Under the pieces are notes generated by a model. It saw nothing but the letters and a program-made list of their open reading frames with translations. It was not told where the DNA came from and searched no databases. Source: Toxorhynchites rutilus septentrionalis (Eukaryota > Arthropoda > Insecta > Diptera > Culicidae). Taken from it: a stretch of DNA of 64,000 nt. Of this stretch, positions 1 to 64,000 are shown one piece after another (within the stretch, counting starts at the first letter, position 1; each line of letters opens with the position of its first letter). Location: assembly GCF_029784135.1 (NCBI RefSeq), contig NC_073744.1:108543766-108607765 (forward strand), in the 5' to 3' direction. Both the position numbers and the translations under genes were made by a program.

Positions 1-1282
1 CATAATAACACGTATACTCGCGCATGGTGTCACAGACCGAAAATCCCGGTTCTTACGTTTCTGGGCGTTCCTTGGCTTTCCTCAATACTCTAAGGGGCCG
101 CACTTAGGCTCCCGATTTTTAAACGTCGCCATCCCTTTTGCCCATAAAACAGTGTCACCTAGAGGTGAGTATTCGGGCCTTCGGTTAGCGCATGGGGAGT
201 GTAGCGTCATGTTGCTTCACCTGTTATACATTGATATAAGCGCTTTGGTTTTCACCACAGAACCGAATCATGTCAAGTTGCTGTGACCAAGGGATTGCTA
301 AGATGGCCACCTTTTTGTAGCCAGCATAGAAAATCATGAGCATAGAAATCATAACCTGAAATTAAAAATTAAGCGCTCCGCGCGATTCTCCAGCAGTGAT
401 TTTAATTGCAAATCGCCAAGAAAGCTTCCGGATGGGTATCCAAACATCAAAAACTATCCAACTTAATCAAATATTAACATATACGACTTCAAACAGTGAA
501 CAATACGTGAGCCCCCTAAGCGCGAGCCTGTTTTATGCTGCCTACGCTCAATTTGCATTGGTTGGGATAGGGTTGCCAGAGCCCCGGCTGTGACGGACCC
601 GATTATTAAGCATGAAATTCACCAGTTTGTTATGCAAATTACGATCGCTCTTGACGAATTTACGCAAAGCTGAATCAGCTCATGCGACATCTACAGTAGA
701 GCTCAGAACCACAAAAGTGAGGGTGTTTGTTTATTTTACGCACTGAAAAGCAAGATTCGGTTGTGATTATTCATTTTATTTCAATTTAGATTCATTTCAG
801 CCATGAAATGTCGTCAGTATATGGTAAGAAAGTTGGAGTTTTGTATATTTACGATGGTTTCAACACGCGATTTGACCAAAGTCATGGATAATCTTCGAAA
901 ATTTTAAGTTTGATGATGCATACCTAGGTAGTGCGGACTGAATCAAAACGGCTGTCAAAAAAGATCCAATTGAAATGTCAAAAGAGATCCAACGATCAGG
1001 AGTGTTATTTTTCTTATGATAATCAACACTATAAAAGAGGTATTGTTGTCAAGGGCAAAAATAATTAGAATTATAAAATGAACGAGCTACATTTTTCCGT
1101 CAATTGTTTAATTAACCATTGCATCTCTGAAAGAGCATCTCAACCTTTCACTGAGCAACGCATTTTTAATCTCCCCTCCCTTTGACATAACGTTTTTTCC
1201 GAACGAAATAAAAACAAACGAAGTCAGAGTCACGTAAATGTTTACTCCTGCGATTTGAAAATATTCGATAAAAAGTGGAAGG
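1..1282. other. intergenic or repeat-derived DNA, no gene recognised
   Basis: I see no convincing coding sequence here. The reading frames are short, lack recognisable motifs and are not flanked by splice signals that would join them into a gene. Base composition is moderately AT-rich. The stretch could contain old transposon debris, but I cannot assign it to any family. Confidence 0.4.
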
Positions 1283-3630
1283 AAGAGATGCCAGATGATT
1301 TTTGAAAAAAGTCTGTAAAAACATGTGAATGTCTGTTAAAAATGTGGAAAAGTCTGTAAAAGTGTACAGATCTATAGAAATGTTTTTTAACGTTAATTTT
1401 CACATATTCATTAATACTTTGTACATCGCGATGCACGTAAGATTGTATTTTGTATATATATACAGCCATTCCATGCCAAACCAATATAGTGATTCTCAGA
1501 TCTTCGTCAAAAGTGGTAATTTTGTTCTTTATCGCAAAACATTAAACTCGTATTTTTTTATTTTTTCATTAGGGTGCCCATTTCCATTTTAGGGTGATCC
1601 AAAAAATAATTTTTTTCCACTTTTTCAAAAATGACTTTTTTCAAAAATTTATAACTTTCGAACCACTTAACCGATTTAGATGATCGACATATCAAATTCA
1701 AGCCAATGAGCTTTAATTGAGAAATATTGAAATTGCAGGTAATATGGATCCTATTTTCGCAATTATTGATTGTAGTCGTTTTTCAATGTATTCATGGCTT
1801 TGGACTAGGGGGCGCTTTTTTTCTATATTTTTAATTGAAAGCTGAGAATTTTTACATAAAATATCTCGATATCAAAGATGCTTTTTTTTCGTTTTTGAAA
1901 TATGATTTTTCAGAACTAATCGATGGTTCGAAAACAATTTTTCCTCATTTTTCCCACTACAAAAAGTCATAACTTTTGAACTATTGGACCGATTCCTATC
2001 ATCGACATATCAAATTGAAGCTTATGAGTTATTTTTCTATGGAAAAATTTTACTTTTGCGAAAAAATTGAATTTTTCATTTTTGTAATTATTGATTCAGT
2101 TAGTTTTTCATAGTTTTCTGGGTTAAAGATAGGAGCGCTATAATTTTTTATATTTTTCATGGAAAGCTGAGGATTATTTACCTAGCATATCTCGATATCA
2201 GAGATGCTATAATTCTCATTTTTAAGTTATAACTTTGTAAATTTAACATGTTTTAAGTCTTCGATCAATATTCCCGCTTCTAGAATCCAAACTTCCCGCA
2301 AGTGTGATATTTTTTCAAATTTTGCTTATTGGCTTCCATTTAATATATCGATCATCTAAATCGGTTCAGTAGTTAAAATGTTATGATTTTTTGCAGAATG
2401 TTATTTTTGGACAAAGGGGGAAAAATGATTTTTGAACCACCGGTTAACTTTGAAAAATCATATCTAAAAAACGAAAAAAATAGCATCTCTGATATCGATA
2501 TATGTTATGTAAAAAATTCTCAGCTTTCAAGAAAAAATATAAAAAAATATGGCGCCCTCTAGTCCAAAGTCATAAAAAAATAAAAATACGATTACAATCA
2601 ATAATTACTAAAACATAATCATTTTTTTCGCAAGTTAAATATTTTTCACTAAAAGGCTAGGTCATTAGTTCAATTTTATATGTCGATCTTCTAAATCAGT
2701 GATTCAAAAGTTATTAATTTTCATTTGTCATTTTTGGGAATAAGTGGAAAAAATTGATTTTTCGGGCCACTTAATAACTTATGTGTTGTAAGTGTGTTTA
2801 AATGTTTCAACAATCTACACATACATACATACACATATATACGCGTTGTTAATTTTTATAAAAATCAGTATTTCTTCGTTGATATATTGGACATCCACCA
2901 AGGCTTGCGGTCTTGTCGTTGATGAAATTTATAAGAAAATGCAGTGAATATTTTCCATCCGCCATGCAAGGCTATACAAGTTTTAGATCACCACACGGCC
3001 ATGAACCATGTCTGTGGTAACAATATCGAACAGTAACCCATATTTCGTCATAAGCAGACCCGAAAGCGAATGTAAGTTGTTGAAAATAGAATGAAAATTT
3101 TTATTCGATGTTGTTTAAATACTTAGAAGACATAGTCCTGACCCTAACTTAACTATTCTTCAATAAATCTCCTTGCATTTCAGCAAAACAATCTTATCTA
3201 GAACAGAAAATAATTATCAGAGACAATTTTCATTCAAGATTTTTCCTTTCCTGCAGAGAATGCAATTTTTCATTAATTGTGAATAACCGTATTCTCTCTT
3301 TCGTCTGCAATGATGTCATGGCAAAAGTACGAGTTTCAAACTTTATACACACCAGATTGGCCAACCAGAAAGACTGCCGGGCCGCAGGTTGAGTATCGCT
3401 GGTCTAACGTCATGTGTATTGATATAAACTAAATATAATAACTTTTCTGTATTAAAACTATGGAAAAATGTCATATGGTGAGTCGAATATCTTTGATGTG
3501 ATGAATAAAGCCTCTTATTTTTCAAAAACCTGTGAAATATTTTTGTATCCAAAAAGTCTACAACAAAAATGAAAAGTGTTTTACAGATGTCTGTAAATTT
3601 ACAAACATATTTGTAAATCTGGCATCCCTG
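1283..3630. mobile_element. possible hAT-like non-autonomous element
   Basis: The left end reads AAGAGATGCCAGAT and the right end, read inward, reads CAGGGATGCCAGAT. Both subterminal regions contain GTCTGTAAAA. The flanking octamers GTGGAAGG (1275-1282) and GTGGTCTG (3631-3638) agree at five of eight positions, which would fit an old 8-bp hAT target duplication. The ends resemble those of the better-supported hAT MITE at 4070. There is no transposase reading frame, so any element is non-autonomous, and the long inverted repeat at 1590-2770 lies inside it. Chance pairing of two unrelated ends is possible. Confidence 0.38.
1590..2770. repeat. long imperfect inverted repeat (foldback), about 1.2 kb
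   Basis: The DNA from about 1600 to 2100 is repeated in reverse complement from about 2750 back to 2280. A marker such as GGACTAGGGGGCGC near 1804 recurs inverted near 2551-2565, and CTCGATATCA plus AGATGC near 1864 recurs inverted near 2485. A further partial direct copy of the left arm lies at about 2100-2240 (GGAGCGCTATAATTTTTTAT, then CTCGATATCAGAGATGC). The arms are very AT-rich and carry no coding signal. An RNA from here would fold into a long hairpin. Confidence 0.75.
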
Positions 3631-3959
3631 GTGGTCTGAGAATTTATTGCAAGAAATCGCTTGAAAACATGCATGAATTTGCTTGAAAATGAAGTGGATT
3701 GAGTCCGCACCACTTAGATGCATACCGGTTATTGATACTATGGATAATTGCGATGAAATCGATATCATATCAAATTGGCTGATATAATTGATTATGTAGA
3801 GCCGATACGAGAAGGATTTGCAGTATTTTTAGCGTAAAACACGCTATTCATCGTTTACTTAGTTGAAAAAAATTAAAGTTACAATACTTATAACAATCCA
3901 TTCCTCGTAATACACATACCACATTGTAAAATGATGATTTTCTAACCTTTTCAGCGTGG
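3631..3959. other. short unassigned stretch
   Basis: I see no gene or clear repeat boundary between the putative hAT-like end and the start of the LINE remnant. Reading frames are short and featureless. Confidence 0.35.
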
Positions 3960-6944
3960 AAAGAATACTTGAATTCGGAAAATTGTTTCACTTTACTTGC
4001 TGCGCCATCTGGTTGTAAATCTAACGTAAATTCGTCAATTGCTACACTGCGCGAAATGGTATTTGGGAGCAGGGATGCCAGGGGATTTTTTCAAATGTCT
4101 TCACATGATACGAAAAAATGTCTTCAAATGTCTTCACCATCATATCGGAGGAAAGTTCTTCCACAAAAACGGAACTGTGATAATTCAATTTGTTTATTTC
4201 AGCCATAAAACTTATTATTAAAACGGTATGTAACCGAAAACCCTTCGATTTGTGAAGTAGTCGTTTGAAGGATCTAGGTTAATCTATTGTATAGTATAGG
4301 CTCAAAATAATAGAAGTGTAATGTCACAATAATTCGAATTCTCGGGTGCAAATGAACTAATGTCTACTAGAGACAATATGTATTCAGACCGCTTGAAGTT
4401 CTCCAGTATTTGAAGTAAAAGTGAAGAATTCATTCTATATGCGGATTTTCTGTTTGGAATGTGAATGACTCCGAGAGAAAAGTTTGCGTTGTTTACTAAG
4501 AACAAACATAAACCAGTGACACAAAAGCCCTACTTCATTTGACGATATTTTCGGCCAATAGTTAGAATCTCATGTAAATAATATCTCTCAAAAACCTACG
4601 TAGGCTATGATACTGAAATGGCTTCACATATTTCATAATGTCTTCAAAAAATCAAATGTCTTCACAGTAAGTCAAATGTCTTCAAAATGAAGACATGTCT
4701 TCAAACTTGGCATCTCTGGTTGGGAGTTCCAGAAGGCACTTAAATCTCAACTTAATGGATGGGACGTTGGTAAAGGAAGCACTAAGGTGTGTTTCGTGGA
4801 ATGACATCTTCATATCGTCAGATGATTTTGAACGTGATGAAGAAACACATAAGCAACACGCCACATCAATGTTTGAGTTCCTTAACTCATTCGATGTTTT
4901 TCACTGCGGACTCGAATGTTCTACCGTTGTATGCAACAGTACCGACAGTACTTCAACGTTATGTCGCTGTATATCGTGCTGTTCACAATTTTCGCAAGAT
5001 TTGCCCCTTTTTGTAGAGATAACTCGTGATCGACAACCTCGTACTCAGAATGGTTCTCATTGGTTCTCATTCGAGTTCCTAAGAAAAACGTAAGACGCTG
5101 AAAAAAATGCATAAGAATCGAACCCCGGAAAATGTTGCTTCTTTCAAACAACTACTGCGATAGTTCAAAGAGTTACACAGAGAAGCGTATCAAGTCTACA
5201 TCACTGGGATCCAGGATGGAATAAAGGAAAACCCGAAATCTTTTTGGAAGTTCGTGAATAGTAGACGAAAAAATAGTGGAGTTCCGGAGGTGATACGTTA
5301 CGGTAACCGATCTTCGACGTGTGGACAGGAGACGGCCGATCTCTTTGCGGAGTATTTTAATAGCGTTTATAAAAACGACCACCCAAGTATCGTCAACTCT
5401 TCGATCGACAGGACCGCTGACTTGTTGGATCTCTCGCATCGTGAAGTGAAACAAGGTCTATCGGATCTGGATTCGGGTAAGTCAGCAGGACCAGATAAAC
5501 TCCCCGCAAAACATCTGAAGGAGTTCAAGGATGAACTTGTTGAACCCCTGACTACTCTATTCAATTCCTCGCTCTCGTCCGGTTATTTCCCGCCCCTGTG
5601 AAAAATTTCGCACATTATTCTAATCTATAACGCATACCGAAAACTACCGGGGGTTGCAATCCAGTCTGCGATGCCAAAATTATTCGAACAAATTGTTTTC
5701 TCCCACCTTTACGAACGGATTATTGGTCGTGTTTCAGCAACACAACATGGGTTCTTAAAAGGACTTGTGACGAGCCTATGCGAATTTTGCTGTACCGTCA
5801 CGCTGTACTATCCAAAGGTTATCAGGTGGACTGTATTTATACAGACATGAGCAAGGCTTTCGATGTGGTAGAAATAGATAGTATTGACGGAAATAAATTT
5901 CGGCATTGACCGAAAAATGTTCGAACGGATCTAGACGTATTTGGAGAGCAGAACACAGTATGTGCAAGTGCACAACAATGCATCTAGGTCCTTTGGTGTT
6001 AATTCAGGAGTTCCGTAAGGTAGTCATATGGGGTCTATTCTGTTTGTCGTGGTCATGAATAAATTACCATCATGTTTACATCATGTATACGCGGAAGATG
6101 TGAAGACTTTCCTGCATCTCTCTTGCATTTCATCCTCTTTCCACATCGATGATTGTCATCGGCTTCAACAAGACTTAATCAATTTTGGGAGATTAGTCGA
6201 GAGCAACGGACTGGGTGTAAACCCCAGCAAATGCTCCGTCATTACTCACACCAGGTAAGCTCAGCCGATAACTTTCGACTATAGGCTGGGAGGTACGGAT
6301 CTTCAACGAGTGGAGCATGTTCGAGACTTAGGCGTGACGATGGATCGATCCCTCACGTTTAACTTCCACCTAGAACGAATAGTCAAGGAAGTGTTGCAAC
6401 TATTGGCTCTCACCCGTCGCTTTGGGCATGAATTCACTGATCTCCATGTAATTCTGAGGATCTATACCAGCCTTGTACGGTCCAAACTAGACTTTGCGAG
6501 TGTGGTATGGCGACCGCAATACGATCTGCATATCCAAAGATTAGAGAATGCACAAAAGAAGTTCCTGAAGTTGCGCTGAGGAATCTAGCATGGAGAGGAG
6601 AACACCTGCCAGCAAACGAAGATCTCTGCTGTTTTGTAGACTTAGATACTGTTAGAAACAGACACAGAATCGCGGATATCACATTCTTCTGTTCATTGTT
6701 GAACCGACGGATAAGAAGTTCGTGTCTCTACGAACGGATCAATTTTAATACCAGCTCCGTTTCTCTTCGCTGCCGGAGGGTGTTTGATCCACCCATGAGG
6801 TCCAGAAATTATACCCAGCACGAACCTACAACTAGATTCATGCGTGAGTTTAACATGCTGCAAGAAGTGATTTCTATAAATATGACACCAGAAGAAATTC
6901 GAAGAAGACTAAGATTATTTTCAAGAGGACAACTGAATGTATAA
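3960..6944 (+). pseudogene. decayed LINE ORF2 (CR1/jockey-like reverse transcriptase)
   Basis: Fragments in changing + frames read as a non-LTR retrotransposon ORF2. An endonuclease tail is suggested at 3969-4069 and 4727-5090. The linker leading into RT is at 5180-5600 and ends in a motif near 5490 reading GPDKLPAKHLKEF, typical of RT fingers. The palm is broken by stops near 5600-6030. The thumb is recognisable at 6310-6580 (HVRDLGVTMDRSLTF), and a C-terminal tail runs 6507-6944. A YADD box is reduced to YAEDVKTF near 6080, so the catalytic Asp pair is damaged. Frameshifts and stops throughout show it cannot make active enzyme. A hAT MITE (4070-4718) interrupts the 5' part. The clade is uncertain. 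Confidence 0.8.
4070..4718. mobile_element. hAT-type MITE (649 bp) inside the LINE
   Basis: The ends are CAGGGATGCCAG and, inverted, CAGAGATGCCAAG. Flanking octamers TTTGGGAG (4062-4069) and GTTGGGAG (4719-4726) match at seven of eight positions, which is the 8-bp target duplication expected of hAT transposition. Both termini are rich in the repeated word AAATGTCTTCA. There is no transposase, so the element was mobilised in trans. Removing it brings two pieces of the surrounding LINE back next to each other, which supports the boundaries. Confidence 0.75.
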
Positions 6945-7214
6945 GTAGATATCTGTTTTTTATGTTTCAATGTTTAGTTTTTAAGCTGAATTTTATTCCG
7001 TTGTTACCTTGTTTAGGATTTAAGAAGGATAACGTGCTTGCAGTCTATAGTCTTATAAACATCACATCACTGAATGTCACGATGTAAAAATCTGGTCCGT
7101 CGTTCAGCAACCGGGCATGAATCCGGCCTGATAACCTCCCAAAAATTTGTTTTATATCGGCGATAGACGGCTACAGAAGATCTTAAGCAGAATTTTGTAG
7201 GAGTAGGTATGCCT

Positions 7215-7490
7215 CCTTCACCTTGCGATCACCTCGCGTTCGTTCGTCAAGATGCCTCCTTCCTTGTTCCTACACATTTCGGCCCGCGACACATAGCCTT
7301 TGTGCAAGATATTTAGTTTCTTGAAGAACTTCCGCGATTCTCTAGAACGATAAAGCAGCTCCATCTCCTCACATTCTTTCTCTTCCATGTGGCGCTTCTT
7401 CCGAAAGAGATATATTTGCTGCCTTCGCATCAGTCGGCATCGTTCCACGTTTTGTTGAATCGCTCAGAAACACTCGGCACTCGGCGCTAT
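7215..7490 (-). pseudogene. LINE ORF2 fragment (linker before RT domain)
   Basis: The minus frame 7448-7218 has the charged linker found between endonuclease and RT in several insect LINEs, including CEEMELLYRSRESRKFFKKLN and the later MCRNKEGGILTNEREV. Only about 75 residues remain, with no endonuclease or RT attached. It does not continue into the neighbouring LINE at 7870-9475 and is probably an independent fragment. Confidence 0.6.
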
Positions 7491-7869
7491 TATAAAAATT
7501 GGCTTTTTGGCAGTTTTTGAGACCTTTTACCTACATTGACTATCAACATTTAAGAAAAAGTTAGTTCTACGAATCCCTTTAATGGGGTTTCAAAATATCG
7601 TATGGTTGAAAAACCCCCATAAGTTCACGTTTCCAATTATCACCACGAGCGGCACTGCGATAGATATACAATTTCATTAATTGTTTACCGATGCCGTAAG
7701 AGCATGCGCAACTCAACGTAATCGGAATGTCTGGATTATGATTGTATTGTTTGAATGTATGATTGTATTGTTTGTATGTATGTACAGAGCGGTAATAGCG
7801 GTAATCAAAAGAGCAAAAATCATTGGAACGGCATACATAAATTGGAAGGGGAAAAGTTCGAATCATGCC
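7491..7869. other. unassigned spacer
   Basis: Nothing recognisable. There is a short direct repeat of TGTATGATTGTATTGTTTG around 7743-7775. No coding or structural RNA signal is visible. Confidence 0.4.
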
Positions 7870-9475
7870 ACTGTCTAACGTCTTTTTGGAGTTGGAAATT
7901 TATTCGATAGCGTATCGTTGTGCTTACCCTGTCACACAATGCAAGAGTGGATGCCGCGAAAAGACCATACAAACTATTCCGGAAATCGAGCCTAAGGAAA
8001 TCACGATGACGTAGGGTGCGTTCTGGAGCATAAATGTTTAGATTAGCTAGCAAGAAAGGGGAGTCAATCTCGTTCCACAGCAGCATCGCAACAAACATGG
8101 CTTGTGCTGCAGATCGCCTGTTTTCCAGAGTATCAATTCACAGCAGTTTACAGCGTTCCTCGTAAGGACGAAATTCCCTTGGGTTCCGCCATGGAAGATT
8201 CCTCAAAGCACGACGTACGAACTTTCTTTGTACAGATTCAATACGCGCTTTCCAAATGCTGGGGAAAGGGCACCATACGACAGAAGCAAATTCCAGGATA
8301 GAACGAACCAGCGCACAGTATAGAAATTTCAAGCTATGCGAGTCCTTAAATCCATTGGTGACCTTCAAAATAAAACCGAGCTGTTTGTTTGCCTTGGAGA
8401 TGATGTCGTTGTAGTTGTTGATGAAAGTGAACTCCTTGTCAAGCATTACACCCAAGTCGTGAACTCGTTGAACCCGCTCGATGGCTTTGCCGAATAACAT
8501 GTAGGAGAAAATGATGGGATTCCGCTTTCTGGTGAACGATATAACTTGGCATTTCTGGACGCTCAACGTCATACAATTTCGTACACACCACGTCTCAAAA
8601 ATGTTCAGCAAGCTTTGAAGATGATGACAATCATTTATGTCTTCGACAATAACGTAGACCTTAGAATCATCAGCATAGAAGAGTATCATTCCACGTGGCA
8701 GGATGAAGGACACGTCGTTTATAAACAATGCGAAAAGTAAGGGGCCTAACTTGCTCCCCTGTGGCACTCCAGATATGTTTGTGAACGACTCGGACTCATG
8801 TGACCCTATTCTCACACACAAAGCTCGATTCTTCAGGTATGACTCGAACCACTCGACAAACCCAAGGGTTACGCCACATTTCGCTAGTTTTTCGAGAAGG
8901 ATTTGATGATCAACCCGGTCGAAAGCTGCCTCAAGTCCAAGTAGACGGCATCCAATTGGTTACCAGCATCCATGGCGCGAATAAAATGCGATGAGATCTG
9001 AACTAGATTGGTGCTCACGGATCTTTGTGGATAAAAACCATGCTGATTCGTTGAGATGTACTGCTTGCAACTAGCAAAAAGCGATCCATTCATAATTATC
9101 TTAAACAGCTTCGAGCAGGTGCAAAGAGAAGTAATGCCGCGACAATTTTTAGCATCTCGTTTATTTCCTTTCTTGTGGATGGGGAATAGGTACGATTTTT
9201 TTCCAGCTCGAGGGAAACACAGTGATCGCAGGGAAACTGCAGTGATCGATTAAAAAGTTTCGTCAGCGGAGAGACCAGTGCAGAACTGCATTTTTTCAAC
9301 ACTGCAGGTGAAATTCCATCCGGGCCTGGAGCATACGAGAATTTAAGCTTTCAAATTGCTTTGACTACATTCTGTTCAGATATTTCAAACAGTTCAACGC
9401 TACATACATCACGAAGAGGTTGAGCTGTATAGCCGTTGAAAGCGCGTTTGAACTGTCGTGCAAACAACATTTTCC
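7870..9475 (-). pseudogene. truncated LINE, RT domain (CR1/jockey-like)
   Basis: Read on the minus strand, the 5' part (9475-8880) keeps RT fingers including the QHGFYPQRSVSTNL motif and a broken DLxxAFDRVDH-type motif. The frame 8821-8138 then holds GVPQGSKLGPLLF (motif 4) followed by FYADDSKV, so the catalytic YADD box is present, and then the thumb (RVHDLGVMLDKEFTF). The C-terminal tail continues at 8098-7870 after a frameshift near 8110. The endonuclease and ORF1 are missing, consistent with 5' truncation during target-primed reverse transcription. Other frameshifts occur near 8880 and 9095. The RT palm is better preserved than in the LINE at 3960, so this is probably a younger insertion, but it cannot be functional. 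Confidence 0.8.
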
Positions 9476-9719
9476 TTGTAACAGTGCTCTTTTTACAATG
9501 TATGAGCCTTGTTGATAGTTGTATAGACTATTAATATAATTTTCTTCAGAATTTAATAAATTTCAATTTTGAAAATAATTTTTTTCAGCGTAATTTATAT
9601 AATTTTTTCTGTATTTTTTATGAAAGATTAAATTATTTCCTATCTTTCATTCTATTGCTAAAATTTGCAATATTGCGTAGTTCTATGTTAATGGTTTTCA
9701 TTGAAAGCTAAAAATAACT
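9476..9719. other. AT-rich spacer
   Basis: AT-rich sequence between the truncated 5' end of the minus-strand LINE and the eroded left end of the family E repeat. No coding or structural signal seen. Confidence 0.35.
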
Positions 9720-10008
9720 AAAATAGCTAAATTTAAACAAAACCGCATTGTTGACGTAGAACTAAGCTGTAGTTTAATTCTAGTCGCTTGTTTATAACTG
9801 CGGATATTATTTTATAATGCTACGAAAATTTGGAAAAACCATTCTACCAGTTTGGTCGTCCTGAAATGTTTTTTTTTATTGTAGAATCAACTGTCATCCT
9901 TAGTGAAGAAAGTTTTGAAAGCCTTTATGATGACAGAAAACAAACAATGTTAACTGCTTGGGAAAAGGCTGAATATTTGGCTGAAAAGAGATTCATTACT
10001 AATACCCT
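9720..10008 (+). mobile_element. family E repeat, left segment (split by the Ty3/gypsy insertion)
   Basis: The segment begins with the sub-terminal block ACCGCATTGTTGACGTAGAA and runs to the Ty3/gypsy insertion point. Its continuation is at 28640-29861. The paralogous copy at 55027-56666 has the same order but no LTR element: ACAAACAATGTTAACTGCTTG near 55610 matches 9941, and GCGTAAATATTTCCCTCCCG near 55670 matches 28645. That copy therefore acts as an empty-site reference. The terminal hairpin seen in other copies is eroded here. Confidence 0.78.
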
Positions 10009-11262
10009 TGTAACCGTTGGTTTCAAGCGCCATTTGAGCTCCACCCAAATCCAGAAAACAGGAAATAATTTACATTGAGTCCTAATTGCCGGTTACTTGT
10101 GAGTATTCAACCCTTTTACAAATGGTTTGAGTCCTGGGTAAGCAATACCCACCGCGTTAAACTGTCCAGTTGACCTACCGTCATCAAACGGGGTTGCCAA
10201 CTGGGCAGAGAAAAAGAAATCGATTGTTTCCCCACACAAAAAGCTGGAAAAGAAAAAGCTCGGTAAATGACCACTGCCGGCAAACGACTTAAAACATTTG
10301 AGGAAGTTAGAAGTGCGCGCCGGAACAAATCAAATTTTAAATTTTGAAGCTAGTGATAAGAAGTGGTGAAGGATTACTGATAGATGAAATAGTAGGTTAA
10401 TTGAAATATGAAAGTGGAAAAAGTTAGTAACATATGGTTTTGTTTCACAGTAAAGTATACAAGAGAAAGAAAGATCAGAGGAAAAAAGAAAGAGAAGGAA
10501 AAAAGAAGCAAAAAAAAGGTAACTTGTGGTTTGGTGTCTCTTTAAACCTAGCTCGTATCTTAATACGCTGGACAGGTCCGTCCAGCGGGCCTTTTTTTTA
10601 TGCGGTTTATTTCGTAGCTGTTTAGCTGCAGCAGTCATCGGCTACCAGAGGCACACGCGGACCCCACCATCTTTGTCCTGTTCGCCTACAGTATCCGCCA
10701 TTGCGGGGAAACGCTGGCGAAAACCTGCAGAAGGTGTAACATCTGTAGTCTGTTCACGAGACAGCTGCACCGTTAAACCCATACCCCTAGGGATACACTG
10801 AGAGCCCACACCACAGCTACCGCAAGTATCATGCATGATCGAATGTGACGTCACGTATAAAATAAATTAAAGAAAGATAGGAAATAATGAGGAAATAGTA
10901 AAAATAGGAAGAGAAAGAGTGGGGTGGAAGAATAAAATAAATTTAAGGTTGTATAGTCTGAGAAAAAACTATAATTGTTTTCCTCCACTACGACTATCCT
11001 GTGAACCTTGTCGTCCTCCGGACTCAAAAGGAGTCGCCAGCCCTCGTCCTCATTTAGTTGGAAGTAGGTGTGCTGACACTGCATAGCCTTTGAGCTAGAG
11101 CGGCTTGTGGGCTTAGCAGGTGGCTTCTTTGGTGCGTGAGGTGGCCTGGCAGTGCGAGACGATAGAGGAGAGCTCCTATTTGTGAGAGGTGAATGTATTT
11201 ACCAACAACCGGCTAATGAATAAGCGACCCTGAGAACCCTATCCCAAATCCTAAGAGTTACA
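10009..11262 (+). repeat. 5' LTR of the Ty3/gypsy element
   Basis: About 1254 bp, beginning TGTAACCGTTGG and ending AAGAGTTACA, with a 6-bp perfect terminal inverted repeat. The other LTR at 27388-28639 differs by only scattered substitutions and small indels, so the insertion is fairly young. It contains a purine-rich stretch (10440-10520) and a short inverted repeat GGACAGGTCCGTCC near 10570. A TATA-like TATAAAATAAATT lies at 10856. I cannot place the transcription start. Confidence 0.92.
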
Positions 11263-11265
11263 AAT

Positions 11266-11276
11266 TGGCGCCCAAC
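11266..11276 (+). other. primer binding site of the Ty3/gypsy element
   Basis: TGGCGCCCAAC lies three bases after the 5' LTR. This matches the 3' end of a lysine-type tRNA, a primer used by many retroviruses and gypsy-like elements. Its position directly after the LTR is the main support. Confidence 0.8.
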
Positions 11277-11821
11277 TAAACTGTGAAAACAGTCGGTTAC
11301 TTAAATTTCCACCTCCTGTTCGAGGGGGGAAAATAAATTCATATATTTATATCTTCTTAAATTCGTTCTCCAAACGAATGGAATTAGAATTTATTATAAT
11401 TGGTAAACAAAATAACAAAATAGTTTTGTATATACAAGACTTGTGTTGGTTTTCTAGTGATAAGGAGGTTATGTAATTCTTTATTATATGAGTTTAATTC
11501 TCATTATTTACAATTATACTTACTTTGATGGAATATGAAATAAAAAAAATGTGATTTTTTTCGAAAAATATTAGAAGATCGCTGGAAGGCGATTGCGATT
11601 GCGATACGATTTTTGTAAGTTTCTGGAAACAGATTTACGCCTGAGAACCAAGCAGTTGTTTTCAAATCTTCCGGGAGTTAAGTTCTTTTGGAACATTGAC
11701 TGAGAACGGTCAGTACGATTGGAAATCAGAGTGAGTCTGAAGAGGCCAGACGTCTAACTGTAATTGGTTAAAATTTGTTTCACTGATTTTTAGAAAAATC
11801 GTTATCGGTTCAGGTCGGAAA

Positions 11822-13530
11822 ATGGACATGGAATTTCAAATGCAGTACAAGAGCCTTTTGGTTCACCATTTAGAGCGACATGAAATTGAATACGAACTGA
11901 AAATTAGAGCAGTTCAATTCGAATTATCAGATAGTCGTTCTGCATTACAACGTAAGTTGTGGGATCGATTGAAAGACGAAAGAGAGAAGAATCAATTTGA
12001 TATTGATATCACGCGATGTGATATTACTATAGATGAGGAAGTAAGAATAATAGATAGAAATATTAAAATAATCAGAGAGTTTTTAGAAGGTGTGGTAAGG
12101 TTTGAAGGATTGAAAGACAGTCTGAAAACAAGATTAGTCCATTACTTCTCGCGAGCAAGAAGAGTGCAGGAATTTTCCGATATAGAAAATGACCTCACAG
12201 ACTTAAATGAAATCATCAGTACCATTAGAGGGTTAATGAATACGTATTTTTCGCAATTTTCTGCTCTGCAAGAAATACGCGAAGAAATAACACAGCAAAT
12301 TATACAATCGATATCGAACCTGGAATTATCAGTGCGTCGGAATCTAACTGAAACCAATTCGGAAGATAATAGACGAGAATCCGCAAATACTCGCGAGAAA
12401 GTAAACCCAACAAATGATGAAAATTCTGAAGTTGAGATGCAGGGGACATCTGCTCCACCTTTAGTAAGAAGAAAATTAGAATCAGTACGCGAAACAAGAG
12501 ACTTATCAATTGCGGGTGGTTCTCGTTATATATTACCTCAGTTCAAAAGTAAAAACCGGGTCAGTAATGACACGATCAATAAAGAAAAGTATGTTCGTAG
12601 AATCACGCTAGAATCCAAAAATAAGGGAAAACTAGAATCTGCTATATGATGGAAGGGATGATGGACAAGGGCTAATGAGATTTATAAAGGAAATAGATTT
12701 TTATGCTAAATCAGAAAAGGTTTCTGATAGAGAATTGTTTCGCTCCGCTATTCATTTGTTCTAAGGGCAAGCAAAAATATGGTATATGACCCGTTACGAA
12801 AACGGATATTTTAGGTCCTGGAAGGAACTCGTGCAAGAATTGAAACGAGAATTTCTTAGTCCAGATCATAATCATGTAAATGAAATACGCGCCATTTTAC
12901 GAAAACAAGGTTCTATAGAACGCTTTCAGGATTATCTCAACGAAATGCAAGAGATATTCAATGCTTTAACGAAACCAATCTCAGAAAGCAAGAAATTCGA
13001 GATTGTATTTCGAAACTTACGATCGGATTATAAGGGACATGCGGTGGCATCCAACATTGACAACTTAGCAGATCTCAAAAGATTGTCGAAAACTTGACGC
13101 GACATTTTGGTACAAATACTCATCAAGTTCGTACGAGACGCCCACTTCGCGAAATCGGCCTCAAATCAACGAGGTGAATTTAAGATCGAATTACAACCAA
13201 AACCCTTCTGTAAATGACGGTAAATTCAATTTCAAATCTAGGAATTTTTACCGTTCGTCAAAACCGGATGAGAAAGGGACCAGAAAACAGTTAAATATTG
13301 ATCCAAGAAATAATGCACAGCCCAAAGAAAACAGAAACGAAGAGAATTTCCAAGGATTGCAAACTTTGCTGGAATATTACCAACCCCCTAAACCAGGAAT
13401 TTGTTATAACTGTAAGTTACCTGGGCTCACATGAGCGAATGCGAACGCCCACGTCATAAATTTTGTTTGAAATGTGGATTTCATCAGGTAGAAACAAAAA
13501 GTTGTCCATATTGTGCAAAAAACGCAGAAG
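11822..13530 (+). pseudogene. Ty3/gypsy gag, frameshifted
   Basis: The first open stretch (11822-12649, 275 codons) has a helical N-terminal region with SALQRKLWDRLKDEREK, common in insect gypsy-type Gag. The next stretch (12786-13097) reads as the capsid C-terminal part (FRSWKELVQELKREFLSP). A third (13174-13434) reaches a zinc knuckle starting CYNCKLPG at about 13404. A one-base slip near 13427 breaks this knuckle, and its His and last Cys plus a second Cys-rich motif (FCLKCGFH..SCPYC) continue in another frame to about 13530. Breaks near 12648, 12780 and 13098 stop a full Gag from being made. Start at 11822 is chosen because it is the first ATG after the leader. Confidence 0.85.
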
Positions 13531-13559
13531 AGTCGGCTTGAAGGGGCAAGTCCGCACGT

Positions 13560-13846
13560 TTTCAGCTTCAAATCCCCATCAGAATCAGAGCATTAAAAAT
13601 AAATTATTTCGAAGAGGTTTTCGAAAATTAAAAATCAAGGATCATATCGACCACACAGACGCAGAGGTGGAGGAACTTTTCGTGTATTTGAATCACAATG
13701 ATCGACCATTTGTTCAAATCAGAATATTTGATATAGTTATCCTTGGTCTATTGGATAGTGGAGCTCACCGTACTATTCTGGGTACAGGTGCTTCTCAGCT
13801 AATCGACAGGTGCAAATTAAAAATGTTTTCTTCGAATGTACAATGA
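13560..13846 (+). pseudogene. Ty3/gypsy aspartic protease region
   Basis: The frame 13463-13846 contains LLDSGAHRTILGTGAS at about 13750-13797, the LDSGA-type active site of a retroelement aspartic protease. This enzyme would cleave Gag-Pol after dimerisation. The second half of the fold is out of frame (13850-14010), so the protease is broken. The region sits between the Gag zinc knuckles and RT as expected for a Ty3/gypsy pol. Confidence 0.8.
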
Positions 13847-14008
13847 ACTACAGCCAGTGGTCAAATATCAGCAGTAGAAGGATACGTAAACCTCCCAATA
13901 TCGTTCAACAATACAGTAAAAATATTATCTGTATTAGTAGTACCAGAACTGCCCCGAGAACTTATACTAGGGTCAGACTTCTGGAGGGCTTTTGGAATCG
14001 TACCTTCA

Positions 14009-15592
14009 GTGGTGTCCGCCTCAGTCGAAGAAATGGAAATCAGTCTCAGAAGTCCTAGTTTGACAGAATCTCAAATGGGAGCATTAGAACAAACAATAAC
14101 CAACTTTAAAGCAGTAGTTGAAGGTCGATTAGATGCTACACAGCTGATAAGTCATCGCATCGAATTAAACGAAGAAGCGCGGAAACAGGGTCCAGTACGC
14201 ATAAACCCATTCCCTACTTCGCGCAAAAGGCAGGAGCAAATCAATGTAGAACTAAACAAAATGCTAGCGGCAGGGGTAATCGAACGGTCCTATAGCGATT
14301 GGGCGTTACGTCTCGTTCCCGTTGATAAGTCTGATGGCACTGTTAGATTATGCTTAGATGCACGCAAATTGAATGAAAAAACACTCCGAGATTCGTATCC
14401 ATTGCCACATGCTGATCGAATTTTGAGCAGGCTGGGTCCTTGCAAATATATTTCCAAATCAAAAAAATACACGGCATTTTCTGTGTTAGGTAGAGAGCTA
14501 TTCCAGTTCACCCGGATGCCATTTGGTCTAGCAAATAGCCCGGCTACTTTGTCCAGATTAATGGATCGTGTGCTGGGTTCAGGTGAACTGGAACCACAGG
14601 TATTTGTTTACCTAGACGACATAATTGTCATCAGCAATTCTTTCAACGAACATTTGAGTTTACTTCAAGAAGTAGCAAGGCGGCTCAAGACAGCCAACTT
14701 ATCGATCAACTTATCAAAATCTCACTTTTGTGTCAAAGAAGTTCCATATCATGGGTATATTTTGACTGAGAATGGTTTACACCCCAATCCTGATCGTGTC
14801 GAAGCGATACTTAACATCGAAAAGCCACGATCACTAAGGGCATTACGACGGTTTTTAGGTAAGTGTAATTACTATCGGAAGTTCATATCTAATTATAGCG
14901 AAGTAGTGCATTCATTAACTGAGTTGCTCAAAGGCAAATCAAGAATAGTGAAATGGAACGAAAGGGCTGATGAGTCCTTCGTGAGGATCAAAGAGCGATT
15001 GATCACCGCTCCGATTCTAACGAATCCAGATTTTAGTAAGCCGTTCTACATCCGCTGTGATGCTAGTGACACAGCCATTGCAGGAGTGCTCACACAAAAT
15101 CACGAAGGAATTGATAAACCAAATGCTTATTTTTCCCAGAAATTGAGTGTCACCCAGCAAAGATACTTCGCAACTGAAAAGAAAGCTCTCGCTGTATTGA
15201 GCTCGATCAGGAAATTTCGATGTTACGTTGAGGGAACATCTTTCACCGTTTATACAGATGACTCAGCATTGACCTACATTCTTCGGAGCAGCTGGAGAAC
15301 TTCATCGAGATTGTGTCGATGGAGCCTAGAACTTCAAAGAAATGATATGATTATCAAACATCGTCGTGGAATTGACAATGTGGTGCCGGACACCCTATCA
15401 CGATCGATTGAAGTTCTGGATATCCAGGAGAACAGTCGAAACGGAGACTGGTACTGCAGCCTACTCGGAAGGGTCAAGAAGGAACCTGAGAAGTATAAAG
15501 ATTTCCGCATAGATAAGGGAATTTTAAAGAAGTTCGTATCCACAAAAATGAATCTGTTTGATTATCGTTTTGAGTGGAAAGTGTGTGTACCA
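14009..15592 (+). pseudogene. Ty3/gypsy reverse transcriptase and RNase H
   Basis: An open frame of 533 codons. In order it shows the RT entry motif (VRLCLDARKLNEKT), then FTRMPFGLANSPATL, then the catalytic box VYLDDIIVISN at about 14607-14640. The thumb and connection (RRFLGKCNYYRKFI) follow, and then RNase H with FYIRCDASDTAIAGVL and YTDDSALTY. Residues around 150-153 jump from PCKYISK directly to SKKYTAFSV. The segment that normally carries the first catalytic Asp of the palm is absent without breaking the frame, so the long open frame would give an inactive polymerase. The frame is lost at 15594 by a 20-bp deletion specific to this copy of the tandem duplication. Confidence 0.88.
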
Positions 15593-17677
15593 ATTGGTGG
15601 AGGAGCATGATGACTCTCTCCATTTGGGAGTAGAAAAAACCATAGCCCGACTACGGAAGAAATATTATTGGCCAGGGCTTTCAAATGACGTAAGAACATA
15701 CATTCGTAGATGTTCGATCTGTCAACAAAGTAAGCCGGCAAACCGATCTTTACATCCGGAAGTAGGCAAACAACGGATAACCACCAAACCCTTCCAAATT
15801 GTTGCAATTGATTTCATACAATCTCTCCCCAGAAGCAAAGCTGGCAACTCACATTTGATGGTTATTATGGATTTTTTCTCCAAATATTGTTTGCTCATTC
15901 CGCTTCGGAAAATAGGAGCCGATAAGGTCGGTAGGATCGTTGAAGAGTGCTGGTTCAGACGATTTTCAGCACCGGAATATATAGTGACAGATAATGCTAC
16001 AACGTTTCTGTCCAAAAGATTCAAGGAACTGTTACTGAAGTATCGGGTTCAACACTGGACTAACGCGAGACACCATAGTCAGTCTAACCCAGTAGAAAGA
16101 CTAAATCGCACGATCAATGCTTGTGTACACACGTACGTTCGATCAGGAAAGATTGTGGGATACTCGCATATCGGAGGTTGAACATGTGTTAAATAATTCT
16201 CCTCACAGTACAACTGGTTTCAGCCCATACAGAATACTATACGGTCACGAAATCGTGACTAGGGGTGATGAACATCGCTTAGATCTCGATGACCTGGATA
16301 TTTCGGAAAAGGAAAGAATGAAAACCAAAAACGCCATCGATCAGTTTATTTACGACCTGGTTCGAAGAAACCTAGAAAAGGGATACGAAAAAAATAGAAA
16401 ATATTATAACTTAAGGTGAAGGTGGAAGCTAGCCATTGTAGTAGTATAGGTAAACCCTCGTGTAAAAATGGGGTAATAGTGTTTGTGAGAGAAGAGCAAA
16501 GCACACGTAAATAGATCAATTCACTTATCAGACTGTGTGGCGCTTCATTGACACGAGTCTTTGTATACATTTGAAAAAAAAACAAATAACAATTCAATAC
16601 TAAAGTAAAATGTATGAACGATATGTTCCGATGAACAATTGCAAATATAAATATATATAGAAGGTGCATTTGCATATGATTCTGATTATACGCGAGCGTA
16701 ACATGAACAAATTTATAACACATGCGAATTAGGGCTCTTTTGGTATGAACAAGTTCTTCCGCATAGTAACTCGATGTTGATAATTCCTTAATATTTTCCT
16801 TCGTTGATCGTATTGTTTTCACATATTCACGTTGGAAAGCCTTAACCCTTCTCTTCGTTGGCCGAGGCATTTAGATTGAATTTAATACTTTTCCGTTTAC
16901 TGTTTTTGAAAGCATAGGCAGTGTTCCGAGCTCTGCAATACAATTTTCTTACCCAATGTTAAAGTTGCTAGAACTTACATTATAGACCCATTAAACGTAA
17001 AATAATAATTGTATTGATATCAACACAATTTTATTCTATTGATTTTCATGACATGGGACGCTATGACTCCGGAATAACATTCTATTGAGTGGTTTTATAG
17101 CTGTTTCGATGATGTTGTTTGGCATCAGTGTCGAAAAAATAACGATGCTTCCACCAATACAAACAAAACCATTGCTGAAGATTGAAAAACGAAAATTTAA
17201 CTTTCAGAGCACTTGCTCGAGTTTTCCGACGTTCTTCACTATACGGTGCGAAAGCAGATGAAAATTTAATATCTTGTGAGTAATCGATTAAAGTTTGGTT
17301 GATATTACTTGATGGGAAGTGTGCAAAAACGATCATTTTCTTCACACTGTTTCGCAAAATTATTGATTTTCTGGCGAGGGGTGAGGGAGGGAGATGAAAG
17401 AAATGAGCGCCAGTGTAGCAGCCATTTGTGGCTAGCTTCCACCTTCACCTTAAGGTATAATACCCACGCACCTTCATACTCAGTGGGACAGAAAGTTCTC
17501 AAGAGAAATTTTAGACAATCGTCAGCGCCAAGTAACTACAATGCGAAATTAGGTCCTTGTTACGTTCCATGCACAGTAATCGCGCGGGTTGGCACAAATT
17601 GTTATGATTTGAAAGATGAGTGGGGTAAATCCATAGGTATTTTCTCTGCGGCAGATTTGAAGCCGGCAGACACCTGA
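15593..17677 (+). pseudogene. Ty3/gypsy integrase, copy 1, interrupted by a TTAA element
   Basis: The zinc-binding part (HLGVEKTIARLRKKYYWPGL..CSICQQ) starts near 15620. The core follows with the first catalytic Asp in IVAIDFIQSLP, the second in IVTDNATTF, and Glu in SNPVERLN, spaced as in DD35E integrases. A frameshift near 16180 moves the rest to 16117-16414 (HVLNNSPHSTTGFSPYRILY). The chain stops at the TTAA insertion and resumes at 17454-17677 with the C-terminal SH3-like region (GPCYVPCTVIARVG). A 20-bp deletion at about 15594 separates this copy from RT. Unit 2 (from 20235) lacks that deletion. Confidence 0.87.
16415..17449. mobile_element. TTAA-flanked non-autonomous DNA element in integrase (copy 1)
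   Basis: Perfect 21-bp terminal inverted repeats begin GGTGAAGGTGGAAGC. TTAA is duplicated on both sides (16411-16414 and 17450-17453). Removing the element with one TTAA restores the integrase reading frame exactly, which fixes the boundaries. TTAA targets are typical of piggyBac-type transposases. The 1035-bp interior has minus-strand open frames (for example 16870-16410, starting MPRPTKRRVKAFQREY), but none resembles a transposase, so I treat it as non-autonomous. A near-identical copy lies at 21174-22210. Confidence 0.88.
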
Positions 17678-18125
17678 AAAATAAGTTCATTTAGGTGATA
17701 TATGATCCAGAATATTATTAGTTATATTTGTCCGTTTTGCTCATATTCCGCCGAAGTTAAGAGAGAGAATGGACCACTGAGAAAGGAAGAAACAGTAATT
17801 AGAGTTACAAACGAAAATGCCGTTACCCAATTAATAAAATTAACTTACCATGATTATTCCGAATAGGATTGATACCTCCGATGTTTCCCTAGTTGGTTCT
17901 AATAGAGCAAAAAAAAACGAATAATGATTAAGAAAACAACAAAAAAAAAAGACGGGTGGGTAATGTCGGGGACATAACCGGAGTGACGTAGGACTATACA
18001 ATGGGGATAGCTTTTGTTAAATATATTTTAAATATATTGTTTTATTTTCTTCTCCTACGTGAATACCTACCTATCTACCTGAAAAATGGATTAGTTTACT
18101 GTTTACTCTTTATGAATATGTTGAT

Positions 18126-18141
18126 GGTTCTGAAAAGAACC
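18126..18141 (-). promoter_or_regulatory. histone-type mRNA 3' stem-loop (unit 1)
   Basis: On the minus strand this reads GGTTCTTTTCAGAACC, a perfect 6-bp stem with a TTTC loop that fits the replication-dependent histone 3' stem-loop consensus. It lies downstream of the H2A remnant at 18372-18610, on the same strand. An identical copy is at 22887-22902, and a variant (GATTCTTTTCAGAACC) at 63611-63626. Confidence 0.72.
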
Positions 18142-18371
18142 TTTGGTGTTGTGTTTTTGTTATCACTCGATATTCCCATCTTGTTCGGTTAAACCTTCCT
18201 GTTTAGCTATTGCGTTTGCCACTCGCCACAGCTTTCACAGTTGGAAAATTTCTTCCCATCCAGCTTGTGACATGTTGTTCAGTAAATTACATTTAATGCG
18301 ACGTGCCGGAGAAACACTTTGCCACTCACTGAAACTAATTGTTGCCTTGATGAGCGCCGAACCGAAGCTGC

Positions 18372-18610
18372 TCTGTTCTTGATGTGGGTTTTCTAATTGT
18401 CGTGAGCAGCTTTGCAAGCCAACTCGAGCACTCCGATGGCCGAAACTCTATAATCGCTGTTAGGTATACTGGTGCTCCGGCACCAATCCGTTCGGCCTAG
18501 TTACCCTTGCGGAGCAATCAGTGAATGCGACCAACAGGGAACTGGAGACCTGCACGGTTCGAGTGAGACTTTGCCTTTCCCTTAACTTGTCCTCCTTTGT
18601 TACGTCCACG
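18372..18610 (-). pseudogene. histone H2A pseudogene (copy c, best preserved)
   Basis: Reading the minus strand gives [20 protein letters not shown], a stop, LLRKGN, a stop, then AERIGAGAPVYLTAI. This is the N-terminal tail and the start of the histone fold of H2A, nearly residue for residue. Further on, GCTCGAGTTGGC and the AARDNKKTR-coding region persist with a frame change. The start codon is lost and at least two in-frame stops occur. Functional H2A packages DNA as a dimer with H2B. This copy cannot encode it. It sits inside a family E element and points away from another histone-type stem-loop at 18845-18860. Confidence 0.9.
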
Positions 18611-18612
18611 AT

Positions 18613-18860
18613 GCCGATGCCGTACAACCACACGGGTTTACGGTTTGAAAGAAAATAAGATATTTTTTTGGGGTCCGCGTGTTTTATACTCTAGCGGTAC
18701 TCACATGATGGAGACAAATCGGCAGACTCAGCCAGAGGGGCGAGTCCAACGAGACGAACGAATGAGCGTTAAAAGGGAGCGATGGCAAAAAAATACATTC
18801 ATTACGATTTGTTCGCTCGTTGGATTCACATGCAGGCTAAAAAAGGTCCTTTTCAGGATC
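18613..18860 (+). pseudogene. possible divergent histone (H2B-like) remnant with 3' stem-loop
   Basis: Next to the minus-strand H2A remnant is a + strand segment with a TATA-like TTTTATACTCTAGCGG (18681) and a histone-type stem-loop GGTCCTTTTCAGGATC at 18845-18860. A short frame before the loop, AMAKKYIHYD near 18780-18810, has only weak resemblance to the H2B C-terminus. Divergent H2A and H2B genes sharing a promoter are the rule in insect histone clusters, so I infer an H2B-derived piece with most of its coding part deleted. The sequence itself does not prove that identity. Copies: 23374-23625, and inverted at 62487-62740. Confidence 0.45.
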
Positions 18861-19428
18861 ACAAAATTATCTTCAATCTAAAGAGTTTATTGTTTTGTTA
18901 TCACTCGATATCCCCATCTTGTTCGGCTAAAACTTTCTGTTTATCGATTGCATTTGCCATTTGCTTTCACAGTTGGAAAATTTCTTCCCATCTAGCTTGT
19001 GACATATTTTACAGTAAATTACATTCAATGGCACGTCGCATTACCACCACTCAGTATCGGATTGGAGGTAATTTTAACCTGTAATTGAACATTTGCGATG
19101 ACAGTGGTACAGTGTCGACTTTCAATGTGGGGTCATAATTTGGACCCCGAACTCTATGTTTACAAAAATGTTCAACTAAATATGTCGCATTACAGGTCCG
19201 TCCAATTAGCTAAATGTCGAGATAAGTGTAAATTACTGTACTTTCAATCTAGAAGCAATTTAAGAATTGGTGAAAATCATAAGCTCAGAACAACTGCCAA
19301 ATTCACATACTCATCAGATCCTGGCAAACAAATTATGAAAAAATCAATTTGTGTTTTATTATTATTTTGGATAATGTTTTAGAAAGCATTGAACAGTATT
19401 TCCTAAACTCTTTTTTGGAAGGTTTAAT

Positions 19429-19444
19429 GGCCCTGAAAAGCGCC
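19429..19444 (-). promoter_or_regulatory. histone-type 3' stem-loop of the second H2A remnant (unit 1)
   Basis: The minus strand reads GGCGCTTTTCAGGGCC, the histone stem-loop form with one stem mismatch. It lies downstream of the H2A remnant at 19690-19886. Copies lie at 24194-24209 (-), 61878-61893 (+) and 63012-63027 (+), each downstream of an H2A-derived block. Confidence 0.75.
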
Positions 19445-19689
19445 TTGTTATGGTTCCAATTTAGAAAACTTAGCACTCGTAGTTTTGAAAAAAACCATTT
19501 CGAACGCCCTCGATGCCGCATTGTTCTGGATTTGCCACCAAAGCAGTTTGTATAAAGAACAAACTTTTTTCTTCTGCTACCTGATGCCGTTTTGCGATTG
19601 CGTTTTTGCCACTCGCCACTCGCTGCAACTGCCTGTTGTCTTGATTCGGTGGACCGTGTGTTCTGAATGTGAATGTGTTCTGTTCCGAA

Positions 19690-19886
19690 TGCGGGTTTTC
19701 TTATCGTCGCGAGCAGCTTTGCCAGCTAACTCGATCACTTCGGCGGCCGAAACTATATAACGCCGGCTAGGTGGACTGGTACTAACGTGCTCGGCCTAGC
19801 TACCCTTGCGGGGAACTCCAGATCAACATGGTTCGAGCGGGATTTTGCCTTTCCCTTCATTTTCCTCCTTTACCATGTCCAGACAT
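19690..19886 (-). pseudogene. histone H2A pseudogene (copy b)
   Basis: The minus strand starts ATGTCTGGACATGG and then AAAGGAGGAAAATGAAGGG, matching the H2A start MSGxGKGGKxKGKAKSR with a 2-base loss in the tail. The GRIHRLL region is deleted. The reading resumes with CGCAAGGGTAGCTAGGCCGA, recognisable as the RKGNYAER codons, and then an APVYLA-like stretch. It ends with CTCGCGACGATAAGAAAACC (the ARDNKKTR region). Frameshifts make it non-coding. It differs from copy c in its deletions, so the two blocks decayed separately or were captured separately. Confidence 0.88.
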
Positions 19887-20235
19887 GGCTGCTTGGGTTG
19901 GTTTGTTGATGTGTTCTGATGCGAAACGATGTGGTGTACGGCTTGAATGAGAATGATCGTTACGGCAGCGGAGCGGGGATTTTTAAGCTGACTGGCTGGC
20001 TCGAGAATTACGCATGTGTGAGACTGCGACCAATGTTTCGTTCATTGTTTTCTTTTTCCTTTCCAATCGTGCTTCATTCTATTTCGCTGCTGCTCTGGTT
20101 GCCCGTTTTGGTCGGTACGATTTGAGGAGCACAAAATGGACCAATAAAAAATGGGCACATAGTGCATTTTGACAATGCTTGATATTTCACAATTATTCAA
20201 TTATTTATCTCAAGTAAAATGAAATGTTATATGTT

Positions 20236-22438
20236 AAAGATTTCCGCATAGATAAGGGAATTTTAAAGAAGTTCGTATCCACAAAAATGAATCTGTTTGA
20301 TTATCGTTTTGAGTGGAAAGTGTGTGTACCAACCAATATGCGAGAGAAGATATTGGTGGAGGAGCATGATGACTCTCTCCATTTGGGAGTAGAAAAAACC
20401 ATAGCCCGACTACGGAAGAAATATTATTGGCCAGGGCTTTCAAATGACGTAAGAACATACATTCGTAGATGTTCGATCTGTCAACAAAGTAAGCCGGCAA
20501 ACCGATCTTTACATCCGGAAGTAGGCAAACAACGGATAACCACCAAACCCTTCCAAATTGTTGCAATTGATTTCATACAATCTCTCCCCAGAAGCAAAGC
20601 TGGCAACTCACATTTGATGGTTATTATGGATTTTTTCTCCAAATATTGTTTGCTCATTTCGCTTCGGAAAATAGGAGCCGATAAGGTCGGTAGGATCGTT
20701 GAAGAGTGCTGGTTCAGACGATTTTCAGCACCGGAATATATAGTGACAGATAATGCTACAACGTTTCTGTCCAAAAGATTCAAGGAACTGTTACTGAAGT
20801 ATCGGGTTCAACACTGGACTAACGCGAGACACCATAGTCAGTCTAACCCAGTAGAAAGACTAAATCGCACGATCAATGCTTGTGTACACACGTACGTTCG
20901 ATCAGGAAAGATTGTGGGATACTCGCATATCGGAGGTTGAACATGTGTTAAATAATTCTCCTCACAGTACAACTGGTTTCAGCCCATACAGAATACTATA
21001 CGGTCACGAAATCGTGACTAGGGGTGATGAACATCGCTTAGATCTCGATGACCTGGATATTTCGGAAAAGGAAAGAATGAAAACCAAAAACGCCATCGAT
21101 CAGTTTATTTACGACCTGGTTCGAAGAAACCTAGAAAAGGGATACGAAAAAAATAGAAAATATTATAACTTAAGGTGAAGGTGGAAGCTAGCCATTGTAG
21201 TAGTATAGGTAAACCCTCGTGTAAAAATGGGGTAATAGTGTTTGTGAGAGAAGAGCAAAGCACACGTAAATAGATCAATTCACTTATCAGACTGTGTGGC
21301 GCTTCATTGACACGAGTCTTTGTATACATTTGAAAAAAAAAACAAATAACAATTCAATACTAAAGTAAAATGTATGAACGATATGTTCCGATGAACAATT
21401 GCAAATATAAATATATATAGAAGGTGCATTTGCATATGATTCTGATTATACGCGAGCGTAACATGAACAAATTTATAACACATGCGAATTAGGGCTCTTT
21501 TGGTATGAACAAGTTCTTCCGCATAGTAACTCGATGTTGATAATTCCTTAATATTTTCCTTCGTTGATCGTATTGTTTTCACATATTCACGTTGGAAAGC
21601 CTTAACCCTTCTCTTCGTTGGCCGAGGCATTTAGATTGAATTTAATACTTTTCCGTTTACTGTTTTTGAAAGCATAGGCAGTGTTCCGAGCTCTGCAATA
21701 CAATTTTCTTACCCAATGTTAAAGTTGCTAGAACTTACATTATAGACCCATTAAACGTAAAAATAATAATTGTATTGATATCAACACAATTTTATTCTAT
21801 TGATTTTCATGACATGGGACGCTATGACTCCGGAATAACATTTTATTGAGTGGTTTTATAGCTGTTTCGATGATGTTGTTTGGCATCAGTGTCGAAAAAA
21901 TAACGATGCTTCCACCAATACAAACAAAACCATTGCTGAAGATTGAAAAACGAAAATTTAACTTTCAGAGCACTTGCTCGAGTTTTCCGACGTTCTTCAC
22001 TATACGGTGCGAAAGCAGATGAAAATTTAATATCTTGTGAGTAATCGATTAAAGTTTGGTTGATATTACTTGATGGGAAGTGTGCAAAAACGATCATTTT
22101 CTTCACACTGTTTCGCAAAATTATTGATTTTCTGGCGAGGGGTGAGGGAGGGAGATGAAAGAAATGAGCGCCATTGTAGCAGTCATTTGTGGCTAGCTTC
22201 CACCTTCACCTTAAGGTATAATACCCACGCACCTTCATACTCAGTGGGACAGAAAGTTCTCAAGAGAAATTTTAGACAATCGTCAGCGCCAAGTAACTAC
22301 AATGCGAAATTAGGTCCTTGTTACGTTCCATGCACAGTAATCGCGCGGGTTGGCACAAATTGTTATGATTTGAAAGATGAGTGGGGTAAATCCATAGGTA
22401 TTTTCTCTGCGGCAGATTTGAAGCCGGCAGACACCTGA
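20236..22438 (+). pseudogene. Ty3/gypsy integrase, copy 2
   Basis: This repeats the integrase of unit 1 but keeps the 20 bp lost there, so the frame from RNase H tail to zinc-binding domain is unbroken (20224-20940). The zinc-binding motif and the three catalytic residues (AIDFIQ, VTDNATTF, NPVERLN) are present. The frameshift near 20940 and the TTAA element at 21174-22210 are shared with copy 1. The C-terminal domain resumes at 22215-22438. It has no RT upstream, so it is a duplicated fragment rather than a separate element. Confidence 0.87.
21174..22210. mobile_element. TTAA-flanked DNA element (copy 2)
   Basis: Duplicate of 16415-17449, with the same perfect terminal inverted repeats and TTAA on each side (21170-21173 and 22211-22214). 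A few substitutions and an A-run length change separate the copies. Confidence 0.88.
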
Positions 22439-23132
22439 AAAATAAGTTCATTTAGGTGATATATGATCCAGAATAATTTTAGTTATATTTGTCCGTTTTG
22501 CTCATATTCCGCCGAAGTTAAGAGAGAGAATGGACCACTGAGAAAGGAAGAAACAGTAATTAGAGTTACAAACGAAAATGCCGTTACCCAATTAATAAAA
22601 TTAACTTACCATGATTATTCCGAATAGGATTGATACCTCCGATGTTTCCCTAGTTGGTTCTAATAGAGCAAAAAAAAAACGAATAATGATTAAGAAAACA
22701 ACAAAAAAAAAGACGGGTGGGTAATGTCGGGGACATAACCGGAGTGACGTAGGACTATACAATGGGGACAGCTTTTGTTAAATATATTTTAAATATATTG
22801 TTTTATTTTCTTCTCCTACGTGAATACCTACCTATCTACCTGAAAAATGGATTAGTTTACTGTTTACTCTTTATGAATATGTTGATGGTTCTGAAAAGAA
22901 CCTTTGGTGTTGTGTTTTTGTTATCACTCGATATTCCCATCTTGTTCGGTTAAACCTTCCTGTTTAGATATTGCGTTTGCCACTCGCCACAGCTTTCACA
23001 GTTGGAAAATTTCTTCCCATCCAGCTTGTGACATGTTGTTCAGTAAATTACATTTAATGCGACGTGCCGGAGAAACACTTTGCCACTCACTGAAACTAAT
23101 TGTTGCCTTGATGAGCGCCGTACCGAAGCTGC

Positions 23133-23373
23133 TCTGTTCTTGATGTGGGTTTTCTAATTGTCGTGAGCAGCTTTGCAAGCCAACTCGAGCACTCCGATGG
23201 CCGAAACTCTATAATCGCTGTTAGGTATACTGGTGCTCCGGCACCAATCCGTTCGGCCTAGTTACCCTTGCGGAGCAATCAGTGAATGCGACCAACAGGG
23301 AACTGGAGACCTGCACGGTTCGAGTGAGACTTTGCCTTTCCCTTAACTTGTCCTCCTTTGTTACGTCCACGAT
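23133..23373 (-). pseudogene. histone H2A pseudogene (copy d, duplicate of 18372-18610)
   Basis: Near-identical duplicate of copy c produced by the 4.7-kb tandem duplication. It has the same [10 protein letters not shown] segment, the same in-frame stops and the same loss of the start codon. The associated stem-loops are at 22887-22902 (-) and 23610-23625 (+). Confidence 0.9.
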
Positions 23374-24257
23374 GCCGATGCCGTACAACCACACGGGTTT
23401 ACGGTTTGAAAGAAAATAAGATATTTTTTTGGGGTCCGCGTGTTTTATACTCTAGCGGTACACACTCACAGGATGGAGACAAATTGGCAGATTCAGCCAG
23501 AGGGGCGAGTCCAACGAGACGAACGAATGAGCGTTAAAAGGGAGCGATGGCAAAAAAATACATTCATTACGATTTGTTCGCTCGTTGGATTCACATGCAG
23601 GCTAAAAAAGGTCCTTTTCAGGATCACAAAATTATCTTCAATCTAAAGAGTTTATTGTTTTGTTATCACTCGATATCCCCATCTTGTTCGGCTAAAACTT
23701 TCTGTTTATCGATTGCATTTGCCATTTGCTTTCACAGTTGGAAAATTTCTTCCCATCCAGCTTGTGACATATTTTACAGTAAATTACATTCAATGGCACG
23801 TCGCATTACCACCACTCAGTATCGGATTGGAGGTAATTTTAACCTGTAATTGAACATTTGCGATGACAGTGGTACAGTGTCGACTTTCAATGTGGGGTCA
23901 TAATTTGGACCCCGAACTCTATGTTTACAAAAATGTTCAACTAAATATGTCGCATTACAGGTCCGTCCAATTAGCTAAATGTCGAGATAAGTGTAAATTA
24001 CTGTACTTTCAATCTAGAAGCAATTTAAGAATTGGTGAAAATCATAAGCTCAGAACAACTGCCAAATTCACATACTCATCAGATCCTGGCAAACAAATTA
24101 TGAAAAAATCAATTTGTGTTTTATTATTATTTTGGATAATGTTTTAGAAAGCATTGAACAGTATTTCCTAAACTCTTTTTTGGAAGGTTTAATGGCCCTG
24201 AAAAGCGCCTTGTTATGGTTCCAATTTAGAAAACTTAGCACTCGTAGTTTTGAAAAA

Positions 24258-26200
24258 CAGGAAGTGGGTTATATCTATGGTATAACCGCAAGGGTGACGT
24301 AGGACTATCGTTGATTTAGAGATCATTTGTTTGAAGTTGAATCTGAATTCATTCTGAATGAAAGAATATTTGGAGAACTTCGAAAACGAGAGCGTTACGT
24401 TGGAGGCACAAGGTTTTATGCATCCAATATTGGATACGGAAATATCCTACTGATGGGGAAGAATAATCTTCAGAAGCTATCCTGTTGATTGCGATTGATT
24501 GAAAAATCACAAAACCTAATGTATTTGGTCATAGTGTTACATGGATAGAAAACATTAAAATAAACTCTTTCATATGAATTTAATTTTAAATTCCCAGAGG
24601 AACTGGCAGATTATTTTCAGTAACGACTAGATATTTCCACATTTTCCTCGATACTGAAAGCCCACCAGTGGTTAATGCTAACTCGATAACCATCTCTTAA
24701 TAGCACTTGATTGGAACATATTTGGTCACAGTGTGACATGGATAGAAAACATTCAAATAAACTCTTTCACATGAATGTATTTTTAAATTCCTAGAGGAAC
24801 TGGCAGATTATTTTCCGGATCTTTCTCGATGCTGAACGGCATCCAAACGGAAAGAATTCCGTGTGTGTATGTATGTGTGCAGCGGCTGCTTCGATGGTCA
24901 TCTTCTCTTCTCCTGAAGGATCGGCTTCTCTGTGCTCCTTCACAGTTTCAAACAAACTGCTTGCGTTTCACGGCAGATCTCGATCCTTCGCCGTCCAGCA
25001 CCTTCAGCAACGATGTTGTTTTGTCGATGTCCTCCCGAAAAATGAATGCATCTTACCACCAGAATATCGCTTAAGTATGCTTTTTGTGCGTGATTGAATC
25101 GAAAGAAGGCGTGGTTTACGATGACAATTTGGAAGGCAAACTAGAGGGGAATGAACTCTCTGAGCTCGGAACTTTCGGCGACTGAGCAATAGTCGATTGC
25201 GGGCGCATACAATATTGGATACGGAAATATCCTACTGATGGGGAAGAATAATCTTCAGAAGCTATCCTGTTAATTTCGATTGATTGAAAAATCACAAAAC
25301 TAAATGTATTTGGTCACAGTGTTACATGGATAGAAAACATTAAAATAAACTCTTTCACATGAATGTAATTTTAAATTCCCAGAAGAACTGGCAGATTATT
25401 TTCAGTAACGATTGGATATTTCTACATTTTCCTCGATACTGGAAGCCCACCAGTGGTTTATGCTACCTCGGTAACCATCTGTTAATAGCACTTGATTGAA
25501 ACACATTTGGTCACAGTGTTACATGGATAGAAAACTTTCAAATAAACTCTTTCACATGAATGTATTTTTAAATTCCCAGAGGAACTGGCAGATTATTTTC
25601 CGGATCTTTCTCGATGCTGAATGGCATCCAAACGGAAAGAATTCCGCGCGTGTATGTGTGTGTGTGTGTGTAGCGGCTGCTTCGAGATCTTCCCGGGGAA
25701 CCGTTTGTGGCATCACTCTCCTCCTGATGGATTCCCTTCTGGCCTAAGGTTCAAAAAAAGGCTCTTGGTGACACCGTTCATCCGCGTTTTCTAGAGGCGA
25801 ATGAACTGAAAAGCCTCTTTAATCCAACATCATCATCATCATGATCCGCGCTTTCATGATAAATGAAGAGCTTCACCACAACAGCGACAACATGCTCCAA
25901 TCGCTGTTCAATTAGAACTGAGTGGATTTCCGAGTGGCGCTCGCTTATATACCGATTGGTGATTTCAATAGCCTGTTTTGAAAGCAAATTTAAGACTATT
26001 GAAACAAGTTTTTGGATCAGAAAGTAACAAGTATAGACGCGTAGACATTTTATCTTTCGAATGAAGTGTTTATCATACCATTTCGTTCAGTTGTTTAGGA
26101 GCTATTAACGCTCAAAATCTCGGTCTCCGGCGTAACGCTTTCGTTTTCGAAACTTTGATTTTACACCCCAGTATAGAAATGAAAGACGTAGTCCTACGTC
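24258..26200 (+). mobile_element. family E element inserted in duplication unit 2
   Basis: Unit 1 gives the empty site: GTAGTTTTGA, seven A, CCATTT. Unit 2 has the same DNA split by 1943 bp. The left end is CAGGAAGTGGGTTATATC, forming a 21-nt hairpin, followed by GCAAGGGTGACGTAGGACTA. The right end is GACGTAGTCCTACGTC. The A-run counts (five, six and seven) fit a 4-bp AAAA duplication. The interior holds a direct repeat of about 785-bp period (24419 onward and 25204 onward, sharing ATATTGGATACGGAAATATC). I saw no H2A sequence and no transposase in it. Confidence 0.88.
24419..25690 (+). repeat. two-copy internal direct repeat, period about 785 bp
   Basis: The words AATATTGGATACGGAAATAT, GGGGAAGAATAATCTTCAG and GTTACATGGATAGAAAAC occur in the same order from 24425 and again from 25209. 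Each copy also contains two related sub-blocks beginning TTGGTCA and GTGACATGGATAG or GTTACATGGATAG. A (TG)n run lies at 25650-25672 in the second copy. Confidence 0.75.
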
Positions 26201-26395
26201 AAAAAACCATTTCGAACGCCCTCGATGCCGCATTGTTCTGGATTTGCCACCAAAGCAGTTTGTATAAAGAACAAACTTTTTTCTTCTGCTACCTGATGCC
26301 GTTTTGCGATTGCGTTTTTGCCACTCGCCACTCGCTGCAACTGCCTGTTGTCTTGATTGTCCACCGAACCGAATGTGTTCTGTTCCGAATGCGGG

Positions 26396-26586
26396 TTTTC
26401 TTATCGTCGCGAGCAGCTTTGCCAGCTAACTCGATCACTTCGGCGGCCGAAACTATATAACGCCGGCTAGGTGGACTGGTACTAACGTGCTCGGCCTAGC
26501 TACCCTTGCGGGGAACTCCAGATCAACACGGTTCGAGCGGGATTTTGCCTTTCCCTTCATTTTCCTCCTTTACCATGGCCAGACAT
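26396..26586 (-). pseudogene. histone H2A pseudogene (copy a, duplicate of 19690-19886)
   Basis: The minus strand begins ATGTCTGGCCATGGTAAAGG (MSGHGKGG), followed by a 2-base loss and then KGKAKSRSNRV. The GRIHRLL codons are deleted and the RKGNYAER region is present but frameshifted. The AGKAARDDKKTRI region is clear. Small differences from the unit 1 copy (for example SGH versus SGP around the start) mark divergence after duplication. Confidence 0.88.
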
Positions 26587-27374
26587 GGCTGCTTGGGTTG
26601 GTTTGTTGATGTGTTCTGATGCGAAACGATGTGGTGTACGGCTTGAATGAGAATGATCGTTACGGCAGCGGAGCGGGGATTTTTAAGCTGACTGGCTGGC
26701 TCGAGAATTACGCATGTGTGAGACTGCGACCAATGTTTCGTTCATTGTTTTCTTTTTCCTTTCCAATCGTGCTTCATTCTATTTCGCTGCTGCTCTGGTT
26801 GCCCGTTTTGGTCGGTACGATTTGAGGAGCACAAAATGGACCAATAAAAAATGGGCACATAGTGCATTTTGACAATGCTTGATATTTCACAATTATTCAA
26901 TTATTTATCTCAAGTAAAATGAAATGTTATTCGTTATGATAGATGCGTAGATATATTTCCTATCAATTGATGCAAAAACCTTTGCGATCTATTGAGAAAT
27001 GCTCGAGTTATAAGCGTTCCAAATGTTGCATTTTTCCTACTTGTTCAGTGCCTAGATTTCCATTTCACCCCCTATATCTTCCGGTTAGACGTAGTCCTAC
27101 GTCAAAAGCATATAATGAAAACATTGGAAGGTATCGACCCGGTTAAGCCAGTTAGTCATCAACCTTTTCACTACAACCATGCTAAAATATTGACAGTTAT
27201 CTACTTTAGTAACTTCGTTTGGCAAGTGTTGGCACTGCTGATGTGTCATGGAGGAAAAATTTTGCAATTAGAACTTAATTTCTAGAGATTGCTGTTCCAT
27301 TTACAATATTTTCAAATTAGAGAATTGAACTTACTTACGGATAGAGAAAATAATTTTCATTTATTTTCTACCTA

Positions 27375-27387
27375 TGCGGAGGGGTAA
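27375..27387 (+). other. polypurine tract before the 3' LTR
   Basis: GCGGAGGGGTAA abuts the TGTAAC start of the 3' LTR. A purine-rich run here is where plus-strand DNA synthesis of an LTR retrotransposon starts. Confidence 0.65.
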
Positions 27388-28639
27388 TGTAACCGTTGGT
27401 TCCAAGCGCCATTTGAGCTCCACCCAAATCCAGAAAACAGGAAATAATTTACATTGAGTCCTAATTGTCGGTTACTTGTGAGTATTCAACCCTTTTACAA
27501 ATGGTTTGAGTCCTGGGTAAGCAATACCCACCGCGTTAAACTGTCCAGTTGACCTACCGTCATCAAACGGGGTTGCCAACTGGGCAGAGAAAAAGAAATC
27601 GATTGTTTCCCCACACAAAAAGCTGGAAAAGAAAAAGCTCGGTAAATGACCAGTGCCGGCAAACGACTTAAAACATTTGAGGAAGTTAGAAGTGCGCGCC
27701 GGAACAAATCAAATTTTAAATTTTGAAGCTAGTGATAAGAAGTGGTGAAGGATTACTGATAGATGAAATAGTAGGTTAATTGAAATATGAAAGTGGAAAA
27801 AGTTAGTAACATTTGGTTTTGTTTCACAGTAAATTATACAAGAGAAAGAAAGATCAGAGGAAAAAAGAAAGAGAAGGAAAAAAGAAGCAAAAAAAAGGTA
27901 ACTTGTGGTTTGGTGTCTCTTTAAACCTAGCTCGTATCTTAATACGCTGGACAGGTCCGTCCAGCGGGCCTTTTTTTATGCGGTTTATTTCGTAGCTGTT
28001 TAGCTGCAGCAGTCATCGGCTACCAGAGGCACACGCGGACCCCACCATCTTTGTCCTGTTCGCCTACAGTATCCGCCATTGCGGGGAAACGCTGGCGAAA
28101 ACCTGCAGATGGTGTAACATCTGTAGTCTGTTCACGAGACAGCTGCACCGTTAAACCCATACCCCTAGGGATACACTGAGAGCCCACACCACAGTTACCG
28201 CAAGTATCATGCATGATCGAATGTGACGTCACGTATAAAATAAATTAAAGAAAGATAGGAAATAATGAGGAAATAGTAAAAACAGGAAGAGAAAGAGTGG
28301 GGTGGAAGAATAAAATAAATTTAAGGTTGTATAGTCTGAGAAAAAACTATAATTGTTTTCCTTCACTACGACTATCCCGTGAACCTTGTCGTCCTCCAGA
28401 CTCAAAAGGAGTCGCCAGCCCTCGTCCTCATTTAGTTGGAAGTAGGTGTGCTGACATTGCATAGCCTTTGAGCTAGAGCGGCTTGTGGGCTTAGCAGGTG
28501 GCTTCTTTGGTGCGTGAGGTGGCCTGGCAGTGCGAGACGATAGAGGAGAGCTCCTATTTGTGAGAGGTGAAGTATTTACCAGCAACCGGCTAATGAATAA
28601 GCGACCCTGAGAACCCTATCCCAATTCCTAAGAGTTACA
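27388..28639 (+). repeat. 3' LTR of the Ty3/gypsy element
   Basis: About 1252 bp, TGTAAC to GTTACA, highly similar to 10009-11262. Differences are single substitutions (for example CAGTTACCG versus CAGCTACCG near 28192) and one-base indels. It is followed by CCCT, the target duplication, and then the interrupted family E repeat. Confidence 0.92.
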
Positions 28640-29861
28640 CCCTAGCGCAAATATTTCCCTCCCGATATCTTCCCTTCTTGTTTATATTTATCATTACGGC
28701 TGTATAATTTGCAAACCCAAAACAATCGTCATTCATAGCATTTGAAAAATAAGACGATGTTGCATCGTTACAGGTCCAATGTACACGGGAGCAGATACAA
28801 ATGCGGTTTCAGCGTAGCGAAGATGCACTATTTTTACGCACGGGTTATGAAGCACGCACGTACGCACACAAATATCCATATATCAATTGCTTGAAGCAAC
28901 ACACTTATCTACGTTTTGCGCTCTTCTCAACAGAAGCCCTTTCTGTTGATATTGCCAGTCTAGATTAGGCTAGCTGTCATCCTTTGTGGAGAGAGTTTTC
29001 CTACCGTCATGCGAAACCAAATCACTGATAAAACTCCAGAACATTTATTTTCTGGGTGCGCTGACCATAGCCTAGCTTGATGATTCCCCACACAATTGTG
29101 TAGCTCAGAACCTCAGAATGATTGCAATGCCAGAAACATCAGCGAGTGAGTAATTTGATCGCGTCCACAGCTCAATCCGAAACGAAGACATGTGATGACG
29201 CAAAATAAGGAAGAACATGCGATATTCATTGCTTTGAATACAGAACGAAACTGAAAGTTTGCCTTCTTTTCTTGCTTGTTGAATTAGAGAGACTTTAAAC
29301 TTATTCAGTTCATTCGTCTCTAACCTTCAAAAAAGCCCTTGGAAAACTTAACTTCATCCATCATACTACTCCTCCACCCCCATTGCCTTGAGAAAGAATT
29401 CGATCCATTGCCGTCCAGCTCGCCCAGCGACGATGTTGTTCAGTCGATTTCCTCACGAAGAATGAACTCGAGGCAACTTTATGCTCGAGGCAAATATTCC
29501 CATTCGTTCTTCTTCTTTTCCTTTGTTCACGAAGACTTTACATCTTACGGTTTCCCCTTCGTTGCTCGTCGATAAGTTGCTCGTTATTGACAGCTCTGTT
29601 CGGGAAAACACACAAATGGACAGAACAAATGTATGAGGAAATGGGAATGCTTTCAATTTTCATCAATTCAAACCATATACAGGATTGTAATGTATAGCAT
29701 ATCAAACAAATCTTAGGGAATTTCCAATTTGTTTTGTTTGTAAATCGCCAAAAGCCAAAATCCATTCGCAGCAAAAATAGTTATCAACATTAACTTTATT
29801 TCATAAAAACGTGACCTGTTTTCTGATTTGACACCCTGAATGAAAGACGTAGTTCTACGTC
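28640..29861 (+). mobile_element. family E repeat, right segment
   Basis: Continuation of 9720-10008 beyond the Ty3/gypsy insertion. It ends GACGTAGTTCTACGTC followed by AAAAA, the standard right terminus. It contains a module near 29400-29450 (GCCGTCCAGCTCGCCCAGC, then ACGATGTTGTTCAGTCGATT) that recurs in the copies at 55027 and, inverted, near 61140-61200, linking them as one family. I saw no histone coding sequence in this member. Confidence 0.78.
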
Positions 29862-29996
29862 AAAAATCCAATTAAAAAACTATAAGAACTACGTAATTTT
29901 TGTCAGATAATAAAATATAGGACATTGTTCAAGCTTTCATTAAAAATAGCAAACTAATTTTCAAAAAAATTAAATCAACGTCAACAATCAGCAGTC

Positions 29997-30550
29997 CGTT
30001 TGTGGCCGAGGTTACCACGACATCGAACACGTTGTTTGGTCGTGTGAGGTGTATCTTGTTACCAGATCGAATTTAGAGAACTCCCTTCGGGCTAGAGGAA
30101 GGCAGCCCAATGTGCCGGTGAGAGATGTGTTGGCTCGGTTAGACCTTGATTACATGTCCCAAATATATGTTTTCCTTAAATCTATCGATGTTCGTGTGTG
30201 ATTATCCTTATATCCTTATACCCTCCATTTCTTCCTTTATGAGTAATTGGTCCGCTTGCTATAAACAGGAGAATGAAATGTAAATTCACAATAGATGTAC
30301 GAATAGATTTAAGAATTGAGTGTGTGTGATTATCAACATTGTAATAATTTCCTTATACCCCATCCTTTTCCTGAGAAAAATATGTCACCCTTCTAATCTC
30401 GAGTTCACCGCGAGTAATCGGTTTCCCACATTACTAACCATAGATTTAAGAAAATTGTTCATATATATAGTTTTAAAAATATATTTAAGATTTCGGCTCC
30501 TTTTAACTTATGCAACTGAGCCTGTAAAAATAAACGAATTTATAAAAAAA
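29997..30550 (+). mobile_element. 5'-truncated I-clade-like LINE 3' end
   Basis: About 0.55 kb ending in a poly-A-like tail, flanked by a perfect 11-bp target duplication AATCAGCAGTC (29986-29996 and 30551-30561). The coding part (to about 30201) is the last 65 or so residues of a LINE ORF2, with a Cys/His motif reading YHDIEHVVWSC in less degraded copies. It is close to the LINE at 41288-42525. Extreme 5' truncation and the exact duplication are signs of target-primed reverse transcription. Confidence 0.9.
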
Positions 30551-30588
30551 AATCAGCAGTCAACGAGTTAAGACTGCCACGTCAGTCA

Positions 30589-32971
30589 GGGGCTGTCCAC
30601 ATACCACGTGGACAACTTTAGGGGGGGTAGGGGTTACGAAAATGTCCACGCTTGTCCATGGTGAGGGGGGAGGGGGTATAGATAATGTCCACGTGGACAA
30701 GTTAAATACATAAGTTGAAAAAAAATCACATCTTTTTCCAGCAGTAAATCAAATTTATTCTGTATTTCCGAGAAATTTATCGGTATTTATCAATAAAAAG
30801 ATTGAGCTGGCTGATAGTGCTTACCGGACGAAAATCCATATATTTCATATCGTTGAACTTTTTTTTCTAAAATGTGTATCCTGATAGTAACGTACATCAA
30901 CCGAGAGTAATCGATTTATTTTCATTGGTTTAAGAGGTTAAGGATGACAGGATGAAGACATCTTCAAAGCATGTTAGAATGTTGTAATATCAGAAATACA
31001 CGACATTGTTTTCCTATATTGGGATTTTGGTTCAACACCCGCTCTTGATGTAAAAACCGTTTAGATTTCATATTTTGAAAACTTCCAAGGCGAAAATGGA
31101 ATACAAACAACAAACTCTTTTATGGACGCACGAACTGTATCTCTCGAGAAGTGTACTTAGCAGCGATGCTTTGGGTGTAAAAAAACAAATTGTAGAGCGG
31201 CTAGAGAGCTTTAATTTAATTGACAGGAACAATCAAGTTTAACCCTCACGGATTCACGGATTCTCTTTTCGGATTATTCAGACATTATTTTCAATGTTCA
31301 ACCCCACTAGAACGTCCTTAGAATATTTTCATCTATCACACATACACATTGGTTTTATGCTGTCAGCTTTCTGCTAGGAGTATTTTATGTTGAAAGTCGT
31401 AAGTTCGAGATAAAAGTGGAATAGGTTTTTTTAGATAAATAAAAAATATGAGTCTTAGAGGGTTAATATCAATTTTTAGGATAAAATTAATAATAACACA
31501 TTAAACATTAGTAACATTTAAGTTTTCACTTCTAAAATGTTATTAAAATCAATTAATTTAGATGTTTCATTTCAATATTCTGTACACAATTTTCTCATCC
31601 TTCAAATAGAAGCAACAGAATCGTTTTCCGTAGCGCACCTTTTAATGTAGAGCCAGTTTGAGGTAACTGAGTCCGAAATAGAAAAAAAAGTTCTACAACT
31701 GTGTCATTGCTGAAATTCGAACATATGCGTAGAAGGATATTTTTCATCAAATATGATAGTTTATCACCACCTGAGGGATTCTGGATAAATCTATTTTCTT
31801 AATGTAAGAAAGGTATTATCTGATTTAAGGGGATGAATCAAAAATTAAATTTTTCTTTTATATTCAAAAATTGATAAATATATGCACAACAAACGAATTA
31901 AAAACAAATTCTTTGTTGACTCGATTATATACAGGATTCGATTACATACAGTGAAAAGAAATCGGAAACTGTATATAGTCGAGTCCGCGCTTTAATGATA
32001 ATCAAATCGAGACGCTGATCATGAATCCTCAGCTCACGACACACGAATTAGAAGCTTCTTTACAAATACAGTAGAACTCCGATTATCCGCGAAATAGTTT
32101 GGCAAGCTCATCGCGAATAACGAAAATCGCTAATAACGCGATAATAGACTAAAAATGGGATACAAAAACGAAATAAAACTATTTTAACATGAGAACTATG
32201 TTTTATCCATCTACAAAATCATTAACTAATTTTAGGTCAAGTATTCGAAAAATCGAACAGCACTTTGATAATTTCTCATGGCTTTGGAAAGCATCCATAT
32301 GGTAAGATTTTGCCATCAAATAATAGTTTAGTCTATTAGCCACTACCTACTATCTATTTTATCGAATTTTGTATGACTTTATCGGGGTATAAATTCGGTA
32401 TAAAGCAACTATATGCGGAAAGTGCACAACAATACATAACCTAACAAAAAACAAAACCTTTCAAAAAATAATTTCAAAAATATGTAATTTTTTCTTCAGT
32501 ATTATTTTGATAATAGATCACACATCACACAAAAACATTGGACTGAACCTCCAACAGGAATAAATGTAGGATTTAGCCAATGTTTTTGTTTGACGGTTTT
32601 CCAATTTTTTGTCATTTTTCGAAAAACGGAAGGACGGAAAAAATAATTCTTAAAGATTGGGGTTTCTGTATAAATAACTTCACGGGCAATGTTTGGAAAC
32701 AAATAAAAAATAGAGTACAAACCGCTACTATTGATGAACTGTTAATAAACTTTTTTATCAATGTAAAAACATAGCATAGAAAATAGAAACGAACTAGAAA
32801 TGGAATTTACACGCAATTCTTTTACTTTCCCGATTTGTTTCAAAAATATGGAGAAATGTCCACGTGGACAACAGGGGGAGGGGTATAGAAAATGTCCACG
32901 CTTGACCACGGAGGGGAAGGGGGGTGTCTGGAATCGTACTTTTTCTGTTCACGTGGTATGTGGACAGCCCC
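30589..32971. mobile_element. non-autonomous TIR DNA element, 2.4 kb, TSD TCA
   Basis: Terminal inverted repeats start GGGGCTGTCCACATACCACG on the left and match the right end CGTGGTATGTGGACAGCCCC. TCA flanks both ends (30586-30588 and 32972-32974). Sub-terminal blocks repeat GTCCACGTGGACA and GGGGGAGGGG. No transposase frame is visible. A 3-bp duplication is compatible with PIF/Harbinger-type elements, but other superfamilies are possible. A pogo-like TIR start (CAGTAGAACTCCGATTATCC at 32069) occurs inside and may be a nested fragment. Confidence 0.85.
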
Positions 32972-33182
32972 TCACCGGTTACTGACACCTAGTTTTCGCT
33001 CAGGCTGCGTCAGTCACCGGTGACTGACAGTATAACATATGATAATAAAGCTAACTAATGTAAGCATATAAGCTTATAAGCAATCCCTTACGAACAAAAA
33101 TACCATCCACTACGATAAGAAACGTTGACCCTAATACGTTTGAAAATTTCCATAGAGTCGCTATAAAACCGTAACATTCAAC

Positions 33183-34238
33183 GTGTTAAACAATTTTTTC
33201 AAATTAAAATTTGTTTTTCTCAATAACATCGTATACGTACCCTGTTGCAACGTTGAAATAGACGGTGTAATAAACGAAAAGGGTTTGACTCGAAAAGAGA
33301 TACTCGATGGTGTTGGTCGCTTCAAGAACTCTTCACTTAAAAGTGTGAAGATTCTTGCATGCGATCGACTGAAATCTGTGTCACTTAAAAATGACAAAAG
33401 AGTTCTCATTCGGACAAACTCTTTTCGTGTGACATTTGAGGGTTCCGCTCTTCCAAACTACGTTGCAATAGGTGCACTTCGTTTACCTGTTCGGTTGTTT
33501 GTACCCCGGGTAATGAAATGCAACAAATGTATGCAACTCGGTCACACGGCCGCCTATTGTTGCAACAAAAAACGTTGCGCAGATTGTGGAGAGAGCCATG
33601 ATGAGAATCCTTGCCCGAAAGAGCGCAAGTGTCTTCATTGCGGCGGGACTCCTCATGATCTTACTCAATGCCCGGTGTACATACAACGAGGGGAAAAAAT
33701 CAAGCGTTCCTTAAAAGAACGTTCCAAGCGGACTTATGCAGAAATGCTTAAGAGTCCCGTTCCAACGACTCAGGACAATCCCTACTCCATTCTGCAGAAC
33801 GACGAGCCTGTTGCTGACGCTCCCAATGCAGGAAGTTCCGGTACATCGCAGGGTGCCATCAGGAAAAGAAAAATTACTTCATTTCCATCACTCCCCAGAA
33901 AGAAAACCGAAACTTCCCAAGTTGGAATGAAAACTCGAATCGAACGTGCTGAGAATAGACCGAAGCAAGTACCTCCTGGCTTAAGCGGTTCTTCTACGCA
34001 CCAGGGGTCCTCAGCACTTCCCGGTGCAGCACCCAACACGTCTGCTCCTTTTTCGCGGTCGAGGCAACATCCACAATCTGGCTTGCTTGCGCTCTCTGAC
34101 CTGGTGGACAACATTTTAAATGCTTTAAATATAAACGACCCTCTTAAAAGCATAGTATTATGTTTGCTTCCTATTGTGAGAACATTTTTGAAAGAAAAAT
34201 GTGGTTTTTTGGCAGCGTTCATTTCTCTCGATGCCTGA
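33183..34238 (+). CDS. LINE ORF1 (Gag-like zinc-knuckle protein)
   Basis: An open frame of about 351 codons. It has an N-terminal region related to LINE ORF1 proteins, followed by three Cys-rich knuckles at residues about 115-165: CNKCMQLGHTAAYC, CADCGESHDENPC and CLHCGGTPHDLTQC, each CX2CX4HX4-5C-like. A basic Lys/Arg stretch and a Ser/Pro-rich tail follow. The protein would bind the element RNA and form the RNP needed for retrotransposition. There is no good ATG upstream and the first codon is non-standard, so the 5' end is probably truncated. It overlaps the start of ORF2 by about 8 bases. Confidence 0.8.
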   Translation: MLNNFFKLKFVFLNNIVYVPCCNVEIDGVINEKGLTRKEILDGVGRFKNSSLKSVKILACDRLKSVSLKNDKRVLIRTNSFRVTFEGSALPNYVAIGALRLPVRLFVPRVMKCNKCMQLGHTAAYCCNKKRCADCGESHDENPCPKERKCLHCGGTPHDLTQCPVYIQRGEKIKRSLKERSKRTYAEMLKSPVPTTQDNPYSILQNDEPVADAPNAGSSGTSQGAIRKRKITSFPSLPRKKTETSQVGMKTRIERAENRPKQVPPGLSGSSTHQGSSALPGAAPNTSAPFSRSRQHPQSGLLALSDLVDNILNALNINDPLKSIVLCLLPIVRTFLKEKCGFLAAFISLDA

Positions 34239-36888
34239 TTCAGTGCAAGAGGTCAAGGATTTGACCACTGTAATACAGTGGAATTGCAGAAGCATCATTC
34301 CTAAACTAGATCAGTTTAAATATTTAGTTCACAGCTCTAACTGTGATGTATTTTCTCTCTGTGAAACATGGCTTTCTTCAGCCGATGAGCTGAATTTCCA
34401 CGATTTCAACATTATTCGCCTCGATCGAAATGACTCGTTTGGTGGCGTACTATTGGGGATTAAAAAATGTCACTCCTTCTATAGAGTCACTCTCCCATCG
34501 ATGACAGGCATTGAAGTTGTTGCTTGCCAGACACAAATCAATGGCAAAGACCTCTGCATTGCTTCGATATATATATCTCTCCCAGAACTACGGTAGGCCG
34601 CCATCAGTTCTTTGAGCCGCGGGTAATATTAGGTGATTTTAACTCCCATGGAACAGCATGGGGATTACTCTATGATGACAACCGTGCCACTTTGATTTAT
34701 GATCTGTGCGACAACTTCAAATTGACAGTTTTGAATACTGGGGAAGCAACCAGAATAGCCAACCCTCCTGCACGGGCAAGCATGCTAGACATATCTCTAT
34801 GCTCTTCTTCGTTATCCCTGGATTGCATGTGGAAGGTAATCCAAGATCCCCACGGTAGTGATCACCTACCAATAATTTTATCGATCGCTAGTGAATCAAG
34901 CTCTCGTGAGTCAGTCAATATTTTGTATGACCTCACGAAGAATATTGACTGGAGAACATTTGCGGAAATAATATCTGAAGCAATTGTTTCAATGCATGAA
35001 CTTCCTCCACTCGAAGAGTATAACTTTATATCGAGTTTGATTTACGAAAGCGCACTTCAAGCTCAAAAGAAACGTGTACCGGCTACCACTTTCCGACGTC
35101 GACCTCCATCACTTTGGTGATGATTTTCACCAAACATGATTTTCATGATTTTCTCTCATGGCAGCTCGAAATCTTCTCGTTACAGTTTTATGGGCCTACC
35201 ACAAGGATTGTTCAGGGTATCTTGCAAAGTCGTTGCAAGATACCTTGAACAATCTGTTCACGTGGGCCCTCAAGCTGGGTATCGAATTCTCTACGGAGAA
35301 AACTGAAATGGTCGTTTTTTCTAGGAAGCACGAACCCGCCCAATTCCAGCTTCACCTATCCGGCAAAACGATCCAACACTCTATGTTTTTCAAATACCTG
35401 GGTGTATATTTTGCTTCTAAGTGTACCTGGGGAAGACACATTGCGTATTTGAAACAGAAATGCCAGCAAAGAATCAATTTTCTACAAACAATTACCGGAA
35501 CATGGTGGGGTGCCCATCCAGGAGACTTCATTCAGTTGTACAAAACAACGATATTATCAGTGTTAGAATATGGCAGTCTCTGCTTCCGATCAGCTGCCAG
35601 GATTCATATTCTCAAGCTGGAGAGAATACAATATCGTTGCTTGCGTATAGCCATGGAGTGTTTGCATTCGACACGTACGATGAGTCTCGAAGTTTTGGCA
35701 GGAGTACCCCCGCTTACTCTTCGGTTCACAGAATTATCCTACAGATTTCTCATCCGTTGCAAGATCATGAATCCATTGGTGATTGATAACTTCGAAAATC
35801 TACTCCAACTGACTCCTCAGTCAAGTTTTAGGTCTTTATACCATGAGTACCTTACCCACGACGTGCACCCTTCACCAGGCATCTCCAACCAAGTTTGCTT
35901 CCCATACTTCTGCAATTCCTCTGTCACTTTTGATCTGTCCATGCGACAAAAAATCCATGGAATCCCAGATCACCTACGCTCCGATTCTATTCCGCCGATA
36001 TTTTCGGCAGAATATGGGAAAGTTAGATCTGATAAAATGTTCTTTACTGACGGTTCATTCATAAACGGGTCCACTGGCTTCGGCATCTTCAATGAAAATT
36101 CCAGTGCCTCTTTCAAACTCAAAGATCCTTGTTCCGTGTATGTCGCTGAACTGGGTGCGATATATTACGCATTAGGGATCATTGAAACATTGCCCGTCGA
36201 CCACTATTTTATTTTTTCAGACAGTCTCAGCTCAATAGAGGCAATCCGCTCAATGAAAGTTGATAAATGCTCATCTTATTTCCTAACAAGAATAAGACAA
36301 CTATTGAGTGTTTTGGTCGAAAAATTATTCAAGATTACCTTAGCATGGGTTCCCTCTCATTGCTCGATTCCGGGGAATGAGAAAGCGGACTCGCTAGCTA
36401 AGATGGGCGCTTTAGAAGGCACACTTTTTGAAAGGCAAATTGCTTATAATGAATTTTTCCACATTCCTCGTCAGTATACGCTCGTAAGTTGGCAGAGCAT
36501 GTGGAGTGGTGATGAGTTCGGTCGTTGGTTACACACGATTATCCCTAAGGTCTCGACGAGTGCATGGTTCAAGGGATTCAATGTAGGTCGTGATTTCATT
36601 CGCGTGATATCTCGGCTTATATCCAATCACTACAACCTAAACGCGCATCTCTATCGCATTGGGCTCGCAGCAAACAATCTTTGTGATTGTGGCGATGGCT
36701 ACCACGACATCGAGCATGTTGTCTGGTCGTGTATCCGGTTCCATGCTGCTCGTTCTCAGCTCTCTAGAGCACTGAGAGCACAAGGCAGACAATCGGATAT
36801 CCCCGTGCGGGATATCTTAGGTAGCCGGGATCCTGATCTTCTGCTTCATCTATACCTGTTCCTCAGAAACGCCGATGTCAACGTTTAA
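34231..36888 (+). pseudogene. LINE ORF2 with endonuclease, deleted RT and RNase H (I-clade-like)
   Basis: Frame 34231-34596 encodes the first half of an APE-type endonuclease (VIQWNCRSI, then CETWLS). After a frameshift near 34590 it continues with VILGDFNSHGTAWG and GSDHLPIIL, the endonuclease active-site motifs. At about 35185 the RT motif FMGLPQGL is visible in one frame. The catalytic YADD segment that should follow is missing, and the frame 35158-36888 starts in the RT thumb. An RNase H domain is intact by motif (FFTDGSF, VAELGA, FSDSLSS, AWVPSHCSIPGNEKADSLAK). A C-terminal Cys/His motif (CDCGDGYHDIEHVVWSC) follows. The element cannot self-mobilise. Confidence 0.87.
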
Positions 36889-37406
36889 TGATGTTTCCTT
36901 CGTTATGTCCCCGTTTCATATCCCTCCTATCCGATCGATAAACTTTTACTTAGTCGCGGCAATACATACACACACTCTTTACAGATGCACGGGCCGAAGG
37001 TTGTGCAGTCCACTGATCATTCAACAAGAGCCAAAGGTTGTACCGCTCATGACAACTCTACACGAACTGATGATTGCGCCGGCTAGTGACCATTCTATCC
37101 TGGATTCCTCGAGTCGAGAAAGACGCACCACGCTAGATATGGGGTACAGACTAGGGGGGCGTTGCTGATTAATGGTCAGCTGCATCCCAATAGGAAGTAT
37201 CCCGTGTCGGGCACACGTACAGAGCATCGAAGACTGCGACATACCAATTATGAAAACACTTGTAATACTAACCTCGAATCAACCGCGTGTAATCGGTTAC
37301 ATATTACTAACATAGTTGTAAGCAAACATTGTCAAAATATTGAACTCCCGGCCCCGTTAGGCTGACGCCATATGAGCCTTAATAAAATATATATTGTGGA
37401 TAAAAA
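36889..37406 (+). other. 3' UTR of the LINE
   Basis: Non-coding sequence continuing from ORF2 to the insertion point of the next family E element. It contains AACCGCGTGTAATCGGTT near 37279, matched by a similar word (CCGCGAGTAATCGGTTT) in the 3' ends of the related LINEs near 30409 and 42381. This supports common ancestry of the three. Confidence 0.65.
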
Positions 37407-38743
37407 TGAGTGGGTTATATCTATGATATAACCGCAAGGTTCACGTGGAACTACCTTAGCTTAGCAATCATTCGTTTGTATTGATTAAATTCTTGATTGA
37501 ATGAAACAGTTTCCAAATTCAATTGAGTTCAATATATTTGCTCTGTGAGTGAAAAAAATGAACAAATGCAGTGTAAAGTCAATTCATTTATTGTGATTGA
37601 TTGTTCTTCGTTACAAGTAAATTTAATGACGGACCTTTTACGTTTGGTATGATGACTAGAACAAAATATATGTACGGAAGAATTATCAAACGTTTGATGA
37701 ACCAGCCTAAGGCTGAAAATCTTTCCAATAAAGACCAAAAAAAAAATTATCAAACGATTATTTTATTTTACATTTCCCTCTGAAGTTTACATCCCAAAAG
37801 TGTACATACTTCTCGAATCTCGAATTTGCTTGAAACTGGGAAGTTCATTCGCTTCTAGTGGCTGCACGATTTTCCCAGGTTCCTAAGTTTAGAAGATCAT
37901 GTTAGGACAGACATATTCCACTCTGCACAAAGGCAAGCGAGGACAAAAGTACTCGCAGTTTGCATTTATTTGCAGAGCCGATTTCCCCAGAAACCTTGGT
38001 TTTGAAGTCTGTGTTAGGGAAACACATTTCAATCGGAACAAAAATACCCCCGATTTGTATGAATTCGCAATGCCGATTTCCCCACGCTTCATGGATTTGA
38101 AGTCTGTGTTAGGGAAACACATTCCAGTCGGAACAAAAATACCCCCGACTTGCATGAATTTGAAATACCGATTTCTCCAGGCACCTTGGTTTAGAAATCT
38201 CTATTAGGGAACACATTTCGGTGGGAACAAAAGCTCCCTCTACTTTCATGTGTTCTTTTTCTTCTTTTTGGCTTTAAGAGGGTTTAAACTTTTCAGTTCA
38301 CTCGCCTCTAGGCTCTTTCGTGTGTTTGCAATGCCGATTTCGCTGCTTGGTTTTAAAGTCTGTGTTAGGGAACATTTTTCGATGAGAACAAAAGTCCCCC
38401 TACTTTCATGTATTTGCAATGCCGATTTCCCCAAGGCTGCTTGGTTTTGATGGCTGTGTTAGGGAAACCGTAAATCGGGCCAATCAAAACGATGCAGTTA
38501 GGGCGTTTAGATAACGCTTAATATTTTACAGTTATTCAATTGTTTATCTAATGAAAAACAACATTTTGTTAGTTGCGATAGATGCGTAGAAATATTCCCT
38601 ATCAAGTGATGCAAACATCTCTCCTATCCAGTACGAAATGTTCGAGCTATAAGCATTCGAAATCTTTCATTTTTTCCTGCATGTTCTGTGTTTAGGTTTT
38701 CATTTTACCCTCCATATATTCCGGTTAGACGTAGTCCCACGTC
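37407..38743 (+). mobile_element. family E element with minisatellite core
   Basis: The left end carries GAGTGGGTTATATC and a 21-nt hairpin closing in ATAACC, then GCAAGGTTCACGTGGAAC. The right end is GTTAGACGTAGTCCCACGTC followed by an A-run. AAAA occurs at the left flank. This matches the termini of the copies at 24258 and 17951. The interior has no H2A sequence and instead contains a 95-bp tandem repeat. No transposase frame. Confidence 0.78.
37880..38470 (+). repeat. tandem repeat, unit about 95 bp, five or six copies
   Basis: The word GCCGATTTCCCC (or a variant) begins at 37977, 38072, 38167, 38333 and 38421. Spacings are 95, 95, 166 and 88. Each unit also has TTGAAGTCTGTGTTAGGGAA and GGAACAAAAATACCCCC variants. 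The longer spacing comes from an insertion around 38240-38330. Confidence 0.85.
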
Positions 38744-38769
38744 AAAAAAAAAATAACATCATTAATAAA

Positions 38770-39160
38770 TGAATATTCCATCCAACTACCAACAAGTCTC
38801 CCATACATTGGAGAAAGAGCAGAGTTATATTGATACATTTTATGAGAATTTAAAAAAAAATACTTTTCGAGAAAAAATAATTTCAATCTTCAAAATATCT
38901 GTTTTTTCAGTGTAATTTTATTTATGTATTTTTTAACTTGAAATTTTTTTAACATTTTTCTACATTTCATTTTTTGACCAAAACTTTTTAAGTATTTTTA
39001 TTTTGGAGTTAATAATTTTTGTAAAAAATGGGAAAAGAAACTTTGGCCGTATCCAAAAACTAGTTTAATTATTTTTTGTTAAATCTCCAATGTTGCGAAG
39101 TTGCTCAAATGACTTTACACCCATAACGTTTCACTGCAAACTGAGATGGTCCGGATTCGT
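38770..39160 (+). repeat. single arm related to the 57307-59223 foldback
   Basis: AACTTTGGCCGTATCC, CAAATGACTTTACACCCATAA and CGTTTCACTGCAAACTGAGA match, in order, the right arm of the foldback near 59072-59180. The other arm is absent here. It is AT-rich and non-coding. Confidence 0.65.
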
Positions 39161-39239
39161 CCATTGAAAATGTGTACGTTATATCGAATGACGTTATATC
39201 GAAGTTTCCCTGTATATCCACGTTTACCACAAGTAACAA

Positions 39240-39610
39240 AAAAAAGAACAGTGGATTGGACATTTCATTTTCGCTGATCGTCAGATCGACCTTCTGCCGT
39301 TCAGCACCAAGTAGGTCTCGTCAACCATTATGAACATGACGTCGCGCTTTGTCAGTGAGATGTTTTTCACCTGCACCTTCAACCGCAGTCACCGAGAGCC
39401 TGCTCAGACATGGCCGGTCTCGACTGAGGCTTCAGCTTCACCTTTTAGACGGATGCTCCGACCTCCCGGCTCTAGGCTTGGAACGATGGTGCCACCTTGC
39501 TCTCAGTCTTCCTCTTCGACTCCTGCTGCACTTTACGCTCGGGCTGCTGGAACCTGGTTTCTATCCGACGTTCTCGCCATTCACTGGAGGGGAGATAATG
39601 TTGTAAATGC
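39240..39610 (-). pseudogene. possible Tc1/mariner-type transposase remnant
   Basis: A minus-strand stretch near 39380-39280 reads KRDVMFIMVDETYLVLNG and then stops. The VDETY context resembles the first catalytic Asp segment of mosquito Tc1/mariner-type transposases. No second catalytic motif, TIR or target duplication is clear, so the family is uncertain. Confidence 0.4.
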
Positions 39611-39901
39611 CGGATCGGCTATATCTGGCAGATATGAAGTGTCACTCAATGTCCAACACAATGTACAATGTAATGGAAAAGCATCGAGCGTTGCTGTGAA
39701 TCAACTCAACAAAAATAGGAACCTTTGATGGACAATTTTTCTTAATTGTCTGTAATTGTCACGGATCGTCTTCAATGTCTTCTCTACTACTGTCACTGTT
39801 ATATCTGGCCAATTCATATTATTTGGGAAGTTACTGTGACAATTTTACATTGTACGTTTGAGCTTTGATCCACCGAGTCTCGTTGGACGACCTGTTTGTT
39901 G

Positions 39902-40168
39902 AGTTACAAATTTCTTTCCTGATTAAGGGGAAACATATTTTAGGAGCTATGCTCCTCTTTTATTTCGAGATCACTTAAGACTAAATACAAGTTCGTTCTT
40001 ATGCTAAGATGAAACCTCGCTCGCTGGGTGGCTGATGTTTATAAACCGCTATCTTCGCTGAGCGCGCATTCTCGGGATCGGATGGTATTTTTGCTGACCG
40101 ATCGTCCGCTAGCAAAATCGTTGTTTAGATCGACTCGCATTATTTTATCGCTACGTCTGGTGCTAACT
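39902..40168 (-). repeat. 3' LTR of the errantivirus
   Basis: 267 bp. On the minus strand it begins AGTTAGCACCAGACG and ends TTTGTAACT. It is highly similar to 51373-51641. AGTTA/TAACT termini and short LTR length are typical of gypsy-type errantiviruses. Confidence 0.92.
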
Positions 40169-40182
40169 CTTCCCCTTTCGAA
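40169..40182 (-). other. polypurine tract of the errantivirus
   Basis: The minus strand reads GAAAGGGGAAG directly before the AGTTAG start of the 3' LTR, where plus-strand priming occurs. Confidence 0.7.
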
Positions 40183-40323
40183 TTACTTTGTCCTCGAAGT
40201 TTTTCAACGTAATGACCGAAGTTGTGTTGGTGTGTTGAGGAATGTCTCGATCTCTCGTTTCCTTTCTTCTGATAATTCCTCAGGTTGCTTTATTTCTGAC
40301 AAAATAATTTCATCGCTGACTTT

Positions 40324-41287
40324 TTAAGATTTCGTTATACTTAGTTGAATATTGGTGTTTGTTTTTCTGAAATGATAGCAGAAAGCAGCAATGGCAATGG
40401 CAAACATAATTACCGATGTAATTCCAAACGATCCAAAAATATGAAGTTTCCATTTCAAAGAGTTGTTCTGTAGATGAAGAGTTTCTAATTTATCTCGGTG
40501 TTCCAGAGTTAAGTTTTGAAGATATTCCACTGGTGGTTGATCGATGGTACTAATTTCATGGACCAGCAATCCTGTTGTAGGTTGGTAAATTTTACCTGGA
40601 ACTGTGACTTCAAAGTTGGTGTAGAGCTCTCCATTGATACGAAGGTTACAGCTATCGAATTGTACCAAAAATGATCCATTAAGAAATTGATTCGAATTGC
40701 TACAGTTTGAGGAAATTTCTATTAAAGCGTCATTGATAAAGAACCTCGTTGTTGATTCGTTGGATGAGTCCTCTTGAATAAACCTTTTCGTATATGCAGG
40801 TAGAATGTCTTCCTTTGATTAGCTGGTCAATGCAGGGTGTAGTAGATTCTAGATTGGTGCTCTCACAAATAAAATATTGTCCTTGTTCCTCACATGGTTG
40901 TTTTAATGCATAAATATGTGTAGCATTTCTTAGAATATGGTTCTGTTTGATAGTTATTCGTTTCTGGTTTTTGATAACAGAGTCAACGTAACTGTAATCG
41001 AATGTGACTGATGAGGAACCTTTAAGATATATATATATATATATAATATGCGTATTGTTGATCGCAACTTGTGGCTTTGATTGCGACAAGAGGTGCTCGA
41101 AGGAAGAAACATGTATGTCTTGATGATCCAAAAATGCAGCAATCGAGTTGAAGTCTTGAAAAGATAACAGTTTACTACTAGGAATGCCATGATTTGCTAA
41201 TAAAACTGCTTCTTCAATCGTTTCTATTTGACTTTGGAGCGAATCCAAATTCGAAAGAATAATCAGTTGATTTATCTCCATAGAGTG
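40324..41287 (-). pseudogene. errantivirus env, C-terminal part
   Basis: Two minus frames (41287-40730 and 40668-40324) hold the distal ectodomain with several Cys residues, then a hydrophobic anchor (about 22 residues near 40440-40380: FGSFGITSVIMFAIAIAAF) and a short basic cytoplasmic tail. A frameshift near 40700 separates the frames. Env of errantiviruses is a baculovirus F-like membrane fusion glycoprotein. The N-terminal part is at 42540-43025, separated by a LINE insertion, so no complete protein can be made. Confidence 0.85.
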
Positions 41288-42525
41288 TCCTACGATCTTT
41301 AATGCAAAGTATGGGCGTATCAATTGCGATAATATGTACTTTACTGATGGGTCCTCTATGAATGAGTCCACAGGATTTGGAGTGTTCAACGTATTTTTTA
41401 GCACCTCACACAGTCTTCAGTATCCTTGCTCAGTGTATATTGCTGAATTGGCAGCAATACACTGGGCGCTGGACAGCGTCGCCTCACGACCTGTTGAACA
41501 CTATTACATTGTAACGGATAGTCTTAGCTCTGTCGAAGCTATCCGTTCAGTGAGGCCGGAAAAGCACTCGCCGTATTTCCTTGAGAGAATACGAGAAGTT
41601 TTGAGTGCTTTAACCAGACGCTGTTATGTCATTACCTTTGTCTGGGTCCCTTCTCATTGCTCAATTCCGGGTAATGAGAGGGCTGACTCATTAGCAAAGG
41701 TAGGTGCGATTGAAGGCGATATTTATCAGCGTCAAATCGCCTTCAATGAATTTTATTCTTTAGTCCGTAAAAATACCATCGCTAATTGGCAACGCAAATG
41801 GAACGAAGATGAATTGGGCCGGTGGCTCCACTCAATTATCCCTAAGGTTAGCTTCAAACCATGGTTCAAAAGTCTGGACTTGAGTCGAGACTTTATTCGC
41901 ACCTTCTCCCGACTCATGTCCAACCACTGTTCGTTAGACGCGCTACTCTTTCGTATTAATCTTGCCGACAGCAATCTTTGTGTTTGTGGCCACGGTTACC
42001 ACGACATCGAGCACGTTGTTTGGTCGTGCGAGTTGTATCTTGTCGCCAGATCGAATTTAGAAAACTCCCTCAGGGCTAGAGGAAGACAGCCCAATGTGCC
42101 GGTGAGAGATGTGTTGGCTCGGTTAGACCTTGATTACATGTCCCAAATCTATATTTTCCTTAAAGCTATCGATGTTCGTGTGTGATTATCCTTATATCCT
42201 TATATCCTTTGCGTGCAATTGGTCCCCTTGCTACAAACAGTAGAATAAGTTGAAATGTAAATACACAATAGATATACGAATATATTTAAGAATTGAGTGT
42301 GTGAGATTATCATTATTGTAACAATTTCCTTATATCCCATCCTTTTCCTGAACAAATATGTCACTACTAAACTCGAGTAGACCGCGAGTAATCGGTTTTC
42401 TACCTTACTTACCTTAGATTTAGAAAATGTTTATGTATAGTAATAAAAATATAATTAAGAATTCGGCTCCTTTAAACTTATGTAACTGAGCCTGTAAAAA
42501 TAAACGAATTTAATAAAAAAAAAAA
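41288..42525 (+). mobile_element. 5'-truncated I-clade-like LINE inserted in env
   Basis: Sense strand is +, opposite to the provirus. It begins inside ORF2 just upstream of RNase H (FTDGSSMNESTGFGVF, then IVTDSLSSVEAIRS and FVWVPSHCSIPGNERADSLA). It then runs through the C-terminal Cys/His motif (CVCGHGYHDIEHVVWSC) to a stop at 42183, a 3' UTR and a poly-A-like tail. A perfect 14-bp target duplication ATCTCCATAGAGTG flanks it (41274-41287 and 42526-42539). The remaining reading frame (about 283 codons) is uninterrupted, so it is a young insertion, but it lacks the polymerase. It is the same family as 33183-37406 and 29997-30550. Confidence 0.93.
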
Positions 42526-42539
42526 ATCTCCATAGAGTG

Positions 42540-43025
42540 GTTTTTCAGTCTTTCCGACTCAAGAGTTAGTACTTGGTTTGCGATATTCGATATTTCGAGT
42601 AAACGATTCCTAATTTTCTCGTTGATTAGAATTTGTTTGTTATTCTGATGAATGAGGGAATTCAGTGAAGAGTTTATCAAACGAAGGTCATCAGCATCGG
42701 GATTCCCGGCGATCCACTTCCAAATGGTTCCTACTGTATCCCATCTCCGGTGTCTTCTGAGCGATTTCAGCTTAAGATACGTTTCTTTTAATTTATAATT
42801 TTTTATATCAATTAATTCATATAGTGGGTTTACAAAAGGATTATTCTGTATTTCGTAATTGACTTTTTCAATAGTAGTTCCAATTTGATCTATGTTTATA
42901 GGATGCATTATTCTCACATAGCCTGTTTTTATTTTAGCTACACCTAATGGTATAATGGCAAGCGAATTATTTGTTAAGTCATGAATCTGGAGGTGTGATC
43001 GTGCTACTGACACGAACAGGGCCAA
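42540..43025 (-). pseudogene. errantivirus env, N-terminal part (copy 1)
   Basis: The minus frame from 43025 begins with a short hydrophobic start followed by about 160 residues with helical, Leu/Ile/Asn-rich character. A basic RRHRR sequence at about residue 90 is followed by a G-rich hydrophobic stretch, the layout of a furin-type cleavage site next to a fusion peptide in F-like proteins. It ends at the LINE target duplication (42539). The short gap after integrase suggests that env comes from a spliced or downstream message, as in relatives. Confidence 0.82.
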
Positions 43026-43058
43026 TCTGAAAATGGAATTAAAGATTTGGATTGATTC

Positions 43059-44544
43059 TTAAGTTTGTTTTATGAATTTTTCTTCTTGTGTATCAATAAC
43101 ATACGTATTATAATCTTCTCTGTAATTGTGATTTTTTTGTATCCAAAAGTAGATAGTAGAAATATCATATGTCTTTTCAAAGGCTGTTGAGTTTGAAGTG
43201 TAACTTCTATAATGTTTTTCTGGTATTTTTTCTGCATTATTTTTGTGTATGTTTTGAATCCTTTCCAAATTCTTTTCTCTTGCTTTAAGGAAATCTTCTC
43301 TTGGAAGTGCGTTAACATTAATAGCTTGGTATACATTTCGAGGTGTGTCTTCTATTACTGAATGAACTGAATTATTATACCTATGTGCGGTCAGTTGCAT
43401 TAAATCATTGATTGAAATATCTGTATGTTCATGTCGTATACATCTTGTTATTTCTCTAATTGTCGAATGGCAGCGTTCAACCTGACCATTCGTTTCAGAC
43501 CTGTGAACAGGTGTCTTGAAAATTGTGATTCCGAGATTTTTAATTTGTTGTTCTATTGTATTAGACACAAAAGTGCTTTCGTTGTCAATTACTATATTAG
43601 CTGGAACGTCCCAGTCATATATCAATTGCATTAGAACCTCTTTTACATCAACTATAGATTTTGATTTTATAGGTCTTATTTTAAGGAATTTGGAAAATTT
43701 GTCTAATGATGATATAAACAAGAAGTTTTGGTTGTACATAAATATGTCGATATGAACTATATCAGCGGGATATGTTGGTACAGGAGTTTTGACGGGTATA
43801 AATTTTTGAGGATTTCTGGCATATTTCTCGGTTTTGCAAATTTCACATGTCGATACATATTGCCTTATCATTTTCTTCATTCCAGGGAAATAATATTTTT
43901 TTTATCATTTGTAATGAATTTTCATTCGCATTCCTATGAGCAAATTCATGAAATTTTATAACTTTTTCTAATTGATCTTCTTCGTCATTTAAATCTTCAA
44001 CTTGAATTTGTGAAAATCTAGCTCTAACTAGTTTTGGATTGTAATTTTCTTTATAAATCTCTTGGATAATAGCCATAACTGGTTCATCTGTCAATATCCC
44101 ATTGAGAATGCCAGGGATTAAAAATTGTTGTAGTTTCCTAGTTAAAAACTCCTTTGAAAATTGAGGTTCTGTGAATTTATGTCTTTCGTATTTTTCAAAT
44201 GGTATAATTAATTCATATGAGGGAGTATTTCCAATTTTGAAAATTAACTGATTCTTAAAAACATTGATTGGAGCTTCTGTACTCGGAATGTAGGATGAAT
44301 CATCATCATCAGATGAATGTTGGGTAGGAGTAAGGGAATAAATTTGAATACGGGAAAGCGCGTCGGCTACAATGTTGGATTTGCCAGGCTTGTACAGCAT
44401 TTCATGATCGTGTTCTTCGATAAAGGCCTTCCATCGTTTCAGCTTAGCGTTGTTATTTTTGGGGGATAGGGTGAAGGTTAAATGTAAGTGATCCGTGTAA
44501 ATTTTTATCTTAGAGCCATAAATGAAGTTGCGCAGGGTACTCAA
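43059..44544 (-). pseudogene. errantivirus pol: RNase H end and integrase (copy 1)
   Basis: The minus frame 44544-43843 covers the RNase H tail (IKIYTDHLHLTF, then KPGKSNIVADALSRI) and the start of integrase. The next frame, 43880-43059, has a zinc-finger end (CEICKTEK), then IVHIDIF, VIDNESTF and the Glu motif SETNGQVERCH, all three catalytic residues of a DDE integrase. A frameshift in a T-run near 43890 separates them. This copy lies within tandem duplication unit 1. Confidence 0.87.
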
Positions 44545-45067
44545 CGCCCATACGACTGCTAAGAGTTCCTTTTCATTGGTCGCATAATTTTCTTCCGATT
44601 TTGATAAAGTACGTGATATGAAAGTAATTGGCCTTTCCCCTGCAGGGAATTATTGAGATAGTACTGCACCTAACGCTATATTGGATGCGTCAGTTGTAAG
44701 AATGAAGGGTTTTTCGAAGTCGGGAAATGCTAAGACATCTTCAGAAGAAAGAACGTCTTTCAAAGTTTGAAATGCTTTTATGGCTTCTTCATCGAATTTA
44801 ATTGGGAAATTTTTAGATTGCGTTTTAGGAATCTGGCGCTAGCCATCTTCCCCTCTTAAGAATTTTGTTAAGGGTTTTGCAGTTTTTGCATAATTCTTAA
44901 CAAAACGTCTGTAATACCCAGAGAGACATAAGAATGCACGAAGATCTCTCAAATTCTTGGGCTGTGGATAATTCTGAATGCACTCTACCTTTTTCATATT
45001 CGGTTTTAGACCATTCTTTGAAATAATGAATCCTAAAAATTCCACTTCGGTATTCAGAAATTCAAGA
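44545..45067 (-). pseudogene. errantivirus pol: RT thumb/connection fragment (copy 1)
   Basis: The minus strand from 45060 reads EVEFLGFIISKNGLKPN and RDLRAFLCLSGYYRRFVKNY, which is the RT thumb. Stops near 44840 and 44655 precede the RNase H region. The catalytic palm is not in this unit because the duplication breakpoint is at about 45067. Confidence 0.85.
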
Positions 45068-45641
45068 TTCGTATTAATCTTGCCGACAGCAATCTTTGTG
45101 TTTGTGGCCACGGTTACCACGACATCGAGCACGTTGTTTGGTCGTGCGAGTTGTATCTTGTCGCCAGATCGAATTTAGAAAACTCCCTCAGGGCTAGAGG
45201 AAGACAGCCCAATGTGCCGGTGAGAGATGTGTTGGCTCGGTTAGACCTTGATTACATGTCCCAAATCTATATTTTCCTTAAAGCTATCGATGTTCGTGTG
45301 TGATTATCCTTATATCCTTATATCCTTTGCGTGCAATTGGTCCCCTTGCTACAAACAGTAGAATAAGTTGAAATGTAAATACACAATAGATATACGAATA
45401 TATTTAAGAATTGAGTGTGTGAGATTATCATTATTGTAACAATTTCCTTATATCCCATCCTTTTCCTGAACAAATATGTCACTACTAAACTCGAGTAGAC
45501 CGCGAGTAATCGGTTTTCTACCTTACTTACCTTAGATTTAGAAAATGTTTATGTATAGTAATAAAAATATAATTAAGAATTCGGCTCCTTTAAACTTATG
45601 TAACTGAGCCTGTAAAAATAAACGAATTTAATAAAAAAAAA

Positions 45642-46142
45642 AATCTCCATAGAGTGGTTTTTCAGTCTTTCCGACTCAAGAGTTAGTACTTGGTTTGCGA
45701 TATTCGATATTTCGAGTAAACGATTCCTAATTTTCTCGTTGATTAGAATTTGTTTGTTATTCTGATGAATGAGGGAATTCAGTGAAGAGTTTATCAAACG
45801 AAGGTCATCAGCATCGGGATTCCCGGCGATCCACTTCCAAATGGTTCCTACTGTATCCCATCTCCGGTGTCTTCTGAGCGATTTCAGCTTAAGATACGTT
45901 TCTTTTAATTTATAATTTTTTATATCAATTAATTCATATAGTGGGTTTACAAAAGGATTATTCTGTATTTCGTAATTGACTTTTTCAATAGTAGTTCCAA
46001 TTTGATCTATGTTTATAGGATGCATTATTCTCACATAGCCTGTTTTTATTTTAGCTACACCTAATGGTATAATGGCAAGCGAATTATTTGTTAAGTCATG
46101 AATCTGGAGGTGTGATCGTGCTACTGACACGAACAGGGCCAA
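45642..46142 (-). pseudogene. errantivirus env, N-terminal part (copy 2)
   Basis: Duplicate of 42540-43025. Its reading frame runs out into LINE 3' UTR sequence (to 45573), giving an artificial tail. The cleavage-type RRHRR sequence and the following hydrophobic stretch are present. No C-terminal env follows in this unit. Confidence 0.85.
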
Positions 46143-46175
46143 TCTGAAAATGGAATTAAAGATTTGGATTGATTC

Positions 46176-47661
46176 TTAAGTTTGTTTTATGAATTTTTCT
46201 TCTTGTGTATCAATAACATACGTATTATAATCTTCTCTGTAATTGTGATTTTTTTGTATCCAAAAGTAGATAGTAGAAATATCATATGTCTTTTCAAAGG
46301 CTGTTGAGTTTGAAGTGTAACTTCTATAATGTTTTTCTGGTATTTTTTCTGCATTATTTTTGTGTATGTTTTGAATCCTTTCCAAATTCTTTTCTCTTGC
46401 TTTAAGGAAATCTTCTCTTGGAAGTGCGTTAACATTAATAGCTTGGTATACATTTCGAGGTGTGTCTTCTATTACTGAATGAACTGAATTATTATACCTA
46501 TGTGCGGTCAGTTGCATTAAATCATTGATTGAAATATCTGTATGTTCATGTCGTATACATCTTGTTATTTCTCTAATTGTCGAATGGCAGCGTTCAACCT
46601 GACCATTCGTTTCAGACCTGTGAACAGGTGTCTTGAAAATTGTGATTCCGAGATTTTTAATTTGTTGTTCTATTGTATTAGACACAAAAGTGCTTTCGTT
46701 GTCAATTACTATATTAGCTGGAACGTCCCAGTCATATATCAATTGCATTAGAACCTCTTTTACATCAACTATAGATTTTGATTTTATAGGTCTTATTTTA
46801 AGGAATTTGGAAAATTTGTCTAATGATGATATAAACAAGAAGTTTTGGTTGTACATAAATATGTCGATATGAACTATATCAGCGGGATATGTTGGTACAG
46901 GAGTTTTGACGGGTATAAATTTTTGAGGATTTCTGGCATATTTCTCGGTTTTGCAAATTTCACATGTCGATACATATTGCCTTATCATTTTCTTCATTCC
47001 AGGGAAATAATATTTTTTTTATCATTTGTAATGAATTTTCATTCGCATTCCTATGAGCAAATTCATGAAATTTTATAACTTTTTCTAATTGATCTTCTTC
47101 GTCATTTAAATCTTCAACTTGAATTTGTGAAAATCTAGCTCTAACTAGTTTTGGATTGTAATTTTCTTTATAAATCTCTTGGATAATAGCCATAACTGGT
47201 TCATCTGTCAATATCCCATTGAGAATGCCAGGGATTAAAAATTGTTGTAGTTTCCTAGTTAAAAACTCCTTTGAAAATTGAGGTTCTGTGAATTTATGTC
47301 TTTCGTATTTTTCAAATGGTATAATTAATTCATATGAGGGAGTATTTCCAATTTTGAAAATTAACTGATTCTTAAAAACATTGATTGGAGCTTCTGTACT
47401 CGGAATGTAGGATGAATCATCATCATCAGATGAATGTTGGGTAGGAGTAAGGGAATAAATTTGAATACGGGAAAGCGCGTCGGCTACAATGTTGGATTTG
47501 CCAGGCTTGTACAGCATTTCATGATCGTGTTCTTCGATAAAGGCCTTCCATCGTTTCAGCTTAGCGTTGTTATTTTTGGGGGATAGGGTGAAGGTTAAAT
47601 GTAAGTGATCCGTGTAAATTTTTATCTTAGAGCCATAAATGAAGTTGCGCAGGGTACTCAA
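46176..47661 (-). pseudogene. errantivirus pol: RNase H end and integrase (copy 2)
   Basis: Duplicate of 43059-44544 with the same frameshift in a T-run. All three integrase catalytic residues are visible (VHIDIF, VIDNEST, GQVERCH). This is the copy directly connected to the RT and gag of the provirus. Confidence 0.88.
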
Positions 47662-49112
47662 CGCCCATACGACTGCTAAGAGTTCCTTTTCATTGGTCGC
47701 ATAATTTTCTTCCGATTTTGATAAAGTACGTGATATGAAAGTAATTGGCCTTTCCCCTGCAGGGAATTATTGAGATAGTACTGCACCTAACGCTATATTG
47801 GATGCGTCAGTTGTAAGAATGAAGGGTTTTTCGAAGTCGGGAAATGCTAAGACATCTTCAGAAGAAAGAACGTCTTTCAAAGTTTGAAATGCTTTTATGG
47901 CTTCTTCATCGAATTTAATTGGGAAATTTTTAGATTGCGTTTTAGGAATCTGGCGCTAGCCATCTTCCCCTCTTAAGAATTTTGTTAAGGGTTTTGCAGT
48001 TTTTGCATAATTCTTAACAAAACGTCTGTAATACCCAGAGAGACATAAGAATGCACGAAGATCTCTCAAATTCTTGGGCTGTGGATAATTCTGAATGCAC
48101 TCTACCTTTTTCATATTCGGTTTTAGACCATTCTTTGAAATAATGAATCCTAAAAATTCCACTTCGGTATTCAGAAATTCAGATTTATCTGGGTTGATTT
48201 TAAAATTAGCATTGCGCAAAACATCCAATATGGTTTTCAAATTACCTAAATGCTCTTCAAGAGTTTTTTCAAAGATGATAATATCACCAATGTAAACATA
48301 GCAAATTTTGCCAATATGTTCACGTAGAACATCATCCATTACCCTTTGGAAAATGCTGGGAGCATTTTTTAAACAAAATGGCGAACGAATAAACTCGTAT
48401 TTCCCATTGTTTATTGAAAATGCAGTTTTATCAATATCATTCTTTGACATTAGAATCTGGTGGAAACCAGACGCTAGGTCTAAAGTTGTAAAATAGGTAT
48501 TGTGACCCAAATTTGCCAAAACAACCGAAGTATCGGGAATAGGATACCTATCGCTGATTGTCTTTGAATTCAGCTCACAGTAATCTATCACCATTCTTTA
48601 CTTTTTTCACCAGAAGCGTCAAGCTTCTTTGGAACAATCCATACGGGTGAATTGTATGGAGATTTGGATGGTCTCATAATACCATCTTTAAGTAATTTAT
48701 CTATTTCTTTGTTAACTTCATTTTTCAAGGCTTGTGGATAAAGGTAGGATTTAGAATAAATAGGGTTTTCGTCAGTTGTTCTAATTTTCGTTTCAATTTT
48801 AGTTGTAAAGGGAAGTTTTTTGTCCGGAGGCTGAAAAATATCCTGATATTTGTTCAACAAGGTCCATAATTTTGATTTTTGGTCAGTTTCCAAGTGATTA
48901 TCTCGAACATGAATTTTGTTAACTTGTGTAAATGTATGCTGTAATAGCGAAATAGTAAAACCTTTTGGAAAAATTATTTTTTCTGCTTTAAGTTGTTTCA
49001 ACGTGTCATGGCCTATGACGGCGTCAAATGTCTTCAATTCTTTCATATGATAAAAACGTACATCAATACATGCTGTAAGGCCAAACAAATGTACAGCGTG
49101 AAAATCTGTCAA
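47662..49112 (-). pseudogene. errantivirus pol: reverse transcriptase
   Basis: Minus frames 49112-48588 and 48594-47956 give the pre-RT region, RT fingers (YPIPDTSVVLANLG), palm (TTLDLASGFHQI with the first catalytic Asp) and thumb. The catalytic box that should read YxDD is YIGDIIIF at about 48300, so the first Asp of the pair is replaced by Gly. Other breaks occur at 48590 (overlapping frames), 47955 and 47770 (stop before RNase H). An RT with this change would be expected to be inactive. Confidence 0.87.
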
Positions 49113-49269
49113 TTGTGATGTTACCTCTTACTGATGAAACGCTAAATGGTTTTTTCAATTTGTGAAATTTTTTTGTGTATTTCGGGTGAATATAATTTTT
49201 ATTCGACCCAGTGTCAGCTAATACTTTGATTGGTTTCAGTGGATTGCCGTAGTATAAAAAGTACGGCAA
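49063..49269 (-). pseudogene. errantivirus protease region
   Basis: The minus frame has VLADTGSNKNYIHPKY at about residues 15-30, where D-T-G is the aspartic protease active site. It lies between gag and RT as expected. The frame breaks after about 68 residues. Confidence 0.8.
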
Positions 49270-49276
49270 TGTAGAT

Positions 49277-51150
49277 TTAACCTAAAAAATTAAACTCTGT
49301 ATTGTCTTCATTAAAAGCTGTGTCTTCGTCATTATGTTGGTCATATTCTCTGATGTATCTCTCGTAAGAAGAATCATTGTATACACCATCCAAAATTTCT
49401 TCTTCATATTCTTCGGTGACATCGTCTTGTTTCTCATCTTCGGGTGGAGGATTATGATTGATGTTAAACAACCTTGGTCGTTTGACAGCGTGTTGATAAG
49501 AGTTTGAGGGCCTGTTGCCATAATTTACCTGTCTTGTTTGAATAGACGGGTCAACACCCATTGGTTCCGGTCGATTTTGTTGCTGAAATGGATTTCTTGG
49601 TGGAGGTTGTGGATGATTTCTTTCTTGAAACACAGGACCATTGAGAATTGCTATTGGATTCCTCGGAGGAACTGGTGGCTTCTGATAATATTGGTTCCTA
49701 AAATTTTGATTATAGTTATTATATGGTAAATTTCTATTCATCGGTGGAAGTAAACGGGGGGCCGGTTAGGGTGGTAGACTAGGAATAAGATTCCTTGGTC
49801 TATTAGTTGAATCCGGAATATTGTTACCTGTAATATTCTTTCTGTACTCAATATCCTGAAATGTGATACAGTATTAATAAGCATTAGCCAACGAATCTGG
49901 CTCGTAATTTTTAAAAAATCTGCCTACATCGGCCATCCAAACCACGGATAAATGCATCAATGGCTTTTCTGTTGTAAGTATAAATCATAGCCTTAGTGGC
50001 TTCGGGATGTGAAAATCTTGAATCTGTTCTAATAGAATTTGCAATTAATGAAAGAATTTTATTAACATGATCATAATAGTTTTCGAGAGATTTTCCTTTT
50101 TGGAGACTATTCATTAACTGATAGTCCAAAGTTTCCAAATCACGCTTTTCACCGTAGTACGTAATGAGTATTTTTTTAATCATGTTCCAACTGATGTGAA
50201 CGTTAGATGCAACAAGAGCATCGTTCGCCTCACCTTTTATTTTACGCCTAATTGATTTACACACTACGTGAAACTTGTTTTTTTCGTCAATTGAACTTCT
50301 AGCATTCGGAGAGTTGAGCTGCACAATAGCTTCTGCATCTTGAATGAAAAAACTAAGTTCGTTGGGATCATAGTAGCAAAATCTCACACTCATTTTACTG
50401 ACAACGCGAGATATTGAGACAACATCAAATTCAATCACCAATGCCCCTGCAGTTCATGACAAATGACCCGATTTTAATTACATGCAGCCGACACTCCGTC
50501 ACGTGGAACATTTGGTTTTTGAATTCCCCACACTCATTCGTTTCACTGTCTCACTGACAATGAACACCCGAAATATTCATACGCATCTTCGATCAGCTGA
50601 CAGTGGAAGAGAACAAATATCCATCCAGAGAAATATCATCTCACTGACACGCGTCAGACGTTTAAACGCGTGTTCGTGTGTATGTTTTCCTGGTATGTTT
50701 CTAGCCCCGGTCCCATTTTTGTGCCGCTTATTGCACACACATCGATGGGCAACGGCGCATTCGAGTGCTGAGTTTATGGGTGTATGACCAACGAAAATTT
50801 CACCAGGACACAATGAAAGGTGATATTTTCGGTTTTGGCATTCACTGACATCGAGAATGGACTGATATTTCTGCCGATGGAACGAAAACTGTATCAAAAC
50901 AAACGTGATGGTGATCCAGCAGTCATAGGCACCGCGGCACCGCGATAGAAAGAAGAAAAGAGTGTCGGTGGAGATATTTTGCACTGATCAAAATTACTTT
51001 TCGATTTCAACAAGTTCTTTCGAAATTTTGCATCCTTGGTTGGGATCACCAGAAAAATTTGGTAATCCTTTCACCAAGTCAGGTATATCCTCGGTGGAAT
51101 CTGGGCTAACTGCAGACCCATCAGCATCTCGAGAACGCGTGTCCAGTTGA
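49277..51150 (-). pseudogene. errantivirus gag, broken by a hAT MITE and frameshifts
   Basis: The N-terminal part is recognisable on the minus strand at about 51115-51048 (PDLVKGLPNFSGDPNQ). It is cut by a 670-bp MITE and resumes at about 50370-49911 with the capsid-like region (FFIQDAEAIVQLN, then LMNSLQKGKSLENYYDHVNK). The C-terminal part (49741-49277) is rich in Asn, Pro and Gln and ends in an acidic tail. A gap with stops lies at 49742-49910. I saw no zinc knuckle, which is usual for errantivirus Gag. I could not identify a start codon. Confidence 0.82.
50370..51039. mobile_element. hAT-like MITE (670 bp) in errantivirus gag
   Basis: A perfect 8-bp duplication TTGGGATC flanks it (50362-50369 and 51040-51047). 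Ends read inward are ATAGTAGCAAAATCTC and CCAAGGATGCAAAATTTC, sharing GCAAAAT. Gag coding continues on both sides of the insertion at matching residues (GDPN). No transposase inside. Confidence 0.8.
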
Positions 51151-51349
51151 TAAATCCTATTACTTCTCTACCAGCAAAGTGTTTCCAATCGTTCCAGTGT
51201 AGTGGTGGATTTCCCTTTTGTCCGGCGCTGCGGTGACTCGGGCACTCTGCTACACGTCTGCGTTGATGCGGTCGAATTGGGTTTCGGATTGTTTGAAATG
51301 TTCACTATACTTTAACGTTGTGAATCACTTTCAATTTCCTACTTACACT

Positions 51350-51372
51350 TCACTGGTCCCTATTCGGGCGCC
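51350..51372 (-). other. primer binding site of the errantivirus
   Basis: On the minus strand TGGCGCCCGAATAGGGAC directly follows the 5' LTR end TAACT. It matches the 3' end of lysine tRNA at nearly every position over 18 bases, so the element is primed by tRNA-Lys. Confidence 0.85.
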
Positions 51373-51641
51373 AGTTACAAATTTCTCTCCTGATTAAGGG
51401 AAAACATATATTTTAGGAGCTATGCTCCTCTTTTATTTCAAGATCACTTAAGACTAAATACAAGTTCGTTCTTATGCTAAGATGAAACCTCGCTCGCTGG
51501 GTGGCTGATGTTTATAAACCGCTATCTTCGCTGAGCGCGCATTCTCGGGATCTGATGGTATTTATGCTGACCGATCGTCCGCTAGAAAAATCGTTGTTTA
51601 GATCGACTCGCATAATTTTATCGCTACGTCTGGTGCTAACT
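51373..51641 (-). repeat. 5' LTR of the errantivirus
   Basis: 269 bp, paired with 39902-40168. On the minus strand it starts AGTTAGCACC and ends TAACT. About ten differences from the 3' LTR suggest a moderately young insertion. The external flank is GTTG. Confidence 0.92.
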
Positions 51642-51660
51642 GTTGTCTTGCCCTCAATGA

Positions 51661-51930
51661 TATTTGAGGGGCTCAAAATGAAAGGGGTGTAAGTGACATC
51701 ATCGATTTCTCTGCATCGACTATCTCTGTTGGTTATAATATAGCTGCAAACACATTCTCAACTGTATTTGACATTCTAGAAGATACGTCAGAACATCATC
51801 TATCTGATTCTATAGCAAACTCAAATTGAAACGTTTTTGCAGTTGAGTTATTAAGTAAAGAAAAAGATGAAGCGAAATTGATCAAATCACTTACACCCCT
51901 CTCCTTCTAAGTCCCTCATTTGTTTTTGCT
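51661..51930. mobile_element. small MITE with GGGGTGTAAGTGA inverted ends
   Basis: GAAAGGGGTGTAAGTGA near 51686 is matched inverted by TCACTTACACCCCTCTCC near 51888, and the similarity extends outward to TTTGAGGGGCTC and AATGAGGGACTT. The interior of about 200 bp is non-coding. Target duplication is unclear, so the exact ends are uncertain by several bases. Confidence 0.6.
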
Positions 51931-52078
51931 ACTTACGTTACGGAAGTCGAATTGTGGCACTACGTACCTAATGCACTAACTCAAGAACATTAGCTTTACT
52001 TAAAAATCAGCCATCTTCTCCATGGCCGCACTGTATATAACAAAACTTTTTTTGATTATGTGTATAGTAATAATAGTA

Positions 52079-52404
52079 CAGTAGAACCCCAATTATCCGC
52101 GGAATAGAGTGGCAAAGCCATCACGGGTAGCGCAATAAAGGTTTAAAATGAGGTGCAAACATGAAAACAAGATATTTCAGCTTTAAAACTATGTTCTTTT
52201 AATATCAAAATCATTAAACTATCAATCTGTAAGGTGGTGTACATCGCAGGTCAGATAATGTGAAAGCCATGGCCAAAACAACATATCAAGAGCCTACAAC
52301 TCACTGGCAAATTTCGGGAAGGCCTATAGAAAAACTATAGAAATCGCTTTCGTGAATTATCTGCACCGTGAATCATCTGCTCGCGGATAATCGAGGTTCT
52401 TCTG
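52079..52404. mobile_element. pogo/Tigger-like MITE (326 bp)
   Basis: The ends are CAGTAGAACCCCAATTATCC and, inverted, CAGAAGAACCTCGATTATCC, with TA on both sides (52077-52078 and 52405-52406). CAGTA-type ends plus TA target are typical of pogo-group Tc1/mariner elements. It has no transposase and lies just upstream of a GPCR exon. Confidence 0.82.
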
Positions 52405-52548
52405 TAATAACATATATTTCAATAACTAAGTATTGTTCGGAAAGCTGAAACTATATTTCTGAAATTTTCTATTAAACTATATTAATTGACAATTTTCATA
52501 TATATATATATATATTAACGTGATTTTACTTGAATTATTTGTTTTCAG

Positions 52549-52803
52549 ATTGCCTTTGTTAATAAGATTTTACTTTTACATTTGGGTGTAGTTAACACGT
52601 TAATATGTTTCACGTACCTAACTTTCAACGCCATGCGCTTGCTGAATTCACTCGTTTTGGTGGAAGTCGCATGCATTCTGTTTGGTTTGAGCTTTAATGT
52701 TATGCATTCGGTTGCATTATGGAATCTGTGCGCATTGAACTTTGACAGGTACTTTGCGATTGCCTCGCCTTTGCACTACGGAGCATTGATCAATACGCGC
52801 AAG
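52549..52803 (+). CDS. class A GPCR, internal exon (TM2-TM3)
   Basis: The exon follows a TTTTCAG acceptor and ends at a GTAAGT donor. It has 85 codons in phase 0. It encodes a hydrophobic TM2-like helix (HLGVVNTLICFTYLTF), then TM3 ending in LCALNFDRYFAIASPLHY, with the D-R-Y motif and the following P-L-H of rhodopsin-like receptors. The usual Asp in TM2 is not evident (LGVVN occupies its place). TM3 has a Cys upstream (VEVACILFG) that could pair with ECL2. The receptor would signal through heterotrimeric G proteins at the plasma membrane. Biogenic amine-like or orphan receptors are candidates, but I cannot name the ligand. Upstream exons are not visible. Confidence 0.85.
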
Positions 52804-53209
52804 GTAAGTAGTCCTCCATCGGTATTTGAAAATTGACTAAAATAGATATTCGTATATTTTCCAAAAACCAACCTGAACTAGAAATGACACTGTATGATGT
52901 ACTCTACCGCAATGTCCCATAAGTATTGAACAAAACCTTATATTTCTTTGATCATGCTTTCCCACTTTTTATATCGCATTTTCCTCTTTCGCTTGCATTA
53001 TATGTATAACTTTTTTTTTCTCGACATAAGTATTTGAATGTTTGTTTCGTTTTTCGATCATCTTGGGTCACATCATTATGTGTCATCACATTTAGCTACA
53101 AAGTATACAGGATTATATAAACAAAAATGGTTTATTATATCAAATTTTGTCGTGTTTTTCAGTCGTATACCTAGTATAGCCATAAGTTCTGTAAGTCTTT
53201 TGAAAAATC
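52804..53209 (+). other. start of GPCR intron, no feature
   Basis: Intronic AT-rich DNA between the donor at 52804 and the mariner remnant. Nothing further was recognised. The intron runs to 59530. Confidence 0.6.
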
Positions 53210-53210
53210 A

Positions 53211-53900
53211 TTACTCGAGAAAAAAATGTGATTGAAAAGTTTTAAAGTTTTTATTGAAAAAATAGTAGGTATTCAAAATGGTCCCCCTCTTCTTCACGCA
53301 GAGTCGTAAATGCTTGGGCCAATTGTCAATCGCTGCACGGATTGTTTCAAGTAGAAGCTCGCAAGCTACCTTTTCAATACAATTCTTCAATAATTGCAAA
53401 TTTCGATGAGGAAGGTATACAAACGCGCTCATCCAAATTGGTCAAAGTATATAATCCAGTGGATTGAATTATGTGCGTTATGTGAGTCAAGTTATATTCG
53501 GATGACCAATAATTTGCGGAGATGAAGTCTAACGTAGTTATTTCAGCAGTTTTTGGGTTTTTTTGCATCGTATTTATTTTAATCTGCGCGTTAATAATCA
53601 CATAATCACATCGTATGTACGCACTAAGCTGTAAATGTTTATGCAAAATAAAACTTACGGTGCACTTGGAAACGTTCATTCCGACTTCTAGACGCTTTTG
53701 TTTGAGAAGTGGAATGCGTTCACGAACGGCATGGGTAACATTGTACAGCCGTACCGACCTGGGACGCTCCTCTCTGAGAGTGTCTGGTCCTTTATTCCTT
53801 TATAGAATACTGAAAACTAATCATTCATTGGTAGAAAGCGATTTGAGCATCATTTTTCCGCACTCAAATAACGCGACAGTTGCCACACGCTTCTAATACA
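53211..53900 (-). pseudogene. mariner-type transposase remnant in the GPCR intron
   Basis: Minus-strand pieces resemble the N-terminal DNA-binding part of a mariner-like transposase (RPRSVRLYNVTHAVRERI near 53770-53720, then VGMNVSKCTVSFILHKHLQ). The C-terminal end is also recognisable (LLETIRAAIDNWPKHLRLCV near 53350-53290, then KKRG). A piece near 53560-53500 may correspond to the second catalytic segment, but its Asp context is damaged. The middle is largely missing. It is decayed by stops and deletions. Confidence 0.7.
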
Positions 53901-54025
53901 GACCTAACTTCATCGTTGATAAAGACTGGTAAAAATTGGTCGACAAAAAATCATTTCTTCCAGTCAAAATTCATAATACAAAAATCTTCTTATTTTTCAA
54001 TTGATACATGTAAAAAAATGTTCGT

Positions 54026-54568
54026 TTATTTTTCTGGTTTGCCAAATCCGAACTGCCGTACTTTCCGCTTAACCCCTTCCATTAAATTTTGCACAGTGGT
54101 CTCATCGACCTTATCCGCCGCCGAACGCCAGTTAGATTTAAACTGCTGCTCGTTTTCCATGGATTTATTAGAGATTTGAGATTCCGTTTGATCAAGGTAT
54201 AACTTTTCTTTCTTAGTATGGGAGACAATGACCTTGCTAGCGACGTCCTGGATGGAGAGATTAGGAATCTTATATTCCGCCGTCACCTTCTTCGTCGGCG
54301 CTGCCACTTGCGGATTACGATTGCCGCCGCTTCCAGACTTCCTAGTGATCGACATACGCTCCCCGAACACTTTTAAAACGTTTCTCACGGTCGATTTGTT
54401 ATTTTTTTGGGCAGATCCAGAAATTGTTCCAACTAGGCGTGCGACAATGTCGGATTCTCTCGCTTCGCGGGCAAAAATTTGACACGTTGCTCGTCTTGCT
54501 TGGACGTTATTTTGAAAACTGGAAAACTGGATTGTAAATACACTCAAATACAAAATGCTGCATTTCAT
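54026..54568 (-). CDS. DD37E-like (Tc1/mariner) transposase with catalytic core deleted
   Basis: An open 180-codon frame. Residues about 25-120 contain ARESDIVARLVGT, STVRNVLKVFGERMS and a second helix-turn-helix-like SIQDVASKVIVS, consistent with the two-part DNA-binding domain of mosquito ITm/DD37E-type transposases. Residues about 137-180 match the usual C-terminal tail (WRSAADKVDETTVQNLMEGVKRKVRQFGF). The whole DDE catalytic core, normally about 200 residues, is missing with the frame preserved. The product could bind TIRs but not cut. Whether it is expressed is unknown, and the N-terminal 25 residues may be read-in. Confidence 0.7.
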   Translation of the reverse strand: MKCSILYLSVFTIQFSSFQNNVQARRATCQIFAREARESDIVARLVGTISGSAQKNNKSTVRNVLKVFGERMSITRKSGSGGNRNPQVAAPTKKVTAEYKIPNLSIQDVASKVIVSHTKKEKLYLDQTESQISNKSMENEQQFKSNWRSAADKVDETTVQNLMEGVKRKVRQFGFGKPEK

Positions 54569-55026
54569 GTTTTAAACGCAAATTTCAGGTTAAAACCAAT
54601 TTGAAGTCGACCAATTTTTGCGCGTTACAGTCTTTAGGAAGCCAAACAAATACTGATGGGACCGTGAATCTTTCTGAGAGTGAAATAGGATCACGGAACT
54701 ACACTACACCACTGTTACCACCTTTTTCCGCTTCTAATTTGGCATTTAACAGAACTCATGGTTATACTAGGCAATTAAAACTAATTGACATCTCTTAACA
54801 ATAATGAAAATACGACCATTCCGTCATGAGGCGAGTTCCCCACTGACAGTTCTGCTTGAGATTCTTCTAACGATATAACATTTTCAAATTTCACATCTTT
54901 GCATCATTCATAACAGAGCCGTGATTTCTCCACATAAAAGCTGAAAGAAAATACCGGAAAACGACTTCAACCGCATAAAGAAGTCAGAAGTGCACGACGG
55001 AAAATTAAATCAAAAGTTTGAAAAAA

Positions 55027-56666
55027 TTATAGGAGGTTGTGTTCAAGACAGGACCGCATTGTTGACGTAGAACTACGCTGTGGTTTAATTCAAATCGCTT
55101 GTTCATATCTTCGGATATTACTTTATAATGCAACGGAAATTTCTAAATAACCATTTTACCAGTTTGGTCGCCCTGAAATGTTTTTTTTATTGTAGAATTA
55201 TTTGACGATAATTGTTTGATGATTCATTCTTGTGCTCACAGAACAGTACTTACTCGAGATAAGCGCAGCTGTCATCCTTAGTGGAGAAAGTTTTGCTACT
55301 AACAAGCGAAACCAAATCACATACAAAATTTCAGAACAACATTTACTTTCTTGGTGACTAAATAAACGAAACAAACTCTATCTGTTAATCTCAACAACCT
55401 CGAAAAGAGTAGCACTCCTTCATTATGATCAAGATTAGCGCAAATGTAATCCTAGTTGAGAGCAGTTTTGCAACTGTCACGCTAGCCCAAATACATTAAT
55501 AACTTAATATAACTTATTGAATAACTTGGTATTCTCCAAATAATTTTTTGGTGCACAACCTGAACACCTGCTATGCCGTAGCCTCAGTTGAATGCATTGA
55601 GGACAGAAAACAAACAATGTTAACTGCTTGGAAAAAGACTGAATATTTGCCTCCATTACCAAATACCCAAGCGTAAATATTTCCCTCCCGATATCTCCCC
55701 TCCTTGTTTATATTTATCATTACGACTAAAGTTTCAGCGTAGCAAAGATGCACTATTTTTACGTACGGGTTATGAAGCACGCACGTACGCACACAAATAT
55801 ACATAAATCGATGGCTTGGAGATATATCGATGGCTTGAAGAAACTAAATATACACACACTTATCTCCGTTTTGCGCTCAGAAGCCTTTTCTGTTAATATT
55901 GCCAGTCTAGATTAGCTTAGCTGTCATCCTTTGTGGAGCGAGTTTTCCTACCGTCATGCGAAACCAAATCACTGACAAAATTCCAGAACATTCATTTTCT
56001 TGGTGAGCCGTCAATAGCCTAGTGATTGTCATTGCTTTGAATACAGAACGATACTGAAAGTTTGGCTTCCTTGCTTGAGACTTTAAACTTCTTCAGTTCA
56101 TTCGTCTCTAACCTTCAAAAAGGCCCTTGGAAAACTTTTTTTTCCATCATATTACTCCTCCACCACGCCTTGAGAGAGGCATTCGATCCCTCGCCGTCCA
56201 GCTCGTCCAACTCACCCAGCAACGATGTTGTTCAGTCGATTTCCTCAGGAAGAATGAAAGTTTGCCTCAGCGAGATCCACTATTTATACTCTAGGCAAAT
56301 ATTCCCCTTCCTTTTTCTTCTTTTCCTTTGTTCACGGAGACTTAACATCTTACGATTTCCCCTTCGTTGCTCATCGATAAGTTGCTCGTTATTGACATCT
56401 CTGTTCGGGAAAGCACTCAAATGGACAGAACAAATGTATGGAGAAATGGGAATGGTTCCAATTTTCATCAATTTAAACCATATATAGACTATGGAGTTGT
56501 AATGTATAGCATATAAAACAAATCTTAGGGAATTTTCGATTCGTTTAGTATGTAAATAGCCAAAATCCGTTCGCGGCAAAAATAGTTAATAACGTTGACT
56601 TTATTTCATAAAAACGTGACCTGTTTTCTGATTTGGCACCCTTAATGAAAGACGTAGTTCTACGTC
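55027..56666 (+). mobile_element. family E element (1.6 kb) in the GPCR intron
   Basis: The left end has a degraded 21-nt hairpin (GGTTGTGTTC to AGGACC) followed by GCATTGTTGACGTAGAAC. The right end is GACGTAGTTCTACGTC followed by AAAA. It matches 9720-10008 plus 28640-29861 along its length, making it the empty-site counterpart of the Ty3/gypsy insertion there. It carries the GCCGTCCAGCTCGTCCAAC and ACGATGTTGTTCAGTCGATT module (56196-56241). No histone or transposase sequence seen. Confidence 0.78.
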
Positions 56667-57306
56667 AAAAGATACAAATTGTGAATAAAAGTAGTAGAGG
56701 AAAAACGACAGAAGAAGTATAATAAAACAGGATAATAGAACAAAAGATAAGAGGAAAGAGGAGAGAAGGAGAAGAAGAAAAAAAGATCTGTTAAGCGGTC
56801 TTTTTTTCACATATTGCGTTCTTCCTAGCTTTAAAAATTGTTCAGCTTCATCAGCCATTTTGTCTGCATTCAATCGAAATCGGAATCGAAGAGGGCTTGA
56901 TGCGCTGAAACAGATATTATGTTCGGAAGACAGCTTACCTGGACACAGGAAAAGAGAACAAGAAGAAATGTGACGTCAAAAAAGGATTATTAATTAATTT
57001 AAGGAAAGGAAAATAGGGATAGTTGAAAGAAAACAGGGACAGGTGAAAAGACAATAAGAAGAGAATAAAAGAATAAAGTGAGAAGAAACGTTGTATGTAA
57101 TAAATAAAACATAAATGTGTTCTTCTTCTACCACCATCCTTTTTTTTGCTCTAAAGGAATCGTCAACCCTCGCTCTCAATCAGTCGGAAGTGCTAGTACT
57201 GCACCGCCTTTGATCGCATCTAGTGTGTGGGCCTAGTAGGTGGCTTCTGAGGTGCGAGAGGTTCCCTGGAGGTACAAAATATTTGAAAGGGCTCCTGCTT
57301 GAGAGA

Positions 57307-59223
57307 AGACGGATTTCACGCCAACTCGTCTTAGGAGTTGGCAGCACTATATCAGATTGCAGTGAAACGTTTTGGGTGTGAAGATATTGGTCATTTAAGC
57401 AACTTTGCATACTTGAAATGTTCCAAAAATAATTGAACCACTTTTTGAAAAGGGCCAAAGTTTTTTTAAATTTTTTTTTCAAAAATTTCTATCTCAAAAT
57501 CTATAAGACTTACAACATTTTGATCAAAGAAGAAATTGTAGGAAATTGTTCAAATTTTCATAAGAAAATATTTAAAAATTTATGGTTTTTAAATTACACT
57601 AAAAAAAATTTTTTCCAAAAACTAAAGTTCAATTTTCTCAAAAACGAATTTTTTTTGAAATTCTCAAAAAAATTGTGTGAATAGCCTGTACAATTAACAA
57701 CAAGTCGTCCATACATTCAAAGATGGGCACTTTTGCAGGAAAAAAGTTTTTCTAACAACAACTTTTTTATATTTTCTTTGAAAAATATACAACTTATCCT
57801 AATTTTGTTTAAAGTCATGATAGCAATATAGTTTAATCGACAAAGTTTTAGATCTTGTTAAAATATAAACTTTTGTCGAAGACGTCAACTTTCCATCTTT
57901 TATAGTTTGAAGAATATAAGTCAGTTTTGTATGAAGACTCCTGAAAAAAATAATGTTTCGCTCGAAACATTTTTGTGTGTAAATTCTCATGTTTAACATG
58001 CTCTTGACATGTTTCTAAATAGAGAAAAGTTTGCAGAGCATTCAAAATGCGATAATTTATACATAAAAATGTAACAAATTGAACATTAGTAGCATTTTTT
58101 CGAAAAAAACATGAACAAGTTTTTGTTTGAAAAACTTTTTCCATGTAAATGTGCCCATCGTCCGATGTATGGAAAACTTGTTGGAAATTTTAAGGGCTAT
58201 TTATATCTATTTTTTTCAGAATTTTAAAAGCATATGTTTGCGAAAAAAATTAATTTTAATTCTCAAAATATTTTTTTTCAATGAAATTTTTTTTCTCAAA
58301 AAATTCTTTGATAATTTTTAAAGAAAACCAAAATAATTTCCTACATTTCATTCTTTGACTAAAATTTTGTAGGTCTGATCGATTTTTTTTTTGTAGTTTT
58401 TCGAACAAAAACTTGTTCATGTTTTTTTCGAAAAAATGCTACTAATGTTCAAGTTTTTACATTTTTATGTATAAATTACCGCATTTTGAATGCTCTGCAA
58501 ACTTTTCTCTATTTAGAAACATGTCAAGAACATGTCAAACATGAGAATTTACACACAAAAATGTTTCAAGCAAAACATTATTTTTTTCAGGAGTCTTCAT
58601 ACAAAACTGACTTATATTCTACAAACTATAAAAGATAGAAAGTTGACGTCTTCGACAAAAGTTTATATTTTAACAAGATCTAAAACTTTGTCGATTAAAC
58701 TATATTGCTATCATGACTTTAAACAAAATTAGGATAAGTTGTATTTTTTTCAAAGAAAATATAAAAAAGTTGTTGTTAGAAAAACTTTTTTCCTGCAAAA
58801 GTGCCCATCTTTGAATGTATGGACGACTTGTTGTTAATTATACGGGCTATTCACACAATTTTTTTTGAGAATTTAAAAAAAATACGTTTTTGAGAAAATT
58901 GAACTTTAGTTTTTGGAAAAAAAAATTTTTAGTGTAATTTAAAAACAATAAATTTTTAAATATTTTTTTATGAAAATTTGAACGATTTCCTATAAATTCT
59001 TCTTTGACCAAAATATTGTAAGTCTTATACTTTTTAAGATATTAATTTTTGAAAAAAAATTAAAAAAAACTTTGGCCCTTTTAAAAAAGTAGTCTAATTA
59101 TTTTTGGAATATTTCAAGTATACAAAGTTGCTTAAATGACCAATATCTTTACACCCAAAACGTTTCACTGCAATCTGAAATGGTACTGCCCATGACCAGT
59201 TGAGTTGGCGTGAAATCCGTCAG
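57307..59223. repeat. 1.9-kb foldback (near-perfect long inverted repeat)
   Basis: AGACGGATTTCACGCCAACT at 57307 is mirrored by AGTTGGCGTGAAATCCGTCA ending at 59223. CAGTGAAACGTTTTGGGTGT near 57361 is mirrored near 59150-59169. GTCGTCCATACATTCAAAGA near 57704 is mirrored near 58809. The two arms of about 0.95 kb meet around 58270-58290. The arms are AT-rich, differ by scattered substitutions, and are non-coding. The element interrupts the solo LTR relic. A transcript would form a very long hairpin. Confidence 0.88.
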
Positions 59224-59530
59224 AAGTGAAAATTTCTCAGGTAGCCAGCTAAGGAATAAACGACTCTGAAAAATTATCCTCGAATTCTGCTTGCTTAAAA
59301 TATTTTAATTTTTGCATTGCGCCCTTATATAATCTATATAGATGTTGTCACTAGAAAATATTGTTTTATTCGTTGCATTACACGTATTCCTATTTGCTTT
59401 ATTCACTCTACTTATTACTCTTCCAATAGTTAACGGTGTACTATTTACGATTGATGGATGTGAGAAAATATGAACAGTCAGATCCGGGCGGAAGCACTAA
59501 CTTACAGATTTTGTGAAATTCTATTTCCAG

Positions 59531-59737
59531 GTACTGATTGGCCTCGGATGCAGTTGGATCATATCAATCCTGTTCAGTTTACCACAGCTGCTTCAATTCT
59601 CGTCATACCGTTATGATGAGTACTATGGAATCTGTCTACCCAATTTTGAGGCCACCGGATCATTATTATATAACACAAGTCTAACAGCAGTTACCATATT
59701 TCTTCCAATCATTCTCATATTTGGGTGTAATATGAAG
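59531..59737 (+). CDS. class A GPCR, next exon (TM4-TM5)
   Basis: This 69-codon exon follows a TTTCCAG acceptor and ends at GTGAGT. It is in phase 0 at both ends, matching the exon at 52549-52803. It starts with TM4 (VLIGLGCSWIISILFSLPQL, with the conserved Trp and Pro), has an extracellular loop with YYGICLPNF (Cys available for the TM3 disulfide), and continues into TM5 (TAVTIFLPIILIFGCNMK, with the conserved Pro). TM6 and TM7 exons would lie beyond the window on the + strand. Confidence 0.87.
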
Positions 59738-59779
59738 GTGAGTTGACAACATATGAGAGTATAAATAGAAGAATGTATC

Positions 59780-59843
59780 TCTGAATGACTTTTTTCAAAA
59801 ATTCAGAGCTTTTGAACAACTGGACTGATTCAGATGATCAACA
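59780..59843 (+). repeat. fragment of the 1590-2770 foldback family
   Basis: ATGACTTTTTTCAAAAATTC, then GAACAACTGGACTGATTCAGATGATC, parallels 1630-1690 (ATGACTTTTTTCAAAAATTT, GAACCACTTAACCGATTTAG, ATGATCGACATA). It is cut off by the Tc1-like end at 59846. Confidence 0.55.
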
Positions 59844-59845
59844 TA

Positions 59846-60691
59846 CACTGCGTTTCACAACTATAGAACCCCTATATTTTTCTGAGTTTCCAGAGATATG
59901 TAAGAATCGGTTGGATTGAAGTACACTCTTTCCAACTTCTATAAGATCACCCTGATTACATTTCGTTGCAACACAAGCAGTTAAAATTTCAACAATATAC
60001 ATTCATACATTGTAGAATGCTTAGAATAGAGTATATTTAAAGTCAATTACACCGCTTTGCCTCATTGTAGATTCTGCGTACAAGGATCCCCCTAAAATTT
60101 CCAATAGGATTCAAGTCTGGAGAGCGAGTCGGCCAGTCCAAAAAATGAAGTTTTTGGTCCTTAATCCTTAGTTTCTTTGCTGATATGAATAGTAGCATTG
60201 ATTTGCTGGAATGGAATTTTTTGTGATATTCACGCAAAAACGGTAGGAGAGAGGATTCCAGAACATGTATGTAATCCTTGAATGATGTGAAAGCTATCTT
60301 GAGCTTCTCGGTTACTCAGAATTCTGCCCAAACCATGCACGAGCCTCCGCCAAAATTCCTGGTTGAAAAATACTGTCTCTCCTTCCGTAAATCACGCCAT
60401 CAGGACCATCCAAATTGAACTTCTTTTCGTCAGTGAAGATAACCGATACATTGAAGAACTTTTCGTTATGGTATAAAGCAAAATGTATTCTTTTGGAAAC
60501 ATCTTTGTCATAACACACCATGCCCCACTGTCGGTTCATGTGAGCTTTGGCAAATCTCAGACATCTTCCGATGTGAGATGGTGTAAGATTAGCAGCTTTA
60601 ACCTTTTAAGCCCTCTTTATGTGAGGACTTTTTACCAAAACTTGACGAGAAACATTTAAATTCAAATGTTGCTTTATTTTCGTAATTTTTT
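59846..60691 (-). mobile_element. Tc1-like transposon, 3' portion (split by family E)
   Basis: The outer end CACTGCGTTTCACAACTATA follows a TA at 59844-59845, as in Tc1 elements. The minus frame reads from 60691 through NVSRQVLVKSPHIKRA (HTH), then ANLTPSHIGRCLRFAK. The first catalytic region is VIFTDEKKFNLDGPDG (60440 region), and the terminal region is WPTRSPDLNPIGNFRG (60140 region). In that last motif the Glu of the DDE triad, normally in NPIEN, is replaced by Gly. The rest of the N-terminal coding lies at 63804-64000. Confidence 0.85.
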
Positions 60692-61422
60692 GACGTAGGA
60701 CTACGTCTAACCGGAAGATATAGGGGTGAAATGGAAATCTAGGCACTGAACAAGTAGGAAAAAATGCAAGATTTGGAACGCTTATAACTCGAGCATTTCT
60801 CAATAGATCGCAAAGGTTTTTGCATCAATAGATAGGAAATATATCTACGCATCTATCATAATGAATTTCTTGAGATAAATAATTGAATAATTGTGAAATA
60901 TCAAGCATTGTCCAAATGCACTATGTGCCCATTTTTGATTGGTCCATTCTGTGCTCCTCAAATCGTACCGACCAAAACGGGCAACCAGAGCAGCAGCGAA
61001 ATAGAATGAAGCACGATTGGAAAGGAAAAAGAAAAAAATGAACGAAACATTGGTCGCAGTCTCACACATGCGTAATTCTCGAGCCAGCCAGTCAGCTTAA
61101 AAATCCCCGCTCCGCTGCCGTAACGATCGTTCATTCTTTGTGTGGACACCGACTGGACAACATCGTTGCTGGACGAGCTGGACGGCGAGGGATCGAGTGC
61201 CTTTCTCAAGGCAAGAGGGCGGAGGTGGTAGCGCTGGAGTAGAGTAGTAGAGTAGAGTAGAGTTTTCAAAGGCCTTTCTCAAGGCTAGAGACGAATGAAC
61301 TGCAAAAGTTTAAAGTCTCTATAATACAAGACCTTCCTTCCTTCCGTAACGATCATGCTCATCGAAACCGTACACCACATCATTTCGCATCACATCACAT
61401 TAACAAACCAACACAAGCAGCC

Positions 61423-61760
61423 ATGTCTGGATATGACAAAGGAGGAAAAGTGAAGGGAAAGGCAAAATACCGCTCGAACCGTGTTAGCCTGCGATTCCCC
61501 GTAGGTGCATTCGCCAATTACTCCGCAAGGGTAGCTAGGCCGAGCGCGTTAGTTCCAGTACACCAGTCCACCTACCGTTATAAAGTTTCGGCCGCCGAAG
61601 CGATCGAGTTGGCTGGCAAAGCTGCTCGCGACGATAAGAAAACCCGCATTCAGAACAGAACACATTCGGTTCGGTGGAAATCACGACAACAGGCAGTTGC
61701 AGCGAGTGGTGAGTGGCAAACGCAATCGCAAAACGGCAGCAGGTAGCAGAAGAAAAAAGT
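61423..61760 (+). pseudogene. histone H2A pseudogene (copy e)
   Basis: The open frame starts ATGTCTGGATATGAC and reads MSGYDKGGKVKGKAKYRSNR, then LRFPVG, an almost intact H2A N-terminal tail. After a deletion of the GRIHRLL region the frame is shifted through the RKGNYAER codons and returns with ELAGKAARDDKKTRIQNRTH, the alpha-2 end and following loop. The C-terminal acidic-patch and docking parts are scrambled. The frame stays open for 107 codons but would not fold as H2A. A histone-type stem-loop follows at 61878-61893. Confidence 0.92.
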
Positions 61761-61877
61761 TTGTTCTTTATACAATCTGCTTTGGTGGCAAATCCAGAAC
61801 AAGGCGGCATCGAGTGCGTTCGAAATGGTTTTTTTCAAAACCACGAGTACTAAGTTTTCTAAAATTCCATAAAACAC

Positions 61878-61893
61878 GGCGCTTATCAGGGCC
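61878..61893 (+). promoter_or_regulatory. histone-type 3' stem-loop after H2A copy e
   Basis: GGCGCTTATCAGGGCC, a histone 3' stem-loop with one stem mismatch, lies about 120 bases after the H2A block, in the same orientation. This retained 3'-end element shows that the captured segment included the 3' UTR. Confidence 0.75.
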
Positions 61894-62486
61894 ATTAAAC
61901 CTTTCAAAAAAGAGTTTACGAAATATAGTTCAATGCTTTCTATAATAATATCCAAAATAATAATAAAACACAAATTGATTTTTTCATAATTTGTTTGCCA
62001 GGATCTGATGAGTTTGTGGATTTGGCAGTTGTTGTGAGCTTGTTGATAGTTGGGGACTTTCCTGATTATTCAATTTTCACCAATTCTTAAATTGTTTCCA
62101 GATTGAAAATACAGTAATTTACAATTAGTTCGACATTTAGCTAATTGGTCGGTCATGTAATGCGACATATTTAGTTGGACATTTTTGTAAACATAGATCC
62201 AAATCATGACCCCACATTGAAAGTCGACACTGTACCACTGTCATCGCAAATGTTCAATTGCAGGTTAAAATCGCCTCCATTGCGACAATGAGTGGTGTTT
62301 CGTCACGTCGCATTAAATATAATTTACTGTACAACATGTCACAAGCTGGATGGGAAGAAATTTTCCAACTGTGAAAGCTGTGGCGAGTGGCAAACACAAT
62401 CGCTCAACAGGAAGGTTTAGCCGAACAAGATGGGGATATCGAGTGATAACAAAACAATAAACTCTTTAGATTAAAGATAATTTTGT

Positions 62487-62502
62487 GATCCTGAAAAGGA
62501 CC
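62487..62502 (-). promoter_or_regulatory. histone-type stem-loop of the divergent partner
   Basis: The minus strand reads GGTCCTTTTCAGGATC, pointing away from the H2A block at 62751. It is the inverted counterpart of 18845-18860 and 23610-23625. Confidence 0.65.
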
Positions 62503-62750
62503 CTTTTTAGCCTGCATGTGAATCCAACGAGCGAACAAATCGTAATGAATGTATTTTTTTTGCCATCGCTGCCTTTTAACGCTCATTCGTTCGTCTCGTT
62601 GGACTCGCCCCTTTGGCTGAGTCTGCCGATTTGTCTCTATCCTATGAGCGTGTACCGCTAGAGTACAAAAGGCGCGGATCCGCTGAAAAATATATCATTC
62701 TCTTTCAAACCGTAAATCAGTGTGGTTGTATGGCATCGTTTCACATCACA

Positions 62751-62900
62751 TCGCATCAACGAATTTGTGCCGGAGCACCAGTATACCTAATAGCGGTTAA
62801 AGAATTTCGGCCGCCGGAGTGCTCGAGTTGGCTTGCAAAGCTGCTCACAACAATAAGAAAACCCGCCTACAGAACAGAGCACATTCGGTTCGGAGGCAAC
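62751..62900 (+). pseudogene. histone H2A pseudogene (copy f, partial)
   Basis: CAGAPVYLIAVKEF (62766 region) matches the H2A GAGAPVYLAAVMEY segment. The next codons, read one frame over, give the ELACKAAHNNKKTR stretch corresponding to ELAGNAARDNKKTR. The N-terminal tail coding is missing in this copy. A stem-loop GGCGCTTTTCAGGGCC follows at 63012-63027. Confidence 0.87.
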
Positions 62901-63011
62901 AACTAGTTTCAGCAAGTGGCAAACGCAATCGCAAAACGGAAGCAGGTAGAAGAAGGAAAAAGTTTGTTTATACAGACTGCTTTGGTGGCAAAACCAGCCA
63001 CCGTAAAACAC

Positions 63012-63027
63012 GGCGCTTTTCAGGGCC
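63012..63027 (+). promoter_or_regulatory. histone-type 3' stem-loop after H2A copy f
   Basis: GGCGCTTTTCAGGGCC in the same orientation as the H2A block. A second loop of another type (GATTCTTTTCAGAACC) is at 63611-63626 on the + strand. Confidence 0.75.
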
Positions 63028-63803
63028 ATTAAACCTTTCAAAGAAGAGTTATTGAAAGTTTTTCACAATACCAATGCATTCAAAGGGACATAATATGACA
63101 TATAATATAAACTGATTTATTTTGTTTATGCTTGATCTTGAACTTATTGGTGGTTGGGGTGTTTTAATATGATCATTCAGTTTACACAAACCCATGCATG
63201 GTTCCCGAATTGAAAGTGGCTTCAAATTACAACACATTGTATGCATGATGGCATTCACGAATTTTCTCGGTAGCAAGAACTGCTTTCTTTGGTTGATAAC
63301 TGATGTTGAAAATTGACTGACGTTACATCTGCATTGTGTAGGAACATAACTAAGGAGCAACATGATGAGCTATGTATTTCCTGCTGCTCTGTTCTTATTT
63401 TAAAGGACTTTAATCCGAAGGTCATCCGTCCCTGTATTTACTGTTGGTTTTTCAGAAAGCTTATAGCTCGCTTATTTCTCGACGGATCGTAGAGTTCGTC
63501 TCCAAAACCTCGGTTCTTTTTCATGTTTTATTTACTTTGTTTGCGGAAACTACAAATCTTACAATTCATTGAGAAAGTTTGTAAAAAAAACGCAAAAACA
63601 CAACACCAAAGATTCTTTTCAGAACCCCCAACATGTTCATAAAGAGTAAACAGTAAACTAATCCATTTTTCAGGTAGATAGGTAGGTATTCACGTAGGTG
63701 AAGAAAATAAAACAATATATTTAAAATATATATTTAGCAAAAGCTGTCCCTTTTGTACAGTCCTACGTCACTCCGGTTATGTCCCCGACATTACCCACCC
63801 GTC

Positions 63804-64000
63804 TTTTTATTTTCGGATTTTGAGGCATTCGAAGCTGTTCTAACTATTTCCAAATTATTCCGTTCAGAGAGCTTCGATTTACGTGGAGCTCTCTCCTTGT
63901 AACGGTATCATAGAGGGTTCACTAAATAATTCAGCACTACTTGATGGGATCGTCCAACTGACGAGCAATTTTTCTGACACCAACATTTTCTTGATGAAAT
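63804..64000 (-). pseudogene. Tc1-like transposase, N-terminal portion (runs off the window)
   Basis: The minus strand from the window edge reads ENVGVRKIARQLDDPIK (a helix-turn-helix start), then degraded sequence with stops, then KLSERNNLEIVRTASNASK before the family E insertion. The chain continues at 60691. The start codon lies beyond the window. Confidence 0.75.

Follow-up and report, generated by a model that had tools for sequence, protein, structure and literature searches.

Six sequences that resemble parts of a histone H2A gene are found in a stretch of 64,000 nt from Toxorhynchites rutilus septentrionalis (the window), which raises the question of how they came to lie there. The original prediction held that a transposable element, here called E, had captured histone sequence and then spread with it. 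The present analysis favours the following account, with a probability of about 0.93: E belongs to the HINEs (non-autonomous Helentrons, moving by rolling circle), acquired one histone gene segment, duplicated H2A internally and multiplied with a broken H2A as passenger.

The six blocks are distributed over three E copies. C3 (60692..63803, plus strand) is a full-length element with two termini, located inside a Tc1-like transposase gene. C2 (22712..27107, minus strand) also has two termini and is split by a second HINE of a sister subfamily, Cin (24259..26205, minus strand). Its partner in a local tandem duplication of about 4.7 kb, C1 (17951..20223, minus strand), lost its 5' end at the duplication breakpoint and kept the 3' terminus alone. 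The prediction that all blocks lie within E termini holds for C2 and C3 on both sides, and for C1 on the 3' side only.

All six blocks were recovered where they had been predicted by tblastn with one insect H2A as query (E-values from 1e-26 to 0.003). H2A-a of C3 (61423..61760, plus strand) is a 107-aa frame with H2A residues 1-78 followed by a tail without H2A similarity. It was matched at 61423-61650 (E 3e-18), and the region 61423-61701 matched H2A from PDB (E 1.5e-15). H2A-b of C3 (62757..62960, plus strand), from which the N-terminal third is gone, was matched at 62810-62869 (E 0.003). The minus-strand blocks of C1 and C2 were placed by tblastn and shared changes: H2A-a at 19688..19886 and 26388..26586 (matches 19810-19688 and 26510-26388, E 1e-7), and H2A-b at 18381..18610 and 23142..23373 (matches 18607-18431 and 23368-23192, E 1e-26, 78% over 59 aa). 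Outside the E elements the best H2A match of the window reached only E 2.2. Over the whole window the best tblastn matches to the other core histones were E 0.15 (H2B), 1.4 (H3) and 0.27 (H4), and no similarity to H1 was detected at E<=1.

All six blocks share one 1-nt deletion and one N-to-K substitution, and the five that cover codon 39 have TAG at this position. Because these changes are shared, the two blocks of an element do not represent two captures. The shared changes show descent of all six blocks from one H2A that was already broken. Comparison with three functional H2A genes placed the donor closest to a chromosome-3-type histone cluster. Upstream of H2A-b in C3, a captured H2A promoter/5' UTR (62517..62738, plus strand) has its homologue in the region between H2A and H2B of the functional chromosome-3 cluster L015 (82.6% over 230 nt). 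Degenerate histone 3' stem-loops (Rfam RF00032, gathering score 34) accompany the blocks, all below the gathering score. They follow H2A-a in C3 (61873..61918, plus strand), C1 (19404-19449) and C2 (24169-24214, both minus strand) with 20.3-24 bits, a second weak match lying directly upstream in C3 (61822-61866), and H2A-b in C3 (63007..63052, plus strand, 25 bits). The opposite strand carries a further stem-loop, from an adjacent captured histone gene, in C3 (62461..62507, minus strand), C1 (18840-18886) and C2 (23605-23651, both plus strand); it scores 19.2-23.7 bits and shows 78% identity across 51 nt with the 3' end of H4 in L015.

The type of E was assigned from structure. Canonical Helitrons have 5' TC and 3' CTRR ends, insert between A and T and encode no endonuclease; E was rejected as such an element, since its ends differ and its probable partner Helentron has an endonuclease. 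The borders of C2 and C3 are 5' TTTTGACGTAGGACTACGTC and 3' AGTCCTACGTCACTCCGGTTATGTC..GACATTACC..CCCGTC-T(n), the exact ends being uncertain by several bases because of homopolymers at the borders. A T run followed by GACGTAGGACTACGTC, a near-palindrome of 16 nt, forms the 5' subTIR in C2, C3, Cin and all eight genomic copies fetched. On the 3' side of C3 the inverted subTIR lies about 39 nt and a hairpin about 13 nt from the end, counting the T run. In the ten E copies that retain the 5' end the T run there is 2 to 11 long, and all 11 copies have a 3' run of at least 5. According to their description, HINEs have palindromic subTIRs 12-15 bp long, of which the 5' one lies 2-4 nt from its terminus; the 3' terminus is preceded by an inverted subTIR at a distance of 38-60 bp and by a palindrome at 8-35 bp. 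They insert into T-rich DNA without target duplication and with a variable number of border T, and share sequence at >95% identity with a Helentron (PMC4067079). E agrees with this description in both subTIR positions, in the 3' palindrome, in T-rich insertion without target duplication and in the varying T number at its borders. Like HINE/DINE-1 elements, E is non-coding, with subTIRs, a 3' stem-loop, T-rich targets and a tail shared with a probable partner Helentron; unlike those described in that source, it carries a gene fragment (PMC4067079). The shared 200-nt module had no match in Rfam.

A candidate for the autonomous partner, HelA (L044), was found in the same genome. It has a frame of 1,674 aa with Rep, PIF1 helicase and endonuclease. 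PF14214, PF05970 and PF03372 were detected in one protein of both HelA and HelB (L045), the PF03372 score of HelB (24.2) being slightly below the cut-off of 24.5; by the presence of Rep, PIF1 helicase and C-terminal endonuclease in one predicted protein, both are classed as Helentrons. HelC is known from C-terminal pieces only. The E 3' tail is about 96% identical to HelA (96.4% over 224 aligned nt; 96.3% for the tail of C1), the homology starting 18-26 nt upstream of the tail stem-loop, and HelA is likely to supply the transposition protein for E. No 5' end of HelA was detected within the 1.8 kb that precede its ORF, so that a different Helentron ending in this tail could be the partner. In three of nine fetched tails (L050, L054, L055) a matching Rep end and a stem-loop were both absent. 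Relatives of Rep were sought in IMG/VR, where none of 158 pattern-matching stretches was confirmed; the E terminus patterns gave no match in IMG/VR viral contigs or in prokaryote genomes.

The shared tail itself contains a histone 3' stem-loop with downstream element, scoring 41 bits in C1 (18102..18146) and C2 (22863..22907, both minus strand); in C3 (63606..63650, plus strand) one pair is lost and the score, 24.8 bits, falls below the gathering score. The 41-bit structure was rejected as the captured H2A's own, since it belongs to the tail common to E and HelA. HelA, HelB and HelC all have such a stem-loop and AAAGAGT in sense orientation between the Rep stop and the element end (40.5, 22.9 and 38.1 bits, HelB below the gathering score). 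As in replication-dependent histone mRNA 3' ends, there are a six-pair stem with a TTTC/TTTT loop, AC-rich flanks and a purine-rich AAAGAG downstream element; unlike in these, the structure comes 223-475 nt after the stop codon of a Rep/helicase/endonuclease frame, and pair 4 of the stem reads U-A or U-G where all 17 host stem-loops compared have C-G. In two of the three families neither AATAAA nor ATTAAA occurs between the Rep stop codon and the end of the element. From the stem-loop and downstream element, the Rep messages are predicted to have a histone-type 3' end, and we propose that they may be processed like replication-dependent histone mRNA. We consider the chances even that mosquito Helentrons recruited the histone 3' processing signal (stem-loop and U7-type downstream element) for this message. 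The transposase message would then lack polyadenylation, be confined to S phase and require SLBP and the histone locus body, and shared homology would account for pieces of H2A and H3 having been captured repeatedly.

These stem-loops could instead be leftovers of captured histone genes without a role in the Helentron, a reading that we regard as possible though rather doubtful. Histone fragments are frequent cargo in this genome, the stem-loop is 223-475 nt away from the Rep stop, and in HelA an AATAAA lies between stop and stem-loop. The complete HelC stems come from loci with open frames of 417 and 266 aa only. The seven complete stems, moreover, represent three lineages of near-identical copies rather than seven independent cases. 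Against this reading, stem, loop and AAAGAGT are conserved in three families whose Rep proteins are 59-67% identical where compared and whose 3' UTRs are otherwise hardly alignable, all six pairs are kept in seven of eight Rep-bearing copies as against three of 11 E copies, and pair 4, unlike that of the host, is still paired. If true, a histone-type 3' end of the transposon's gene, coupled to the cell cycle, would to our knowledge be a new route for timing transposon activity to DNA replication and would explain why these elements repeatedly encounter histone genes; it can be tested with ordinary RNA methods.

It is improbable that the H2A copies are kept for a product useful to the element, be it a protein resembling H2A or an RNA directed against H2A. 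Remnants of promoter and 3' stem-loop beside H2A and the 107-aa frame of C3 would fit with it, yet H2A is intact in none of the 11 E copies examined (three in the window, eight fetched), and the stop and deletions are shared among them. A protein-set search with the 107-aa frame gave 17 candidates, three of them ordinary H2A relatives (48-54%), and indicated no further E copies; neither this frame nor the Tc1 flank pieces exceeded Pfam cut-offs.

The insertion sites bear on whether a cut-and-paste TIR element (MITE or Pack-type) carries H2A. The C3 flanks are two halves of one Tc1-like frame (SKS and ITKIKQH, compared with the unbroken SKSLAQIKQ in P0122), and CGAAAATAAA is present on both sides. 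Read as a 10-bp target duplication, this repeat would speak against a Helentron, and the C3 site taken alone is ambiguous; the duplication is disfavoured because the Tc1 frame is kept when SKS is joined to ITK and broken when joined at CGAAAATAAA. C1 and C2 lie inside a gypsy element, between pol and the 3' LTR (its LTRs have 98.8% identity across 1,092 nt or more). The empty site of Cin is found in C1 at about 19487, within an A7 tract, and C2 compared with C1 shows a net gain of 4 A/T only. The E ends do contain inverted copies of GACGTAGGACTA, but the 3' one is subterminal and followed by the hairpin, and the 3' end is common to a Rep/helicase Helentron. Neither the ends nor the Cin empty site agree with a TIR DNA transposon or MITE with a fixed target-site duplication, and such a carrier is very improbable.

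Many E copies exist in the genome. The main check proposed with the original prediction, a search of the 902-Mb genome with 60692-63803, gave at least 130 matches from 40 scored of 8,928 candidates, on both strands of three chromosome-sized contigs. Among the matches listed from these 40 candidates, at least 25 sites other than the query extend to the final or penultimate base of the 3' end. The eight genomic copies fetched all have both termini around H2A blocks, with differing flanks, which bears out the predicted capture and spread. An origin of the blocks as remnants of a decayed histone cluster, with E termini as later or chance flanks, is hardly credible: several cluster genes have left traces (H2A, the promoter it shares with H2B, and several histone 3' stem-loops), but the identical composite, with constant termini and differing flanks, recurs at many positions of three large contigs, one copy sits inside a Tc1-like frame, and the two termini of all eight fetched copies refute it.

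In the HINE account, one genomic copy of a histone segment with H2A, promoter and 3' signals would have been acquired from a chromosome-3-type cluster, possibly via homology between the stem-loop of the donor gene and that of the Helentron tail. The H2A part would then have been duplicated within the element, and rolling-circle multiplication would have carried the already broken H2A over three large chromosomes. Histone capture by Helentrons is already known as a kind from Culex quinquefasciatus, where Helentron-Cq-32A contains H4-superfamily and H15 fragments (Thomas et al. 2014, PMC4067079). Both are mosquito elements with multiplied histone fragments bearing stops and frameshifts (eight copies of Helentron-Cq-32A), palindromic subTIRs, a 3' stem-loop and T-rich borders; E differs as a HINE carrying H2A with promoter and 3' signals, and the description of Helentron-Cq-32A, in the parts drawn on, does not mention a histone 3' stem-loop (PMC4067079). 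The original prediction did not include the HINE/Helentron type, the single origin of the blocks, a likely autonomous partner, the histone 3' stem-loops or the precedent in Culex.

A second HINE family in the same genome carries H3, as judged from solitary PF00125 loci. Of 20 such loci fetched, 19 are H3 and one is an H2A/H2B pair, so that they were rejected as E-borne H2A. Counting matches in correct orientation and within set limits, the HINE 5' region was matched in 12 of the 19 H3 loci, the 3' end in 11, both in eight and neither in four. These data extend the capture of histone genes by Helentrons and HINEs of mosquitoes to H2A and H3, probably in a second genus besides Culex, and an amplified histone-bearing family with its probable partner Helentron is now identified. 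One H3 locus, L031, resembles an intact intron-bearing gene.

The captured H2A of the E family, a group of HINEs (non-autonomous Helentrons, i.e. rolling-circle transposons), is a passenger, while the histone 3' stem-loop looks like the working part. In the window, the matches to insect H2A are precisely the six blocks originally named, and all six lie in three E copies: C1 (17951-20223), C2 (22712-27107, interrupted at 24259-26205 by another HINE, Cin) and C3 (60692-63803). The claim that the blocks lie within elements bounded by E termini stood except for copy C1, the 5' end of which is missing. Copies C1 and C2 did arise by tandem duplication of some 4.7 kb. No histone type besides H2A was recognisable by protein comparison across the window. 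The Rfam model of the histone 3' stem-loop (E<=5) gave 12 matches in the window, all inside copies C1, C2 or C3, and the gathering score was attained by only two of them.

The two blocks of each element do not represent two captures. A 1-nt deletion in MEYLAAE and an N-to-K change are common to all six H2A blocks, and the five blocks spanning codon 39 all display TAG there; these shared lesions indicate that a single broken H2A was duplicated within the element and then dispersed. No intact H2A was seen in any of the 11 E copies examined. Promoter, 5' UTR and CDS start of the second block (H2A-b) of copy C2 aligned over 485 nt with 78.6% identity to H2A of L015, a functional histone cluster on the chromosome-sized genome contig C3. 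H2A-b of copy C1 showed 70.1% identity to the same gene versus 60.9% and 60.7% to the two other H2A genes compared. The promoter segment aligned in E corresponds to the H2A-H2B intergenic region, and an opposite-strand stem-loop adjoins it at the expected place of H2B. This stem-loop is 78% identical over 51 nt to the H4 3' end of L015; H4 and H2B are both possible sources.

In H2A-sense orientation, E starts with TTTT-GACGTAGGACTACGTC and ends with AGTCCTACGTCAC-TCC-GGTTATGTC-ccc-GACATTACC-CACCCGTC-T(n). These ends have the structure that PMC4067079 sets out for HINEs, the non-autonomous Helentrons. The insertion of Cin is marked by A5 and A6 beside the filled site and by A7 at the empty site in copy C1, a net gain of four A/T only. 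Copy C3 interrupts a Tc1-like transposase gene, the first flank ending in NASKS and an A-rich stretch, and the second consisting of an A run followed by ITKIKQHLNLNVS (unbroken relative: SKSLAQIKQNLKLDVS); with Pfam alone, these pieces were not recognised above cut-off. The presence of CGAAAATAAA on either side of copy C3 counts against a Helentron-type insertion, but we read it as chance, since a 10-bp target duplication there would break the Tc1 frame. Copies C1 and C2 sit between the pol gene and 3' LTR of a gypsy element whose LTRs agree at 98.8% across 1,092 nt or more; thus either E moved later than the gypsy insertion or gypsy brought E along. The nearest match of this pol is at 69%; among named sources, mosquitoes come closest (Aedes albopictus, Toxorhynchites, Wyeomyia).

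The spread of E was investigated in the T. rutilus septentrionalis genome (902,557,243 bases, 514 contigs). The search with copy C3, for which the best 40 of 8,928 candidates were scored, gave at least 130 matches, 86-100% identical and located on genome contigs C1, C2 and C3; among the matches listed, at least 25 places beyond the query extend to its last or last-but-one base. Eight copies selected for length were fetched. Each of them shows the two termini in a single orientation, T runs, and H2A between the ends, in agreement with the predicted capture and amplification. In the open-licence literature, PMC4067079 was the sole paper combining Helentron, histone and Culex. This paper describes Helentron-Cq-32A, eight copies of which contain fragments of the H4 superfamily and of H15, and calls histone capture by a Helentron undocumented in other organisms.

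Candidate autonomous partners were identified with the Helitron_like_N domain, which gave at least 132 matches in the same genome, where the best 150 of 1,313 candidates were scored; 14 control genomes yielded none. Locus L044 (family HelA) has a frame of 1,674 aa with Rep, PIF1 and endonuclease domains, and its end is 96.4% identical to that of copy C3 over 224 aligned nt; its 5' end was looked for and not found. L045 (family HelB; 1,564 aa) has the same domains, the endonuclease slightly below cut-off, and its end resembles Cin (84.6%). Both elements carry a histone stem-loop between Rep stop and element end (40.5 and 22.9 bits, respectively).

Nine more Helentron tails were fetched, six of them with a Rep end: L047 belongs to HelA, L048, L049 and L053 to HelB, and L051 and L052 to a third family, HelC. 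HelA and HelB are 67% identical across the whole protein; HelC, known from 57-92 C-terminal residues only, is 59-62% identical to HelA and 61-63% to HelB. The stem is fully paired (6/6) in seven of the eight Rep-bearing copies, which represent three lineages, copies within a family being near-identical. In L053 five pairs are left (source open frame of 354 aa), and L051 and L052 retained six despite source open frames of 417 and 266 aa. Neither stem-loop nor matching Rep end was detected in tails L050, L054 and L055, and no histone stem-loop (E<=1) in L046, the sole Helitron without endonuclease match examined. Of the 11 E copies, three have the full stem (including C1 and C2, one duplicate) and six a reduced one; in the other two, no stem was found in the 260 nt next to the 3' subTIR. 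By eye, intron-like GT...AG stretches were seen between Rep stop and stem-loop in L045 (about 6894-6980) and L051 (about 190-272).

Ten hand-selected stem-loops, few and related (three Helentron, seven host), were aligned. The loop T's are invariant, an AAAGAGT-type element is present, and pairing is intact in all 60 cells. Both sides have changed in three stem pairs, a number reached by 12 of 500 shuffles, and the covariation score of these few, related rows was attained by none of 500. Pair 4 is C-G in all 17 host stem-loops of the histone loci L012-L015 and U-A, U-A and U-G in the Helentrons, which argues for a single old recruitment of the stem-loop rather than recent captures. When the 3' UTRs were aligned locally without masking, the top-scoring stretch was the stem-loop region for HelA-HelC (22 versus a shuffle maximum of 19) and HelB-HelC (21, equal to the maximum), and the element 3' end for HelA-HelB (24 versus 18). 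After masking of the stem-loop and trimming of the final 105 nt, scores were 11, 11 and 15 (95% points 14, shuffle maxima 16-18), HelB-HelC alone exceeding the 95% point.

From these sequences we infer that the histone machinery may cleave the Helentron message downstream of the stem-loop. Points against this are how far the stem-loop lies from the stop, the AATAAA of HelA (once before and once after the stem-loop), the low bit score of HelB and the few lineages; HelB and HelC have neither AATAAA nor ATTAAA from stop to element end. That the stem-loops are leftovers of captured histone genes without a Helentron role is a serious possibility, though short of an even chance: the complete stems amount to three lineages, and two derive from short Rep frames. 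Homology between E and HelA starts 18-26 nt upstream of the stem-loop, making a junction there possible; recombination or template switching at the common stem-loop would then have joined a histone segment to a Helentron tail. Among the open-licence matches listed, as far as their excerpts go, none tied a Helitron, Helentron or transposon to the histone stem-loop, SLBP, U7 or the histone downstream element.

Other HINE subfamilies are represented by further copies or pieces (D, which has 95-nt tandem repeats, 37401-38750; F1, 55030-56675; F2, 28600-29870; a 3' fragment, 9742-9982), so that this one window contains several HINE families. A module of about 200 nt is common to several of them (TATA in F1, CCTTTCTCAAGG hairpins, AGAGACGAATGAACTG) and corresponds to no Rfam family. 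It was located at 61130-61330, 29279-29467 and 56077-56258, in parts at 24979-25046 and 38257-38310, and partially amid functional histone genes of genome contig C113 (L012, 1433-1517; L013, 2126-2192). Within copy C3 the module separates the H2A promoter from the 5' UTR, with an 11-bp repeat at its flanks (by eye).

A second HINE family, the ends of which resemble those of Cin, contains H3 genes, most of them decayed (L016-L034). Of these 19 loci, four matched neither the HINE 5' region nor the 3' end, while 12 matched the former, 11 the latter and eight both; L031 has the look of a normal H3 gene with an intron. An intact H3 gene standing alone on genome contig C3 (L011, 5431-5838) adjoins Cin-type HINE sequence; this locus gave no histone stem-loop match, and a D-type copy nested in its HINE sequence is 98.6% identical to the D element of the window. 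The window also contains LTR-retrotransposon-like reading frames in direct repeat (41950-47661, offset 3,117 nt) and a large inverted repeat (57443-59088) with arms of 694 nt, 94% complementary and spaced by 258 nt.
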